From NCBI RefSeq assembly GCF_001969365.1, contig NZ_CP019316.1:1-60538 (forward strand): a stretch of DNA of 60,538 nucleotides, read 5' to 3'. The notes beneath the pieces are model-generated. The model had not been told where the DNA came from. It ran no database searches and was given only the letters and a program-made list of their open reading frames with translations. The position numbers were made by a program, and so were the translations under genes. Shown in pieces: positions 1 to 60,538 of the stretch. Position 1 is the stretch's first letter. Each line of letters starts with the position of its first letter. This DNA is from Tateyamaria omphalii. Its GTDB lineage: Bacteria; Pseudomonadota; Alphaproteobacteria; Rhodobacterales; Rhodobacteraceae.

Positions 1-736
1 GGGGCGGGTCGAGCAGGATGACGTCGAAGCGGTCCTTGATCGTCTCCAGCCCGTTGCGCAGGCGGTCGAGGACGAACGCCTGTTCGCGCGCCATGCGGGC
101 GGCGAACTCATATTCGGCGTCGTAGAGACCGAGGTTGGCGGGGATCAGCGCGATGTTGGGCCAATAGGTGGCGCGCAGGGCGTAGCTAAGGTCTTGTGGC
201 CCGCCGTGGCGGAAAAAGGGGTAGAGCGTATCCTCCTCTTCATCGACATCCACGTCGGGGTTCAGGCCAAAGACGGACGTGGTGCTCGCTTGGCTGTCGC
301 AATCCACGACGCAGACACGGTAGCCTTGCAGCGCGAGGTGCTGAGCGAAGTGGCACACCATGGTGGATTTGCCGACGCCGCCCTTGAAGTTCTGGATGGC
401 CAGAACCATCGCCGGGTCGCTGTCGGCGCGGTGGGGCAGGGTGCCGAACACCTGCCGCATGCGATTGACATCAGCCAGTGAATATCCGGTCCTTCGGCCC
501 GTGTTAGGGTCTTTTTCCGGCATGGGAAGGCGGCCGTCCGCTTCAGCATCCCGGATCAGCTTGTCACTGCGCCCGACCATGTCGGCCGCGCGTTTGACAT
601 TGAAGCTGAGGTCGAGCGACTTTTGCGCACCCGGCGCATAGAGCCGGTCGCGCAGTCTTTCGATTACGGTGGACGCCCGTGTGGCGAGTTTGTCCAGCTC
701 GTCGAGCGAGACGGGGGGTAGGGCGGACTGCTCCAT
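1..736 (-). CDS. parA: Plasmid partition ATPase ParA, N-terminal part (gene continues at 60538)
   Basis: This is the first 245 codons of a ParA-type partition ATPase that segregates the plasmid with ParB. The ATG is at 736. An N-terminal helix-turn-helix-like segment (about residues 45-105) precedes the deviant Walker A motif KGGVGKST, and the DxxPP motif lies at the window edge. The reading frame passes through base 1 directly into base 60538 (LLDPP then ALGM), so the gene crosses the point where a circular sequence was cut. The upstream region (737-1070) carries an inverted repeat that could be its operator. The whole gene is 1202 bp, one base short of 401 codons because of a frameshift near 60252. 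Confidence 0.93.
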   Translation of the reverse strand, partial: MEQSALPPVSLDELDKLATRASTVIERLRDRLYAPGAQKSLDLSFNVKRAADMVGRSDKLIRDAEADGRLPMPEKDPNTGRRTGYSLADVNRMRQVFGTLPHRADSDPAMVLAIQNFKGGVGKSTMVCHFAQHLALQGYRVCVVDCDSQASTTSVFGLNPDVDVDEEEDTLYPFFRHGGPQDLSYALRATYWPNIALIPANLGLYDAEYEFAARMAREQAFVLDRLRNGLETIKDRFDVILLDPP

Positions 737-849
737 TTCGGACCTCTTTAGGGGGTATTGATCCGAATCATGACGGGTGCGGGCCTTTGCCTCAAGTGCA
801 AACTTTGGAAGGGAGGGGCGAAAAAAGCGGAAATTGGCGGGTGCGGCCT

Positions 850-876
850 CAATGGTCGGAAATCGGCTGACCATTG
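850..876. promoter_or_regulatory. Inverted repeat upstream of parA, candidate operator
   Basis: CAATGGTC and GACCATTG form an 8-bp inverted repeat with an 11-base spacer, 114 bp upstream of the parA ATG and upstream of the iteron block. Partition operons are commonly autorepressed at such sites by ParA or ParB. The operator role is inference. The rest of 737-1070 shows no gene; short reading frames there have no recognisable product. Confidence 0.4.
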
Positions 877-1070
877 CTGTCTGTGTGGAAGTTTAGCGCG
901 GTTTTTGCGCTATAGAACACACCAAGTATGCCCTCGGGTTCTGTGCGCCAACAATTGCCAGCGAACACCCTTAAAATCTCAAACAGAAAGCACCCCTTAT
1001 TCTGATTTCATAGTGTTCTGTGTTCATCCGGATCAAAGCCCTGATTTTCTTGGAAAAAGCGGTTCTGATC

Positions 1071-1332
1071 CTTACATCCTGGGATCGTTGGGCTTACGTC
1101 TCGGGGCGGTTACTCCTACATCTCGGGGCGGCAAACCTTACGTATCGGGTGGGCAGCTATTCTTACGTTTTGGGTGAGTCTTGTGACCGACTCAGCCCTT
1201 TGTTTTTTGGGTGTTATTCGAATCACTTGGCCGACACCCTGAATCCTTCCCGCTTGTTTAACCTTACAAATTGGGTGCAGCCCTTTTTGTAGACGCAGGC
1301 GTCGCCCCCCGTTATTCTTACGTCACACTGCC
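1071..1332. other. Replication origin with iterons upstream of repA
   Basis: Direct repeats of the form CTTACRTnnnnGGG begin at 1071, 1093, 1115, 1137 and 1162, so four consecutive steps are 22, 22, 22 and 25 bp, two helical turns apart. Units two and three share the string CTCGGGGCGG. Two further single copies start at about 1263 and 1317, the last close to the repA start. Iterons of this kind bind the replication initiator encoded immediately downstream and set copy number in Rep_3-type plasmids. The tract is non-coding. The assignment as oriV rests on the repeats plus their position before repA. Confidence 0.8.
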
Positions 1333-1356
1333 CGTCAGAGGTAAGAGAAGAGCAGC

Positions 1357-2373
1357 ATGGCGGATCGCCCGACCCAATCCTACCGGACCATTGACGCCCG
1401 GCCAAATGCGCAAAGCCTGGTGAAGCCGGGTGAATTGGTGGACCTGGTCGAGGTCACGCCGCTGACACTGGCCGACCGGCGTATCTATAACCAGCTTCTG
1501 GAGAATGCGTGGGACGCGATTGAGAAACCCGTGACGCATGTGATCTCCAAATCCGATCTGCGGGGGTCGCACAATTCCAATGACAGGGTGGGGGAGTCGG
1601 TCGAGCGGTTGATGTCGGCCATCGTCAAGGTGAAGGTCACGCATGAGGGCGAGGACGCCATCGAGCGGGTGCAACTGCTTGGTGGCAACATCGAGACGAC
1701 GCGCCGTGACGGTGTGCTGGAATACGAGATCCCGCAGCGGCTGCGCAAGATCATCAAGGATTCGACCGTGTTCGCACGCCTGCAACGCGAGGTGATGTTT
1801 GCGCTGAGTTCGAAATATGCGCTGACGCTTTATGAGATGATCCAGAAGCGGGGCAACCTGCGCTATCGGTCCTCGGAGAAATTTGCGCTGGATGATCTGC
1901 GCGGGGTGCTGGGGGTGCCCAAGGGCAAGCTGACGTCATGGTCGAACCTCAAGCTGCGGGCAATTGAACCGGCGGTGGCCGAGGTGAACATGCTGTCGGA
2001 CTATGTGGTCGAGATTGAGCCGGTGAAGACCGGGCGCCGGGTGACGCATATCGAGTTGAAGTGGTGGCGCAAGGATGGGGCAGGGACGGCGGAGACGGAG
2101 CGGGAGTTGGCCTTCTCCAAGGTTGGGCGCAAGGCCCGGATGACGAACACGACCGAAGACCTGAAACCCCGGCCCGCGTGGTTGGAGGCTGCGGGGCCCG
2201 CGCTGCGCACCGAAACCTACGAGACGGCGCGGCTGCGCCATCCGGGCTATGACATCTATCACGTTGAAAAGGAGTGGCGCGCCTGGGCCGCCACCAAAGA
2301 GCCGCCGCGCGATGCCGACCGCGCGTACCTCGCGTTCTTTCGAAGCTTTGCGGAAAACAACCCGCTGCGCTAG
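1357..2373 (+). CDS. repA: Plasmid replication initiator RepA
   Basis: A 338-residue replication initiator of the type found on Rhodobacterales RepA plasmids (Rep_3-like winged-helix fold). It is expected to bind the iterons just upstream and open the origin. The central region (about 75-235) with REVMFALSSKYALTLYEM and a following LRGVLGVPKGK segment is the recognisable winged-helix core. The ATG at 1357 follows a purine-rich stretch (gagaagagc). The gene is intact. It is transcribed away from parA, so the origin lies between divergent replication and partition genes. Confidence 0.88.
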   Translation: MADRPTQSYRTIDARPNAQSLVKPGELVDLVEVTPLTLADRRIYNQLLENAWDAIEKPVTHVISKSDLRGSHNSNDRVGESVERLMSAIVKVKVTHEGEDAIERVQLLGGNIETTRRDGVLEYEIPQRLRKIIKDSTVFARLQREVMFALSSKYALTLYEMIQKRGNLRYRSSEKFALDDLRGVLGVPKGKLTSWSNLKLRAIEPAVAEVNMLSDYVVEIEPVKTGRRVTHIELKWWRKDGAGTAETERELAFSKVGRKARMTNTTEDLKPRPAWLEAAGPALRTETYETARLRHPGYDIYHVEKEWRAWAATKEPPRDADRAYLAFFRSFAENNPLR

Positions 2374-2382
2374 CGTGGTCCC

Positions 2383-4321
2383 ATGAACTCCGTCCGTTTC
2401 CGTCTGTTGATCCTGGCCCTTGCGCCGATGGTCGTGCTGATGCCGCTGCTGCTGTTTCTGGGCATGACGCGGTGGACCGCGGATTATGACGAGGTGCTGA
2501 TAGCAAATGTCGAAAGCGATCTGCGCATCGCGGAGCAGTACCTGTCACGCCTGATGGTGCAGACCGGGGACGAGTTGCAGGCGGTCGCGGGGTCGGTCGA
2601 GTTTGCGCAGACGCCGCCCGCTGGGTTCGATGCGTTTTTTGAAGACAAGCGCGCAGAACTTGAGCTGGACTTTCTGTACTACCTGCCGCGCGACGAGGTG
2701 ACGGACCGGTGGCCCGTTGAACAGAGCGCGGCCAATGGGCAAGGCCGGACCGAAATCGACATTTTCAGCGGTGAGGCGTTGGCCGCGATATCACCAAACC
2801 TCGCCGAGCGCGCGCGCCTGCCGCTCATTGAAACCGAAGCAGCCGTGCCCACCGACCGCGTGGTCGAGGATCGGGGTATGGTCATTCACTCGGCGACACC
2901 CGTGACCTTGCCGGGGCGCGATGGCGTGCTGGTCGGGGGTGTGCTGCTGAACCGCAACCTTGGCTTTATCGATACGATCAATGCGCTGGTCTATCAGGAT
3001 GCCGTGGCGGGCGGGTCGCGACAGGGGACTGTCACCCTGTTTCTTGAGGATGTGCGCGTGTCGACCAATGTGCGCCTCTTTGAGGATGTGCGCGCCCTGG
3101 GCACGCGCGTGTCAGCCGCGGTGCGGGGCGAGGTTCTGGGCGAGGGGCGGACCTGGCTGGACCGCGCTTTCGTCGTGAACGACTGGTACATCTCGGGCTA
3201 TCTGCCGCTGACGGACAGTTTTGGTGACTATGTCGGCATGCTCTACGTCGGTGTGCTGGAAGAGCCGTTTAGGGTTGCCAAGCGCAACGCCTTTCTTGCC
3301 ATCCTTGGCGCATTCATCGCGGTGCTGCTCTTGTCGGCGCCGGTGTTCCTGCGTTTGGCCAAGGGGATTTTTGCCCCGCTCGAACGGATGACCCACACCA
3401 TGTTTCTGGTGCGTCGCGGCAACCTGTCGGCGCGGAACGGGCAGGGGGGCGGCACGGGCGAGATTGGCGAGGTGGCGGGCCATCTGGATGACCTGTTGGA
3501 TCAGGTGCAGGAGCGGGACGAGGAATTGAACGTGCGCGTGGCGCAACGCACTGCCGAGTTGCAACGCGCCAATGAAAAGCTGGAAGAGACGTTCCGGCAA
3601 CTGGTGATGAGCGAAAAGCTCGCCTCCATCGGCGAGATCACGGCCGGGGTCGCGCATGAGATCAACAATCCGGTGGCTGTCATTCAGGGCAATGTGGATG
3701 TGATCCGCGAAACGCTTGGCGACAAGAGTGATGCGATCCGCACCGAACTGGGCCTGGTGGATCGGCAGGTCGCGCGTATTCAGAGCATTGTCGCAAGCTG
3801 TTGCAGTTCGCGCGGCCCGGAGATTTTGCCGATGTCGACCGCAGCGTGCAGGTGGGGCCGGTCATTTCCGACTGCCTGGTGTTGGTCAATCACGTCGTTT
3901 CGCAGACCGAGATCCAGGTGCACACCGACCTGACTGCACTGAACGAGGTGCGCATTGATCCCGGAGAGATGCAACAGGTGCTGATCAATCTGATCATGAA
4001 TGCGGTGCAAGCGATGGGCGGGCAGGGGACGTTGTCCATCCAGGCCGAGGATGCTGCGCAGGACGGTGTGCCGGGCGTTCGGGTAGCTGTGTCAGACACG
4101 GGCCGGGCATTGCGCCCGAGCGGATCGACGATGTCTTTGCCCCGTTTTACACCACCAAGCGCGCGGAGGGGACGGGGCTGGGCCTGTCGATTTCTCAAAC
4201 CCTGATCCAGCGGGCCGGGGGCCTGATCCGGGCGCGCAACCGCGCGGCGGGCGGTGCCTGTTTCGAAGTCTGGCTGCCGATGGCAGAGCAGGACGAAACG
4301 CGGCTGACACACAGTGCGTGA
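2383..4321 (+). CDS. Sensor histidine kinase, NtrB/DctB-like (two frameshifts)
   Basis: Restored length is 646 residues. A transmembrane helix (about 8-28), a periplasmic Cache-like sensor region (29-300), a second helix (302-326), a HAMP segment (327-380), a coiled coil and the HisKA domain with GVAHEINNP (His425) are in the first frame. The frame is broken at about 3793-3796 and again at about 4101-4107; each break is repaired by adding one base. The ATPase domain then reads through N-box, DTGPGIAPE and GTGLGLSIS to the stop at 4321. It starts 9 bp after repA and faces acs. The ligand is unknown. A possible partner is the AAA+ response regulator at 40496, the only receiver-AAA+ protein here; that pairing is inference. 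Confidence 0.8.
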
Positions 4322-4691
4322 GCCGCGACTCGGAGTGTTGAAAACTACGTGATTCTGGGTAGGTCTCCGTTCTGTCAGGCTAGGTTGACAATTTGTCACA
4401 GGGGCGGGGTCTGAACTGTTGTTCGCTAACAGTATGCAAACGGATACCGTTCCCGTTTTGCGTGAAAATGCTAGAGCACCGAAAACCTTGGGAAAAATGA
4501 GACAAATATAAAATCATTTACAAAACCCAAGATGAAGCAGAACAAAAATTTACAAAAAAACCCAATAACACCAGCAGGCAAAGCATGGTTTTACAGAACC
4601 GTGTATGGTGATCCTCAACAGGCGAGTACAACACGCCCCGGGTGATGAAGCCGATGCAAAGCGGATCAGAGCCCAAACCGGAGGAGACACC
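4322..4691 (+). promoter_or_regulatory. Intergenic region before acs with repeated ATTTACAAAA boxes
   Basis: This 370-bp gap is strikingly AT-rich at 4490-4570 compared with its surroundings. It contains two near-identical boxes, ATTTACAAAACCCAA at 4516-4530 and ATTTACAAAAAAACCCAA from 4548, about 32 bp apart (three helical turns). No gene is evident. The boxes are the best candidates for the control region of the acs-adk operon; which protein binds them cannot be read from the sequence. Confidence 0.45.
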
Positions 4692-6664
4692 ATGAACATT
4701 CAAAGCACGCCGAATGCGGCCACTTTCCCGCCGTCCGAGGACACCAAGGCCCGCGCCCATCTGGACGCTGACGGCTATGCCAAGATGTATGCCGCGTCTG
4801 TCAACGACCCCGAAGCGTTCTGGGGCGAACAGGGCAAGCGGCTGGACTGGATCAAGCCCTATACAACGGTCAAGAACACGTCGTTCGCGCCCGGAAATAT
4901 CGACATTCGCTGGTTCGAGGATGGCACGCTGAACGTGGCGGCCAACTGCATCGACCGGCATCTGGAAACGCGCGGCGATCAGACGGCGATCATCTGGGAA
5001 CCGGATGACACGTCCAACGTCGCGCCGAAACATATCACATACCGCGAACTCCACAGCTCTGTTTGCAAGATGGCCAACATCCTGGAAGAGCTGGGCGTTC
5101 GCAAAGGCGACCGGGTTGTCATTTACCTCCCCATGATCCCGGAAGCCGCTTATGCGATGCTGGCCTGCGCCCGCATCGGTGCAATCCATTCCATCGTGTT
5201 TGCCGGTTTCTCCCCGGACGCGCTTGGGGCGCGGGTCAACGGGTGTGACGCCAAGGTCGTCATCACCGCGGATTACGCGCCCCGAGGCGGACGGGAGACC
5301 CCGCTGAAGTCGAACACCGATGCCGCGCTGTTGCACTGCAAGGACAGCGTGAAGTGCCTGGTGGTCAAGCGGACCGGGGGCCAGACCACCTGGACCGACC
5401 GCGATTATGATTACAACGAGATGGCGCTTGAGGCGTCGGACTATTCCGCCCCGGCAGAGATGAATGCCGAGGATCCGCTGTTCATCCTTTATACGTCAGG
5501 CTCAACCGGTCAGCCGAAGGGTGTGGTGCACACGTCGGGCGGCTATCTGACCTATGCCGCGATGACCCATCAATACACGTTCGACTATCACGAGGGCGAC
5601 GTGTTCTGGTGTACCGCTGACGTGGGTTGGGTCACGGGCCATAGCTATATCGTCTATGGCCCGCTGGCGAATGGTGCGACCACCATCATGTTCGAGGGCG
5701 TGCCGACCTTCCCTGACGCGGGGCGCTTCTGGGACGTGTGTGAGCGTCACAAGGTCACGCAGTTCTACACCGCGCCCACGGCGATCCGTGCCCTGATGGG
5801 TGCGGGCAACGAGTGGGTCGAAAAGTATGACCTGTCGTCCTTGCGCCTGCTCGGCTCGGTCGGTGAGCCGATCAATCCCGAAGCCTGGACCTGGTATCAC
5901 GAGGTTGTCGGCAATGGGAAATGCCCCATCGTCGATACGTTCTGGCAGACCGAAACCGGTGGTCACATGCTGACCCCGCTGCCGGGTGCCACGGACCTGA
6001 AACCCGGTTCGGCACAGCAGCCGTTCTTTGGCGTGCAGCCGGTTGTTCTGGACCCGCAAAGCGGCATCGAAATGGATGGCAATGGGATCGAAGGGGTGCT
6101 GTGCATCAAGGACAGCTGGCCCGGTCAGATGCGCACCGTTTGGGGCGATCATGAGCGGTTCGAGAAGACGTATTTCGGCGACTACAAGGGCTATTACTTC
6201 TCGGGCGATGGCTGTCGTCGGGACGAGGATGGCGATTATTGGATCACGGGCCGCGTGGACGATGTGATCAACGTGTCCGGACACCGGATGGGCACGGCCG
6301 AGGTTGAGAGCGCGCTGGTTGCGCACGCCAAGGTCGCGGAAGCTGCCGTGGTTGGGTATCCGCACGAGGTGAAGGGGCAGGGTATCTATGCTTACGTCAC
6401 CTTGATGAACGGCGAAGAGCCCACGCCCGAGCTGCGCAAGGAGCTGGAGGTTTGGGTCAGGACCGAGATTGGCCCGATTGCCAAGCCCGACCTGATCCAG
6501 TGGGCCCCCGGCCTGCCCAAGACACGCTCGGCAAGATCATGCGGCGGATCTTGCGCAAGATTGCCGAGGATGACTTTGGCGCACTTGGTGACACGTCCAC
6601 GCTCGCCGATCCGTCGGTTGTTGATGATCTGATCGAAAACCGTATGAACCGGAGTGACACATGA
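4692..6664 (+). CDS. acs: Acetyl-CoA synthetase (frameshift near C-terminus)
   Basis: AMP-forming acetate:CoA ligase, converting acetate, ATP and CoA to acetyl-CoA, AMP and pyrophosphate. The ATG at 4692 is preceded by GGAGGAGACACC, and the restored length is 657 residues, normal for Acs. The AMP-binding signature [11 protein letters not shown] is at about 268-278, followed by the usual [14 protein letters not shown] block and the C-terminal domain. At 6530 one G is missing inside the codons for PKTRSGK, the motif carrying the acetylation-regulated lysine; restoring it gives [17 protein letters not shown] to the stop at 6664. The stop overlaps the adk start (ATGA), so the two genes are translationally coupled. 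It is the last step of the plasmid's alcohol oxidation route. Confidence 0.93.
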
Positions 6665-7350
6665 TGGACGGCGCTCAAGTCACGGCGACATCGCCCGTGT
6701 TCATCCTGCTTGGACCGCCGGGCGCCGGGAAGGGCACGCAAGCCCGGATGTTGGAGGAGGCGCATGGGTTCGTGCAACTTTCGACCGGAGACCTGCTGCG
6801 GGCCGCTGTTGCGGCAGGCACCGACGCAGGCAAGGCCGCGAAGGCGGTGATGGAAGCGGGCGGGCTGGTCAGCGATGATATCGTCATTGCGATCCTCAAG
6901 GACCGTCTTGCCGACGATGATTGTGCCCGCGGCGTGATCCTTGACGGTTTTCCACGCACCACGGGCCAGGCCGAGGCACTGGACCAGCTGTTGGCCGAGA
7001 GCGGGCAGCACATCAACGCGGCGATCAGCCTTGAGGTTGATGATGCGGCGATGGTCGCCCGGATTTCGGGCCGGTTCACCTGCGGCAATTGCGGCGAGGG
7101 CTATCACGATCTGCACAAGCCGACGGCGGTTCTGGGCACCTGCGACAAGTGTGGCAGCACCCATATGAAGCGCCGGGCCGACGACAATGCGGAAACCGTG
7201 GGCCAACGCCTGACGGAGTACCACAAGCAAACCGCACCCCTGATTGCCTATTACGACGGCAAGGGTGTGCTGCAATCCCTGAACGCGATGGGGTCTATCG
7301 ACGTGATCGCATCCGAGCTGTCGGGGATGGTGAAGGGCGCCGCCACCTGA
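6661..7350 (+). CDS. adk: Adenylate kinase
   Basis: Interconverts ATP plus AMP with two ADP. The 229-residue protein has the P-loop GPPGAGKGT, the LDGFPRT motif and a long LID domain with a structural zinc site (CGNCG and CDKCG). It starts by overlapping the acs stop codon. This is functionally meaningful, because Acs releases AMP and adenylate kinase returns it to the ADP/ATP pool. A chromosomal adk is certain to exist in the host, so this copy is an operon-specific duplicate. Confidence 0.95.
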
Positions 7351-7601
7351 CGCGCGGCGTGTCCTGACAGATGTACCAACGCGGCGCGTGTTTGGCCGCG
7401 CCTGCCCCGCGTGTGCGTGCGCGGCAGGGTGGTCCCGGCGTGTCCGGGGCCGCGTATGAGCCGCCGATGATCTGCATCAACGCATGTCGGGTTTCGGGGG
7501 CGCAGACTGGAGGAAATATGCAGTGACCGGAGGTTCCGGACACCTGCACCGACCGGTGGGGCCAAGCGCGGTCCCGTATCGAAACCAAAGGAGGAGCCGC
7601 A

Positions 7602-7886
7602 ATGGCGGAAGAAACCACAAACATGTCCCGAGTGTCCGAAGCGGACAAGGGATATTGGGCGGCAAACGTCCGTATGATTCTGATATCACTGGTCATTTGG
7701 GCGCTCGTGTCCTTTGGCTTTGGCATTGTCCTGCGCCCGCTGCTCAGCGGGATTTCCGTGGGCGGCACCGACCTGGGCTTTTGGTTCGCGCAACAGGGAT
7801 CAATCCTGGTCTTTCTGGTGCTGATCTTTTTCTACGCCTGGCGGATGAACAAGCTCGATAAGCAATACGGCGTGGAAGAGGAATAA
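7602..7886 (+). CDS. DUF4212 small subunit of sodium/solute symporter
   Basis: A 94-residue membrane protein with two hydrophobic helices (about 28-52 and 62-82), typical of the DUF4212 partners found next to VC_2705-type sodium:solute symporters. The ATG at 7602 follows a strong AAGGAGGAGCCGC ribosome site. It ends 4 bp before the symporter gene. The 251-bp gap after adk (7351-7601) has no gene. Confidence 0.85.
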   Translation: MAEETTNMSRVSEADKGYWAANVRMILISLVIWALVSFGFGIVLRPLLSGISVGGTDLGFWFAQQGSILVFLVLIFFYAWRMNKLDKQYGVEEE

Positions 7887-7890
7887 CACG

Positions 7891-9675
7891 ATGGACCAGT
7901 TTACCCTTAACCTGCTGTTTGTGGGCGCGTCATTCGCGCTGTACATCGGCATCGCTGTTTGGGCCCGCGCGGGGTCTACAAGCGAGTTTTACGCCGCCGG
8001 ACGCGGCGTGCACCCCGTCACCAACGGGATGGCCACCGCCGCTGACTGGATGTCGGCTGCGTCGTTCATTTCGATGGCGGGCCTGATCGCGTTCACGGGC
8101 TACGACAACTCGTCCTTCCTGATGGGGTGGACCGGTGGTTACGTACTCCTCGCGCTGCTCCTCGCCCCGTACTTGCGCAAGTTCGGCAAGTTCACCGTGT
8201 CCGAGTTTATCGGCGACCGGTTCTACAGCTCGACCGCGCGTCTGGTGGCCGTGATTTGTCTGCTGGTGGCGTCGATCACCTACGTGATCGGTCAGATGCA
8301 GGGCGTCGGTATTGCGTTCGGTCGCTTTCTTGAGATCGACACGACCTGGGGTCTGTTGATCGGGTCCTGTGTTGTGTTTGCCTATGCCGTTTTTGGCGGC
8401 ATGAAGGGTGTGACCTATACGCAGGTGGCGCAATATTGCGTGCTGATCACCGCGTATACGATCCCGGCGGTCTTTATCTCGTTGCAGCTGACGGGCAATC
8501 CGATCCCTGCGCTGGGTCTGTTCGGCACTGTTGAATCCGGTGAGCCGCTGTTGGCCAAGCTGGATGCCATCGTCACCGACTTGGGCTTTGCCGAGTATAC
8601 GGCAGCGCATGGATCAACCATCAACATGGTGCTGTTCACCCTGTCGCTGATGATTGGTACGGCTGGTCTGCCCCACGTCATCATGCGCTTCTTTACCGTG
8701 CCTCGCGTGTCTGACGCGCGTTGGTCCGCCGGTTGGACACTGGTGTTCATTGCCCTGCTGTATCTGACTGCGCCAGCGGTGGGTGCCATGGCGCGCCTGA
8801 ACATTTCGGAACTGATGTGGCCCAATGGCACGTCGGGTGAGGCTGTGAGCGTCGAAGCCATCGACAGCGATCCGGAATACGCGTGGATGGCGACGTGGCA
8901 GAAGACCGGTCTTCTGGATTGGGAAGACAAGAACGGCGACGGCCAGATCCAGTACTACAACGACGCGAATGCCGAGTTGCAGGAACGTGCCGCGGCCAAC
9001 GGTTGGGAAGGCAATGAGCTGACCAATTTCAACCGCGACATCCTGGTGCTGGCTAACCCCGAGATCGCGTCCCTTCCGGGCTGGGTGATCGGCCTTGTGG
9101 CGGCGGGTGGTCTTGCGGCGGCCCTGTCCACGGCGGCGGGTCTGCTTCTGGCGATCTCGTCTGCGGTAAGCCACGACTTGCTCAAAGGGCAGCTGACGCC
9201 GAACATGTCAGAGAAATCCGAGCTGCTTGCGGCCCGTATTTCGATGGCGGCGGCGATTGTGGTGGCTGTGATCCTGGGTTTGAACCCGCCGGGCTTTGCC
9301 GCGCAGACGGTGGCGCTGGCCTTTGGTCTGGCGGCGGCCTCGATCTTCCCTGCGCTGATGATGGGCATCTTCTCGACCCGCATCAACAATGTGGGGGCGG
9401 TTGCCGGGATGTTGGCCGGTCTGGTCGTGACCTTGCTGTATATCTTCCTGCACAAGGGCTGGTTCTTTATCCCGGACACCAATCTGTTCACGGATGACAA
9501 CCCGCTTCTGGGGCCGGTCAAGTCGACATCGTTCGGTGCGATCGGGGCCATGGTCAACTTTGTCACCGCCTATGTGGTGTCGGGCATGACCAAGGAAACC
9601 CCGCAAGAGATCAAGGATCTGGTGGAAAGCGTGCGTATCCCGCGTGGAGCGGGTGCCGCAGCGGCCGACCACTAG
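7891..9675 (+). CDS. actP: Sodium:solute symporter, acetate permease family (VC_2705 type)
   Basis: A 594-residue polytopic transporter of the SSS family, with about 13 hydrophobic segments and a longer hydrophilic insertion at about 310-385. Members beside DUF4212 and acs are associated with uptake of acetate and other short monocarboxylates. With Acs and Adk upstream this completes an acetate capture module. The gene is intact and lies 4 bp after the DUF4212 gene. Substrate specificity is inferred from family and context. Confidence 0.88.
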   Translation: MDQFTLNLLFVGASFALYIGIAVWARAGSTSEFYAAGRGVHPVTNGMATAADWMSAASFISMAGLIAFTGYDNSSFLMGWTGGYVLLALLLAPYLRKFGKFTVSEFIGDRFYSSTARLVAVICLLVASITYVIGQMQGVGIAFGRFLEIDTTWGLLIGSCVVFAYAVFGGMKGVTYTQVAQYCVLITAYTIPAVFISLQLTGNPIPALGLFGTVESGEPLLAKLDAIVTDLGFAEYTAAHGSTINMVLFTLSLMIGTAGLPHVIMRFFTVPRVSDARWSAGWTLVFIALLYLTAPAVGAMARLNISELMWPNGTSGEAVSVEAIDSDPEYAWMATWQKTGLLDWEDKNGDGQIQYYNDANAELQERAAANGWEGNELTNFNRDILVLANPEIASLPGWVIGLVAAGGLAAALSTAAGLLLAISSAVSHDLLKGQLTPNMSEKSELLAARISMAAAIVVAVILGLNPPGFAAQTVALAFGLAAASIFPALMMGIFSTRINNVGAVAGMLAGLVVTLLYIFLHKGWFFIPDTNLFTDDNPLLGPVKSTSFGAIGAMVNFVTAYVVSGMTKETPQEIKDLVESVRIPRGAGAAAADH

Positions 9676-9781
9676 GGCCTTTGGGCGCATCGCAGCCTCT
9701 CTTCCCTGCGATGCGCCTTGAAAACACCGGCCTGTCCGCGATGTCCGTGGGCAGGTCGCTTTCTTGACCGGGAGGTTGACC

Positions 9782-11185
9782 ATGTCGTCGCAGGATCTGA
9801 CCGTGTTGCCGGTGGACGAGTTGATGACCCGCGAGCCGGTCACGTGCGCGCCTGACGCCACGATCCGCGCAGCTGCGGAGTTGATGGCAGAGCGCCATAT
9901 CTCATCTGTTTGTATCATTGATGCGCAGGGCTTTCGCGGCATCGTCACGGTGCGTGACATCAATGCCAAGGTCGTGGCGGGTGGGGTGCGCCCGGATCAG
10001 CCCGTGGCCGAGGTGATGACGCCTGCGCCCCTGACTTTGCCTCCGGATGCCTTGGGACTGGACGTGCTTCACATGATGATGGAGCGGCGCATTGGCCATG
10101 TGCCGATTGTCGAGGGCGGGCGGCTGTTGGGTATCGTGACCCAGACGGACCTGACCCGATTTCAGGCGCTGTCGTCGGCGGAGTTGGTCCGTCTGGTGGC
10201 CGAGGCGCAGGATGTGCCCGCCATGGCGGAGGTCACCGCGCGCATTCCCGGCTTGCTTGCCCAACTGGTCGGTGCAGGCACACGTCATGATGCGGTGACG
10301 CGTTTGATTACGGACATTGCCGATACGGTCACACGCCGGTTGCTGACAATGGCCGAGGATGAGCTGGGTGCGCCGCCTGTGCCCTATCTGTGGCTCGCCT
10401 GCGGCAGTCAGGGGCGGCGCGAGCAGACGGGTGTGTCGGATCAGGACAATTGCCTGATCCTGTCTGATGATGTGGCCGAGGGTGACATGGTGTATTTTGC
10501 GCGGCTTGCGCAGATCGTAAGCGACGGGCTGCATGCCTGTGGCTATGTCTATTGCCCCGGTGACATGATGGCGACGAACCCGCGCTGGTGTCAGCCGTTG
10601 CGTGTGTGGCGCGGGTATTTCGAGGGTTGGATCGCCAAGCCGAACCCGGAGGCGCAGATGCTCGCCTCGGTCATGTTTGACTTGCGGCCCATCGGTGGGG
10701 ATGAGGCCCTGTTTGGCGATTTGCAGACAGACACGCTGGCCAAGGCGGCGCGCAATTCGATCTTTGTGGCGCATATGGTCGCCAATTCATTGAAGCATGC
10801 GCCGCCCTTGGGCCTGTTCAACCGGTTGCCGCGTACGCCCCTGGATCTGAAGCATACGGGCGTCGTGCCCGTGGTCGATCTGGGCCGCGTTTACGCGCTG
10901 CAGGGACAGGTGACGGCGGTCAACACGCGCGCGCGGTTGGAGGCGGCGTTGGACAGCGGGGCGCTGTCGTCAAGCGGTGGTGCCGATCTGATGGATGCGT
11001 ATGATATGATCGCGACCACGCGGTTGCGGCGGCAGGCGCGGCAGATCAGGGCAGGCGAGGCGCCGGACAATACCCTGCCGTCCGGCGCCTTGTCGGGGTT
11101 CGAGCGTAGTCACTTGCGCGACGCCTTTGTCGTCGTCAAAACCATGCAATCGGCATTGGGAACGGGCAAGGGAGCGTTGGGGTAG
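9782..11185 (+). CDS. CBS domain / DUF294 nucleotidyltransferase-like protein
   Basis: A 467-residue soluble protein. Two CBS domains (about 10-60 and 72-127) bind adenosine nucleotides in related proteins. They are followed by a DUF294 nucleotidyltransferase-like domain with CGSQGRREQ at about 207-215 and a DUF294 C-terminal helical domain. The ATG at 9782 follows GGGAGGTTGACC. Proteins of this architecture sit next to acetate symporters and acs in many proteobacteria and probably sense adenylate energy state to tune uptake; the target is unknown. Confidence 0.85.
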   Translation: MSSQDLTVLPVDELMTREPVTCAPDATIRAAAELMAERHISSVCIIDAQGFRGIVTVRDINAKVVAGGVRPDQPVAEVMTPAPLTLPPDALGLDVLHMMMERRIGHVPIVEGGRLLGIVTQTDLTRFQALSSAELVRLVAEAQDVPAMAEVTARIPGLLAQLVGAGTRHDAVTRLITDIADTVTRRLLTMAEDELGAPPVPYLWLACGSQGRREQTGVSDQDNCLILSDDVAEGDMVYFARLAQIVSDGLHACGYVYCPGDMMATNPRWCQPLRVWRGYFEGWIAKPNPEAQMLASVMFDLRPIGGDEALFGDLQTDTLAKAARNSIFVAHMVANSLKHAPPLGLFNRLPRTPLDLKHTGVVPVVDLGRVYALQGQVTAVNTRARLEAALDSGALSSSGGADLMDAYDMIATTRLRRQARQIRAGEAPDNTLPSGALSGFERSHLRDAFVVVKTMQSALGTGKGALG

Positions 11186-11188
11186 GTC

Positions 11189-11707
11189 ATGTTTGTGGAA
11201 TTGATTGCGACTGTCTTTGCCGGGATCGGGGCGGCGGGTCTGGTCATGGTGTTGAACCTGATGACTGGACGGCGCCTGCCCAAGTGGCTGATGCCTGTGG
11301 CGGCGGGGGCGGGGATGATCGGCATGACCATTTCCAATGAATACACGTGGTTCGGGCGCACTGCCGAACGGCTGCCCGACGGGGTCGAGATTGCGATGAC
11401 CGTGGATGAGCAAAGCTGGTTACGGCCCTGGACGCAGGTCGCGCCCTATACCAAGCGATTTGTGGCGGTGGATGTGGCAAACCTGCGCCGGAACGCCACG
11501 CAGCCGGATCAGCGGATGGTGGACCTGTATTTCTTTGGCCGCTGGTCACCGGTGAACCAGACGCCGATGCTAATGGACTGTGCGGGGGCGCGGTCCGCCG
11601 TGCTGATTGACGGTGCAGTGTTTGCCGCCGATGGCAGCGTCAGCGATGCCGACTGGCAGGCGATGCCCGGCGACGATCCGATCCTGACGATGGTGTGCGA
11701 GACCTGA
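11189..11707 (+). CDS. Hypothetical membrane protein between DUF294 and exonuclease genes
   Basis: A 172-residue protein with two predicted transmembrane helices at the N-terminus (about 3-25 and 32-50) followed by a soluble domain of about 120 residues with two cysteines (CAGA and VCET). I do not recognise a named family. It starts 4 bp after the DUF294 gene and ends 2 bp before the exonuclease gene, so it is part of that operon and likely linked to acetate uptake control. Confidence 0.75.
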   Translation: MFVELIATVFAGIGAAGLVMVLNLMTGRRLPKWLMPVAAGAGMIGMTISNEYTWFGRTAERLPDGVEIAMTVDEQSWLRPWTQVAPYTKRFVAVDVANLRRNATQPDQRMVDLYFFGRWSPVNQTPMLMDCAGARSAVLIDGAVFAADGSVSDADWQAMPGDDPILTMVCET

Positions 11708-11708
11708 G

Positions 11709-13118
11709 ATGCTGACCCGCCTGTCCCTGCGCCTGCGCATTTTTCTGTTCTTCTGCCTGATGGCGGCGGGCGGGGCGGTGCTGGCGGGTGGGGCGCTTTA
11801 CTTTGGCTGGGCGCGGGCCGAGGGGGCGTTGCCCGGCGGGCCGTTCGTGACGGCCTTTGTCCTTTTCGCCTTTCTCAATACGGGGTTGGCGGCGGTGGTG
11901 TGGCTGCTGTTTGACGAAAACGTCGCCAAGCCCATCAATGCGTTGGCCGCAGAGTTGCGGTTGCGGGCGCATTCTGGTGTCGCGCGAGAGGTGGACGGGG
12001 ATGCGGCCCGCTATCTGGGCGATCTTGCGCCCGCGGCGCAGGCCGTGTCGCAGGTGCTGAGTTCCAGCGTGATGGACAGCGCGACCGAGGTGGCCCACAA
12101 GACCGCGCGCCTTCAGGCAGAGGCGGAGCGGTTGACCGCGCTGCTGACCGAAATTCCGGTGGCCACCATCATGGTGAATGAGCGGATGGGTATTGTCCTT
12201 TATGACGGGCAGGCGGCTGAGATCCTGGCGGGGATCGCGCCGCCGCGGCTCAAGGCGCCACTGGTGGATTACTTCTATGCCGCTGATCTGGGTCGGGCCA
12301 AATCGACGATGAACCAGACGGCCGCAGAGGTGGCGTTTGATCTGCGGGACAAGGAGGGTGGCACAACTTTTGCGGCAAAGTTCAAACCGCTGGATGGGGC
12401 AGGGTACATGTTGCTCATTGAAATGCCCGAAGAGCCCATGTCGCCAGAGGCCGCGCGTCCGTTGGTTTACGACTTCGACTTGCTGAACGCGGGCGATGCG
12501 GCGAATACGCAGGACACAGCGCTGTCCGAGCTGTGCTTTGTTGCCTTCGATTCCGAAACCACCGGTCTGTCGACAACGGATGACGATGTGGTGCAGTTGG
12601 GGGCGGTGCGTATCTTGAACGGTCGGATTGTTGAGGGTGAGGTGCTGGACAGCTACGTCAATCCGGGCCGCCCGATCCCGCCTGCATCGACGGCGGTGCA
12701 CCATGTGTCTGATGTTGATGTCGCAGGCGCGCCCGACTTTGCGACTGCGGGGCGTGCGTTACATGGTTTTTGCCGTGATGCGGTTCTGGTGGCGCATAAC
12801 GCGCCTTTTGACATCGCCTTTTTACGCCGCGGGGCAGGAGCGATGGGGGTGACCTGGGACCATCCGGTTCTGGACACTGTTTTGCTGTCGGCCATCGTCT
12901 TTGGCACGACCGAAGAACACACGCTTGATGCGCTGTGCGACCGGCTCGACATCACGATCCTACCTGAGATGCGGCACACGGCCCTCGGGGATGCGCAGGT
13001 AACAGCGGAGGCGCTGGTGCGGCTGATCCCACTGCTTGAAGGCAAGGGATTGCGGACGCTGCGCGACGTGATTGCGGAGAGCAAGAAGCATGGGCGGTTG
13101 TTGCAGGACCTGAACTGA
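11709..13118 (+). CDS. Membrane-anchored PAS-type DEDDh 3'-5' exonuclease (DNA pol III epsilon-like)
   Basis: A 469-residue protein. Two transmembrane helices (about 8-30 and 45-68) and a HAMP-like stretch are followed by a PAS-like sensor region (about 140-235) and an RNase T/DnaQ exonuclease domain from about 275. The catalytic acidic residues are visible in FDSETTG, in the HNAPFDIAF segment and in HTALGDAQVT. DnaQ-like proteins of this composite form occur with DUF294 proteins and acetate symporters; their nucleic acid or nucleotide substrate has not been settled. It is the last gene of the acetate module. Confidence 0.82.
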   Translation: MLTRLSLRLRIFLFFCLMAAGGAVLAGGALYFGWARAEGALPGGPFVTAFVLFAFLNTGLAAVVWLLFDENVAKPINALAAELRLRAHSGVAREVDGDAARYLGDLAPAAQAVSQVLSSSVMDSATEVAHKTARLQAEAERLTALLTEIPVATIMVNERMGIVLYDGQAAEILAGIAPPRLKAPLVDYFYAADLGRAKSTMNQTAAEVAFDLRDKEGGTTFAAKFKPLDGAGYMLLIEMPEEPMSPEAARPLVYDFDLLNAGDAANTQDTALSELCFVAFDSETTGLSTTDDDVVQLGAVRILNGRIVEGEVLDSYVNPGRPIPPASTAVHHVSDVDVAGAPDFATAGRALHGFCRDAVLVAHNAPFDIAFLRRGAGAMGVTWDHPVLDTVLLSAIVFGTTEEHTLDALCDRLDITILPEMRHTALGDAQVTAEALVRLIPLLEGKGLRTLRDVIAESKKHGRLLQDLN

Positions 13119-13177
13119 TCGGCTTGCATAGGGCGTGCTGTCGCCCATATACTACTGAGTAGCAATGGGAGCGCGCA

Positions 13178-13447
13178 ATGTCAGTCAAAGCCTCAGTCTC
13201 GATCACGGATCAACAGGATGAATATGCCCGCCAGCTTGTGGCAGAGGGGCAATACGCGAGCCTGAGTGCTGTTGTGCAGCGCGGATTGGAACTGGTCCGG
13301 ACCGAGGAAGAACGGGAACGCGCCGAGCTGGCGGCACTGCAGGCCTTCTTTGCTGAGCGGGCGGAGGGGCCGTTTGTTACGGCAGACGAAGGGCGCCGCC
13401 GGACCGAAGACATGATTGCGGCCAAGTCTCGTGCCCACGGGCTATAG
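13178..13447 (+). CDS. parD: ParD-family antitoxin
   Basis: An 89-residue ribbon-helix-helix antitoxin. The N-terminal SVSITDQQDEYARQLV and GQYASLSAVVQRGLEL pattern is typical of ParD/CopG. It neutralises the toxin encoded by the overlapping downstream gene and probably represses its own promoter, which must lie in the short 13119-13177 gap. On a plasmid such a pair stabilises inheritance. Confidence 0.88.
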   Translation: MSVKASVSITDQQDEYARQLVAEGQYASLSAVVQRGLELVRTEEERERAELAALQAFFAERAEGPFVTADEGRRRTEDMIAAKSRAHGL

Positions 13448-13790
13448 GATTCGGCGCAGCGCGGCCTGCGACGCAGATATCGAGGTTATCTTTGACCACC
13501 TGTTCCAGTCCTACCGTGATCTTGGGGACGGTATCGAAGATGCTCTGAACCGCGCAGCAAACCGTGTGCGCGGGATCGAAGATGCGTTGGCCCATCTCGG
13601 TGATGTTCCGTTTCAAGGCACACTTGTCCCGCAGATCATGGACGGCCTGCGCCATGTGACCAAGGATCAGGCGGTATTCTACTTCATTGCGGACGAGGCG
13701 CGGACGGAAGCGCGGGTGCTGGGCGTGTTCTTTGGTGGGCAGGATCACCGGCGTCACATCTTGCGCCGTATTCTTGAAAGTAGGCGGTAA
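13431..13790 (+). CDS. parE: ParE/RelE-family toxin
   Basis: A toxin of about 119 residues if started at the GTG at 13431, overlapping the antitoxin stop by 17 bp. The sequence YRIRRSAACDADIEVIFDHL, the central ALAHLG segment and the C-terminal VFFGGQDHRRHIL fit the ParE fold. Family members typically inhibit DNA gyrase. The gene ends 7 bp from the convergent hybrid kinase gene. The exact start is uncertain because the frame opens earlier without an ATG. Confidence 0.82.
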   Translation: MPTGYRIRRSAACDADIEVIFDHLFQSYRDLGDGIEDALNRAANRVRGIEDALAHLGDVPFQGTLVPQIMDGLRHVTKDQAVFYFIADEARTEARVLGVFFGGQDHRRHILRRILESRR

Positions 13791-13796
13791 TACGAT

Positions 13797-16013
13797 TTAT
13801 GTAAAATCGTGTATTGTTGGCTTGAACCCTTCGCTGAGGAAGTCGCAGACGCGTTGCGCGTTCACTGGCTTCGACAGCAGCTTGATGCCAAGATGCTTGC
13901 AATGCAGCCGCAGTTCCGCAGTACGATCCGCCGATACGATGGCTGCCGGAACTTTGCCCCAGCGGTTCAGGATTTCCTCGTAGAGCGCGACACCGTTCAT
14001 GCCGGTGCCAAGCTGGAAGTCCAGCAGGAACACATCGGGGACCAGGTCGATTTCTGAAATCGTCTCGAGCGCTTCTTCGCCCGTTTCCGCGAGAATCACT
14101 TCCCCACCGCAGCTTTCGATCAGGTGCATGATCGCCTGGGCGACACTGCGGTTGTTTTCGACGAGCATGACAAGCAGGCCGCTCAGATCGCGCAGGGCAT
14201 GTGATTGTGCGGCGCGATGCGGATCCAGCAGCCGCGCAGCTGGCGCCGACACCGGAACAACGAGGGAAAAGCAACTGCCCGTTCCCGGCTTTGACCATAA
14301 CTCGAGCGGGTGGCGCAGCCCCTTGCAGGCGCGTTCGACGATGGCGAGCCCCAGGCCGAGACCAGAATTGGCGGCACCGGGTGCAAGTTGTTTGAATTCC
14401 TGAAAGATCGTATCCTGATCCTCCTCGGCGATGCCGCAGCCGGTGTCCCACACTTCAATTCTGGCAAAGTCACCAACCTGGCGCACCCCTGCCAGCACGC
14501 GCCCTTTGTCGGTGTAGCGGATGGCATTGGACAACAGGTTCTGCACGATCCGGCGCAGGTAGCCCGGGTCGCTGACAACGGTTAGGCTGCTGTGAACGAG
14601 AGAGAATGCCAGCCCCTTGGCGCGCGCACTTGGTGCCAGCTCATCCCGCAAGGGATTAAAGACTTCGGCAAGTGATACGGGCTGTACGTCAAACACCGCT
14701 CTGCCCGCATCGAGTTTCGAGATGGCCGACAGCGCCTCGATGATTTGTTCGACGCCCTGAAGGGCGGTTTCGGTTTTGGCGACGACCTGCTTGATCGACC
14801 GGTTGTCGGTCTGGTCCGCGATGGAGGAAACGAAGAGCTTGGCAGCGGACAAGGGCTGCAACAGATCGTGGCTGGCCGCTGCCACAAAGCGGGACTTGGA
14901 CGCGTTGGCGCGTTCGGCTTCGCCCAGGGCCTCTTCCAATTCGGCGGTGCGTTCCTCGACCCACCCTTCCAGCTTTTCGTTTACTTCTGAGAGCGCGCGC
15001 GTGGCGGCCCGTTCCGAGGTGACGTCGGTCAGGCTGATCACAAAGCCGCGGTCGGGCATCTCCTGCGCAAAGATGCTGTAGATCTGATCGCCGTTCCGGG
15101 TCACTTCAAAGGCGATGGGTTCGCGGGTGCGGGTCCGGTTGGTCCAGTCGATGAATCGCTCGGCGGTAAAGCTGGCGCCGAATATGAGCTCTTCGCGGAA
15201 CTGGTCCATCAGGTCGTCGAAATTCAGGGTGTCGCGCAGCCGGATCGGGGCGATGTCGAGCAGCCGGTCCATCCGTTTGTTCCAGCCCACGAGCGTCTTG
15301 TCGTGGTTGAAGATACAGACGCCCTGGTTCAGGTGGTCGAGCGTGGCCTGCAGCTTGCGCGCCTCCTGGTGGCGCATCTTGTCGCGTTCCTGCCGCTCCA
15401 TCCGGATGATGTCGGTGACGTCGGTTTGAAGGATCACTGTTCCGTTGCGCGACGTGCGGTGTTCGGAGGCTTGCAGCCAACGATCCCAGATCAGGCTGAC
15501 ATTAAAGACGACGTGTTCCTCACGATGCCGCTCAAGCCGTAATTGCGCCCAATCGTCCGCGGTTTGTCCATTTGGCAGGGCAAGAAAGCGGCTGTTTGAG
15601 ATGGATTTCACATAGTCCTGAAACGTCAGCCCCTCGCGCAGGATCGGTTCGACATCCTGCAAGTCGCGGCAAAAACGGCTGTTGTAGAGGACCAGCCGGT
15701 CGTCCTGATCAAACAGTGCAAAGCCTTCGTTGATGGTCTCGATTGCTTCGGTCAGATTGGCCTGTGCGGTTTCGGTTTCGCGGTTGGCCTGTTCGAGACG
15801 GGCGTTCGAATCCTGAAGCAGGTCCAGGGTGCGTTCCAGATCGCGGGTGCGTTCGCGCACTTCGGATTCCAGCAAGGCCGCGCGTTCGAACTGCTGATAG
15901 GCAAAGCCGGACTGTTCGGTCTTTTGTTCAACCCGCCGCATCAGGGCGTGCGAGATCTGCAGCAGCTTTTCGTTCTGCCGCTCAAGCGAGTCCTGTGGAT
16001 TGACCAGCGACAC
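13797..16013 (-). CDS. PAS hybrid histidine kinase with C-terminal receiver
   Basis: A 738-residue cytoplasmic hybrid kinase of the NahK/ErcS-prime type. A long N-terminal coiled coil (1-90), two PAS domains (about 88-200 and 215-335), a second coiled coil, a HisKA domain with ASHDLLQPLSAAK (His382), a HATPase domain (GLGLGLAIVERACKG) and a receiver with Asp665 (LLDFQLG) follow in order. The GTG start overlaps the stop of the FIST gene. Kinases of this class control alcohol and acetate oxidation genes through LuxR-type regulators (for example CrbS/CrbR and MxtR/ErdR systems), which fits the regulator two genes upstream. Confidence 0.87.
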   Translation of the reverse strand: MSLVNPQDSLERQNEKLLQISHALMRRVEQKTEQSGFAYQQFERAALLESEVRERTRDLERTLDLLQDSNARLEQANRETETAQANLTEAIETINEGFALFDQDDRLVLYNSRFCRDLQDVEPILREGLTFQDYVKSISNSRFLALPNGQTADDWAQLRLERHREEHVVFNVSLIWDRWLQASEHRTSRNGTVILQTDVTDIIRMERQERDKMRHQEARKLQATLDHLNQGVCIFNHDKTLVGWNKRMDRLLDIAPIRLRDTLNFDDLMDQFREELIFGASFTAERFIDWTNRTRTREPIAFEVTRNGDQIYSIFAQEMPDRGFVISLTDVTSERAATRALSEVNEKLEGWVEERTAELEEALGEAERANASKSRFVAAASHDLLQPLSAAKLFVSSIADQTDNRSIKQVVAKTETALQGVEQIIEALSAISKLDAGRAVFDVQPVSLAEVFNPLRDELAPSARAKGLAFSLVHSSLTVVSDPGYLRRIVQNLLSNAIRYTDKGRVLAGVRQVGDFARIEVWDTGCGIAEEDQDTIFQEFKQLAPGAANSGLGLGLAIVERACKGLRHPLELWSKPGTGSCFSLVVPVSAPAARLLDPHRAAQSHALRDLSGLLVMLVENNRSVAQAIMHLIESCGGEVILAETGEEALETISEIDLVPDVFLLDFQLGTGMNGVALYEEILNRWGKVPAAIVSADRTAELRLHCKHLGIKLLSKPVNAQRVCDFLSEGFKPTIHDFT

Positions 16014-17209
16014 TAGGTGCCCGCCTTGTCGGTTTGCGCCGCATGGTAGAAGGCGACGCCGCTCATGGTGTGGTTGACGTGCAGCGGGCCGATCTGTTCG
16101 CCATATGTGGAAAAACCCGTGACGTTGTGAGCGCTCAGCACATCCGAGATCTGGCGCGTCTGCTGGGACTGCTCCGCCTCGATCCTGCGCAGGATGCAAT
16201 CGCAGCCGATGATGTTTGCGGGTGGTTCGGGCCTGCCCAGATCGGACAGTTTGGTTTGCAGATGGGCCGACAGGTTTTCGGGCGAGGCAACGGTCAGCAC
16301 CATGCCTTCGTCGATGGCGGAAAAGAACACCAGCTCGCCATGTTCATTGACCTGCTGGATGGCGCGGACGTGGTGCGTATCGCCGATGCGCACGACGACC
16401 GGGTGCGAGGCAAAGGTGAAGCGGTCAAGCTGATCGGGATCCTTGCCGACGAGCCGCGCATATTCGCGGGCGGCGGGTTCGGCGTTGATCTCTTTGACGA
16501 TGCGGCGCGCCGGGTCGGCGCCGGTCACCACCATCTGCGTGTCTCCGGGCACAAGGTGGTTGAGGCTAAACACCCGTGTCTGATACCGGCTGCGCGCCAG
16601 TGTCAGGATGGCGGCGTTGCTGGCCACCTTGCCGTTCAGCGCGACAAAGGTCTGGCAAAAGCTGGTCCCGTCCCCAGCAGAGCCGCCGAAGATCGGAAAG
16701 TCGCGCAAGGCGGGCGCGATCGTGGCGGTCAATGTGTCCTCGCTCAACGACAGGCCGTCGACCACCAGAAAGGCAAAGTTGTCGTCAAGCCCTGGCGTCT
16801 TGTCCCGCAGCGCGATCCGTTCCAGCGTGATCTGGTCGATGGTCGCCTGCATATCGAGCGCGTCGATGTCCTCAAACATGAGGGACGTGGTTGTGAACCC
16901 GGCCTGCGGAAAGCCGACGGCCACGACCAACCCGTCCTCGTACCCGGTTGTCCCGATCTCGCCTGCAGTTGTGCAGGCCAGTACGTCAACGTCTGGAAAC
17001 AGTGCCTCGGCCTCGGCCACCACACTGTGAAAATCGACGGCCGGTGTGACAAAAAGTGCGATAAGCGCAAACGGGCCTTCACCCAGATTGCGTTCAAGAT
17101 GCTTGACGGGCGACGTCGTTGAAGCGCGCACTTCTGCTGTACGAAGGATATCGTACTGGTCTGCCACGGCACGTCCTTCTAGCCTTGCGGCCTTGGACTG
17201 CAATGTCAT
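16013..17209 (-). CDS. FIST-domain signal transduction protein
   Basis: A 398-residue protein of the FIST family (N- and C-terminal FIST domains), thought to sense small ligands, possibly amino acids. Motifs such as CTTAGEIGTTGYEDG in the first half and FSTYGEQIGPLHVNHTM near the end are characteristic. It lies between the response regulator (32 bp upstream) and the hybrid kinase (stop and start overlap), forming a three-gene signalling operon. A likely role is ligand input to the kinase, which itself has no periplasmic domain. Confidence 0.87.
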   Translation of the reverse strand: MTLQSKAARLEGRAVADQYDILRTAEVRASTTSPVKHLERNLGEGPFALIALFVTPAVDFHSVVAEAEALFPDVDVLACTTAGEIGTTGYEDGLVVAVGFPQAGFTTTSLMFEDIDALDMQATIDQITLERIALRDKTPGLDDNFAFLVVDGLSLSEDTLTATIAPALRDFPIFGGSAGDGTSFCQTFVALNGKVASNAAILTLARSRYQTRVFSLNHLVPGDTQMVVTGADPARRIVKEINAEPAAREYARLVGKDPDQLDRFTFASHPVVVRIGDTHHVRAIQQVNEHGELVFFSAIDEGMVLTVASPENLSAHLQTKLSDLGRPEPPANIIGCDCILRRIEAEQSQQTRQISDVLSAHNVTGFSTYGEQIGPLHVNHTMSGVAFYHAAQTDKAGT

Positions 17210-17241
17210 TTACTCTCTCCCTGACGCTCACGATAGGGGCG

Positions 17242-17943
17242 TCAGTCGGCAGTTGGCAAGACCTTTGAATACTTGGCTTCTTGTGCGACAAGAACCGCCT
17301 GCGTCCGGCTTTGGACCCCAAGCTTGCGCATGATGGCCGTCACGTGGGCCTTGACGGTCGTTTCTGCGATCGACAGGTCAAAGGCGATCTGCTTGTTCAG
17401 CTTGCCCTCGCAAATCAGGTCGAGGATACGTGCCTGTTGGTTTGTCAGCGATGACAGGCGGGCGAGAGGATCGTCCTTGCTCTCGGTTCCGTTGCCTTCG
17501 ACAAACCCGGCAGGTTTGTAGATGTCGCCCGCCGCGATGGTCTGGATCGCATCGAGGAACACAGAGCGGTGCGAGTGCTTTGGCACGAAGCCCTGAGCGC
17601 CCGCTATGATGGAATTGGCGATAATAGAATTGTCAGTCATGGATGACACGATGATCACCGGTGTCGCCTCTGCCGTGCGCTTCAGACGCATCAACCCGTC
17701 CAGCCCATCCACGTCAGGCAGGTTCAGATCCAGCAGGATCAGTGAGGGCGCTGTGTTTTCGGACAGACGCTGAAGCCCCCGCTCCAGGCTGTCGGCTGTC
17801 ACCACTTTGGCGAAATTGGCGACCGATCGCAGGGTCAGTTCAAGCGCATCACAGAACAGTGGGTGATCGTCGATCACCAGAGCCCAGCCTTGCGGCACCT
17901 GGGTTTCGGACGGGGCGGACACGGGTGATGTTTGAAGCGACAT
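17242..17943 (-). CDS. LuxR/NarL-type response regulator (AgmR/ExaE/ErdR-like)
   Basis: A 233-residue regulator with an N-terminal receiver (VIDDHP; phosphoacceptor Asp72 in LLDLNLP) and a C-terminal LuxR helix-turn-helix (about 165-225). Close relatives activate PQQ alcohol dehydrogenase and acetate utilisation genes. It is the first gene of the regulator-FIST-kinase operon and is separated from the upstream dehydrogenase by a terminator. A GGTCTTAC motif at 17988-17995, shared with other promoters of the island, lies 45 bp upstream of its start and suggests autoregulation. Confidence 0.87.
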   Translation of the reverse strand: MSLQTSPVSAPSETQVPQGWALVIDDHPLFCDALELTLRSVANFAKVVTADSLERGLQRLSENTAPSLILLDLNLPDVDGLDGLMRLKRTAEATPVIIVSSMTDNSIIANSIIAGAQGFVPKHSHRSVFLDAIQTIAAGDIYKPAGFVEGNGTESKDDPLARLSSLTNQQARILDLICEGKLNKQIAFDLSIAETTVKAHVTAIMRKLGVQSRTQAVLVAQEAKYSKVLPTAD

Positions 17944-17987
17944 GTTGTCAGCTTAGCCACACGGCTTCTGCGGGTCACTTGTCAAAA

Positions 17988-17995
17988 GGTCTTAC
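17988..17995 (+). promoter_or_regulatory. GGTCTTAC motif upstream of the LuxR-type regulator
   Basis: One of six GGTC(G/T)TA sites that I see in intergenic regions between 18 and 28.3 kb. It precedes the regulator-FIST-kinase operon. The same octamer occurs at 26538 and, on the minus strand, within the palindrome at 19941-19952. Confidence 0.35.
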
Positions 17996-18007
17996 ATCCA
18001 AAACGCA

Positions 18008-18035
18008 AAACGCCCCCGCAGATGCGAGGGCGTTT
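18008..18035 (-). terminator. Terminator after the PQQ alcohol dehydrogenase gene
   Basis: AAACGCCC and GGGCGTTT form an 8-bp stem around a 12-base loop, 16 bp after the dehydrogenase stop. On the minus strand the right arm runs into TTTTGCGTTT. This separates the highly expressed dehydrogenase from the regulator operon downstream. Confidence 0.75.
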
Positions 18036-18051
18036 CAAGATGTGTCAGGGA

Positions 18052-19821
18052 TCAGTTGGCAGACGCCAGCTGTTCCGGCAGGCGGAAGGTCCAGAGCATG
18101 CCGCCCTGGTTCAGGTAGTTGACCTTCTTGGCCACTTCCCCACCCCAAAGCGGAACCGCGCCACCCCAGCCAGAGATCACGGTGACGTACTGCTCACCGT
18201 CCTGTTCCCAGGTGACGGGCTGACCCACGATGCCAGAGCCGGTCTGGAAGGACCACAGTTCTTCGCCCGTCTCGTCATCAAAGGCGATGAACTTGCCCTC
18301 TGGTGTGCCGGTAAAGACCAGGCCACCTGCGGTCGTCATCACACCGGCCCAAAGCGGAGCGTCGTTCTTGTACTCCCACTTCAATTCGCCTGTGTCGGGG
18401 TCAATCGCCTTGAGGCTGCCAATGTGGTCCTCGTAGTTGGGCTTGATGGTAAAGCCCGAACCCAGATAGGCGGCACCTTTCTTGTAGGTGATCGGCTCGT
18501 TCCAGATATCCATGCCCCACTCGTTCGAAGGCACATAAAAGTTGCCGGTGCGTTGGCTGAAGGCCATGGGCATCCAGTTCTTGCCGCCGAGGAAGCCGGG
18601 CGAAGAGAACACAACATCGCCCTTCTTGCCGTCGGCAGACGCGGCCGGATCACCCGGACGGTTGGCTTCGGCAAAGATCGGTCGACCGTTTTCGTCAAGC
18701 CCATCGGCCCACGTGATATCCTTGACGAAGGGGACGCCACGTACAAACTTGCCGTCCTCGCGGTTCAGCACGTAGAAAAACCCGTTGCGGTCGGCGGTGG
18801 CAAAGCGTTGCTCGCCCGCGCGGTTTTCGTAGGCCACGACCTCGTTCACGCCGTCATAGTCCCAGCCTTCGCGCGGAGTGGTCTGGAAGTGCCACTTGAT
18901 CTCGCCGGTGGCCGGGTCGATCCCCAACCGCGAGGCGGCATAGAGGTTGTCGCCCATGCCGTCTTCGCTTGGGGCGCCCGCGCCGCGCAGGTGGCTGTTC
19001 CAAGGTGCCGGGTTGCCGGTGCCGAAGACCAGCGTGTCGGTGTCCGCGTCATAGGAACCGCCAAGCCAGGTGGCCCCGCCGCCCGTCTTCCACATGTCGC
19101 CGGGCCAGGTCGCGTTCAGCGTGCCGGTCATGGTGCTTTCTTCGCCGTTGAGCATGCCCATATGACCTTCGATCACCGGGCGGTCCCAAACAAGCTCGCC
19201 CGTTTCGGCATCACGGGCCTGTACGGCGCCGACGATCCCGAACTCACCGCCCGAATTGCCGGTGATGACCAGGCCGTTCACGATCAGCGGTGCGGCTGTA
19301 TAGCTGTAGCCCGCCTTGTAGTCCGCGATCTTCTTGTTCCAGACGGTGTCGCCTGTCTTGGCGTTCAGGGCGACGATGCGCGCATCTAGCGTGCCAAAGT
19401 ATATGTTGTCGCCATAGATCGCTGCACCACGGTTCACCACGTCACAGCAGGGCAGAATCCCTTCCGGCAGGCGGGCGTCGTACTGCCACAGCTCTTCGCC
19501 CGTTTTGACGTCGATGGCATACATGCGGCTGTAGGAGCCGGTGATGTACATCACACCATCATGCACGATGGGCTGCGTTTCCTGACCGCGCTGCTTTTCC
19601 CCGCCAAGCGAAAAGGCCCAGGCCGGAACCAGGTTTTTCACGTTGTCCTTATTCAGGGTGTCCAGCGGCGAATAGCGTTGCAGGTGGCGGCCCATGCCAT
19701 TGGTCAGCACGTCGTTTGTGGATGCCGCGTCATTTGCAAGCATCTCTTCCGTGACGCTTTGGGCAAATGCGGGTGATGTCGCAAGGACCCCCGCAAAGGC
19801 GGCTGCAATAAATCTGTTCAT
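18052..19821 (-). CDS. PQQ-dependent alcohol dehydrogenase, lanthanide type (ExaF/PedH-like)
   Basis: A periplasmic quinoprotein of 589 residues that oxidises primary alcohols such as ethanol to aldehydes and passes electrons to a c-type cytochrome. It has a signal peptide (1-20, cut after AFA), the vicinal disulfide Cys125-Cys126 and the metal ligands Glu193 (GGEFG) and Asn270. The catalytic Asp321 lies in WDYDG, with a second Asp323 two residues on. That extra Asp is the diagnostic lanthanide ligand, replaced by a small residue in calcium enzymes. The GGGATWLGG block and the C-terminal [11 protein letters not shown] resemble ethanol dehydrogenases more than XoxF. The start at 19821 follows GGGAGGAAAACAT. 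Confidence 0.92.
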
Positions 19822-20164
19822 ATGTTTTCCTCCCAAAACCCGTTGCTGGGCAGTTCTTGCGAAAGCGGTGGACAGATGCGGCACAGCTTTCGCCCTGTCG
19901 CAATTATTTGCGCAAACAAGTCACTCAGGTATTGGCCAATGGTCGTAAGACCCCAAAGAACTTGACAGATGGAGTGCGACTTTGGTCGCGGCGACCGGCC
20001 CATTGGCGAGTCACATCCAACCCATTAGCCGTCTGGAACCCTTTCAAACCGATCGGAACAAGGGCCGCCTGCCCCTTATGAGGGCCGATCGGTCCTGCGG
20101 CTTTGGTCGTATTCCTGCGCCGGTTGAGGCTGGTAGGCTTGGGGTGATACGGGAGGATCGCAAA
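19822..20164. promoter_or_regulatory. Divergent promoter region of the alcohol dehydrogenase and ABC genes
   Basis: This 343-bp region has no gene. It contains the palindrome GGTCGTAAGACC (19941-19952), GCGACTTTGGTCGCG (19976-19990) and GGCTTTGGTCGTAT (20099-20112). Variants of CGACTTTGGTCGTA recur at 28246, and weaker ones near 35774 and 40458. Three copies between the dehydrogenase and the divergent ABC genes make this the most densely marked control region of the plasmid. The LuxR-type regulator is the obvious candidate binder; this is inference. Confidence 0.5.
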
Positions 20165-21133
20165 ATGTTGTTCAAAGCACTGACGGGCGCAATTGCTGTT
20201 GCCGTGATGGCCACCGCTGCCCTTGCTGAAACCCCTGTCCTGCGCGTCGCGGTTTTGAAGTTCGGGACGGTGAACTGGGAACTGGACACGATCAAGCATA
20301 ACAGGTTTGACGTTGATCACGCGTTTGAATTGCAAGTGCAGGGCGTCGCGGGTGGGTCTGCTGCCAAGGTCGCCTTTCAGGGCGGCGAGGCGGATGTGAT
20401 CGTGTCGGATTGGCTTTGGGTCGCGCGGCAGCGCGCGGCGGGCAAGAACTATGTCTTTATCCCCTATTCCAAGGCGGTGGGCAGTGTGATGGTGCCCCAA
20501 GACAGCCCCGCGCAGTCGCTGGCCGATCTGGTCGGCACCAAGATTGGTATTGCAGGCGGTCCCTTGGACAAAAGTTGGCTGATCCTGCAGGCCTATGCCG
20601 CACAGGCGCATGGCGCTGACCTTGTTGCGGAGACCGAACAGGTCTTTGCCGCGCCGCCCCTGATCTTCAAGTCTGCGCTGTCGGGTGAGGTCGATGCCGC
20701 GATCAACTTCTGGCACTTTCTGGCCAAGATGGAGGCATCGGGTATGCGCAAGCTGGTCGATGTGGCGGACGCGGCAACTGCGCTTGGCCTGGATCCGAAC
20801 ACCCCCCTTCTTGGCTATGTGGTCAAGGGCGAGATGGTGCGTGACAAACCTGATCTCGTGAACGGCTTGGCCGCTGCGTCGCGCGACGCCAAGGACCTGT
20901 TGGCGTCGGATGATGCAGAATGGAACCGCTTGCGCGGCCGTATGAATGCAAAGTCCGACGCGCAGTTCGAAGCCCTCAAAGCCGGGTTTCGCGCGGGCAT
21001 TCCCGCGCCCGGTTCGGTGGATGAGGACGCCGCCGCCCGGATGCTTGCCCTGATGGTGGAGCTGGGGGGAGAAGATCTGGTCGGCGACGCACGTGAATTG
21101 CCTGCTGGCACCTTCCTTAACTCCGGCAGTTAG
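20165..21133 (+). CDS. ABC transporter substrate-binding protein, NitT/TauT-like
   Basis: A periplasmic binding protein of 322 residues with a signal peptide (1-20, ending ATAALA). The fold and motifs (VAFQGGEADVIVSDWLW, KIGIAGGPLDKSW) fit the NitT/TauT or SsuA group. The start at 20165 follows GGGAGGATCGCAAA. The ATPase gene follows directly. No permease is adjacent, but a matching TauC-like permease lies at 35841. The substrate is not evident; position opposite the alcohol dehydrogenase suggests something needed for, or produced by, PQQ enzymes. Confidence 0.83.
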   Translation: MLFKALTGAIAVAVMATAALAETPVLRVAVLKFGTVNWELDTIKHNRFDVDHAFELQVQGVAGGSAAKVAFQGGEADVIVSDWLWVARQRAAGKNYVFIPYSKAVGSVMVPQDSPAQSLADLVGTKIGIAGGPLDKSWLILQAYAAQAHGADLVAETEQVFAAPPLIFKSALSGEVDAAINFWHFLAKMEASGMRKLVDVADAATALGLDPNTPLLGYVVKGEMVRDKPDLVNGLAAASRDAKDLLASDDAEWNRLRGRMNAKSDAQFEALKAGFRAGIPAPGSVDEDAAARMLALMVELGGEDLVGDARELPAGTFLNSGS

Positions 21134-21799
21134 GTGACCCTCCCACTGCTTGACCTGCAACTTCGGGCCCTTGCCTATCATGGGGCACCGGTTCTCCGAG
21201 ATGTATCGGTGCAGCTTGCGCACGGAGAGACACTCGCCCTGGTCGGGCCGTCTGGGATCGGAAAGTCGTCACTTCTGCGCGTCATCGCGGGTTTGCACAC
21301 GCATTTTGACGGCACATATCATCTGCGCGGGACATGCGCGATGGTGTTTCAGGAACCGACATTGCTGCCGTGGCGCAGCGTGTCGAAAAACATCAGCCTG
21401 ACAACCGGGGCGTCTGATGAGGATGTTGAGGACGCGCTACGCGATGTCGGGTTGGCGGGGCGTGGCGCTGATTTTCCCGGGCAATTGTCCCTTGGCCAGC
21501 AACGCCGCCTTGCCCTTGCCCGCGCCTTTGCCGTGAAGCCCGATCTCTTGCTGCTGGACGAACCTTTCGTGTCGCTCGATCCCGATCTGATCGAAGAGAT
21601 GATGACGCTGTTTACGCGACTACGTGCGGCGCATGGCGTCGCCACGATCCTTGTGACCCATGTCGAGGATGAAGCGAAGCGCCTTGCCCATCGGATTGTG
21701 ACGCTTGGCGGTCAGCCCGCCACCATCGTCAGCGATGTTCAGAACGATGGCGCATATTTCCAGTTGTCGGCGTCCGGCGTGACCTCGTCCAGATCATAG
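21134..21799 (+). CDS. ABC transporter ATP-binding protein, NitT/TauT-like
   Basis: A 221-residue ABC ATPase with Walker A GPSGIGKSS, signature LSLGQQRR and Walker B LLLLDEPF followed by the switch histidine in LVTHVEDEA. The likely GTG start at 21134 abuts the stop of the binding protein gene. It probably energises the transporter formed with that protein and the permease at 35841. The gene ends converging on, and overlapping by about 60 bp, the Sel1-repeat gene on the other strand. Confidence 0.83.
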   Translation: MTLPLLDLQLRALAYHGAPVLRDVSVQLAHGETLALVGPSGIGKSSLLRVIAGLHTHFDGTYHLRGTCAMVFQEPTLLPWRSVSKNISLTTGASDEDVEDALRDVGLAGRGADFPGQLSLGQQRRLALARAFAVKPDLLLLDEPFVSLDPDLIEEMMTLFTRLRAAHGVATILVTHVEDEAKRLAHRIVTLGGQPATIVSDVQNDGAYFQLSASGVTSSRS

Positions 21800-22269
21800 T
21801 CGGCGCTCTGCAATCGCTGCGCAATGACCAACCCTTCGCCCGCAGCTTCGTCCACCAGCTGCCGACCAAGCGTGTCGTCCTGGTTCACGCCGTGCCCGCG
21901 CATCAAAGCAATGCCATAGTTGAACTTGCCGACCGGATCGCCCGCTTCGGCTGCGCGTCGGTCCCACTCTGCTGCGGCATCAGGGTTGTACTCACCGCCC
22001 AAGCCGTTGTTGTCCAGCTGGCTCATCCAGGTCATCGCACCGGTGTAGCCGTCGTTCGCGCAGTTTTCGAGCAAGGTGCGTGCCGATGCGTGGTCTCCGG
22101 ATTTCGTCAGCGCGTACCCCATGGAACACAGGACCATGCCCGTCTCCCCCTCTTCGGCGCGTTCGACAAAGTGTTGCCACGTCATCTCGTCTGGATTGAG
22201 CTTGCCGAACTCATCGGCCCAGCCTGATGTTGCGGTGATGGTAAGTGCGACGGCAAGAATGTGTTTCAT
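21739..22269 (-). CDS. Secreted Sel1/TPR-like repeat protein
   Basis: A 176-residue periplasmic protein when started at the ATG at 22269, which gives a clean signal peptide (MKHILAVALTITATSGWA). The mature part has Sel1-type helical repeats (AEAGDPVGKFNYGIALMRG). Such small Sel1 proteins accompany PQQ alcohol oxidation clusters, but no activity is known. Its 3' end overlaps the convergent ABC ATPase gene, and a GGTCGTAG motif lies 46 bp upstream. Confidence 0.75.
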   Translation of the reverse strand: MKHILAVALTITATSGWADEFGKLNPDEMTWQHFVERAEEGETGMVLCSMGYALTKSGDHASARTLLENCANDGYTGAMTWMSQLDNNGLGGEYNPDAAAEWDRRAAEAGDPVGKFNYGIALMRGHGVNQDDTLGRQLVDEAAGEGLVIAQRLQSADYDLDEVTPDADNWKYAPSF

Positions 22270-22314
22270 GGCGATAGCCATAGCACGAATCGCGTATCCA
22301 CGCATCGCCCCTAT

Positions 22315-22322
22315 GGTCGTAG
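22315..22322 (+). promoter_or_regulatory. GGTCGTAG motif between the Sel1 and permease genes
   Basis: A GGTCGTA site within CTATGGTCGTAG, in the 54-bp gap upstream of the Sel1-repeat gene. It matches the sites at 19941, 20105 and 28253. Confidence 0.3.
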
Positions 22323-22323
22323 T

Positions 22324-23115
22324 CTATCCGCGCCGGCCGATACGCGTGCGCTCCGGGTCATATCCGATGAGCGCGGCAGCCGCGAACAGGCCCGCCGCCA
22401 GCACCGTCCACAGCAGGGCCATGCCATTCCATTCGACATAAAGCGCAAAGCGGATCAACTCGACGGCGTGGGTGAACGGGTTCACCGCACAGATGTCATG
22501 CAGCAGTTCCGAGCTTTCCGCCATCTTCCACAGCGGGTAGAGCGCGGAGGACAGAAAAAACATCGGAAAGATGACGAAGTTCATCACGCCCGCGAAATTC
22601 TCAAGCTGCTTGATCAGGCTGGACAGTAATAAACCCAGCGCGCCCAACATCAGCCCGGCGACGATCAACGCAGGCAACACGGTGACGTACCCCCAGCCGG
22701 GCATCCTGATGTCGAAAGCGGCGGCAATGGCAAGGAAGGCGTAGACTTGCAAAATGGAGATTGCCGTCGATCCAAGCAGCTTGCAAAACAAAAGCCACCC
22801 GCGCGGCAAGGGCGAGGTCAGCAGGAGCTTCATCGACCCCATCTCGCGGTCGTAGACAAGGCTTAGGGACGATTGCATTCCGTTGAACAGCAGGATCATC
22901 CCGCAGAGACCGGGCACGATGTATGTCTCATATGTGATGTAGGTCTGGTAGGGCGGGATGATGCTGAGGCCCAATGCTGCGCGGAAACCTGCGGCAAAGA
23001 CCAAGAGCCAGACAAGCGGGCGTACAAGGGCTGCCACAAACCGTTCGCGCTGGTGGATGAACCGCAACGCTTCGCGTAGAATAATGGCACGAATTGAGGT
23101 GAGGTAGGCAGTCAC
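22324..23115 (-). CDS. ABC-2 type permease, PedC/LutF-like
   Basis: A 263-residue membrane protein with six hydrophobic segments and the ABC-2 signature region (GSMKLLLTSPLPR). It forms an ABC complex with the ATPase encoded just upstream, whose stop overlaps its start. Homologous genes next to PQQ ethanol dehydrogenases (PedA1A2BC of Pseudomonas putida, Lut proteins of Methylobacterium) are required for lanthanide-dependent alcohol growth. Whether the complex moves the metal itself or a carrier cannot be told from sequence. Confidence 0.82.
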   Translation of the reverse strand: MTAYLTSIRAIILREALRFIHQRERFVAALVRPLVWLLVFAAGFRAALGLSIIPPYQTYITYETYIVPGLCGMILLFNGMQSSLSLVYDREMGSMKLLLTSPLPRGWLLFCKLLGSTAISILQVYAFLAIAAAFDIRMPGWGYVTVLPALIVAGLMLGALGLLLSSLIKQLENFAGVMNFVIFPMFFLSSALYPLWKMAESSELLHDICAVNPFTHAVELIRFALYVEWNGMALLWTVLAAGLFAAAALIGYDPERTRIGRRG

Positions 23116-23828
23116 GCATCCTCTCCGGTCAGGGACAGGAAGCGGTCTTGCAGTGTTTGATCACCCGCGATCTCACGTGCGGTGCCTTGTGCCAAAACCT
23201 TTGCGCGGTGCAGGATGACTAGGTCATCCTCGGGACGCACCTCATCGGTCAGATGTGTCGCCCAAAGGATTGTTTTGTTTTGGTCCGCAAGCGCATGCGC
23301 ATACTCCGTGATCGACGCGCGCGCAGCGGCATCCAGACCCACGGTCGGCTCATCCAGCAACAGGACGCTGGGGTCATGCAGCAGCGCCCGCGCAATCTCT
23401 GTCCGTCGTCGGTGCCCGCCATTCAGCGCGCGTGCCTTCTCCCCTGCCCGCTCGCGCATGTTGAGTTGGTCCAGCGCTGCGTCGATGCGGCGACGGGCGG
23501 TGCGCCCGGATAAACCATGCAGCGCTGCAAAATAGCTTAGGTTTTGTTGGACTGTCAGATCCAGATCCAGTGTCGTCTGCTGGAACACAATCCCCAGTTC
23601 AGCCAACGCCGCCCGCGGTGCCGCGCGCAAGTCATGCCCCGCAATCACAATCCGGCCCTCGGCCGCCACGAACAGCCGGGTGAGCAAATTGAACAACGTC
23701 GACTTGCCCGCGCCGTTCGGGCCGAGCAAAGCACAGAACGCACCAGAAGAGACACTGAACGAGACATCGTTCAGCGCCTGCTTGGTTCCGTAGGAATAGT
23801 TGAGGCCCCGCGCCTCAAGTCCGATCAT
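23112..23828 (-). CDS. ABC transporter ATP-binding protein, PQQ-alcohol dehydrogenase system (PedB/LutE-like)
   Basis: A 238-residue ATPase with Walker A GPNGAGKST, a modified signature region (LNGGHRRRTEIARAL) and Walker B VLLLDEPTVGLD. It corresponds to the PQQ-dependent alcohol dehydrogenase ABC ATPase family (TIGR03864). It overlaps its neighbours on both sides by 4 bp (ATGA), indicating tight translational coupling with the permease and the cupredoxin-like gene. Confidence 0.85.
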   Translation of the reverse strand: MIGLEARGLNYSYGTKQALNDVSFSVSSGAFCALLGPNGAGKSTLFNLLTRLFVAAEGRIVIAGHDLRAAPRAALAELGIVFQQTTLDLDLTVQQNLSYFAALHGLSGRTARRRIDAALDQLNMRERAGEKARALNGGHRRRTEIARALLHDPSVLLLDEPTVGLDAAARASITEYAHALADQNKTILWATHLTDEVRPEDDLVILHRAKVLAQGTAREIAGDQTLQDRFLSLTGEDA

Positions 23829-24277
23829 TTAATGGTGATATCCAACCGCTGTGTTTCACCCGATGTGCCCGGGATCTTGATGTAATATGCGCCGGGTTTG
23901 ATGGCGACGAAACCGATTTCCATCTCGCCCGCCTCGTCAAACTCGATGCTGTCGAGGCCGAGGGGGCGTATTTCCAACCCCTCAACGACAATTTCGTCGA
24001 TCCAGATGGCGCGGAAAAACTCGGGTCCGACCAGCGCCAGCTCCTGGCTGCCGTCGCCGTGGATTTCGAATTCGTAGTACGTGCCCGACTTCAACTCCCA
24101 TGCGCCCTCGGGTGCGATGGGTTCGCCCGCCGACAGGATGATCGGCGGCAGGTCTTCCTTGTTGCTGCCGCCCAGCAGGCCCGCAGCGCCAAAGCTGGGG
24201 CCATCATCATCGTTGTCCGCCAGTGCGACAGTCGGCAGGGCAAGCGCCATCGCGGCGATCAAAGCCAGGGTTTTCAT
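23825..24277 (-). CDS. Periplasmic cupredoxin-like beta-sandwich protein
   Basis: A 150-residue exported protein (signal peptide 1-20, ending VALA). The mature sequence (GTYYEFEIHGDG, KPGAYYIKIPGTSG) resembles the cupredoxin-like fold used in EfeO and in Lut-cluster exported proteins, but the usual Cys/His/Met copper ligands are absent. Acidic residues are abundant (DNDDDGP near the mature N-terminus), which could suit a hard metal ion. The start at 24277 follows GGAGGAACC. Function unknown, linked to the ABC system by overlap. Confidence 0.72.
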   Translation of the reverse strand: MKTLALIAAMALALPTVALADNDDDGPSFGAAGLLGGSNKEDLPPIILSAGEPIAPEGAWELKSGTYYEFEIHGDGSQELALVGPEFFRAIWIDEIVVEGLEIRPLGLDSIEFDEAGEMEIGFVAIKPGAYYIKIPGTSGETQRLDITIK

Positions 24278-24353
24278 TCGGTTCCTCCAGTCGAGTTCTG
24301 ATGCGTATCCGGTCGGGCCAGTTCTGAGCACGACCCTGTCGGGCTAGTTCTGA

Positions 24354-25316
24354 TTACGACCCTGTGGGTCGATAGGCAGCCCCCCAAGGGAAACGGCCCA
24401 CCTTGATGGACTTGATGGCTTCGCGTTTTTCGACGTCGATCACGGTCACATCGCCCGACACACCGTTGGTGGTGAACAGCATTGACCGATCCTCGTTGAA
24501 ATCCATGTGCCAGACGCGGCGGCCGACAAGGATGTAGTCCTCGACCTCATAGGTTTCGGCATTGACCACGGCCACGTGGTTCGATGGCCCAAGCGCGACA
24601 AAGGCGTGCGTGTCTCCGGCTGTGAATTCAAAACCGACGGGCTGCACGCGGTCGGGGTGCACACCCTGCACCTCAAAGCTCATCTTGGCCTTTTCGGTCT
24701 GCGTCGCGGTGTCGAACACGGTCAGCGTGCCGCCGATCTCGGAACTCACCCACATCTCGGCCCCGTCCTTGATGAACTCTGCATGACGCGGGCGGCTATC
24801 CACGAGCGTGTTGGCGAACAGTTCCTGCGTTTCGGTGTCGATCCAGTGAGCCATGTTGGTTGTCTCGGACGTGGTAATGGCGATCTTGCCATCGGGGGAC
24901 ACGGCCATGCCCTCCGGTTCCACGCCCACGTCGATCTGGGCGATCACCTTGCGGGTTTCGACGTCCACCACGGTCGTGATGGCGTCATCTTCGTTCGCGA
25001 TGTACAGGTGCTTGTCATTCGGGTGCAGCACGAACTGTTCCGGGTCATCGCCCGAGGGCAGCTCGTGCAGGATCTCGCCCGAGTTTGGGTCCATCACCTG
25101 CACTGCGTTGCTGTCGGAGGCACAGATGTAGACGCGGCTGTAGTCGCTGTTGAACAGGATACCACGCGGGCGCTCGCCGGTGTCATAGGTTTTGATAACC
25201 TCAAGCGTTTCGGTCGAGATGACAGAGATTGTGTCGTCTTTTTCGTTCGTCACCCAGATCTCGCCCGCCATCGCGGTCGAAGCCAGAAGGGAGAACATCG
25301 CAGTCAAACGGATCAT
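24354..25316 (-). CDS. YVTN beta-propeller protein of the PQQ-alcohol system (PedA2/LutD-like)
   Basis: A secreted 320-residue protein with a short signal peptide (1-17) and seven-bladed YVTN repeats (GEIWVTNEKDDTISVIST, DVTVIDVEKREAIKSIKVG). It matches the PQQ-dependent catabolism-associated beta-propeller family (TIGR03866). The start overlaps the stop of the binding protein gene. In related clusters the propeller is needed for lanthanide-dependent growth, possibly as a periplasmic metal or ligand handler. Confidence 0.85.
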   Translation of the reverse strand: MIRLTAMFSLLASTAMAGEIWVTNEKDDTISVISTETLEVIKTYDTGERPRGILFNSDYSRVYICASDSNAVQVMDPNSGEILHELPSGDDPEQFVLHPNDKHLYIANEDDAITTVVDVETRKVIAQIDVGVEPEGMAVSPDGKIAITTSETTNMAHWIDTETQELFANTLVDSRPRHAEFIKDGAEMWVSSEIGGTLTVFDTATQTEKAKMSFEVQGVHPDRVQPVGFEFTAGDTHAFVALGPSNHVAVVNAETYEVEDYILVGRRVWHMDFNEDRSMLFTTNGVSGDVTVIDVEKREAIKSIKVGRFPWGAAYRPTGS

Positions 25317-26476
25317 TGGAATGCCTCGCAGTTGCTTTCGGGTTGGTCGAGCCCCAGGCTGTCCAGTTCATTGGTCTGATGCAGGAACCCGTCGAGCGGG
25401 GCCTGCGCCACCAACGCGCGCGGATGCGCGATGGCGATGGGCTGGCGCAGCTGGCCGCTCCAGCTGCGGTAAGTCAGCGGACGACCCTTGAAGCCAGCCA
25501 ATTCGAACTCGTCGGACATGATATAGTTGCGCAGTGTTTCTGGCTCGGTTGCATTGGTGCGCGTCATCGCCTCGCCCAATGTGCGGACGGCGGCCCATGC
25601 GGCATAGTCCTGCGCAGTCATCTCGCGCGCATGCTCTTCCTCGAACCGGGATTGCAATTGGGCCGCACCCCATTGCTCAATCACAGGCGACCAGCCCACG
25701 GCGGTCAACCCTTCGGACCCGACCACAGGCCGCGCCTGCCATGTGTTGTAAAGGACATAGCGCCCGAAATCATGCACCTCATCCGCGATGATCAGCGCAT
25801 CGTAGTCGCCGAAATCCTGCGTGAACAGTGGCACCTCTTGGCTCGCGTTGCGGCGCATGTCGGCGTCAAATACCCATTCCTTTTCGGCCTCAAGCGACAG
25901 TCCAAACTTGGTCAGAGACCTGCGCATCGCTTCGGCATAGCTGCTGTCGGCGGCGTGTGTTCCGGTGATCATCACCAGATCTTCCCAGCGTTTCTTAACC
26001 AGCACTTGCGCCAGTGCGTCAGTGCGCATCGCGTCTGACGCCAGCGTGTGCAGCAGATTGCCCCGGCACGCGGCATCCCGCAGGGACAGATCCCCGGCGG
26101 AGGTGTTGAACAGGACTGCGCCCTCGGCCTCTGCCAGATCGGCAATGGCGGTGATGTCTTTGGCGGCCGCGTCAATCACCAGATAAGGTGACGCCGTCAG
26201 AAGGCCGCGCGCGGCAGCCAGCGGGTCTTCGCCCTCGAACACCTCGGCCACGGTCAGTTCATATGTCTGACCCAGAAACTTGCCGGTGGTCAGGTTGTCA
26301 GCCAGCCCAGTTTGCGCCCCCGCGAGCCCGTTGTTTTCCGGGATCGGGTCCAGGTTGGACAGGGTCGGCGGAAGAGGCTGTTCAACCCGCAAATATCCAA
26401 TGTTCAGGGTGATTTCTGCGGATGTAGGCGCGGACAGAGCGCACCCAATGAGTGCACCCAGAGCAAGGTGTTTCAC
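25313..26476 (-). CDS. ABC substrate-binding protein, PQQ-alcohol dehydrogenase system (PedA1/LutA-like)
   Basis: A 387-residue periplasmic binding protein of the family TIGR03863. I chose the GTG at 26476 because GGAGGACTTACT stands directly before it and it yields a normal signal peptide (KHLALGALIGCALSAPTSA). It is the first gene of the minus-strand operon that continues with propeller, cupredoxin-like protein, ATPase and permease. It diverges from the cytochrome c550 gene across a 163-bp promoter region with two copies of the island motif. Confidence 0.85.
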   Translation of the reverse strand: MKHLALGALIGCALSAPTSAEITLNIGYLRVEQPLPPTLSNLDPIPENNGLAGAQTGLADNLTTGKFLGQTYELTVAEVFEGEDPLAAARGLLTASPYLVIDAAAKDITAIADLAEAEGAVLFNTSAGDLSLRDAACRGNLLHTLASDAMRTDALAQVLVKKRWEDLVMITGTHAADSSYAEAMRRSLTKFGLSLEAEKEWVFDADMRRNASQEVPLFTQDFGDYDALIIADEVHDFGRYVLYNTWQARPVVGSEGLTAVGWSPVIEQWGAAQLQSRFEEEHAREMTAQDYAAWAAVRTLGEAMTRTNATEPETLRNYIMSDEFELAGFKGRPLTYRSWSGQLRQPIAIAHPRALVAQAPLDGFLHQTNELDSLGLDQPESNCEAFQ

Positions 26477-26639
26477 AGTAAGTCCTCCCATATCACCAAC
26501 GCTACCTTGGCGGGCAAATCGGTCGGTATAGGACCATGGTCTTACTCCTTTGGGCGCACAACCAAAGTCCAATACCGCCCTCTGTTTCTGTGCCTTAGGA
26601 CGGAAGGCAAGAGGACCACTCATGTCAGGGAGGCATGTG
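26477..26639. promoter_or_regulatory. Divergent promoter between the lanthanide ABC operon and cytochrome c550
   Basis: The 163-bp gap contains GGACCATGGTC (26531-26541) with GGTCTTAC at 26538-26545, and an inverted ACCAAAGTCC at 26561-26570 (GGACTTTGGT on the minus strand), matching the CGACTTTGGTCG boxes at 19.98 and 28.25 kb. This is consistent with coordinated control of both operons. Confidence 0.45.
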
Positions 26640-27338
26640 ATGAAAAGCACATCCAAGAATAGATTTCTGCTGGCTGGCGCGTTGATCGCCGCCGCAACCC
26701 TTGCCGTCGCCCACGGCGATGTCGCACCGCAAGCCGTGGACACCACAGGCCTGCCCGCGATCGAAGGCGAGTGGCTGACCGAAAACCCCTACCGCGCAGA
26801 TAAGGTGGGCGAAGAAACCTGGCTGCGTGCTGTTGAAATCGGTGCGTCCGGATACAACCAGAACTGCGCGCGGTGCCACGGCCTTGAAGTGGTGTCCGGC
26901 GGTTTGGCCCCCGACCTGCGTTTCCTCGAAGCCGAAGAATACGGTGACGAATGGTATGTGGAGCGCTTTGTGGAAGGCTACACCCAGAACGGCATCACCA
27001 AGATGCCTGCCTTCGGTGACCTTCTGGGGCAAGAGGCCGCCTGGGCCATCCGCACATACATCGAAGCACGCCCCGATGACGTGGCAATGGAAGAGGTGGC
27101 AGACGAGCTGAAGGCGATGCGCGACCAGCTTGCCGAATACGCCGCGGATGCGAACGGCGCGGATGCGGATGGGATCAAAAACCGGCTCACCGAGATTGCG
27201 ACCGACATCCCGACCCTATCCGGTGCTCCTGTGGCCGACAGCGTAGCATACCGCGCCGCCAACCTGATTGACGGCACACCGGCCGCATACAAGTCCGCAT
27301 CCGAAGTCTTGACCATCGGGCTGTCTGCCGCAAACTGA
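26640..27338 (+). CDS. Cytochrome c550, PedF-like electron acceptor
   Basis: A 232-residue periplasmic c-type cytochrome. It has a signal peptide (1-23), one haem site CARCH at about residue 76 and a likely methionine ligand in ITKMPAFGD. It corresponds to PQQ alcohol dehydrogenase-associated cytochrome c550 (PedF). It should accept electrons from the quinoprotein at 18052 and deliver them to a terminal oxidase encoded elsewhere. The binding protein gene follows after 4 bp. Confidence 0.87.
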   Translation: MKSTSKNRFLLAGALIAAATLAVAHGDVAPQAVDTTGLPAIEGEWLTENPYRADKVGEETWLRAVEIGASGYNQNCARCHGLEVVSGGLAPDLRFLEAEEYGDEWYVERFVEGYTQNGITKMPAFGDLLGQEAAWAIRTYIEARPDDVAMEEVADELKAMRDQLAEYAADANGADADGIKNRLTEIATDIPTLSGAPVADSVAYRAANLIDGTPAAYKSASEVLTIGLSAAN

Positions 27339-27342
27339 CGGC

Positions 27343-28242
27343 ATGACATTTCGACAAACGATCTTCTCCCTGGTGGTTGTGGGTCTGTCCGTTGGGCAGG
27401 CCCACGCTGCTGATCCTTGTGCAGACTACGTGCCCCAGCCCAAGCCCCAGAATGTGGGGCGGGACATCGTGGGTCAGGAGCTGGACCAGATCCAGGACCA
27501 GGGCCACATGCTGTTCGCCGTCTACGAAGACTACCCGCCCTATTCCTGGGAAGAGGGTGGTGAACCGATGGGCGTGGACATTGAGATTGCCCGCATCATT
27601 GCAGAGGATCTGGGCGTCGAGGCGCGCTTCAACTTCGTGGCCGCGGGTGAAAACCTGGACGCCGACCTTCGCAACAACATCTGGCGCGGTGCGCTGATCG
27701 GGGGGCGCATCGCCAATGTGATGATGCGCATCCCCTATGACAGCGCCTTCAAATGCCGGGTCGAGCAGGTCGTGTTCACCGGTCAATATGCGGGCGAAAG
27801 CATCGCGATTGCCTATGACAAGGCTACTTATCCGGACGAAAAACCCGTGCCCGCCTATTTCCGTTTCGACACTGTGGGGGTCGAGAACGATTCGATTTCT
27901 GACTTCTACCTGTCCGGTTTCGTCGGTGGTCAGTTACAGCCGAACATCCGGCGCTTCCCGACCACCGCCGCCGCCATGGACGCGCTGAACACAGGTGAGG
28001 TGAAGGCGGTAATGGGCCCCTTGGGCGAGTTGGAGCATGGACTGAGCGACACGAGCGACGTGCACCAGCCGCCCCTCGCAGGCTTTGCCGTCAGCAATTG
28101 GACGCTCGGCGTGGCGGTGAATTTCCGCTATCGCCCCCTGTCATATTCCGTCGATGACGCAATCAATTACGCGCTGCAAGACGGGCGGATCCCGGCGATT
28201 TACGCCAAATATGGGCTGACCCACCAAACCCCTGAAAGATAA
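27343..28242 (+). CDS. Quinoprotein-associated periplasmic binding protein (MxaJ/XoxJ-like)
   Basis: A 299-residue exported protein (signal peptide 1-22) of the family TIGR03871, putative ABC substrate-binding proteins associated with quinoprotein dehydrogenases. XoxJ and MxaJ are thought to help activate the apo-dehydrogenase, perhaps during PQQ or metal insertion, rather than serve a transporter. It lies 4 bp after cytochrome c550 and lacks any adjacent permease, in keeping with that view. Cysteines near residues 26 and 130 could form a disulfide. Confidence 0.84.
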   Translation: MTFRQTIFSLVVVGLSVGQAHAADPCADYVPQPKPQNVGRDIVGQELDQIQDQGHMLFAVYEDYPPYSWEEGGEPMGVDIEIARIIAEDLGVEARFNFVAAGENLDADLRNNIWRGALIGGRIANVMMRIPYDSAFKCRVEQVVFTGQYAGESIAIAYDKATYPDEKPVPAYFRFDTVGVENDSISDFYLSGFVGGQLQPNIRRFPTTAAAMDALNTGEVKAVMGPLGELEHGLSDTSDVHQPPLAGFAVSNWTLGVAVNFRYRPLSYSVDDAINYALQDGRIPAIYAKYGLTHQTPER

Positions 28243-28245
28243 GCA

Positions 28246-28280
28246 CGACTTTGGTCGTACACACTTGGTCGAATGGTACA
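28246..28280 (+). promoter_or_regulatory. CGACTTTGGTCGTAC box upstream of the aldehyde dehydrogenase operon
   Basis: CGACTTTGGTCGTAC (28246-28260) is followed by a second ACTTGGTCGAATGG. The first copy is the best-conserved instance of the recurring box. The gap (28243-28329) leads into the CoxG-CoxS-CoxL-CoxM operon. Confidence 0.45.
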
Positions 28281-28329
28281 TGGCCCCCCTGCGCCATAGG
28301 CTTTCCAACAAGCAAAAGGGGGGCATTCC

Positions 28330-28848
28330 ATGAATCTCAGCGACTCACGTGTCATCGACGCCGACCGGGCCACGGTCTGGGCCGCGATCCTCGATCCCGA
28401 GGTGCTGAAGGCCTGCGTGCCCGGTTGCCAGGAGATGGAGGGCACGCCGGAGGAAGGCTTCACCGCGACCGTGGTGCAAAAAGTCGGCCCGGTGAAGGCG
28501 ACGTTCAAAGGGGCCGTGACCCTGTCGGATATGCAAGCCCCGGAAAGCGTGAACATCGCGGGTGAGGGCAAGGGCGGTGCCGCCGGCTTTGCCAAGGGTG
28601 GCGCACAGGTCCGGCTTGAGGCGCAGGGCGACCAGACTGTTCTGCATTACGATGTCGAAGCGAAGGTGGGCGGCAAGCTTGCCCAGCTTGGCAGCCGCAT
28701 CATCGATGGGTTCGCAAAGAAGATGGCAGACCAGTTTTTCAACAATTTTCAGGAACATGTGGGCGCGCCTGCGCCCGCCGAAGATACCGAGCCGGAGACG
28801 TCCGAAGACGCACCCAAGAAGGGTTGGCTCAAGCGCCTCGTCAGCTAG
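28330..28848 (+). CDS. coxG: CoxG/SRPBCC-family accessory protein
   Basis: A 172-residue CoxG-type SRPBCC protein. The N-terminal region (RATVWAAILDPEVLKACVPGC) and the following beta strands match the carbon monoxide dehydrogenase subunit G family. CoxG proteins recruit or mature molybdenum hydroxylases at the membrane; the C-terminal tail here (WLKRLVS after an acidic linker) could be the anchor. It precedes the three hydroxylase subunits. Confidence 0.86.
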   Translation: MNLSDSRVIDADRATVWAAILDPEVLKACVPGCQEMEGTPEEGFTATVVQKVGPVKATFKGAVTLSDMQAPESVNIAGEGKGGAAGFAKGGAQVRLEAQGDQTVLHYDVEAKVGGKLAQLGSRIIDGFAKKMADQFFNNFQEHVGAPAPAEDTEPETSEDAPKKGWLKRLVS

Positions 28849-28887
28849 GCGCACACCAGTGTTTCAGACATTCCAAGGGAGGAACGA

Positions 28888-29373
28888 ATGACCAAGGTAA
28901 CCATGACGGTGAACGGCAAGTCCGTTTCCGGCGACGTGGAAGGGCGCACATTGCTGGCGTCCTTTCTGCGCGATGATCAGGGCCTGACCGGCACGCATAT
29001 CGGATGTGATACATCGCAGTGTGGCGCGTGCGTTGTGCATGTGGACGGTGTGGCCGTCAAATCCTGCACGATGCTTGCTGCGGAAGCCGATGGGGCGACC
29101 GTGGACACAATCGAAGGCCAGGCCAACGCCGACGGGTCGCTGAACGTGATCCAGCAAGCGTTTCAGGACCACCACGGCCTGCAATGCGGATTTTGCACGC
29201 CGGGTATGGTGATGTCCGCTGCGGCCCTGCTGAAAGAGAACCCGCAGCCGTCCGAGCAGGAGGTGCGCGAGTATCTCGAAGGCAACATCTGCCGCTGCAC
29301 TGGCTACCACAACATCGTCAAGGCGATCATGGCGGCGTCTGGCCAGGACGTGACCGCCATCGCTGCCGAGTGA
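28888..29373 (+). CDS. coxS: Molybdenum hydroxylase [2Fe-2S] subunit (CoxS-like)
   Basis: A 161-residue small subunit with two [2Fe-2S] clusters. The plant-ferredoxin type site is CDTSQCGAC (about residue 43 on), and the second cluster site is formed by CGFCTPG and CRCTGY (about 104-140). It transfers electrons from the molybdopterin site of the large subunit to the FAD subunit. Start follows AAGGGAGGAACG. It is the first structural gene of an S-L-M hydroxylase order. Confidence 0.9.
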
Positions 29374-29380
29374 CACGAAA

Positions 29381-29436
29381 GGTGCGCGCAAAGCGCGCAC
29401 CCTACGCAACCCGTAGGGTGCGCATTTACTGCGCAC
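29381..29436. repeat. Triple palindromic element between CoxS and CoxL genes
   Basis: Three overlapping inverted repeats fill the gap. They are GGTGCGCGC/GCGCGCACC (29381-29401), GCACCCTAC/GTAGGGTGC (29397-29421) and GTGCGCA/TGCGCAC (29418-29436). The arrangement looks like a dispersed palindromic repeat unit rather than a simple terminator, since no T-run follows and the operon continues. It could modulate relative expression of subunits. Confidence 0.7.
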
Positions 29437-29459
29437 CGAACCTCAAGGGAGGAATTTGA

Positions 29460-31822
29460 ATGCCCAAGGATACAGGAATTGGCGCCGCAACCGTGCGCCG
29501 CGAAGACGTCCGTTTTCTGACCGGAACCGGCGAATACACCGACGACATCCAACTGGCGAAACAGACCTACGCGGTCTTTGCCCGCTCGACCGTTGCACAC
29601 GGCAAGATCAAGTCCATCGACACCTCCGCCGCCGAAGCCATGCCTGGCGTGCTTGCCGTGTTCACGGGCGACGATTTCACCGAAGTCGGCGGGAACCCTG
29701 CCGGTTGGCTGATCAACTCGCGCGATGGCACGCCCATGCATGAGCCCAAGCGACCCGTGCTGGCGCACGGCAAGGTACGCCATGTCGGTGACGCCTACGC
29801 CGCTGTCATTGCCGAAACCATTGAACAGGCCCGCGATGCGGTCGAAGCCATCGAGGCGGACATCGAAGAGCTCGACGCCATCGTCGACATGAATGCAGCC
29901 CTGTCTGGCTCGAACTTCGTTCACGACGAAATCGGCACCAACCAGTGTTTCGACTGGGGCTGGATCGAGGACAACCGCGAAGCGACGGACAACGCGATCA
30001 AGAACGCGCATCACGTCACCACGCTGGAGCTTGTGAACAACCGGCTGGTCCCGAACGCGATGGAGCCGCGCGCGTCCATAGGCAGCTACAAGGCCAGCAC
30101 GGGTGAATACACTCTGCACACGACCTCGCAGAACCCGCACCTGACGCGTCTGCTGATTTCGGCCTTTGTTCTAGGCATTCCCGAGAACATGCTGACCGTC
30201 ATCGCCCCCGACGTGGGCGGCGGTTTCGGCTCCAAGATCTATCACTACGGTGAAGAGGCGCTGGTGCTGGCTGCGGCCAAGAAGCTGGGACGCCCGGTGA
30301 AATGGACGGCGGACCGGACCGAGTCCTTCCTGACGGATGCCCATGGCCGCGACCACGTGACCAAGATCGAACTGGCGCTGGACAAGGATGGCAAATTTCT
30401 CGCCTTCCGCACGGATACCAAGGCCAATGTCGGCGCGTATCTGTCGAACTTCTCGACCGCGACGCCCACCTTCCTGCACGGCACGCTGATGGCCGGGAAC
30501 TACACCGTGCCGCTGGTCTACGTAAACGTGAAGGCTGTGTTCACCAACACGGCACCCGTCGATGCCTATCGCGGCGCGGGACGGCCCGAGGCGACCTACT
30601 CCCTCGAACGTGTGATCGACAAGGCTGCGCGCGAGTTGGGCGTGGATCCCATAGAGCTGCGGCGCAAGAACTTCATCAAGCCCGACCAGTATCCCTATGC
30701 CTCCGCCGCGGGGCTGGAATATGACGCGGGCAACTACGATGCACTCATGGACAAGATGGAAGAGGTCGCGGATGTGGCGGGCTTTGCCGCTCGGCGCAAG
30801 GAAAGCGAGGCCAAGGGCCTGCTGCGCGGTTTCGGCGTGAATGCCTATATCGAAGCCTGCGGCATCGCGCCCTCGAACCTTGTCGGCGTGCTCGGCTCCC
30901 GCGTGGGTCTCTATGACGCCGCCACAGTGCGCGTGAACGCCACCGGCAACCTCAGCGTCATGGTCGGCGCGCACAGCCACGGGCAGGGCCATGAAACCGC
31001 CTTCCCACAAGTGGTGGCCGAGATGCTGGGCATCGACCCCGCCGTTATCGACATCGTGCACGGCGACACCTCCAAGATCCCCTTCGGCATGGGCACTTAT
31101 GGCTCGCGCAGCCTCGCAGTCTGCGGCTCTGCAGTTGTGCGGGCGACCGAAAAGATCATCAACAAGGCCAAGAAGATCGCAGGCCATATGCTGGAAGCGT
31201 CCGAACACGACATCACGCTCGCTGACGGCGTGTTCTCTGTTTCCGGCACCGACAAGTCGGTGACCTTCGGCGAGGTCGCGCTCAAAGCCTATATCCCCAC
31301 GAATACCCGCTCGAAGATATTGAACCGGGGCTGGAGGAAACGGCGTTCTATGATCCCGCGAACTTCACCTACCCGTCGGGCGCCTATGCCTGCGAGGTCG
31401 AGGTGGACCCGGAAACCGGCAAGGTGACCGTGGACCGGATGTGCGCGGTGGATGACTTCGGCAACGTCATCAACCCGATGATCGTGACCGGTCAGGTCCA
31501 TGGCGGTCTGGCCCAGGGCATCGGGCAGGCGCTGGTCGAAAACACCACCTATGACGAAAACGGCCAGCTGCTCAGCGCATCCTACATGGACTACACCATG
31601 CCGCGCGCCGACGATCTGCCGATGTTCCATGTGGATCACAGCCAGGGCACGCCCTGCACCCACAACCCGCTGGGGGTGAAAGGCTGTGGAGAGGCAGGAG
31701 CCATTGGTTCGCCGCCCACGGTGGTGAATGCGGTGATCGACGCGCTGCAATCTGGTGGCAAGGATGTGACCCATATCGACATGCCTGTGACGCCGTCGCG
31801 CGTATGGGACGCCATGCAGTAA
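29460..31822 (+). CDS. coxL: Molybdenum hydroxylase large subunit, form II CoxL-like, probable aldehyde dehydrogenase (frameshift)
   Basis: A catalytic subunit of the xanthine oxidase family, 787 residues when restored. The active-site loop at about 368-374 is AYRGAGR, the form II signature, not the AYxCSFR of true CO dehydrogenase, so aldehyde oxidation is the likely activity. GGFGSK and the GSRS and GCGEAG regions of the molybdopterin-binding domains are present. One C is missing in the run at 31295-31298; adding it turns the frame into IPHEYPLED and leads to the stop at 31822. Context with PQQ alcohol dehydrogenase and Acs suggests acetaldehyde to acetate. Confidence 0.88.
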
Positions 31823-31837
31823 GTTGAAAATGCGGGA

Positions 31838-31854
31838 CTGGGGCTCTGCCCCAG
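31838..31854 (+). repeat. Hairpin between CoxL and CoxM genes
   Basis: CTGGGGC and GCCCCAG form a 7-bp stem with a TCT loop, followed after some bases by a T6 run (31864-31869). It lies in a 99-bp gap between subunits. It may be an attenuator or a partial terminator that lowers expression of the FAD subunit, or an mRNA-stabilising structure. Confidence 0.55.
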
Positions 31855-31921
31855 ACCCCGGGATTTTTTGAACCAGAGAAGGGGGGAGGTCCCGCTCTGT
31901 TTCAGATGAGAGGATCAGGAC

Positions 31922-32704
31922 ATGTATAATTTTGACGTTGAAAGACCCGGCACAATTGCCGACGCGGCTGCTGCGATGGGTGGTGACGAAGCGCAGGCAC
32001 TGGGTGGGGGGCAGACACTGATCCCCACACTGAAACAGCGCCTGGCCAGCCCGACGACCCTGGTATCACTGTCCGGCGTGGCCGAGATGCAGGGGATCAG
32101 CAAAGACGGCGACACCCTACGCATCGGTGGGGCAACTACCCATGCAACGGTTGCTGCCGACGGCAGCTACCCCGGCTTGTCGGCGCTGGCCGCACAGATC
32201 GGGGATCCGGCAGTGCGCAATCGTGGGACCATCGGTGGCAGCCTTGCCAACAACGACCCGGCAGCCTGCTATCCGGCGGCAGCTTTGGCCTCGGGTGCCA
32301 CCATCGTAACCAACACGCGCGAGATCGCGGCGGATGACTACTTCCAAGGCATGTTCGACACCGCCCTTGATGAAGGTGAGATCATCACCGCCGTCTCCTT
32401 CCCGATCCCGCAGGCCGCGAACTATCAGAAGTTTGTGCAACCTGCCTCGCGCTTTGCTCTGGTCGGTGTGTTTGTCGCCAAATACGCGGACGGCGTTCGT
32501 GTGGCTGTGACAGGTGCCTCGAACGAGGGCGTGTTCCGCTGGACCGAGGCCGAAGCCGCGCTGAGCGCCAACTTCTCCGCCTCCGCCCTCGATGGGTTGA
32601 CCATACCAGCGGACAACATGATCACGGACCTGCACGGTTCGGCCACATACCGCGCGCATCTGGTCAAGGTGATGACCGGCCGCGCGGTGACCGCTGCCAG
32701 CTAA
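31922..32704 (+). CDS. coxM: Molybdenum hydroxylase FAD-binding subunit (CoxM-like)
   Basis: A 260-residue medium subunit of the CoxM type. FAD-binding motifs GGGQTLIPTL (about 26-35) and TIGGSLANNDPAACYP (about 104-119) are clear. It accepts electrons from the [2Fe-2S] subunit and passes them to the respiratory chain. It closes the hydroxylase operon and is followed by a bidirectional terminator. Confidence 0.9.
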   Translation: MYNFDVERPGTIADAAAAMGGDEAQALGGGQTLIPTLKQRLASPTTLVSLSGVAEMQGISKDGDTLRIGGATTHATVAADGSYPGLSALAAQIGDPAVRNRGTIGGSLANNDPAACYPAAALASGATIVTNTREIAADDYFQGMFDTALDEGEIITAVSFPIPQAANYQKFVQPASRFALVGVFVAKYADGVRVAVTGASNEGVFRWTEAEAALSANFSASALDGLTIPADNMITDLHGSATYRAHLVKVMTGRAVTAAS

Positions 32705-32724
32705 GCCGCACGCGGATCAAACCG

Positions 32725-32753
32725 AAAAGGGCGGGGATCATCCCTGCCCTTTT
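32725..32753. terminator. Bidirectional terminator between CoxM and ApbE genes
   Basis: AAAAGGGC and GCCCTTTT flank an inner GGGGA/TCCCT stem around a TCA loop. The hairpin has A-run and T-run edges on both sides and separates the convergent CoxM (plus) and ApbE (minus) genes. Confidence 0.8.
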
Positions 32754-32758
32754 GCGTT

Positions 32759-33631
32759 TTATACTGTGGTCAGGTTCCCATCCGGATCGATCAATGTGAT
32801 CCGATGCACGTCAGGCGCGGCTTGCACCCGTTTCACCGTTTCCAGATCGGCCAGCACCAATCCGGTCGACAGCGCATCAGCCATCGCGGCCGTGTCCGCC
32901 TCGACCGACACGGTCGACCAGCGCGGCATCTGGACCGGATGCACGATATGACCGCTGGGCCCGACCGGCGTCGCCATCGGGCTCGACGTGGCGACCGCCC
33001 GGTTTTCAATTGTCCGGTTGGCCAACATCCCATGCACAGGGTCTATCAGGCCAAGCCGCCAAGGTCCGCCCGCCCCCCGATGCTCACCAATATTGACCAG
33101 CGTCCGGTCAAAGCCCCGGGCGCGCAACAACTCCGAAACAAGGTCAGTGGCGAAACCCTGCGCAATGCCGTTGAAGGTCAGCGCCTGGCCATCTCCGAGT
33201 GTGATGCGGTTGCCCTGAACCGCTACCTGATGCCAGCCAATATGCGCGCGGGCTTCGGCAATATCTGTACCATCCACGATCGCACGCCAAAGCGGCTGCA
33301 CAGTCGGGTCGAATAGACCGTCAGTGAGGCGATGCGCCCGGTCGGCAATCTGTACCAGCGCCACGAAATGCTCAGGCACCCGCCGCGTACCGCTTGCATT
33401 GAGCACTGCCAGGTCAGAGGTTGGATCATAAAGCGAAAACAGCCCCTCGACCTCGACAATCAGTGCGCGGGCATCGTCCAGCGCCTGCCCGGCAACATCC
33501 GCAGGGCCATGCAATTCAATCGACACCTCGGCTCCGAACGCACGCCCAATCCACGCGTGGCGCTGCGCCAGCGCAGGCGTCGCGGCAAAGCTCGCGGCAA
33601 TGGCCAGAAACCGACGACGGCTCACAGTCAT
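32759..33631 (-). CDS. apbE: FAD:protein FMN transferase ApbE
   Basis: A 290-residue exported flavin transferase that attaches FMN to a threonine or serine of partner proteins using FAD. The N-terminus (SRRRFLAIAASFAATPALA) is a Tat-like signal. FNGIAQGFATD and the VNIGEHRG segment are family motifs. The start at 33631 overlaps the stop of the NosR-like gene (ATGA). The NosR-like protein has a periplasmic FMN-binding domain and is the obvious substrate. Confidence 0.88.
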   Translation of the reverse strand: MTVSRRRFLAIAASFAATPALAQRHAWIGRAFGAEVSIELHGPADVAGQALDDARALIVEVEGLFSLYDPTSDLAVLNASGTRRVPEHFVALVQIADRAHRLTDGLFDPTVQPLWRAIVDGTDIAEARAHIGWHQVAVQGNRITLGDGQALTFNGIAQGFATDLVSELLRARGFDRTLVNIGEHRGAGGPWRLGLIDPVHGMLANRTIENRAVATSSPMATPVGPSGHIVHPVQMPRWSTVSVEADTAAMADALSTGLVLADLETVKRVQAAPDVHRITLIDPDGNLTTV

Positions 33632-35736
33632 TCCGCGGCCACCCCCAGCTTGCGTCCCTTCGCGGCCAGGATCAGCGGCACGCATTGACGCGTATCATCG
33701 TGGATCGCCACGCAATCCAGACATTGAAAGCACTCCGAATACTGTATCTCGCCCGTTTTCTTGATCGCGCCATAGCTGCATTTGACCTTGCACAGCTGGC
33801 AGGGCGAGCCGCACTCGGCCCGCCGCGCGATCCAGTCGCGCCCACGCACCAGCCCGCCGATGGCCATGACGGCACCAAGGGGACAGAGATAGCGGCAGAA
33901 CCCTTTGAACAACACCATGGAGAGCACCAGCAGCCCAACGGCATAGGCCACATAATACCACTCGCGGACAAAGAAGGTGGTGATGGCCGTCTTGAACGGT
34001 TCGACCTCGATGGCCTTGTCCAGCGCCACGGGCGCCGTGACCATCAGCGTCACCAACACCGCCAGTACCACGTATTTCAGGTTCTTCAACTGAGCGTCCC
34101 AGAAGGCATTCGGCTCAACCTGTGGCACGCGCAGCAAGCGGCCAAGATGATTGGCAAACTCCTGCAAGGCACCGAATGGGCAGAGCCAACCGCAGAACAG
34201 GCCCCTGCCCCACAAGACGAAACCAACGATAGTCACAGCCCAGACGACCAGCGAAAACGGATCATAGAGAAGGAAGGCAAAGCTTCCCCCGTCCAGTGCC
34301 GTGCGCGCCACGGCCAAAGGCGTTGCAATGGACAGCTGCCCCTGCCCCCACCAGCCGATGAACCCAACGACAAAGGCGAGGACCCCGAGCCGCAGCGGCG
34401 TGAACCATCGCGACCCCGCCAGCCGGTTCTGCCCGACGAGGAGCACAGCGACCAGGCCGACCAAAAACACGCCCAGGACAATCAAATCCACCGCCCGGTT
34501 CCGCAGCGCGTCCACCCATGGTGGCGCGGGCTTGATAACCTCCGGCCTTGCATAGAACCGTTCGGGCGTCACATGCGGCACGTCCAGCGTGATCGACCCG
34601 ATTTCCGGCTGGAATGACCCGTGCTCGCGCAGCGCCTTGACCTTCAGCGTCCAGTCGCGCGCCGGATCAAAACCCAGCCGCCGATCCGTCCGCAGGATCA
34701 GCGCAGCACCGTCATAGACCGCATTGTGCAGCTCATTTGGCAGCGCATCGTTCAACTCGACATAAATATCGCTGTCGCGGAACGCGATGGGGAAGCCCGC
34801 CTGTTCCGCACTGATCAGATTGGGCGCGGTGTTGCGCACGAACTCATCCGTGACCAGCCCATGCCGTCCGGCTTCGATCACGAGCACCGGCTCATCCGTG
34901 TCGGCGATTTCCATGAAGCCCTGCAACTCGTCAAAGCTGCTCGGGCTTAGCACCGCCTCAGCAATCGACGGCGCCCCGATATCAACAAGCCACAGGTCCA
35001 GATAGATGCCGTTCGGGTCCGCCTTGGCCTCCGGGTCGTCATCTTCCCAAAGCGTGCCGTCAAACGCGACATCCATCTCGGCATTGGTCACAACCTTGCG
35101 TGTCACAATGCCCTGCGCCACCAGATCGTCCCAGGTCAGATCCTCGCGATACTCGGGGTCAGGATAGGCCGGCGGACCAGAGGAAATGCCCCCCATCTTC
35201 TCCCGCGCAACCTGCAAAGCGGCGGCCAGAATACTCTCATGCGCAATGCGCACCGATGCGGTGCCCTTGGTCACACCGTCCAGATAGACCAGCGCAGACC
35301 CTTCGCCGCCACCGCCATAGGGCGAGCCAACGACCAGCGTGTCCGAAATCGAATGCCCGCGATACTGTTTGAAAAAGTCGTAAAACAGCTTCTCCGGCAG
35401 ACCCGAAACAAAGATCGGTTCGTTGTGCGAGATCAGTTGCACATCCAGGAACCGACCGTCCAGATCAAGGACCACAAGCATGTTGATCGCAGCACCTGAA
35501 AAGCCGGGAAGCGGTGCCATCGGCTCCGTCTCGAACACATAACCCGCTTCGGCGCCGCCCGAGTTCAAAAGCTGCCAGACCCCCTGATCGTTGATCTGTT
35601 CACCCAGCGACATAGGCGGCACGATATACGGCTCCAACACCTCGCGCGTCAGTGGTTCAGCCATCGCTGCGATCAGCGACATACTCCACAGTATGGCGCC
35701 CAGCAGACAAGCGGATATGCATCTGATCCCTGACAT
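33628..35736 (-). CDS. NosR/NirI-like membrane flavo-iron-sulfur protein
   Basis: A 702-residue protein. A signal peptide (1-26), a periplasmic FMN-binding domain (about 80-180, with DGVTKGTAS as the likely FMN attachment region) and a second periplasmic domain precede several transmembrane helices (from about 420). Two polyferredoxin-type CxxxCP elements, CGWLCP and CRYLCP, follow, with a C-terminal segment carrying CGSPCQLCKVKC and CFQCLDC. NosR drives electrons across the membrane for N2O reductase, but no nos gene is present. Position between the hydroxylase and PQQ genes and coupling to ApbE suggest a quinol or flavin electron route serving the PQQ system. Confidence 0.83.
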   Translation of the reverse strand: MSGIRCISACLLGAILWSMSLIAAMAEPLTREVLEPYIVPPMSLGEQINDQGVWQLLNSGGAEAGYVFETEPMAPLPGFSGAAINMLVVLDLDGRFLDVQLISHNEPIFVSGLPEKLFYDFFKQYRGHSISDTLVVGSPYGGGGEGSALVYLDGVTKGTASVRIAHESILAAALQVAREKMGGISSGPPAYPDPEYREDLTWDDLVAQGIVTRKVVTNAEMDVAFDGTLWEDDDPEAKADPNGIYLDLWLVDIGAPSIAEAVLSPSSFDELQGFMEIADTDEPVLVIEAGRHGLVTDEFVRNTAPNLISAEQAGFPIAFRDSDIYVELNDALPNELHNAVYDGAALILRTDRRLGFDPARDWTLKVKALREHGSFQPEIGSITLDVPHVTPERFYARPEVIKPAPPWVDALRNRAVDLIVLGVFLVGLVAVLLVGQNRLAGSRWFTPLRLGVLAFVVGFIGWWGQGQLSIATPLAVARTALDGGSFAFLLYDPFSLVVWAVTIVGFVLWGRGLFCGWLCPFGALQEFANHLGRLLRVPQVEPNAFWDAQLKNLKYVVLAVLVTLMVTAPVALDKAIEVEPFKTAITTFFVREWYYVAYAVGLLVLSMVLFKGFCRYLCPLGAVMAIGGLVRGRDWIARRAECGSPCQLCKVKCSYGAIKKTGEIQYSECFQCLDCVAIHDDTRQCVPLILAAKGRKLGVAAE

Positions 35737-35762
35737 CCCACGCAGCCTATTCCGCTGCGCGA

Positions 35763-35815
35763 TGCGACCCTATGCGACTAAGGTATGACCGTCGCTCAAC
35801 ACCACTTTGGCGACG
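35763..35815. promoter_or_regulatory. Divergent promoter region with TGCGAC repeats
   Basis: The 104-bp gap between the NosR-like gene and the TauC-like permease contains TGCGACCC and TGCGACTAAGG (about 35763-35784) and an ACTTTGGCGACG (35804-35815). These are variants of the CGACTTTGGTCG box of the island. The evidence is weaker than for the exact sites. Confidence 0.3.
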
Positions 35816-35840
35816 ATCACATTTGTGACAGGCTGACCCC

Positions 35841-36605
35841 ATGCAAGACGCCCGGTTCGACATAACGGCCCTTGGCCTGTCCCTGCTCAGCCTCTTGGCC
35901 CTGTGGTGGGCGGCGGCGTGGCTGGGCAGTGACCCCACGGTCCTGCCCTCCCCGGCCGAGGTCTGGGGCATCTTCCTGCGCGAAGTCGCGGATGGCGAAA
36001 TGCAGGTGCATTTCACCGCCACCTTGCTGCGCGTCACCGCGGCCTTCTCCCTCGCCATGGGGTTCGGGTGCCTCATCGGGCTGGTCATGGGCTTCAACGC
36101 AACGATCAACCGCTGGTTCTCGACTTGGCTGGTGGTACTTCTGAACGTGCCTGCACTCGTCGTCATCGTGCTCTGCTATCTCTGGATCGGCTTGAACGAA
36201 GTGGCTGCAATTACCGCCGTCGCCCTTAACAAGACAGCCATGGTCGCCGTTGCGATCCGCGAGGGGGTCCACGCCCTAGACCCCAAGTTGCGCGACGTGG
36301 CGCACGTGTTCCGCATGTCGCCCACAACCCGGTTGCGCCATGTGATCCTGCCGCAGCTCTGGCCCTACATTGCCACGTCAACCCGCAACGGGCTCGCCAT
36401 CATATGGAAGATCGTTCTGGTGGTGGAATTCCTGGGCCGCAGCAACGGGATCGGCTTCCAGATCCATCTCTATTTCCAACTGTTCGAGACAGGGTACGTG
36501 CTGGCCTACGCCCTCAGCTTCGTGGCCTTCATGCTGCTTCTGGAATTCACGCTTCTGCGCGCGATGGAGACCCGCGCCACCCGCTGGCGTCAGCGCACCG
36601 CCTAG
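35841..36605 (+). CDS. ABC transporter permease, NitT/TauT (TauC/SsuC-like)
   Basis: A 254-residue inner membrane permease with six hydrophobic segments and the EAA-type loop (REGVHALDPKLRDVAHVFRM). No binding protein or ATPase is adjacent. The complementary NitT/TauT-type pair lies at 20165-21799, so I infer that these three form one transporter whose genes were separated by about 14 kb. It overlaps the VWA gene on the opposite strand by 4 bp. Confidence 0.84.
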   Translation: MQDARFDITALGLSLLSLLALWWAAAWLGSDPTVLPSPAEVWGIFLREVADGEMQVHFTATLLRVTAAFSLAMGFGCLIGLVMGFNATINRWFSTWLVVLLNVPALVVIVLCYLWIGLNEVAAITAVALNKTAMVAVAIREGVHALDPKLRDVAHVFRMSPTTRLRHVILPQLWPYIATSTRNGLAIIWKIVLVVEFLGRSNGIGFQIHLYFQLFETGYVLAYALSFVAFMLLLEFTLLRAMETRATRWRQRTA

Positions 36606-37291
36606 AACAACAGGTTACAGCCCAGCGTCCGGTTCATCGCATCTACCAACTCGTCCACCGTCTCGGCGCCCACGTACTCCCCACCCGTTTGCGTGGCCAG
36701 GCACTGGGCGACGCTGACGGAGCTCACATAATCCGTCTCGCCCTCGCTCAGCCAGCCGAAATGTTCACCGCGCACCTTGAAGCCGATCACATGAACAACC
36801 AGCCCCGTGCCAGACAGCTGCGCGGCCAGCGCACAAGTCTGTCCGCCACAGGTTTCCTTGCCGTCCGTGACCAACACAACCGTTCCCGGCTTCTCGGGTG
36901 CGCCAAGCGTTTTCGCGGCAAGGGCCACCGCCTCAGTCAAGGCCGTCCGCCCTTCCGGTTGCAGATTTTCAACTGCGGAAATCACAGCCTTCGCCGCATC
37001 CGCGCGCGGGCCAAAGCGCAACTCGATCCCCGAACACTCGCCCACACCCCCGGCCCCGCCGGGACCGTAGACAATCAACCCGATCCGCCGAAACGGCTCG
37101 ACCTGCGGCATGACCGTGCGCATCGCGCGGCGGGCTTCGAAAATGCGCGGTTCATCAATCTGGTTGAACCCCATCTCGGCCATGGAGCCGGAACCGTCAA
37201 AGACGATCATCGCGTCGTCAGTGCAGTCGGCCCGCGCCGCCGTCGAAATCAAAAGTGATGCAATACCGACTGTCGCTAAAAACCTACGCAT
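36602..37291 (-). CDS. Secreted von Willebrand factor A domain protein
   Basis: A 229-residue exported protein (signal peptide 1-21) with a VWA fold. The MIDAS metal site begins with FDGSGSM at about 30-36 and the later VTDGKETCGG completes it. VWA proteins accompany methanol dehydrogenase clusters (MxaC/MxaL type), but this one is soluble and short. It is 11 bp after pqqE on the same strand and probably the last gene of the pqq operon. The partner is unknown. Confidence 0.8.
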   Translation of the reverse strand: MRRFLATVGIASLLISTAARADCTDDAMIVFDGSGSMAEMGFNQIDEPRIFEARRAMRTVMPQVEPFRRIGLIVYGPGGAGGVGECSGIELRFGPRADAAKAVISAVENLQPEGRTALTEAVALAAKTLGAPEKPGTVVLVTDGKETCGGQTCALAAQLSGTGLVVHVIGFKVRGEHFGWLSEGETDYVSSVSVAQCLATQTGGEYVGAETVDELVDAMNRTLGCNLLF

Positions 37292-37302
37292 CACCAACCC
37301 CC

Positions 37303-38364
37303 TTACCGCCGAAACACAAATTCTGGCGCCGCAACGGCGTCCACCTCTTCATCCAGCAGCGCGTCCAGCGCCGCTCGTCCGGGCGACTTGCGGCACACCG
37401 GATCAGGGGCCGCCGCATCGCCCAAGACAGCCATCGCCTGACACCGACACCCGCCAAAGTCGATATCGCGCCGGTCACAGGACTGGCACAACGCAGGCAT
37501 CCAGTCGGTGCCGCGATAGGCATTGAAGGCGTCACTGTTGTACCAGATGTCGGCCAGTGCCCGATCCGTGACCTTCTCGAACTGCAAATGGGGAATCGTC
37601 TCTGCCGCGTGGCATGGTAACACGGTGCCGTCCGGCGTGATGTTCAAACCGGTGGAGCCCCAGCCGTTCATACACGCCTTCGGGAAATCCGAATAGTAAT
37701 CCGGCGGCACAAAGTCGATCACCAACCGCCCCTTCAGCGTCTCGATCGCCCTCGCCACGGTCCGTTTGGCCGTCTCCACCTGCTCCCGACTCGGCTGCAA
37801 CGCCGCCCGGTTGATCAAGGCCCATCCCTGGAATTGCACGCACGCCACCTCAATCCGCCGGGCGCCCAGACGCAGGGCCATATCAATGGTCTGCGGCAGA
37901 TCATCCAGGTTCTCGCGGTGCATCACCGCGTTCAAGGTCAAAGGAAAGCCGATGTCCGCGATGATCTCGGCCACATGCATTTTGCGGTCAAATCCGCCCT
38001 TGTAGCCGCCGATACGGTCGGCCATCGCCGACGTCACACCCTGCAAAGACAGTTGGACATGGTCCAGACCCGCATCATCCAGTTCACGCAGCCGCCGCTC
38101 GGTCAGCCCGATGCCCGAGGTGATCAAGTTGGTATAAAGCCCCGCCTCACGCGCCGCGATCACGAGATCCACCAGATCGCGCCGGGACGCAGGCTCGCCC
38201 CCCGACAGGTGCAATTGCAACACGCCCAGCTTCGCTGCCTGCCGGAACACATCCGCCCAAGCGCCCGTGTCAAGCTCAGTTTCTTTCGCAAGCAATTCAG
38301 TAGGGTTCGAACAATAGGGACAGGCCAGCGGACAGCGATGCGTCAGCTCGGCCAGCATCGCCAT
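37303..38364 (-). CDS. pqqE: PQQ biosynthesis radical SAM protein PqqE
   Basis: A 353-residue radical SAM enzyme that makes the first Glu-Tyr carbon-carbon cross-link in the PqqA peptide. The SAM cluster motif is Cys11-x3-Cys15-x2-Cys18. The C-terminal SPASM region carries further cysteines (CQSCDRRDIDFGGCRC). It acts together with PqqD, encoded immediately upstream. The ATG at 38364 lies 6 bp after the pqqD stop. Confidence 0.93.
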   Translation of the reverse strand: MAMLAELTHRCPLACPYCSNPTELLAKETELDTGAWADVFRQAAKLGVLQLHLSGGEPASRRDLVDLVIAAREAGLYTNLITSGIGLTERRLRELDDAGLDHVQLSLQGVTSAMADRIGGYKGGFDRKMHVAEIIADIGFPLTLNAVMHRENLDDLPQTIDMALRLGARRIEVACVQFQGWALINRAALQPSREQVETAKRTVARAIETLKGRLVIDFVPPDYYSDFPKACMNGWGSTGLNITPDGTVLPCHAAETIPHLQFEKVTDRALADIWYNSDAFNAYRGTDWMPALCQSCDRRDIDFGGCRCQAMAVLGDAAAPDPVCRKSPGRAALDALLDEEVDAVAAPEFVFRR

Positions 38365-38370
38365 GGGGGA

Positions 38371-38649
38371 TCAATGCGGACGGACATGCACCATCCCCCG
38401 ATCCCGCAAGTCTTCGAGAAAGGCAGTCACATCCGGCGCGATCACATCCACGGGCGCGTCATAGACCTGTGCCAGATCGGCCGAAATTTCCGCCAGACTC
38501 GCGACCCCATCAAGCCGTCCCACAACAGCCTTGCCAACCTGATCCAGCACCAGAACCCGCTCGGGGCCAAGGATCACGTCAACCTTGCGCACCGCATCGA
38601 ATTGGGTTCGCACGCCGCGCGGCAGATATGGAACGTCGTCCTGCGTCAC
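38371..38649 (-). CDS. pqqD: PQQ peptide chaperone PqqD
   Basis: A 92-residue RiPP recognition element that presents PqqA to PqqE. The GTG at 38649 overlaps the pqqC stop (GTGA). The segment VLVLDQVGKAVVGRLDG and the following helices match PqqD. It is in its usual place between pqqC and pqqE. Confidence 0.9.
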   Translation of the reverse strand: MTQDDVPYLPRGVRTQFDAVRKVDVILGPERVLVLDQVGKAVVGRLDGVASLAEISADLAQVYDAPVDVIAPDVTAFLEDLRDRGMVHVRPH

Positions 38650-39392
38650 GACGCCAATCCCTCGTCCGGTTGCCAGCCGCCGGGCGGAATGCGCCCCGGT
38701 TCGACATAGGCGGACCAAAGCGCATCAAGCTGCGCCCACAGCACCTCTGTCTTGAAGGTCAGCGCGCGCACGGCGGCATCCTGATCGGCCCTGGTCACCG
38801 CGTGCTCCATCACCCAGCCAAGGCCAAAGGCGACATCCTTCGGCGCCTCGCTCAAACGGTTCTGAAAGTAGGACAGCGTCTCGGAGTTGGCGAAGTCATA
38901 ATGCTCCAATAGCCCGGCAATCCGGTTCTTGTGAATGGCCGGGGCGAAAAGTTCTGTCAGCGATGAGGCCACCGCCGGCAACAGCGGCTCGACCCGCACA
39001 AAACGCACATACGCATCCACGGCAAAACGGGTCGCGGGCAATATCCCAACCTCAGAGGCCACATAGTCCGGGTCCAGTCCCACGCCTTCGGCGAGCTTCA
39101 ACCAGCGGGCAATCCCGCCCTCTCCGGGTGCCGATCCATCGTGATCTTCAATCCGCGACCGCCACGACCGACGCAGCGCCGGGTCATTGACCCGAGACAT
39201 GAACGCCGCGTCCTTCATCGGAATGCGCGTCTGGTAATAGTAGCGATTGATGACCCACGCCCGCACCTGATCCGGCGTACAGTCACCCGAATGCAGCTTG
39301 TGATGAAACGGGTGCTTGTCATGGTATTGCGCCTCGCCTACGGCGCGCAGCCGCGCCTCAAACACCTCTTGGCTGTCCGGTACATCGGTCAC
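38646..39392 (-). CDS. pqqC: Pyrroloquinoline-quinone synthase PqqC
   Basis: A 248-residue oxygen-dependent, cofactor-free oxidase that performs the last eight-electron oxidation and ring closure of PQQ. YHDKHPFHHKLHSG near residue 23 and NRYYYQTRIPMKD at about 49-61 carry the conserved active-site histidines and tyrosines. Its start overlaps the pqqB stop. Confidence 0.94.
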   Translation of the reverse strand: MTDVPDSQEVFEARLRAVGEAQYHDKHPFHHKLHSGDCTPDQVRAWVINRYYYQTRIPMKDAAFMSRVNDPALRRSWRSRIEDHDGSAPGEGGIARWLKLAEGVGLDPDYVASEVGILPATRFAVDAYVRFVRVEPLLPAVASSLTELFAPAIHKNRIAGLLEHYDFANSETLSYFQNRLSEAPKDVAFGLGWVMEHAVTRADQDAAVRALTFKTEVLWAQLDALWSAYVEPGRIPPGGWQPDEGLAS

Positions 39393-40275
39393 AGCGTGAT
39401 CTCCATCCCGTCAAAGGCGATGTCCCAACCGGTGTCATGCACCTCCGCCCGCTCAGGACTGTCCGGTTGCAAAATCGGATTGGTATTGTTGATATGTATG
39501 AAAACCTTGCGCCCTCTCAAGCCAGACAGCTGCGTCAGACTGCCAAGCTCTCCGTTCAACGGCACATGCCCCATGCGCGCGCCAGTTTTTTCGCCCGTGC
39601 CCGTGCGTTGCATGTCATCGTTGTTCCATACAGTTCCATCGAAAAGCAGCAGATCGACACCAGCCAACCGGTCGCGCAACCAATCCGGAATAGCGGCACA
39701 GCCGGGCACATAAGCAACGCGCGACACCCCATCCTCGAGCATCAGCCCAACTGTCTGCTCGCCAACTTCCTCAAGATTCAACGTACCGCCCTCCAGAAAC
39801 AGCGCCACCTTGCCCGGAACGGCAAAGGGCGTGATCTTCAGACCTGGCAGCGGCTCAAATGGCACATCCAGCGCGATCTGATGCTGCGCCACCAACGCCG
39901 GATCAAGGACACCAAAGACGGAATTGGACCGCAGAATATCCAACCCGGCTGATGTCGCGTACACATCGAACGCCGTCTTCTCGCGCAGCGTCAGCAGGCC
40001 CGCTATATGGTCGATGTCGCCATTCGTCAGTACCACCGACGCAATAGGCGACCCGCGCAATTCGGGCGGGTGCATCTGCGGACACGCATCAACCTGCGCC
40101 CGAACGTCGGGCGAGGCATTGAGCACGACCCACGCCGCCCCATCCACCGACACCGCGACCGACGATTGTGTCATGCGCGGGATCACTCCAGCACGCGCGT
40201 CGGCGCAATTGCGGCAGCCACAATTCCATTGGGCAGCCCCCCACCGGCGGCTGCCCCAAGAACAATCAGTCTCAT
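39389..40275 (-). CDS. pqqB: PQQ biosynthesis protein PqqB, metallo-beta-lactamase fold (frameshift)
   Basis: A hydroxylase of the MBL fold that hydroxylates the Glu-Tyr intermediate. The real start is the ATG at 40275 (RLIVLGAAAGGG). One base is missing in the run at 40231-40233. With it restored the frame reads LPQWNCGCRNC, the structural zinc motif, and joins the remaining 264 residues from MTQSSVAVS to the stop. Restored length is 295, normal for PqqB. Active-site GDIDHIAGL and the PFAVPGKVALF region are intact. It starts 15 bp after pqqA. Confidence 0.9.
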
Positions 40276-40290
40276 GTATTAAAAAGTGGC

Positions 40291-40398
40291 TTAGATCACG
40301 TCACGCTCGGCGCCACGGTCGTCGTCTTCACCGGGGCCATACATGTTGATCTCCATGCCGCACTTCACTTCGCGCGCCTTGGGTTTTGTCCATGCCAT
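40291..40398 (-). CDS. pqqA: PQQ precursor peptide PqqA
   Basis: A 35-residue precursor peptide. The Glu and Tyr that become PQQ are in MEINMYGP with the required three-residue spacing, after the leader AWTKPKAREVKCG. The ATG at 40398 is preceded by an excellent GAGGAGG ribosome site, fitting the high expression this substrate peptide needs. The extra acidic-rich tail (EDDDRGAERDVI) is longer than in enteric PqqA. Confidence 0.95.
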   Translation of the reverse strand: MAWTKPKAREVKCGMEINMYGPGEDDDRGAERDVI

Positions 40399-40495
40399 CT
40401 CAGATTCCTCCTCTTTCACAAAGGCTACGATAACGCCGCGCCTGCCGGGACCATATGCGACTTTAGCCCTAAACAGGGCTCACAGATCTTCACGT
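40399..40495 (-). promoter_or_regulatory. pqqA leader and promoter with hairpin
   Basis: The 97 bp between the response regulator stop and pqqA hold the hairpin AGCCCT/AGGGCT (40466-40481, loop AAAC). It is probably the terminator or attenuator of the upstream regulator transcript. It overlaps a box ATGCGACTTTAG at 40455-40466, a variant of the recurring CGACTTTGG motif, followed on the minus strand by ATATGGTCC. Confidence 0.45.
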
Positions 40496-41840
40496 TCACT
40501 CCGACCAGGCGGCCATACGGCGGTCAATGGTCTTGCGCGACACCCCCAACCGGCGCGCCGCCTCGGCCCGGTTGCCGTCGCACAGGTCCACCATCCGCAG
40601 GATGTGGCGCTGCACGACCAGTTCCAAATTCTCGATGGCTTGCGCACCGATCACACTGCCCCCGCCGGAAAATTCCTCGGGAAACGCGCCGAGGATCACG
40701 GACCGCTCGATCAGGTTGCGCAACTCACGCACATTTCCCGGCCAGTCGTAACGGCGCAGCTTCAGCAGCGTTTCCTCATCCAACTCCAGCGACGGCATGG
40801 CAAGCGACGCCGAAAACTGCGCCATGAAATGCGCAGCCAACTCGACAATATCGTCCATCCGGTCCTTGAGCGGCGGCATGTCGATCTTGACGACGTGGAT
40901 CCGGTGATACAGGTCCGCGCGGAAGCGGCCCGCCGCGACCGACGCCTCGATGTCGTCATTGGTGGCAAACAGGAAGCGGACATTCAGCGGGATCTCCCGC
41001 TCGGCGCCCACCGGGCGCACCTTCTTGTCTTCCAGCACGCGCAGCAGGGCCGCCTGCACCGTCTCTGGCATCTGCGCAATCTCGTCCAGCAACAGCGTGC
41101 CGCCATCGGCGAGCAGCAGAAGACCCGGCTTCAACCGGTCCTCCGCCTCGACCACGCCAAACAGCTCCTCGGCAAACCGGTCGGGTTGGATCGTCGCGCA
41201 GTTCACCGGAACAAAGGGCGCCTCGGCCCGGTCTGACAGGTCATGCAAGTGCCGCGCCGCCATCTCCTTGCCGGTGCCGCTGGCCCCGGTGAACAGAACC
41301 GGCGTGGGCAACGGCGCCAGCCGGGCCAGCATCGCGCGCACGTCTTCCATGGGCTCCGAATTGCCCAGCAGCTTGCCATGCCCCTGACCCGACGACAGCT
41401 CGCGGCGCAAAAGCGTATTGTCGCGTTGCAGATATTTTCGATCCAAAGTCCGCGCCACAGCACTCAGGATCTGGTTCGCCCGAAACGGCTTCAACACAAA
41501 GTCACTGACACCGCCCGCAGCGCGGCAATGGCCGTTTCCAAATCAGCATATGCCGTGATCAGGATCGCATCGGCAAAGAACCCCTTGCGCTTTTGTTCGG
41601 TCAGCCAATCCAGCCCCGTGCCCCCGGCATCAGGTTGTCGATGATCACCAGATCATACTGCGCCTCGTCCAGCGCCTTGGTCGCCTGCGCGGGCGAGCCC
41701 ACGGAATCCACACGCTTGACCCGGCTTTCAAGCGTCTTGACCAGAAAATGGCGCATCCCCGGCTCGTCATCAATGACCAGCACCTTCGCGCCAGCCAGCG
41801 ACTTGCCATATATGTCCGGGGTGGAACGGGGCGCGTTCAT
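40496..41840 (-). CDS. NtrC-family AAA+ response regulator without GAFTGA (two frameshifts)
   Basis: Restored length is 448 residues: receiver (Asp68 in IIDNLMPG), AAA+ domain (Walker A GASGTGKE, Walker B GGTLLLDEI) and Fis-type helix-turn-helix (AEAARRLGVSRKTIDRRM). The stretch where sigma-54 activators carry GAFTGA reads ELFGVVEAEDRLKPGLLL, so the sigma-54 contact loop is missing, as in Rhodobacter NtrC and HupR. Frame breaks lie in the C-run at 41621-41625 and at about 41511-41519; one added base each restores TGLDWLTEQ and LRAGVSDFVLKPF. It lies between FDH genes and pqqA and may control either. Confidence 0.85.
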
Positions 41841-41888
41841 GGGGTCAATCCAGCCTTACCGCATCGCCCGAGCCCACGGCCCCGGCCG

Positions 41889-41969
41889 TCAAGCCAGCTC
41901 TTGCAGGGCGAAATACGCCCCCACCGAAATCACGATCATCGCGGCAAAGCCCATCATCATGGCCTTCAT
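41889..41969 (-). CDS. 26-residue membrane peptide
   Basis: A short frame (ATG at 41969, stop at 41889) starting 3 bp after the stop of the WD40-cytochrome gene. It encodes Met-rich MKAMMMGFAAMIVISVGAYF followed by a short polar end, a single hydrophobic helix. Translational coupling position and helix quality make it a plausible small subunit-like peptide, but homologues would be needed to confirm it. Confidence 0.45.
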   Translation of the reverse strand: MKAMMMGFAAMIVISVGAYFALQELA

Positions 41970-41972
41970 TCT

Positions 41973-43246
41973 CTACTCCTTACCTGTAGCCCCGCGCAGG
42001 TACGCGATCAGATCGGCGCGGTCCTGCGGTGCGGCAATCACCTGCATCGGCATTTTCGAGCCGGGGATGTAATGATCCGGCCCCTCGTCAAACAGCGCGT
42101 CGATTGTGGTGTCGTCCCACACTATGTCGGACCCATCGAGCGTTGGCGAGTAGCGATAGCCCGGCACGACACCCGCCTTACGCCCGAACACCCCGTGCAA
42201 TGTCGGACCCGCTTTGCGCGACGGCCCATCCTCAAGACTGTGGCAGATCGAGCATTTGCGCATGAACTGCCGCTCCCCGTTGCTCATCGTCTCGGCATCG
42301 CGCAGGAAGCTGCGCGTGTCGCCACCCGCCGGATCATAGGTGTCCAGCAGCGCCACCGGCCAGGCATAGATCACGTCGTCGATCCCCCCGGCATGAATCA
42401 CCGTCCCTTCGGTCGAGAACGCCAGCGCCCAGACCGGCCCCTGCCGCATCGCGCGAAAGTCCCGAGTGATGCGCCAGGTTTCTGTGTCCACCATCATGAT
42501 GTGGCCCTCGCCATCGCCTATGGCAAGTTGCCCCGTCTCTGCATGGTACGTCATTGACAGAATGGGCCGCCGGTCGAGTGTGAAGTCATAAAGCGCCTCG
42601 CCCGTCTCGGCATCAATCACCCGCGTGCCGCCATCAACAGCTCCGTAAGCAAGCCATCCATCGCCCACAATCAGCCTGTTCACGCCAAAACCGTGACGCA
42701 CCAGCGGCGCGGCACATCACCCGTGGTCATATCATACCGCAGGACATCACCCTTGGACGTTGCTGCATAAAGAAACGCACCATCGGCGGAATACGCCACC
42801 GCGTTCACACCCGCACCGGGATAGGGAAGCGTGACGGCCTCCCCTGCCCCAACGGGCCACAACACAATGTCACCGTCCCATGATCCGGCAGCGATCACTG
42901 TTCCATCCGGGGACGGAGCAAGTGACGTGACCTTGCCCTTGTGCTGGCCGATCTTGCGCGGGGTCTCGCCCCAGTGCCAGACGGCAAAGTCATCGCCACC
43001 GGTCACCAGCGTACCATCCAAACCTTCGGCAATGGCGGTCACAGCAGCATCATGCCCCTCGAGCCACTCAGGCATCGCGCCATGCCAAACCCCGACCGAA
43101 TTGTCGAAACTGGCCGAGGCAAGCGTGCCGTCCTCGGTCACGACCAACCCCATGACGGGGCCACCGTGGCCTTTGTACGTGGTGAAGTCCTGCGCCCAGA
43201 CCGGAAGGGCAAGGCACAGGAAAAGGCTACTCAGCAGGCGTCGCAT
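41973..43246 (-). CDS. WD40 beta-propeller with C-terminal cytochrome c (frameshift)
   Basis: A 424-residue secreted protein when restored. A signal peptide (1-19) precedes WD40-type repeats (GHGGPVMGLVV, GHDAAVTAIA, HKGKVTSLAPSPDG) forming a propeller up to about residue 300. A cytochrome c domain with CSICH at about 331 and a Met ligand in GSKMPM follows. One base is missing near 42705; restoring it joins DVPRPLVRHGFG. The start overlaps the end of the FDH gamma gene by 20 bp. It is probably the periplasmic electron acceptor or donor of this formate dehydrogenase. Confidence 0.82.
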
Positions 43247-44425
43247 TTTTGGGAGCCGCTTTGCCTTCCTTCTCCAGTTCCTCCAGCCACAACGAATGGT
43301 GCTGCCGGGCCCAGGCCTCGTCCACCTCGCCCGACCCATCGCGTCATAGGCACCTTCCATGCCGACCGACCCGATATAGATGTGGGCGATGATGATCGCC
43401 ATCAGGACAAAGGCGACGATGGCATGCCAGGCTGCGGCGTACTGCATCTCTTCATGCGGGGCCATGGCCGTGGGCAGCGGGCCGTAGATCGGCAAGGCAT
43501 CAATGCCCACGCTGCGCATCAGGTCGAATGTCTTCATGAACATCGGGAATTCGAAGGGGAAGAGCAGCGAGACACCCGACAGCGAGATCGAGCCGCCCAG
43601 CAGGATTACTGACCAGAAGATGATCTTCTGCCCGCCGTTGAACTTCTTGGCGGGCGGGTGCTTGGACCCGACAATGCCGCCAGCTTGGGCAAACCACTTG
43701 ATATCGGTGCGATTGGGAATGTTGTGCCAGACCCACAAGAAGAACACGGCCACCAAGGCCACCATGAACGCCCAGGCCACGTTGTTGTGGATGTATTTCG
43801 ACCCCATCAGCAGCGTGGCGTTGAACTCCTTCGAGATATAGGGCGCGATGAACGTCCGCCCGAACAGGGTCAAGAGGCCCGTGATGCCCAACAGGATGAA
43901 GGACCCCGCCAATAGCCAATGCGCTGCCCGTTCAAAGCTCTTGAAGCGGGTCACGGTGCGCCCGGTCTTTTCATAGTCCAGCTTCACCTTGCCCCGCAGG
44001 ACAAAGAAGACGAGCAGCAGCGCAATGGTGCCCAAAAGCAGGTAGCCGCCATAGGTCGCCAACGGTCCCTTGCGGAACTCAAGCCAACCCATGCCGCCGT
44101 CCTGCACCAAAACGGTCGCAACGTCGCCCCCCGCTGACACGGTGATGTCAGCCGATCCATAGCGCAGCGCGCGCCACAGGTCCGGGTCCGACGCACCGCC
44201 CAACGTGCCCAATTGACCCGACAGGTCGCGGGCATTCGAGGCGGCATCGCCGGTCTTGGGCGCCACCTCCTCCCCGCGCTGACGGGCCAGGATGTCATCA
44301 AGCGTTTGCGCCCCGCCAGTGGCGGAACGGTCGATGGTGTCTTGCGCCTCTTGCGCGGCGGCATCCGGCGCTGCCAAGGGCATCAGCCCCAGGCAAAGCA
44401 CCAAAACCAGAAATGCACGTAGCAT
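43227..44425 (-). CDS. fdhC: Formate dehydrogenase gamma subunit, cytochrome b (frameshift near C-terminus)
   Basis: The membrane cytochrome b subunit that anchors formate dehydrogenase and passes electrons to quinone. The start at 44425 gives a signal peptide (ending PDAAAQ), a periplasmic region and four later hydrophobic segments with haem-ligand histidines (HWLLAGSF, MQYAAAWHAIV, AHIYIGSVGMEG). One base is missing at about 43334; restored, the protein ends KNATPAE at 43227 with 399 residues. Confidence 0.88.
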
Positions 44426-44461
44426 GTCATGTCTCTCCATATGCCGCGCAAGCACGCGGCG

Positions 44462-45130
44462 TTAGCTGTCGATGCTGATCAACTCGATGGTGAAATTCAG
44501 CACTTCGTTGGGGCCAATGGCCTGACCGGCCCCTTGCGGGCCATAGGCAAGGTCGGAGGGTATCCAGACCTCCCACGTGGCGCCCGGTTTCATCAGTTGC
44601 AGGGCCTCTTGCCAGCCTTGGATAACCCCGTTGACAGGGAAACTGGCGGGCTCGCCACGCTCGATCGAGCTGTCAAAGACAGTCTCGTCCAGCAAACGAC
44701 CCTCGTAATGCACGGTCACGGTGTCGGTTTCAGCCGGGGTTTCGCCCGTCCCTTCCTCGACCACCTCATATTGCAGTCCGCTGTCGGTGGTGGTGACACC
44801 GTCGCGGGCGCCGTTTTGCTCAAGAAACGCGGCGTTCTCGGTCAACTTGCCTTCGGACGCGCGGGCATTCAGCGCCTCGAACGCAGCGACAAGCGTCTCT
44901 TCGTCAAGACGCGGATCGACCCCGGCTTCGACATCGGCGATGCCCTGCACAAAGGCCTCGATATCGAAATCCAACTCGTCGTTCTGGGCCAGGTTTTCGC
45001 CGATCTGCAGACCAAGGCCGTAACTGACGCGCGCGTCGACCGACTCGAGCGCCGGGGTGTCCTGCGCGACAAGCGGTGCGGCAGACAAAAGCAGGGCGCT
45101 GACAGTCAGCGCAGAGGTAAGACGATGCAT
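44462..45130 (-). CDS. FKBP-type peptidyl-prolyl isomerase, periplasmic
   Basis: A 222-residue exported protein (signal peptide 1-22) with an N-terminal FkpA-like dimerisation region (residues 30-110) and a C-terminal FKBP domain (VTVHYEGRLLDETVFDSS, WIPSDLAYGPQGAG). It sits 36 bp upstream of the FDH gamma gene and downstream of a strong terminator, so it heads the second FDH transcript. It probably assists folding of periplasmic parts of the complex. Confidence 0.88.
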   Translation of the reverse strand: MHRLTSALTVSALLLSAAPLVAQDTPALESVDARVSYGLGLQIGENLAQNDELDFDIEAFVQGIADVEAGVDPRLDEETLVAAFEALNARASEGKLTENAAFLEQNGARDGVTTTDSGLQYEVVEEGTGETPAETDTVTVHYEGRLLDETVFDSSIERGEPASFPVNGVIQGWQEALQLMKPGATWEVWIPSDLAYGPQGAGQAIGPNEVLNFTIELISIDS

Positions 45131-45240
45131 GGTGAACCTTTCAGGATAAGAAAACATCATGACGTCGTTGCTAGCGCCTGTGAGGGTCGAACCCAAATGA
45201 ACAGAAGCGGAGCGCGCGAAACCTCGCTGCACGCCGATGG

Positions 45241-45265
45241 AAAAACGGGCGCGCATCCGCGCCCG
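45241..45265 (-). terminator. Rho-independent terminator after the FDH beta gene
   Basis: CGGGCGCG and CGCGCCCG form an 8-bp stem with a 4-base loop; on the minus strand it is followed by TTTTTCC. A second hairpin, GCCCGGAC/GTCCGGGC, lies just upstream in the transcript (about 45282-45310). Together they close the fdhA-fdhB transcript within the 232-bp gap 45131-45362. Confidence 0.85.
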
Positions 45266-45362
45266 CCTTGGTGGCTGTGAACGCCCGGACGACCTTGCCG
45301 CCGTCCGGGCCAGAGGGATCACCATGGCTGGCGATGCGCACTGGCGAGGTGACCCCTGTCGT

Positions 45363-45971
45363 TCAGCCGTCCTGGTTGCCGTAGGCAGAGCCCCAGCCCC
45401 ATGCGCCCGAGCCGAAGCCACGGGCCACCACGCGCTCACGGTAGATGGCGGACACAACGTCGCCATCCCCGGCCAAAAGCGCCTTGGTCGAACACATCTC
45501 GGCGCAGATGGGCAGCTTGCCCTCGGCGATCCGGTTGCGCCCATACTTGGCGAACTCGGCGGTCGAATGCGTCTCTTCGGGGCCACCGGCGCAGAAGGTA
45601 CACTTGTCCATCTTGCCGCGGCTGCCAAAGTTGCCGGCCTGCGGGAATTGCGGCGCGCCAAAGGGGCACGCGTAAAAGCAATATCCACACCCGATACAGA
45701 GGTCCTTGGAGTGCAGAACCACCCCTTCCTCGTTCTGGTAAAAACAGTCCACAGGGCAGACCGCCATACAAGGTGCATCGGAACAGTGCATGCAGGCCAC
45801 GGAAATCGACCGTTCACCGGGATCACCATCATTGATGGTGACCACGCGACGGCGGTTGATGCCCCAGGGCACTTCATGCTCGTTCTTACAGGCCGTGACA
45901 CAGGCGTTGCATTCAATGCAGCGCTCGGCGTCACACAGGAACTTGGCTCTCGCCTGTCCTCCTATTGACAT
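45363..45971 (-). CDS. fdhB: Formate dehydrogenase beta (iron-sulfur) subunit
   Basis: A 202-residue ferredoxin-like subunit with four cysteine clusters (CIECNACVTAC, CMHCSDAPCMAVCP, CIGCGYCFYACP and CTFC...C) for four [4Fe-4S] centres that wire the catalytic subunit to cytochrome b. It starts 12 bp after fdhA. The C-terminal Gly-rich tail (GFGSGAWGWGSAYG) has no membrane helix. Confidence 0.92.
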   Translation of the reverse strand: MSIGGQARAKFLCDAERCIECNACVTACKNEHEVPWGINRRRVVTINDGDPGERSISVACMHCSDAPCMAVCPVDCFYQNEEGVVLHSKDLCIGCGYCFYACPFGAPQFPQAGNFGSRGKMDKCTFCAGGPEETHSTAEFAKYGRNRIAEGKLPICAEMCSTKALLAGDGDVVSAIYRERVVARGFGSGAWGWGSAYGNQDG

Positions 45972-45983
45972 GTCGTCTCCTCC

Positions 45984-48950
45984 TTACGCTGTCCAGATTT
46001 TGCAGAGAGTCGCTTTGGTCTCCTGCATCTGGGTTACTGAATCATAGCCATAGGTCTGGGCGGTGTTGGTGCTTTCACCCAGCACATAGGGGTCAGCCCC
46101 CTCCGGATACTTGCTGCGCAAATCCTCGCCCTGGTAATGACCACCAAAGTGGAAGGGCATGAAGGCCACGCCTGCACCCACCCGGTTGGTGACCATCGCC
46201 ATCACCTTGACCTTGCCGCCTTCGGGCCCTTCGACCCAGACCTGCGCACCATCCCGCACACCAAGGTTGTTGGCGTCACGCGGGTTGATCTCGATGAACA
46301 TGTCCTGCTGCAACTCGGCCAGCCAAGGGTTCGAACGGGTCTCGTCCCCGCCGCCCTCATACTCGACCAGACGGCCGGAGGTGAGGATGATCGGGTAGTC
46401 CTTCGAAAAGTTCTGTTTCTGGATCGACGCATACAAGGTCGGCAGCCGATAGGCGTGACGGTCCTCATATGTCGGGTAATCCGCAACAAGATCCCTGCGG
46501 TTGGTATAGAGCGGCTCGCGGTGGACGGGCACCGGATCGGGGAAGGTCCAGACGACCGCGCGGGCCTTGGCGTTCCCGAAGGGCGCACAGCCATGCGCAA
46601 TCGCGACCCGCTGGATACCGCCCGACAGGTCAGTCTTCCAGTTCACGCTAGACACCCGGTCGTCGTAATCCGAGGGGAAGGGCGACATGCCCGCCTCGCC
46701 GACTTCCTTGAACCCTTCCAGTGACGCGGCGCGCGCAATGCCGCGACGCTCGTCTTCGGTCAGATCACCGTCCCAGCCCAGATCCTTGAGCATCTGATAG
46801 GTGAATTCAGGGTATCCATCCTGAATTTCCGACCCAACGCTATAAACCCCTTCGGCCAGCAGGTTGTCACCGTCCCGTTCCACACCGAAACGTGCGCGGA
46901 AGGTGAGACCACCCTCAGCCACAGGCTTCGACATATCGTACAGGTTCGGCGTACCCGGATGGTTCATCTCGGGCGTGCCCCAGCTGGGCCATGGCAGACC
47001 GTAGTAATCGCCATCTGCAGGACCACCGATGGCTTGCAGCGTCGTTCTGTCGAACGTGTGCTGGTTCTCCATATGGGTCTTGATCCGCTCCGGCGACTGA
47101 CCGGTATAGCCCACCGTCCACATGCCGCGGTTGATCTCGCGCAGCGTGTCTTCGGGGTTGGGCGTCAGACCGTCTTCTTCCAGCTGGATGTTGCGGAACA
47201 TCCGGTCGTGGTAGCCGAACTTCTTGGCGAACAACGCGATGATCTCGTGATCGGGCTTGGACTCGAACAGCGGATCAATGATCTGCTCACGCCACTGGAT
47301 CGACCGGTTCGATGCGGTGACCGATCCGCGCGCTTCGAACTGGGTCGAGGCGGGCAGCAGGTACACCCCGTCGGTGCGGTCATGCAGCACGGCAGAGACG
47401 GTCGGGAAGGGGTCGATGACGACCAGCATATCCAGCTGCTCCATCGCCTTCTTCATCTCGACCATACGGGTCTGCGAGTTGGGCGCGTGGCCCCACAGCA
47501 CCATGGCACGGACCTTGTTTGGCTGATCCGTATTCTCCGGATCCTCCAACACGCCGTCGATCCAGCGCGACACAGGGATGCCGCTCAGGTTCTGCAACGC
47601 CTTTTCCTTGCCGTCTGCACCGGTGGTGGTGGCGAACTGACCGGCCAGCCATTCGGGATCTTCACCCCAGACACGCGACCAGTGGCCCCAGGCCCCCGCC
47701 GACAGACCGTAGTAACCGGGCAGTGTGTGGGACAGAACGCCAAGGTCCGTCGCACCCTGCACGTTGTCGTGGCCACGGAAGATGTTGGTGCCGCCACCGC
47801 TGGTGCCCATGTTGCCAAGGGCCAGCTGCAGGATGCAGTAGGCGCGTGTGTTGTTGTTGCCGTTGGTGTGCTGCGTCCCACCCATGCACCAGATCACGGT
47901 GCCGGGGCGGTTGTTGGCCAGCGTCCGGGCCACGCGCTTGAGCTGCGAACCGGGCGCACCGGTGACACGCTCGACTTCCTCGGGCGTCCACTTGGCCACT
48001 TCTTCCTTGATCTGGTCCATGCCCCAGACGCGGGTGCGGATGAACTCCTTGTCCTCCCACCCGTTCTCGAAGATGTGGTAGAGGATCCCCCAGACCAGCG
48101 CCACGTCCGAACCGGGACGGAAGCGCACATATTCGTCCGCGTGGGCGGCCGTGCGGGTAAAGCGCGGGTCACACACGATGACGGGGGCGTTGTTCTGCTC
48201 CTTGGCGCGCAGCAGGTGCAGCAGGGACACAGGGTGTGCCTCGGCCGGGTTGCCGCCAATGATGAAGATCGCCTTGGAGTTATGGATGTCGTTGTAGCTG
48301 TTGGTCATGGCGCCGTAGCCCCATGTGTTCGCAACACCCGCAACGGTGGTCGAGTGACAGATACGGGCCTGGTGATCCACGTTGTTCGTGCCCCAGTAGG
48401 CCGCGAACTTGCGGAACAGGTAGGCCTGTTCGTTGTTGTGCTTGGCCGATCCCAGCCAGTAGACACTGTCCGGGCCACTTTCTTCCCGGATGTTCATCAT
48501 GCCGCCGCCGATCTCGTCGATGGCCTGCTCCCACGAGATACGGACCCATTCGCCGTTCTCTTTCTTCATGGGATACTTGAGGCGGCGTTCACCATGGGCG
48601 TGCTCGCGCACCGCGGCACCCTTGGCGCAGTGGGCGCCCAGGTTGAAGGGGCTGTCCCAGCCGGGCTCCTGCCCCGTCCAGACGCCGTCCTGCACCTCGG
48701 CCACGACCGTACAGCCGACCGAGCAGTGCGTGCACACCGATTTCTTCAATTCCACCTTGCCCGCTGCCGCCGTGGCAGCGTTGGCCTGGGTGACGGTTCC
48801 GCCCGTGGCGGCAATGGCCGACAGGCCCCCGATCACCAGTCCCGATCCGCGCAGAAACGCGCGCCGGTCTACCGAAGCGTTGGCTGCTTCAGTCAGGATA
48901 CTTGTCCGCTGGGGGCGTCTCGCAACCCCGTTGGTCTTTTTCCTAAGCAT
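45984..48950 (-). CDS. fdhA: Formate dehydrogenase catalytic (alpha) subunit, Tat-exported
   Basis: A 988-residue Mo/W-bis-PGD enzyme oxidising formate to CO2. The ATG at 48950 follows GGGAGAGCG. A twin-arginine signal (Arg29-Arg30, RRAFLRG) directs it to the periplasm. Cys73, Cys76, Cys80 and Cys108 bind a [4Fe-4S] cluster. Cys198 followed by His199 (RICHS) is the metal ligand and proton-transfer pair, so the enzyme is a cysteine, not selenocysteine, form. With beta and gamma subunits it makes a membrane-bound FdhABC complex. The nearby tungstate transporter hints that tungsten may be used. Confidence 0.94.
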   Translation of the reverse strand: MLRKKTNGVARRPQRTSILTEAANASVDRRAFLRGSGLVIGGLSAIAATGGTVTQANAATAAAGKVELKKSVCTHCSVGCTVVAEVQDGVWTGQEPGWDSPFNLGAHCAKGAAVREHAHGERRLKYPMKKENGEWVRISWEQAIDEIGGGMMNIREESGPDSVYWLGSAKHNNEQAYLFRKFAAYWGTNNVDHQARICHSTTVAGVANTWGYGAMTNSYNDIHNSKAIFIIGGNPAEAHPVSLLHLLRAKEQNNAPVIVCDPRFTRTAAHADEYVRFRPGSDVALVWGILYHIFENGWEDKEFIRTRVWGMDQIKEEVAKWTPEEVERVTGAPGSQLKRVARTLANNRPGTVIWCMGGTQHTNGNNNTRAYCILQLALGNMGTSGGGTNIFRGHDNVQGATDLGVLSHTLPGYYGLSAGAWGHWSRVWGEDPEWLAGQFATTTGADGKEKALQNLSGIPVSRWIDGVLEDPENTDQPNKVRAMVLWGHAPNSQTRMVEMKKAMEQLDMLVVIDPFPTVSAVLHDRTDGVYLLPASTQFEARGSVTASNRSIQWREQIIDPLFESKPDHEIIALFAKKFGYHDRMFRNIQLEEDGLTPNPEDTLREINRGMWTVGYTGQSPERIKTHMENQHTFDRTTLQAIGGPADGDYYGLPWPSWGTPEMNHPGTPNLYDMSKPVAEGGLTFRARFGVERDGDNLLAEGVYSVGSEIQDGYPEFTYQMLKDLGWDGDLTEDERRGIARAASLEGFKEVGEAGMSPFPSDYDDRVSSVNWKTDLSGGIQRVAIAHGCAPFGNAKARAVVWTFPDPVPVHREPLYTNRRDLVADYPTYEDRHAYRLPTLYASIQKQNFSKDYPIILTSGRLVEYEGGGDETRSNPWLAELQQDMFIEINPRDANNLGVRDGAQVWVEGPEGGKVKVMAMVTNRVGAGVAFMPFHFGGHYQGEDLRSKYPEGADPYVLGESTNTAQTYGYDSVTQMQETKATLCKIWTA

Positions 48951-49099
48951 ATCGCTCTCCCTTGCTTGCACCCCCTTGCCGGGGCCACTCGCTTGGTTTC
49001 TTCTTTCGGGTCTCAGCAGTCGGGCGTCACGCAACCAGTCGCTGATCTCCTGCCTCGTCCGGGCTTATTCCCGGGCGCGGCCCTCCCTTTCCCGCTTGT

Positions 49100-49288
49100 C
49101 TAGAAACGGGCGCTGTCAAAATACGCGCGGGTGTGCGCGGTATCCTGCATCGTCTCTTTGCTCAGATCGGGCTCTGCCGCCTCGGCCTGCTGGGCACCGG
49201 TCGCAACCGCCACCGCCGCAATGGGCGCCGTGGTTCCGGCCAGTTTTAGAAAGTCACGGCGCGATGCCCCGTCGTCTTTCTTGCTCAT
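49100..49288 (-). CDS. Formate dehydrogenase region Tat-signal peptide protein
   Basis: A 62-residue protein that is nearly all Tat signal (SRRDFLKLAGTTAPIAAVAVATG) plus about 20 residues. It fits the family TIGR02811, formate dehydrogenase region TAT target, found before FDH alpha genes. The small mature part may chaperone or join the complex. The 149-bp gap to fdhA contains no other gene. Confidence 0.82.
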   Translation of the reverse strand: MSKKDDGASRRDFLKLAGTTAPIAAVAVATGAQQAEAAEPDLSKETMQDTAHTRAYFDSARF

Positions 49289-49341
49289 CGAAAGGTCTCC
49301 TCTCGCTGTTTCGGGCAGGTCTCCCCACCCCTTCTGACGCC

Positions 49342-49965
49342 TCAGTCGGCGCCGCTCATCCGGAAGGCTTCCGCCTCCACGGCCATGAAAATCTTCCCCA
49401 CCGTTCCGACGGGCGTGTAGAAGACGGACGTCTTCGCCTCTTCCAGATCGGTAAAGAAGTGGCCCGCCCACGGGCCGATATGCTTGTTGAAGAACTGCTT
49501 TTGCGCGGTGATGTCCGCAGGCGTGCCAAAGCGGCCCACGATCATGGCCGCCATCATCTCCATCAGGCTGGCAACGCTGTCTTCGGGTTCGAACACGGTG
49601 TCCGACCGCTGCATACCCTTGGCCAGCATGTCCTGCCGCAGCAGCGCCAGCGGCTTTTCATTCAGGAATCCGGTCAGATAATAGCTGGCAAAGGGCAGCA
49701 ACTCGCCCCGGCCCAGACCAATGAACAGCTTGTTGAACTCGGATTGCGCCGCCTTGGGCTTCGTGACCTTGGCCAGCTTGGATAGGGTACCAATGGCCTG
49801 CCCCAGTTCCGTCTCATCGCCGGACAGGCTGGCCGTCTGCGCCAGCAGCATCTCGTCCGGCGGTCCGGCGAGCAGCGCGCCGAGGAAGTTGTAAAGATCG
49901 GCACGGGCACGATCCATGTCTGCAATCTGGATATCTTCTGCGGCTGTCATCTTCGGGTCTTCCAT
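49342..49965 (-). CDS. TorD/DmsD-family molecular chaperone
   Basis: A 207-residue cytoplasmic chaperone of the TorD family. ARADLYNFLGALLAGPPDE at the N-terminus and FEPEDSVASLMEMMAAM with a later FFNKHIGPWAGHFF are the family pattern. It would bind the Tat signal of FdhA until the Mo/W cofactor is loaded. The ATG overlaps the DUF3306 stop. Confidence 0.87.
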   Translation of the reverse strand: MEDPKMTAAEDIQIADMDRARADLYNFLGALLAGPPDEMLLAQTASLSGDETELGQAIGTLSKLAKVTKPKAAQSEFNKLFIGLGRGELLPFASYYLTGFLNEKPLALLRQDMLAKGMQRSDTVFEPEDSVASLMEMMAAMIVGRFGTPADITAQKQFFNKHIGPWAGHFFTDLEEAKTSVFYTPVGTVGKIFMAVEAEAFRMSGAD

Positions 49966-50504
49966 TATGCTGTATCAAACGCGAACCGCATCCGGCGCTG
50001 CGGCATGGCGGGCGGCTCGGGGTCAGGCTCTGGCAACGGTACGGGTTCGGCGGCCGCGATCAGCGGCGCCTCTTCTTCGATCTCTTCGACGGGGGCCTCT
50101 TCGGTATCCTCGTCGTCCTCGTCATCCTCGAGGAACGCGGTGACCATGCCCTTGCCGACCTGATACGCGGTCTGCATGTTCTCGATGATCATGGCGGCGT
50201 CGGTATAGTCTTCGCCGTAATCCACCAGACCATCCACATTGGCGAGCACCGGGTTCAACCGCCACAAGCGGCGCAACGCGCGGGTCTTGAGGCGTTGGGG
50301 CAGTTCCGCCTTCAGAAACGCCTGCACCGCATCGGGGCTGTCCAGCGTCTCGGGTTGGGGCAGGTTCAGCTCCGCCAGGATTTCTTCATCCGGGCGGTCG
50401 TCCAGCTTGGCCGCCTCGGCTTCGACCGCGCGCGCCTCCAGCGCCTGCGCTTCGGCCTCTACCCCGGCGCGGCGCCGGGACCAGAAATCGCGTGTCGCGC
50501 TCAA
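49965..50504 (-). CDS. DUF3306 protein
   Basis: A 179-residue protein of the DUF3306 family. The N-terminal SATRDFWSRRRAGVEAEA and central RLKTRALRRLWRLNPVLANVDGLVDY are its hallmarks, followed by a very acidic tail (DDEDDEDTEEA) and a Pro/Arg-rich end. It overlaps the DUF3305 gene by 4 bp. These proteins always sit with formate dehydrogenase genes and are presumed maturation factors with unknown chemistry. Confidence 0.84.
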   Translation of the reverse strand: MSATRDFWSRRRAGVEAEAQALEARAVEAEAAKLDDRPDEEILAELNLPQPETLDSPDAVQAFLKAELPQRLKTRALRRLWRLNPVLANVDGLVDYGEDYTDAAMIIENMQTAYQVGKGMVTAFLEDDEDDEDTEEAPVEEIEEEAPLIAAAEPVPLPEPDPEPPAMPQRRMRFAFDTA

Positions 50505-51064
50505 TGCACCCGCCTCCGCTGCCGCGCGGGCGAGGCATAGATGTCCGCCGCCGTCGCGATACGCGGGTCGCCGATCCCGTCCTGCGTCAGGTCCGTCCGC
50601 TTCTTGTCGCGCTTGCGCTTCACGAACACCTCGTCCTCGTGGAAGTCGGTGACAAAGGCCTGCACCCAGGCCATCAGCCCCGCGGGCATCGCCACCTTCT
50701 CGACAATCTCTTCTCCACTGTCGGTGTAATCCTGCGCCTCATAGGGCGACGCGGTGACCAGCAGCACATCGAGCGGCTGTTCGCTGTCACCCTCGCGCAT
50801 CACCACGTAGATGCTGGGCACTTCCGCCGACAGGCCGTGCAGATACGCCTCCGTCTCAGCCCCGTGCAGGTCCAGCGGCAAGGTCGCGGCGTGGTATTCG
50901 ACCGCCTCGCCCTCGCGCCGCAACTCCTGCCAATCAGCAGGGCCAGCGCCGGGCAGAACGGCGACCGCTTTCCAGGAATAGGAGGCCCAACGCGTCACGC
51001 CCGGAAGGCGCCGCAAAACGACGCCCAAAGGCATGGACTGGTACTTGTCAGGGTTTCGGATCAA
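50501..51064 (-). CDS. DUF3305 protein
   Basis: A 187-residue DUF3305 protein (VVLRRLPGVTRWASYSWKAV, YVVMREG and a basic C-terminal region RKRDKKRTDLT). It is the first gene of the minus-strand FDH operon and diverges from the polyferredoxin gene. A role in FDH assembly is inferred only from conserved context. Confidence 0.84.
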   Translation of the reverse strand: MIRNPDKYQSMPLGVVLRRLPGVTRWASYSWKAVAVLPGAGPADWQELRREGEAVEYHAATLPLDLHGAETEAYLHGLSAEVPSIYVVMREGDSEQPLDVLLVTASPYEAQDYTDSGEEIVEKVAMPAGLMAWVQAFVTDFHEDEVFVKRKRDKKRTDLTQDGIGDPRIATAADIYASPARQRRRVH

Positions 51065-51393
51065 CCTATTTCCTCCATGCAGTTAACAAACTGCCTAATT
51101 TCTGATCCGAGAAGCGTCTTATGTGAGGTTTCACGGTGTTTGCGGAAGCAAAGGCAATTTGGCCACCCTGTCCCACTGATCGGCAGCACAATGGACGAAT
51201 TGTCCATCATGAGCGTTTCAGTCGGGAATACCGCCGTATACCGAATCACGAATCACCGGGGTCGATTTGGGGCGATCTGGAGGCGCGCCGTCACAATAAA
51301 TCGGTTTGTGAACGCCAGCGAATCGCGGCTACGCTACGCCAAACATCAAGCCTGACGACGGGATTTCCAGCCGTCGCAGCAAGGGGATAAAGC
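51065..51393. promoter_or_regulatory. Divergent promoter region of the two FDH operons
   Basis: This 329-bp gap has no convincing gene. It holds inverted repeats GCAGTT/AACTGC (about 51078-51093), ATGGAC-gaatt-GTCCAT (51191-51207) and CGACGG/CCGTCG near 51354-51375. The central palindrome is a good candidate operator for a dimeric regulator controlling both the DUF3305-to-fdhB operon and the polyferredoxin gene. Confidence 0.45.
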
Positions 51394-53339
51394 GTGGCCA
51401 AGTCACTGATAACATGCGATTGTCTGGGCACCCAGACCATCGACGCCGAAGGGTTGTCGCAGGCCACCGGCCTCGACGTCCGGCCCCCTGTTCCGCGCTC
51501 TGCACCACCCAGTTGGACCGCGCCCAAGCCGCCCTTGAAGGGGGCGATGCAGTTTTTTGCTGCACGCAGGAGGCACGGGTGTTCGAGGAATTGGCAGAGG
51601 GTCTGGACCTGCCCGCACCCCCCACCCTCGACCTGCGCGACCGGGCAGGGTGGAGCGACGACAGCGTCCCAAAACTGCCCAAAATGTCCGCATTGATCGC
51701 CGACGCCATGCTGCCAGGTGAGCCGGAAAAGACGCTGGATGTGGTCAGCGAAGGTTTGTGCCTCATCCTCGGGCCCGCCGAAGTCGCTCTGGACGCTGCC
51801 GCGCAACTGAAGGACCACCTGGGCGTCACCGTGCTGCTGGCCGATGCCAATGACGTGCCGGACACCCGCGATTTCGACGTCGTGGTGGGCACGTTGCGCC
51901 GCGCCGCGGGGGCCTTTGCCAATTTCGAAGTGGTCATCGACGCCCTGCAACAGATCGAACCGGGCGGGCGCGGGGCCTTCACCCTCACCGACCCGCAGGA
52001 CGGGGCCAAATCGCACTGCGACATCCTGCTGGACCTGCGCGGCGACACGCCCCTGTTCCCGGCCCATGAAAAGCGCGACGGCTACCTGCGCGCCGACCCG
52101 ACCCATGCGCCGGGTGTCGCGGCGGCCATCCTCGCCGCGTCTCACCTCACCGGCACGTTTGAAAAGACGCTTTACGTCAAAACCACCCCCCTGCTCTGCG
52201 CCCATTCCCGCGCCGAACAGACCGGGTGCACCAACTGCCTCGACCTCTGCCCCACCGGTGCGATCACATCCGCAGGCGAACACGTCGCCATCGACCCGAT
52301 GATCTGCGCAGGCTGCGGGGCGTGTTCGGCCGCCTGCCCATCGGGTGCGATCACCTATGACGCGCCGCCGGTCGACCTGACAATGCGGCGGGTGCAAACG
52401 ATGGCCAAGGCCTTCCTCGACGCAGGCGGCACCGCGCCGCGCCTGCTTGTGCACGACGCGCACGGCGCTGAAATGATCCGCCTCTCCGCCCGCCACGGCC
52501 GCGGGTTGCCCGCCGACGTGATCCCGCTCGAGATGTCGGCCATCGGCGCGTTCGGCCATGCCGAAGCCATCGCAGCCCTCGCCGCAGGGTTCGCGAGCGT
52601 CACGCTCTTGCCCGGACCCAAGGCAGACGTGCCAGCGTTAGAGACACAAATCGCGCTCACCACCGCCATCGCAGGCGCGGGCAAAACAACCCTGCTCGAC
52701 ACGCCCGACCCGGACGCCATGAGCGACGCGCTCTACGGGGCCACGGCCCCTGCCCCCGTCGCAACCCCCGTCCGCCCCATGGGCACGCGGCGGCAGATCA
52801 CGCGGCAAGCGGCCAAGGCTCTGCACCCCGACACCGACAGCATCGCGCTGCCCGACGGCGCGCCTTACGGTGCAGTGCTGGTCGACACCGGTGCCTGCAC
52901 GCTGTGCCTGTCCTGCGTGTCGCTCTGCCCGTCGGGCGCTTTGGGTGACAACTCCGACAAACCGCAGCTGCGGTTTCAAGAGGACGCCTGCCTGCAATGC
53001 GGTCTCTGCGCCAATATCTGCCCCGAAGACGCGATCACCTATGAACCGCGCCTGAACCTGACCGACGCGGCGCTGACGCAAACGATTCTGAACGAGGAAG
53101 AGCCCTTCCCCTGCATCGAATGCGGCGCTCTTTTCGGCTCTAAATCCGCCATCGACCGGATCACCGACAAGCTGAAAGACCACGCCATGTTCTCGGGCGA
53201 CAAGCTGCGGATGATCCAGATGTGCGACAATTGCCGGGTGCAGGCGCAGTTCCATTCGACCGATAACCCGTTCCAGGGCGGCGAACGCCCGCGCGTACGC
53301 ACCACCGACGACTACCTGTCAAAGCGGCGCGATCACTGA
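51394..53339 (+). CDS. Multi-cluster 4Fe-4S ferredoxin protein of the FDH cluster (frameshift)
   Basis: A 648-residue protein when restored. It starts at GTG 51394 (AKSLITCDCLGTQ). A C is missing in the run 51484-51488; restoring it gives RPPCSALCTTQLDRAQ. Two dicluster ferredoxin segments are visible. The first is CTNCLDLCP with CAGCGACSAACP; the second is CTLCLSCVSLCP with CLQCGLCANICP. A C-terminal CIECG and CDNC pair may bind zinc or another cluster. It likely supplies electrons or FeS handling for FDH maturation. It overlaps the convergent cytochrome gene by 7 bp. Confidence 0.82.
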
Positions 53340-54064
53340 TGGTTCAGCGGTTCGCCCAGATCGGCGGGGTCCAGCACGGCCACGTAAGCCAGGATCGCCT
53401 CAAGGTCATCAAGCGTCAGCTCGATGGGCGCGATAGGCGACGGGCGGTCGATGGGAAACGGGTCGGTCACGCCCTCAAGCTGGGTGAACGCAGCGTGGGG
53501 TTTCAGCACGTAGAAGCCCGCAAAGCGCGCCTGCCAATCCTCAAACCCCCGCATGACATAAAAGCTGGGGGTCGAGCCGATGCCAAAGCCGCCCCTGCCC
53601 CGCTCGGTCACGTGACAACGCCCGCACTTCGCCCAAGACGCCTCTTGCCCCGCGATGGCATCACCGGTCATCTCGACCTTGGCAACGACGCGTTCCTGCA
53701 CCTGCGGCTCGGTAAACAACGTCTCGCCACCCGGCGCAAAACCCTGCACCGTACGGCGGCCCACATCGGACGTCAGCCAGTTGGCAAAGCGCTGCGCGCC
53801 CTTGGCGTCATTGCGCAGATCCATGTGCCATGTCTCGCCCAAGCCCGAAAACAGCGCACGGCCATCCGGGCCCAGCACCAGGTCAGCCTCGTCGGGATCA
53901 TCGGCAATTTCGACCCTAACCTGGGTCTTCAGGGAAAACCGCGGCGCGATATGCTTGATCAGCCCGCTTTCGACCAGGGCGGGCGGGGCGTAGAACACAA
54001 CCCGTTTGTCATCGGCCATTGCCAAACCGGGCAACAAGGCCAAGATCAGTACCAACATGCGCAT
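53333..54064 (-). CDS. TupA-like domain fused to cytochrome c
   Basis: A 243-residue exported protein (signal peptide 1-17). Residues 20-120 read like a shortened periplasmic binding protein; WLTSDVGRRTVQGFAPGGETLF closely parallels the C-terminal end of TupA encoded at 56666 (WLTSDRAQTLIDGYTIDGETLF). The second half is a cytochrome c with CGRCH at about 145 and a late Met-poor region, so the distal haem ligand is unclear. It lies within the FDH accessory cluster. Function unknown; electron transfer with oxyanion sensing is one possibility. Confidence 0.75.
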   Translation of the reverse strand: MRMLVLILALLPGLAMADDKRVVFYAPPALVESGLIKHIAPRFSLKTQVRVEIADDPDEADLVLGPDGRALFSGLGETWHMDLRNDAKGAQRFANWLTSDVGRRTVQGFAPGGETLFTEPQVQERVVAKVEMTGDAIAGQEASWAKCGRCHVTERGRGGFGIGSTPSFYVMRGFEDWQARFAGFYVLKPHAAFTQLEGVTDPFPIDRPSPIAPIELTLDDLEAILAYVAVLDPADLGEPLNHQ

Positions 54065-54121
54065 TGGGTCAGCCTACGGTCCGCCCCGGCGCTGCGTCAA
54101 CAATAGGGAGGGGGAAGCCCC

Positions 54122-54313
54122 ATGAGCGACGAATTCAACATGTCCATGCGCAAGTTCCTGAAACAGGTGGGTGTGACATCCCAGCAAGCCATCGAGGAAG
54201 CGATGCGCGAGGCCGAAACCGGCGGCAAGACCTATGCGGTCAAGGCCGTCGTCACCATCGAAGAGCTGGGCATGACGCATGAAGTGTCAGGCGAGATCAC
54301 CGGACAGGACTGA
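54122..54313 (+). CDS. DUF6494 family small protein
   Basis: A 63-residue soluble protein (MRKFLKQVGVTSQQAIEEAM, VTIEELGMTHEVSGEI). It matches the DUF6494 family found beside alphaproteobacterial FDH genes. It follows GGGAGGGGGAAGCCCC and ends 3 bp before the Mrp gene. No function is known. Confidence 0.78.
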   Translation: MSDEFNMSMRKFLKQVGVTSQQAIEEAMREAETGGKTYAVKAVVTIEELGMTHEVSGEITGQD

Positions 54314-54316
54314 CAC

Positions 54317-55378
54317 GTGACGACAAGCAGGGATGAGGTGCTGGAGGTCCTGAAAAGGATCGAGGCACCGGGCGGCGATATCGTATCGACCGGCGTGATG
54401 CGCGCATTGAACGTGGACGGCAGCACCGTGCGCTTCGTGATGGAGATCAACCCGGCCCAGGCCGCCGCCTATGAAGGTGTGAAGGCGCAGGCCGAGGCGG
54501 AGTTGGGTGCGCTGAACGGGATCGAGAGCGTGGCGATTGTGCTGACCGGGCACACGGATAAGGCGCCACCGCCCGACCTGAAACCACAGCGCCCGGCGGA
54601 TCCCAAGGGGCCGCAGAAGGTGCCGGGCATCGACCGCATTCTGGCGGTCGCATCCGGCAAGGGCGGCGTGGGCAAGTCGACCGTGTCCGCCAACCTTGCC
54701 TGCGCGCTGGCGCAACAAGGACGGCGGGTGGGTCTGCTGGATGCAGATGTTTACGGGCCGTCGCAGCCCCGGATGCTGGGCGTGTCCGGTCGCCCTGCCT
54801 CTCCCGATGGCAAGACGATCCTGCCGATGCGCAATCATGGTGTTACGATGATGTCCATCGGCCTGATGATGAACGACGATCAGGCGGTTGTCTGGCGCGG
54901 TCCCATGCTGATGGGGGCACTGCAACAGATGATGACGCAGGTGCAGTGGGGCGCGCTGGACGTGCTGATCGTGGACCTGCCCCCGGGCACCGGTGACGTG
55001 CAGATGACGCTGGCGCAGAAATTCGCGGTGGATGGCGCCGTAATCGTCTCTACACCGCAGGATGTGGCTCTTCTCGATGCGCGCAAAGGGGTGGATATGT
55101 TCCAGCAATTGCATGTGCCCATCGTCGGCATGATCGAGAATATGAGCACCCATATCTGTTCCAATTGCGGGCACGAGGAACACGTGTTCGGCCATGGCGG
55201 GGTCAAGGCAGAGGCCGTGAAGCTGGGCGTGCCCCTGCTGGCCGAAGTGCCGCTTGATCTGCAGATCAGGATGGCCGCAGATGGCGGCGCACCCATCACC
55301 GTCAGCCAACCCGACAGCCCGCAGGCCAAGGCATTTCAGGATGTCGCCGCCGGTCTGGTGAGCGAGGGCGTCGCGTGA
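54317..55378 (+). CDS. mrp: Mrp/NBP35-type ATP-binding iron-sulfur carrier
   Basis: A 353-residue P-loop protein with an N-terminal FeS assembly-like domain (1-95), then SGKGGVGKST at about 113, the switch motif GLLDADVYGPSQP and a CxxC pair (HICSNCG) that holds a bridging [4Fe-4S] cluster in the dimer. It delivers FeS clusters to target proteins; FDH and the ferredoxins here would be natural clients. The start is a GTG. The stop overlaps the next gene. Confidence 0.9.
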   Translation: MTTSRDEVLEVLKRIEAPGGDIVSTGVMRALNVDGSTVRFVMEINPAQAAAYEGVKAQAEAELGALNGIESVAIVLTGHTDKAPPPDLKPQRPADPKGPQKVPGIDRILAVASGKGGVGKSTVSANLACALAQQGRRVGLLDADVYGPSQPRMLGVSGRPASPDGKTILPMRNHGVTMMSIGLMMNDDQAVVWRGPMLMGALQQMMTQVQWGALDVLIVDLPPGTGDVQMTLAQKFAVDGAVIVSTPQDVALLDARKGVDMFQQLHVPIVGMIENMSTHICSNCGHEEHVFGHGGVKAEAVKLGVPLLAEVPLDLQIRMAADGGAPITVSQPDSPQAKAFQDVAAGLVSEGVA

Positions 55379-56082
55379 GCGAGACAGCGGTCACATTCCC
55401 CCCGCTCATGTGGGGCGAGGAAGCGCCCGACAGCGCGTTCGATCACGCTGTGATGCGCGCGACGCTGGGATGTGACGCGGGCCTGATCGCTTACAAATTG
55501 GGTGCGTCAGAAATGGAGGCGGCGCTTGTCTTCGCCCCCGAAGTGCCGCTGTCCCAGGCCATGACCATGCTGCCGCTCTGCGGTGTGGGCTTTCAAAACG
55601 CGCTTGGCGCGCTGGCCCCGCCCGAAGTGGCGGTGCATCTGGACTGGTCGGGCGGCATCCGTGTCAACGGCGCGCGCTGCGGCGGGTTTCGGGCGATGGC
55701 GTCGGGCACGGATGCGACCGCTGTGCCCGACTGGCTGGTGATCGGGTTCACCCTGCCCCTGATCCCCGCGTCCGAGGACATGGGCCTGACCCCGGACGAG
55801 ACGGCGCTTTTTGCCGAAGGCTGCGCGGACGTGGACCCCCCGACCCTGCTCGAAGCCTGGTCGCGGCATACGCTGAATTGGCTGAACCGCTGGGAGGATG
55901 AAGGCAGCGCGCCTTTGCACGCCGAATGGCGCGGTATCGCGCATGGGATCGGGGAAAAGACGGAAAACCAGTCTCTAACCGGGACGTATCTGGGTGTGGA
56001 CGAGGCCTTCGGAATGCTGTTGCGGGACGAGAAAACAACGCATCTGATCCCGCTGACACGAGTGCTGGAGGCACAGACATGA
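55375..56082 (+). CDS. Biotin/lipoate ligase-like protein (DUF4444)
   Basis: A 235-residue protein resembling the biotin/lipoate protein ligase family with a C-terminal DUF4444 domain (GIGEKTENQSLTGTYLGVDE). The usual catalytic GRGRxG loop of BirA is not obvious, so ligase activity is doubtful. It overlaps genes on both sides by 4 bp, tying it to Mrp and DUF6505 in the FDH accessory operon. Confidence 0.72.
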   Translation: MSETAVTFPPLMWGEEAPDSAFDHAVMRATLGCDAGLIAYKLGASEMEAALVFAPEVPLSQAMTMLPLCGVGFQNALGALAPPEVAVHLDWSGGIRVNGARCGGFRAMASGTDATAVPDWLVIGFTLPLIPASEDMGLTPDETALFAEGCADVDPPTLLEAWSRHTLNWLNRWEDEGSAPLHAEWRGIAHGIGEKTENQSLTGTYLGVDEAFGMLLRDEKTTHLIPLTRVLEAQT

Positions 56083-56564
56083 AACTTGCACGCGCGATCC
56101 ACTTTGACGAAAGCGACATGAACGTCTTCGCCTCCCCTGCCCGCACCGGCGAATGGTGCATCTCGGGCGGGTTCGAGTTTTCGAACTGGGGTGAAGGCGA
56201 TTTGACCGGCAAGGCGCGGCAGGCCTTTGCCAATGGATGGTTCGGCTTGGAAACGGGCGGTCGCGTCACATTCGTTGCGGTCACGCAGTTGGAAGAGGCC
56301 GAGTTGGAGACACTGACCGACTTGCTGGCACAGCACTTCGTGACTTACTACGGCGCCCCGTCCGCAGACGCTGCGCGACCCGTGGCGATGGAGGAATTGG
56401 CACAGATGATCGAACTGTGCGAGGACCATGACCCCAATACGCTTCTGACGGTCGCGCGGGAGTTGACCGCGTCCGGGGTGCGCGAGGCCTATCGCACGAT
56501 ACAGCCGCAGGACGCGGGTCTGGATCAGTTTGCGATCCATGGGGATACCGGCCACGAGCACTGA
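56079..56564 (+). CDS. DUF6505 family protein
   Basis: A 161-residue soluble protein, start at 56079 overlapping the previous stop (ATGA). The N-terminal LARAIHFDESDMNVFASPAR and GEWCISGGFEFSNW are characteristic of the DUF6505 family of FDH neighbourhoods. No activity is known. It ends the plus-strand accessory operon; a terminator follows. Confidence 0.78.
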   Translation: MKLARAIHFDESDMNVFASPARTGEWCISGGFEFSNWGEGDLTGKARQAFANGWFGLETGGRVTFVAVTQLEEAELETLTDLLAQHFVTYYGAPSADAARPVAMEELAQMIELCEDHDPNTLLTVARELTASGVREAYRTIQPQDAGLDQFAIHGDTGHEH

Positions 56565-56600
56565 ATTCAGTTTCGAATTGGCTGCGCCAATCCGACCAAA

Positions 56601-56621
56601 GCGAGGGGTTCCACCCCTCGC
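56601..56621. terminator. Hairpin between DUF6505 and tupA genes
   Basis: GCGAGGGGT and ACCCCTCGC make a perfect 9-bp stem with a TCC loop in the 101-bp gap between convergent genes. No strong T-run follows on either side, so termination strength is uncertain. Confidence 0.6.
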
Positions 56622-56665
56622 GCTCCCCGCCGTATTTGAAAAGAGAAGAAGGGCCCTGTCAGGGT

Positions 56666-57470
56666 CTAGTTCGCATTGAAAACGAAAAGCGTTTCGCCGT
56701 CGATTGTGTACCCGTCGATGAGCGTTTGCGCACGATCCGAGGTCAGCCAGGTTTCGAGCCTTGCGGTCAGGTCCGTTTTGATATGCGGATGCCGCGCCGG
56801 ATTGACTGGCAGGTATGCGTATTGGTTGAACAGCACCGGATCACCGGCAAAAAGCAGCGCCAACTCACCCTTGTTGCCGAAATTCAGCCAGCTGGCACGA
56901 TCAGACAGGATATAGGCGTTGAGACCTGATGCCGTATTCAACGCCGCACCCATGCCGGCACCCACGGCGCCGGTACCAGTCCCCGAACATGTCTACGGCG
57001 AGGTCCGCGTCGGTCCAGAGACGCAGCTCTTTCTTGTGCGTGCCGCTGTCGTCGCCGCGACTGACGAATGCCGCGTTGGACGCTGCAATTCTTTGCAGTG
57101 CTTCTGTGACTGTTTCGACGTCAGCAATACCAGCCGGGTCGTCAGAGGGTCCGACCACGACAAAATCGTTGTACATGATCTCGCGCCTGTGGGTGCCATA
57201 GCCATCGGTGACGAATGCCTCCTCTGCCGCGCGCGAATGTACCAGAATCGCGTCAACGTCCCCCGCCTCCCCAAGCCGGAGCGCCTGTCCTGTGCCAACC
57301 ACGAGCAACTGCACATCAAGGTCGAGGTCCTTGGCGATCTCGGGCAGGAGCACATCGGCCAGCCCGGAATTGTGGAACGACGTCGTGACGGCCATGCGCA
57401 TCTGGTCGGCGGCTTGCGCCATACCGGCGGTGATCAGCGCCAAAACAACCGATAACAGTCTCTGTTTCAT
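56666..57470 (-). CDS. tupA: Tungstate-binding periplasmic protein TupA (frameshift)
   Basis: A 267-residue tungstate ABC binding protein. It has a signal peptide (1-20), the TTTS-like VTTSFHNSGL oxyanion motif (about 28-37), FVSRGDDSGTH and the SGLNAYILSDRASW block. One extra base at about 56971-56973 splits the frame; removing it reads GDWYGAVGAGMG, aligned with the family WYRETGxGMG. The start overlaps the tupC stop, so gene order is tupB-tupC-tupA on the minus strand. It supplies tungstate, and perhaps molybdate, for FDH and the hydroxylase. Confidence 0.88.
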
Positions 57471-58179
57471 TCCACGATGTCTCCTTGCAGAAAGGCCCTG
57501 GCCTCGGGCGTTTGGGGGGCATTGAAAAATGTGTCTGCCGGTCCGGTTTCGTGCACCTTGCCGCCCAGCATGAACACTATCCGGTCCGCGATCCGTCGTG
57601 CTTGACCCATGTCATGGGTTGATAGGATCAACCGTGTTCCGTCGGCCTTGGCCTGCAGCAGAATCGCCTCAATCTCGCGCATGGCGCGGCCATCAAGCGA
57701 GGCCGTCGGCTCGTCCAGAAAGACGAGAGCGGGGTTGGTGATCAATGCCCGCGCGATGGCCAACTTTTGTTGCTCGCCACCTGACAAGACCAGGGCGCGT
57801 CGGGTCATGTGCGGCTCTAACCCGACTTTTCTGGCCCAGGTTCGGGCCGCATCGCGCGCCTTTCGACGTGTGACGCCCGCAATTGGAGCGGATAGGCCAG
57901 ATTCTCCTCGACCGTGCGTCGCAGGACGACGGGCTGCTGAAACACAAAAGCCTGGTGATGCCGGGCCGTGTCCATGTCGCAGGCCCAGGCCACGCTGCCA
58001 CCTGTTAATCGCGCGGTGCCGTGCATGAGGCGCAACAGCGTTGTCTTTCCCGAACCGTTGGGGCCCATGACAACACACAGCCCCTGCCCGTCCAGCGACA
58101 GATCTATCGGCCCCACAAGGCGCTTGCCGCGGCGCGATGTCTCTGCCCCTGTGAGCCTCAGTGGGAAAAGTTCGGTCAC
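57467..58179 (-). CDS. tupC: Tungstate ABC transporter ATPase TupC (frameshift)
   Basis: A 237-residue ATPase when restored. Walker A GPNGSGKTT is in the first frame and signature LSGGEQQKLAIARAL and Walker B VFLDEPTASLD in the second. A G is missing opposite the CCC at 57876-57878; restoring it gives QLRGVTRRKARDAA. The GTG start at 58179 overlaps the permease stop (GTGA). Confidence 0.87.
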
Positions 58180-58895
58180 CACCTGCTGTCCCTCTCCGTC
58201 TGGCCGATCCAGTGGATCACGAGGTTCACGCCAAGGGCCAGCGCGATGAGGATAAAGCCGAGGGCGAGCGCCAGCGCGAACTCTCCCTTGCCTGTTTCCA
58301 ACGCGATGGCGGTGGTCAGAACGCGTGTCGCGTTGTCGATATTGCCACCGACGATCATGATGGCGCCGACCTCTCCGATCCCGCGGCCAAAACCGGCGAG
58401 GGCGGCAGTCAATAATGCGCGGCGCGCGTCCCACAGAAGCGTGCGCATTTTCTGCATTTGCGTCACGTTCAGCGAGATCAGAAGGTCGTGATATTCGGCC
58501 CAAAGCTCCCGCAACGACTGGTGCGCGATAGATGCGATGAGCGGAACGATAATGATCACTTGCGCGATGATCATTGCGGTGGGTGTGAAGAGCAGGCCGA
58601 GCGCGCCGAAAGGGCCGGAGCGTGACAGGAGGATGTACACGATCAGGCCCACGACCACCGGCGGCAGACCCATCAGCGCGTTAAGCACGGCAATGGTTGC
58701 ACGTCGCCAGCGGAAGCGGCGTACGGCAAGCAACGCCGCAAGCGGCAAGGCGATCAGGCAGGCGATGATCAACGCAGTGAGAGTGACCCGCAACGAGCGC
58801 AGTGCAATGTCCGCCAGTTCGGCATCGAACGTGACGACCAGCCAGAATGCGTGGCGCAGACCCTCCCACAGATCGACTATGGCCGATCCTCCCAT
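58176..58895 (-). CDS. tupB: Tungstate ABC transporter permease TupB
   Basis: A 239-residue permease with five to six hydrophobic segments and the binding-protein-dependent transport motif (ALAGFGRGIGEVGAIMIVGGN). It is the first gene of the tup operon. The ATG at 58895 is the best start because the longer frame upstream runs through the palindromes behind parB. Confidence 0.88.
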   Translation of the reverse strand: MGGSAIVDLWEGLRHAFWLVVTFDAELADIALRSLRVTLTALIIACLIALPLAALLAVRRFRWRRATIAVLNALMGLPPVVVGLIVYILLSRSGPFGALGLLFTPTAMIIAQVIIIVPLIASIAHQSLRELWAEYHDLLISLNVTQMQKMRTLLWDARRALLTAALAGFGRGIGEVGAIMIVGGNIDNATRVLTTAIALETGKGEFALALALGFILIALALGVNLVIHWIGQTERDSRW

Positions 58896-59023
58896 TGCTT
58901 GTTTTTCCTGAAATTGAACGGTTTTTCGGGGGGATACCAGCCCTGTTCTGCTGATACGCCAGCCTTGTCTCTGGCGGTTCGGGGACCCGTCTGGTGGTCG
59001 GTCAAAATGTCCGTTGGCAAGAA

Positions 59024-59078
59024 AATTGCCCGTGGGCAATTCCAAACTATGACACTGGAAATTGCCCACGGGCAATTT
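59024..59078. repeat. parS: Twin palindromes behind parB, candidate parS centromere
   Basis: AATTGCCC-GT-GGGCAATT (59024-59041) and AAATTGCCC-AC-GGGCAATTT (59059-59078) are two palindromes whose 18-bp cores are exact reverse complements of each other, 36 bp apart. They begin 6 bp after the parB stop and lie between parB and the tupB promoter. Palindromic pairs at the end of parAB are typical ParB-binding sites. They could also form a terminator for parB, since on the minus strand the second copy is followed by TTTTC. Confidence 0.6.
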
Positions 59079-59084
59079 TTCGCA

Positions 59085-60076
59085 TCAGTCGCCAAATTCG
59101 GCTTTCAGATACGCATCGAAGGCGCCCTTAAGTTGTGATTTGGTCATGTCCGCCTCGAACTCGATCCGCACTTTGCGGCCCTTTTTAACCACCGCAAATG
59201 CCCTTGTCATGGGTGCTGCGACGATAGGTTTTGCCCTCAACCTCCGGCTTGGGCTGCACCGGCTTTCCGGCCCGCGTCAGCCGCCGCATCACCGTCGCCG
59301 CATCTACGAAAGACCCACGGCCAGCGCGGGCGCGGTCCTGCTCGCGTCCAATGGCGCCCGCTTCTTCCAGCACGGCGCGTGACGTGTCGGGCTGAGCCAA
59401 CAGCGGCTTCAACTCGCGGGCATTGCGCTCGCGGATCTCACGGATGTTTGGGAACGCTTCGACAATGGCCTGCGGCAGCTTTGCCAGTTGCAGGTAACGC
59501 GACAGCCACGGCTGGCTGACCTCCAACCGTTCGGCCATCGCCTTTTGCTTGCCGCCGTAATAGCGGGCGACCGCATCGGCATAGTCTAGCGCGCGTTCGT
59601 AGTCAGAGATATCCTCGCGGTCGCGGTTCTCGATATCGGCCAGCCGGAACGCTTCCTCATCCGACATCTGGCGCGCTTCGATCAGGTATTTGAACTGGGT
59701 GTAGTTGTTGGCGCGCAGCCACGAGACGGCGAAATGACGGCGCGCCCCGCAGATCACTTCGAAGTCGTAATCCTCGTCATCCACGGGTCGGACTATGGCC
59801 GGGAATTCCTGCTGCCCTTGCGACCGGATCCCGTCGATCAGATCGCGGCAATTGTCTTCGGTCAAAAGCGCATAGTCGCGATTGTGCCGATCCCACATCC
59901 GGCAGCGCGCGGGGTCAACCCCAGCGCAGGGTCTTTTCCTCGACCTCACCAGCCAGCCGGTCGCTGATCGCGGTGGTGCGTTTCAGAAAGCGGGCGCCGG
60001 CGCGGTCAGAGGCGTCCGGCACAGCCTCAAAATCGTTCAGAACGTCGTCAAAAATCGCGTCATGCTTGCGGCTCAT
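59085..60076 (-). CDS. parB: Partition protein ParB (two frameshifts)
   Basis: A 329-residue centromere-binding protein when restored. It has an N-terminal arm, a ParB/Srx CTPase-like domain with GARRH (at about 115), a helix-turn-helix (KQKAMAERLEVSQPWLSRYL) and a C-terminal dimer region (KVRIEFEADMTKSQLKGAFDAYL). Extra bases in the C-run 59919-59922 and in the T-run 59230-59233 split it into three frames; removing one base each gives LRWVDPARCRMW and GKPIVAAPMTRAF. The ATG overlaps the parA stop (ATGA). Confidence 0.88.
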
Positions 60077-60538
60077 AGCAGTCCCTCCTTGCGCAATTGC
60101 GCGTGATGGCTTGGCCAGGTCTTGCGGATCAGCACCTCGATCTCGCGACACACGGCATCCAGATAGGCGCGGCAGCGTTTGTGCGTCTCGGTCCGCGTCG
60201 CGGGGCCGGTCAGCTCGTAGACGGTGGACAGGTTCGCCGCGGCATTGTCGATTCGGCGCTGTCCTTGAGCACCGATTGCAACATGTCGAGGGGGAAGACC
60301 GCGTCCATCATCCGTTTGATCGCCATATGCGCAGATTTACTGTCGTTCATCTTGGTGGCGAGGATCTTAACGAAAGCATAATCGCGCGCGCCCCCGTGTT
60401 GCGCGAGCTCATTCAGTGTGGCGCCAAGCATTTTGAGAAAATGCGCGGTCGAACCAAAGTCGATATTGTTGGGTGGTGCAGGGATCACCAGCGCATCCGC
60501 CGCGCGCAGCACCGACAGCGACAGCATCCCCAGCGCCG
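60073..60538 (-). CDS. parA: Plasmid partition ATPase ParA, C-terminal part (frameshift; gene begins at 736)
   Basis: This continues the parA frame from base 1 (ALGMLSLSVLRAADALVIP) to the stop at 60073. One T is missing at 60252-60253; restoring it changes a premature ending into DSAEIDNAAANLSTVYELTG, the expected ParA C-terminus ending LRKEGLL. Total restored gene: 1203 bp, 400 residues. Confidence 0.92.

What the first reader, a model, noticed from the sequence alone, without database searches (positions are those of the whole stretch)
2383..40398. Near-complete alcohol to acetyl-CoA route on one plasmid
PQQ synthesis, quinoprotein, cytochrome c550, metal uptake, form II molybdenum hydroxylase, acetate symporter, Acs and Adk cover cofactor, electron acceptor, both oxidation steps and activation. 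Transfer of this plasmid could confer growth on ethanol in one event, subject to a host able to make molybdopterin and oxidise cytochrome c.
Basis: inference. Interest (0 to 1): 0.75.

Follow-up and report, generated by a model that had tools for sequence, protein, structure and literature searches.

The report
Marine bacterial plasmid for oxidising alcohol
A closed 60-kilobase plasmid of a marine bacterium carries a rare-earth-type alcohol-oxidising system together with acetate-activating and formate-oxidising genes; the parts are of known kinds and the plasmid looks long inherited rather than freely transferable, but two of its key genes are interrupted in the sequence as assembled.

Summary
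The gene types named are there. The window is a complete circular plasmid (contig C5) of a Roseobacteraceae genome: acs-adk-DUF4212/SSF; a ped-type alcohol module (PQQ dehydrogenase, PedF, PedABC, pqqABCDE); form II coxSLM; and, outside the finding, formate dehydrogenase with TupABC. Corrections: (1) the dehydrogenase has the lanthanide-type D-x-D site and the importer is of the PedA1A2BC lanthanide family; (2) two steps are not intact as assembled: acs loses its C-terminal lysine region, coxL is split between two frames; (3) the symporter is VC_2705 family, not ActP; (4) the kinase at 2383 matches one beside formate dehydrogenase genes. Fourteen frame breaks lie in 11 plasmid genes; a strict test gave 13 sites in 54 kb of plasmid, 1 in 217 kb of chromosome. 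Nine split genes tested are still under purifying selection, so consensus error or very recent damage is likelier than old decay. The plasmid is colinear (98%) with Tateyamaria sp. syn59 scaffold 14 and as diverged as chromosomal genes: old co-inheritance, not one-event transfer. It holds the genome's only PQQ-domain dehydrogenase. Best lead: form II cox, of unclear role in print, lies in this module in 7 of 9 scored genomes. New member of a known kind.

The parts
1357..2373 (+). Rep3-type replication initiator
   Evidence: PF21205/PF01051; 97% to syn59 plasmid
1..736 (-). ParA, part on this side of the contig cut (continues 60538-60076, with a frame change near 60252)
   Evidence: tblastn with Pseudosulfitobacter ParA; syn59 gene
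59094..60076 (-). ParB-like partition protein, two frame breaks (about 59915 and 59180)
   Evidence: PF18090
2383..4318 (+). Cache-domain histidine kinase, two frame breaks; counterpart sits beside formate dehydrogenase genes in Alloyangia
4605..6658 (+). Acs acetate-CoA ligase; frame break at about 6510 removes the C-terminal lysine region
   Evidence: TIGR02188
6661..7350 (+). Adenylate kinase (Adk) beside acs
   Evidence: PF00406; Acs beside Adk in 25 of the 29 best family loci
7602..7886 (+). DUF4212 small symporter subunit
   Evidence: PF13937, TIGR03647 over cut-off
7891..9675 (+). VC_2705-family sodium/solute symporter (acetate is inferred; not ActP)
   Evidence: TIGR03648 809.6 bits; ActP model 143.5 of 1099
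9764..13118 (+). DUF294/CBS protein, hypothetical, 3'-5' exonuclease
   Evidence: DUF4212-SSF-DUF294-hypothetical-exonuclease in the same order in Ruegeria sp. TM1040
13797..16031 (-). NahK/ErcS-like hybrid histidine kinase (below model cut-off)
   Evidence: NF041831 394 of 1500 bits, NF041832 343 of 400
16013..17209 (-). FIST / NosP-like sensor (below NosP cut-off)
   Evidence: PF08495; NF041558 357 of 450
17242..17943 (-). ErdR-like response regulator (below model cut-off)
   Evidence: NF041830 best model, 165 of 390
18052..19884 (-). PedH-like PQQ alcohol dehydrogenase with D-x-D lanthanide signature (WDYDG) and vicinal cysteines
   Evidence: TIGR03075; PedH 6zcw 830.6 bits, ExaA 1flg 692.6
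20093..21799 (+). Second ABC transporter: NMT1-type binding protein and ATPase (permease at 35841-36605); substrate unknown
22324..26746 (-). PedC permease, PedB ATPase, small protein, YVTN beta-propeller, PedA-type binding protein: lanthanide-importer family
   Evidence: TIGR03861, 03864, 03866, 03863 over cut-off; function in P. putida from PMC6839425 (passages)
26640..27338 (+). PedF cytochrome c550
   Evidence: TIGR04494; one CXXCH
27343..28242 (+). PedG/MxaJ/XoxJ-type periplasmic binding protein (name by position)
   Evidence: PF00497; 81% match to P. pseudonitzschiae gene
28330..29373 (+). CoxG and CoxS of the molybdenum hydroxylase
   Evidence: PF06240; PF00111/PF01799
29460..31822 (+). 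CoxL, form II (AYRGAGR), in two frames that meet at about 31298
31922..32704 (+). CoxM FAD subunit
   Evidence: PF00941
32759..35736 (-). ApbE and NosR-like membrane Fe-S protein
   Evidence: PF02424, PF12801; NF046105 465 of 1000
35841..36605 (+). ABC permease, probably of the second transporter
   Evidence: PF00528
36602..37297 (-). vWA-domain protein
   Evidence: PF13519
37303..40398 (-). pqqE, pqqD, pqqC, pqqB, pqqA
   Evidence: TIGR02109, 03859, 02111, 02108, 02107 over cut-off; PF08042
40475..56564 (.). Formate dehydrogenase module with sigma-54 regulator, cytochrome and maturation genes; five frame breaks (outside the finding)
56669..59075 (-). TupABC-type tungstate transporter; tupA and tupC each have a frame break (outside the finding)

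Best explanation
The window is a complete, low-mobility, long-inherited plasmid that gathers three gene sets known from Roseobacteraceae: an acetate-activation operon, a lanthanide-type ped alcohol-oxidation module with its own PQQ synthesis and lanthanide importer, and a formate dehydrogenase with tungstate uptake. Inferred flow: the PedH-like enzyme oxidises a primary alcohol (and partly its aldehyde) in the periplasm and PedF carries the electrons towards cytochrome c oxidase; remaining aldehyde is oxidised by the form II CoxSLM hydroxylase or by chromosomal aldehyde dehydrogenases; the acid enters through the VC_2705/DUF4212 symporter or by diffusion and is activated by Acs, with Adk recycling AMP; acetyl-CoA is assimilated by chromosomal enzymes (a crotonyl-CoA reductase is present). 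The frame breaks in acs, coxL and nine other genes are most likely consensus errors of this contig, or very recent damage. Shown: gene content, closure, colinear relative, breaks. Inferred: substrates, electron route, cause of the breaks.
For: Models over cut-off. D-x-D site: query WDYDG aligns with PedH WDFDG; ExaA has WDFSG; Asp323/Asp325 as PedH ligands and the extra Asp as signature in PMC11845868 (passages). PedA1A2BC as lanthanide importer in PMC6839425 (passages). PedE/PedH oxidise ethanol and short aldehydes, PMC12997753 (section 8 read). Near-syntenic ped-coxSLM-pqq module on a P. pseudonitzschiae plasmid. Colinearity with Tateyamaria sp. syn59 scaffold 14 over 59462 of 60538 bases. 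Equal divergence of 36 plasmid and 57 chromosomal genes. Strict break test: 13 sites in 54.4 kb (12 in genes, one upstream of the sigma-54 gene), 1 in 216.7 kb of chromosome, 0 in 18.3 kb of other plasmids. dN/dS 0.031-0.182 in 9 of the 11 split genes, 0.017-0.107 in 16 intact ones. The four in-frame stops lie before the gene start or at a frame break. Crotonyl-CoA reductase model over cut-off on the chromosome.
Against: Breaks are only weakly tied to homopolymers (7 of 13 zones, 4.8 expected) and unevenly placed: 1 of 14 in the 26.6-kb alcohol module (p 0.005), which fits real decay outside it as well as error. A looser test gave 13 window sites in 44.6 kb, but also 11 chromosomal sites in 254.5 kb and 4 in 217.5 kb of the control genome G240. 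An intrinsic frame model gave 14 calls in the window, 37 in 360 kb of chromosome, 4 in 40 kb of C2/C3 and 29 in 302 kb of relatives. G240, labelled same genus, lacks the dehydrogenase at E 1e-150. No substrate data.
Confidence: 0.7

Rival explanations
1. The frame breaks are real: in this strain the plasmid is decaying, the form II hydroxylase and the plasmid Acs are dead, and alcohol oxidation relies on chromosomal aldehyde dehydrogenases and Acs.
For: Breaks are dense on the plasmid, not clearly homopolymer-linked, and mostly outside the alcohol module; chromosomal back-ups exist.
Against: Most pieces of the split genes are 77-100% identical to syn59 proteins, with low dN/dS and no stop inside a gene away from the breaks in the 25 genes tested; ParA and ParB are broken too, which would threaten plasmid inheritance.
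Confidence: 0.25
2. The molybdenum hydroxylase is not the acetaldehyde step: the PedH-like enzyme and NAD-type aldehyde dehydrogenases do it, and CoxSLM acts on another substrate that merely shares the neighbourhood.
For: PedE/PedH oxidise short aldehydes themselves (PMC12997753); module without coxSLM in THAF37 and in 2 of 9 scored genomes; 64 of 80 CoxL loci show no quinoprotein core within the flank held (42 of the 55 loci of 18 kb or more); the closest solved structure of the first-frame piece is a CO dehydrogenase large chain, 402 bits, aldehyde oxidoreductase 139.
Against: 7 of 9 PQQ-anchored genomes carry it in the module; linkage recurs in both halves of the CoxL tree; the best NCBIfam model of all three subunits (first-frame piece for L) is glyceraldehyde dehydrogenase, below cut-off.
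Confidence: 0.45
3. The physiological alcohol is not ethanol but methanol or larger alcohols, with the formate module finishing C1 oxidation.
For: PedH-type enzymes are broad (PMC12997753); a formate dehydrogenase module shares the plasmid.
Against: Acs, Adk and symporter on the same plasmid suit C2; no dedicated formaldehyde pathway was recognised among the ORFs scanned, though none was searched for by name.
Confidence: 0.35
4. A mobile catabolic plasmid able to give ethanol growth in one transfer.
For: All named gene types on one replicon; similar modules occur on other roseobacter plasmids.
Against: No VirB4-family protein in the genome; no relaxase recognised among the 50 ORFs scanned with Pfam, without a dedicated relaxase search; divergence equal to chromosome.
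Confidence: 0.08

Closest known systems
ped cluster of Pseudomonas putida KT2440 (PedH, PedF, PedG, PedA1A2BC, pqq)
   Same: PedH-like dehydrogenase with extra Asp, PedF, PedG-type binding protein, PedABC importer; regulators of the NahK/NosP/ErdR kind as best-matching names
   Different: Beside it lies coxSLM, and no PedI-type aldehyde dehydrogenase was matched on the plasmid; NosR-like/ApbE and a second ABC transporter; plasmid-borne with acs and formate dehydrogenase
Pseudosulfitobacter pseudonitzschiae plasmid module (NZ_CP086948.1, L003)
   Same: Same gene order from NahK-like kinase to pqqA, with coxL in one frame
   Different: coxG lies beyond pqqA there; 281-kb plasmid; no acs or adk annotated in the 48.6 kb shown (a sodium:solute symporter is); formate dehydrogenase hits of the species are on other plasmid records
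Tateyamaria sp. syn59 scaffold 14 (NZ_VCBA01000014.1)
   Same: Colinear over 98% of the window, circularly permuted
   Different: coxL and acs each read in one frame there
Form II Cox (coxSLM, AYRGAGR)
   Same: Motif and gene order (definition in PMC13203968, passages)
   Different: Here and in part of its relatives placed inside a quinoprotein alcohol module
acs-adk-DUF4212-SSF operon of Roseobacteraceae
   Same: Acs in 25, DUF4212 in 26 and SSF in 27 of the 29 best Adk loci
   Different: Here on a small plasmid near the alcohol module

Membership tests
Lanthanide-type PQQ alcohol dehydrogenase (ExaF/PedH) | PQQ methanol/ethanol family model over cut-off | tested here: met
   TIGR03075 771.6 vs 480.05
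Lanthanide-type PQQ alcohol dehydrogenase (ExaF/PedH) | Extra Asp two residues after the catalytic Asp (D-x-D) | tested here: met
   WDYDG against PedH WDFDG, ExaA WDFSG
Lanthanide-type PQQ alcohol dehydrogenase (ExaF/PedH) | Vicinal cysteine pair | tested here: met
   CC at residue 146
Lanthanide-type PQQ alcohol dehydrogenase (ExaF/PedH) | Activity depends on lanthanide | not testable with these tools
   needs enzyme assay
PedA1A2BC lanthanide importer family | PedC, ATPase, binding-protein models over cut-off | tested here: met
   TIGR03861 446.4 vs 241.35; TIGR03864 337.9 vs 302.25; TIGR03863 458.9 vs 413.6
PQQ biosynthesis pqqABCDE | All five models over cut-off | tested here: met
Form II Cox | AYRGAGR motif in CoxL | tested here: met
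   residue 369 of the first-frame piece
Form II Cox | Gene order coxSLM | tested here: met
   starts 28888, 29460, 31922 on +
Form II Cox | One continuous CoxL of about 787-790 residues | tested here: not met
   two frames in the assembly; all 87 relatives' CoxL rows taken from loci read in one open stretch of 700 residues or more
Carbon monoxide dehydrogenase or other named molybdenum hydroxylase | An NCBIfam subunit model over cut-off | tested here: not met
   CO_dehy_Mo_lg 448 of 991 (first frame) and 193 (second frame); glyceraldehyde dehydrogenase alpha 514 of 790 and 125; scored on separate pieces
ActP acetate symporter | TIGR02711 over cut-off | tested here: not met
   143.5 vs 1099.25; VC_2705 family met instead
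Acetate-CoA ligase AcsA | Family model over cut-off | tested here: met
   TIGR02188 955 vs 724.95
Acetate-CoA ligase AcsA | C-terminal catalytic Lys after PKTRSG (motif recalled) | tested here: not met
   frame leaves the motif after PKTRS; syn59 Acs continues in one frame
ErdR / NosP / NahK regulators | Named models over cut-off | tested here: not met
   165 of 390, 357 of 450, 394 of 1500; best-matching names only
Self-transmissible plasmid | VirB4-family ATPase in the genome | tested here: not met
   0 matches to PF03135; the control genomes rang in 1 of 14
Closed plasmid | Replication and partition genes, ends that join | tested here: met
   Rep3, ParA across the cut, contig length equals window, relative permuted

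The most novel reading that the evidence does not exclude
Form II Cox (coxSLM) of the marine roseobacters, whose role is called unclear in print, is the molybdenum aldehyde oxidase that partners lanthanide-dependent quinoprotein alcohol dehydrogenases, perhaps passing electrons through the neighbouring NosR-like/ApbE flavo-Fe-S protein; this plasmid is one inherited package of that pathway.
Probability: 0.33. Interest if true: 0.65.

Novelty: new member of a known kind. Interest (0 to 1): 0.4.

Why it matters
It shows a lanthanide-type alcohol module, acetate activation and formate oxidation kept together on one old plasmid in two related marine strains. More usefully, the recurrent placement of form II cox genes inside that module makes a standing question, what form II Cox does if it does not oxidise CO (PMC13203968, passages; PMC6794299, passages), directly testable by growth on alcohols and aldehydes. 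It also warns that this plasmid should be resequenced before its broken genes are read as biology.

Tried and rejected
Rfam and tRNA scans of the window found nothing. An intrinsic codon-model frame test had too high a background to use alone; a loose homology test also caught antisense and gene-junction artefacts, so a strict version was run. One strict site (41865) proved to lie upstream of the sigma-54 gene, on an antisense frame, and is not counted among the 14 gene breaks; the cytochrome break and the second ParB break were seen but did not pass the strict criteria. Homopolymer explanation: weak (13 zones, chosen before the acs break was found). Two split genes, sigma-54 regulator and FdhG, were not in the dN/dS set. 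NosR-like/ApbE as an obligate partner of coxSLM: rejected, since the NosR-like gene is present in 9 of 9 scored PQQ-anchored genomes, 2 of them without coxL, and in THAF37 without coxSLM. Ten PQQ-anchored genomes were chosen by hand from the 81 with a match, mostly for high similarity and distance from contig ends; one (G106) ran off its contig and was dropped. Adk loci: the best 29 beside the window's own were examined, of matches in 172 of 295 genomes. The gene-divergence test kept ORFs with at least 70% identity, half coverage and pN below pS. Paper searches with no hits. Other plasmids of the genome: comparators covered only 18.3 of 160 kb, so they say little.


Full report
What it is. A Rep3 initiator lies at 1357-2373, and a ParA gene reads from one contig end into the other, so the contig is a closed plasmid. 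Its GC (61.7%) is close to that of 620 kb of sampled chromosome (61.5%).

Gene inventory of the finding. acs, adk, DUF4212, a VC_2705 symporter, DUF294/CBS, a hypothetical and an exonuclease fill 4.6-13.1 kb. NahK-like, NosP-like and ErdR-like regulators (best-matching names, all below those models' cut-offs) fill 13.8-17.9 kb. The PQQ dehydrogenase, PedABC-type importer, beta-propeller, PedF and a PedG-type binding protein follow to 28.2 kb, then coxG-coxS-coxL-coxM, apbE, a NosR-like gene, a vWA protein and pqqEDCBA to 40.4 kb.

Refinements. The dehydrogenase scores 830.6 bits to PedH (6zcw) and 692.6 to ExaA (1flg); at the metal site it has WDYDG where PedH has WDFDG and ExaA WDFSG. The extra Asp is the lanthanide signature (PMC11845868, passages). 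The metal importer belongs to the family of PedA1A2BC, shown in P. putida to serve lanthanide-dependent growth (PMC6839425, passages). In one roseobacter, growth on ethanol needed lanthanum and XoxF5 (PMC5934484, passages). The cache kinase at 2383 is the homologue of one beside Alloyangia formate dehydrogenase genes, so it belongs with the other half of the plasmid: a formate dehydrogenase module at 40.5-56.6 kb and TupABC at 56.7-59.1 kb. The molybdenum hydroxylase passes no NCBIfam cut-off: the best model of each subunit is glyceraldehyde dehydrogenase, but the second-frame piece of L is closest to CO dehydrogenase, and so is the first-frame piece among solved structures. Sequence alone does not settle its substrate.

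Broken genes. Compared with the colinear plasmid of Tateyamaria sp. syn59 and other relatives, 14 frame breaks lie in 11 genes: ParA 1, ParB 2, cache kinase 2, Acs 1, CoxL 1, sigma-54 regulator 2, cytochrome 1, FdhG 1, Fer4 protein 1, TupA 1, TupC 1. Two hit the proposed route. In coxL the AYRGAGR loop is in the first frame and the GCGEAG loop in the second. In acs the frame changes after PKTRS, so the lysine region (motif recalled) is lost. A strict homology test found 13 sites in 54.4 kb of the window, 12 of them in genes, 1 in 216.7 kb of chromosome and 0 in 18.3 kb of other plasmids (p about 4e-8 for 12 against 1). A looser test gave 13 sites in 44.6 kb, 11 in 254.5 kb of chromosome and 4 in 217.5 kb of the control genome G240. 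An intrinsic model gave 23 calls per 100 kb in the window, 10.3 in chromosome, 10.0 in C2/C3 and 9.6 in relatives. Nine of the 11 split genes keep dN/dS of 0.031-0.182, against 0.017-0.107 for 16 intact ones, and the stops counted lie before a gene start or at a break. I read the breaks as probable consensus errors or very recent damage; against this, homopolymer enrichment is weak and only 1 of 14 lies in the alcohol module (p 0.005). Continuous copies exist in syn59 and in relatives.

Inheritance and transfer. The syn59 scaffold 14 (59686 bases) is colinear with 59462 of the window's 60538 bases, circularly permuted. Over 36 plasmid and 57 chromosomal genes the two strains differ about equally (median amino acid identity 93.5 and 93.0%, pS 0.472 and 0.446; Mann-Whitney p 0.06 for pS, 0.96 for pN). 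This fits long co-inheritance. No VirB4-family protein was found in the genome. G240, labelled same genus, lacks the dehydrogenase at E 1e-150. Transfer in one event is thus not what the data suggest.

How widespread. The dehydrogenase is present in 81 of 394 family genomes, the window's own counted, at E 1e-150, some on contigs of several megabases. In 9 scorable of 10 hand-picked genomes, 7 carry coxL and 9 the NosR-like gene in the module. Of the 80 best CoxL loci in genome records, 16 have the quinoprotein core within the flank held (up to 10 kb), 5 more only the regulators and 3 only PedC/PedB; of the 55 loci of 18 kb or more, 13 have the core; all 13 with the NosR-like gene have the core. 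On a CoxL tree of 89 rows, the 25 linked rows lie in both halves (14 and 11) and need 16 changes, at least 12 by starred branches; shuffled labels need 21.9 on average, 0 of 500 as few. Linkage is thus clustered but repeatedly gained or lost. Acs, DUF4212 and SSF lie beside Adk in 25, 26 and 27 of the 29 best Adk loci, so that operon is ordinary.

Redundancy. The plasmid has the genome's only PF01011 dehydrogenase and only PqqE over cut-off. Acs-like proteins (2 more), Adk (1 more over cut-off), MoCoBD (6 more) and aldehyde dehydrogenases (15 match rows, none on C5) are elsewhere. A crotonyl-CoA reductase is on the chromosome. Curing should cost PQQ-based alcohol oxidation but not necessarily acetate growth.

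Novelty. The modules, and the plasmid location of the alcohol module in roseobacters, have close relatives in public records, so this is a new member of a known kind. The most interesting lead is the form II cox connection; [quoted passage not shown] I did not find the connection in the listings, of which three papers were opened in passages; that is no proof that it is unpublished.

Noticed in passing
window 33628-35736 and relatives: A NosR-like membrane Fe-S gene accompanies the quinoprotein module in 9 of 9 scored PQQ-anchored genomes, also where coxL is absent; no paper held both NosR-like and pyrroloquinoline quinone.
   Followed up: partly
window 40475-59075: A second metabolic set, formate dehydrogenase with TupABC tungstate transport, shares the plasmid and holds 7 of the 14 frame breaks (5 in the formate module, 2 in tup).
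   Followed up: partly
L203 (G000:C4:1-20000): Another plasmid-sized contig of the same genome matches bacteriochlorophyll gene regions of roseobacter plasmids.
   Followed up: no
L068 (G000:C2:1-20000): A further contig matches beta-hydroxyaspartate cycle genes bhcABCD.
   Followed up: no
L120, L121, L122: Ruegeria marina has three identical CoxL rows, one with the quinoprotein core beside it; the loci are cut by contig ends, so possibly one repeat split by assembly.
   Followed up: no
window 20093-21799 and 35841-36605: An NMT1/Ssu-type ABC transporter appears split, its likely permease lying 14 kb away on the same strand; substrate unknown.
   Followed up: no
window 9764-11185: The DUF294/CBS protein aligns only to residues 134-606 of the Ruegeria TM1040 homologue; the syn59 gene is equally short.
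   Followed up: no
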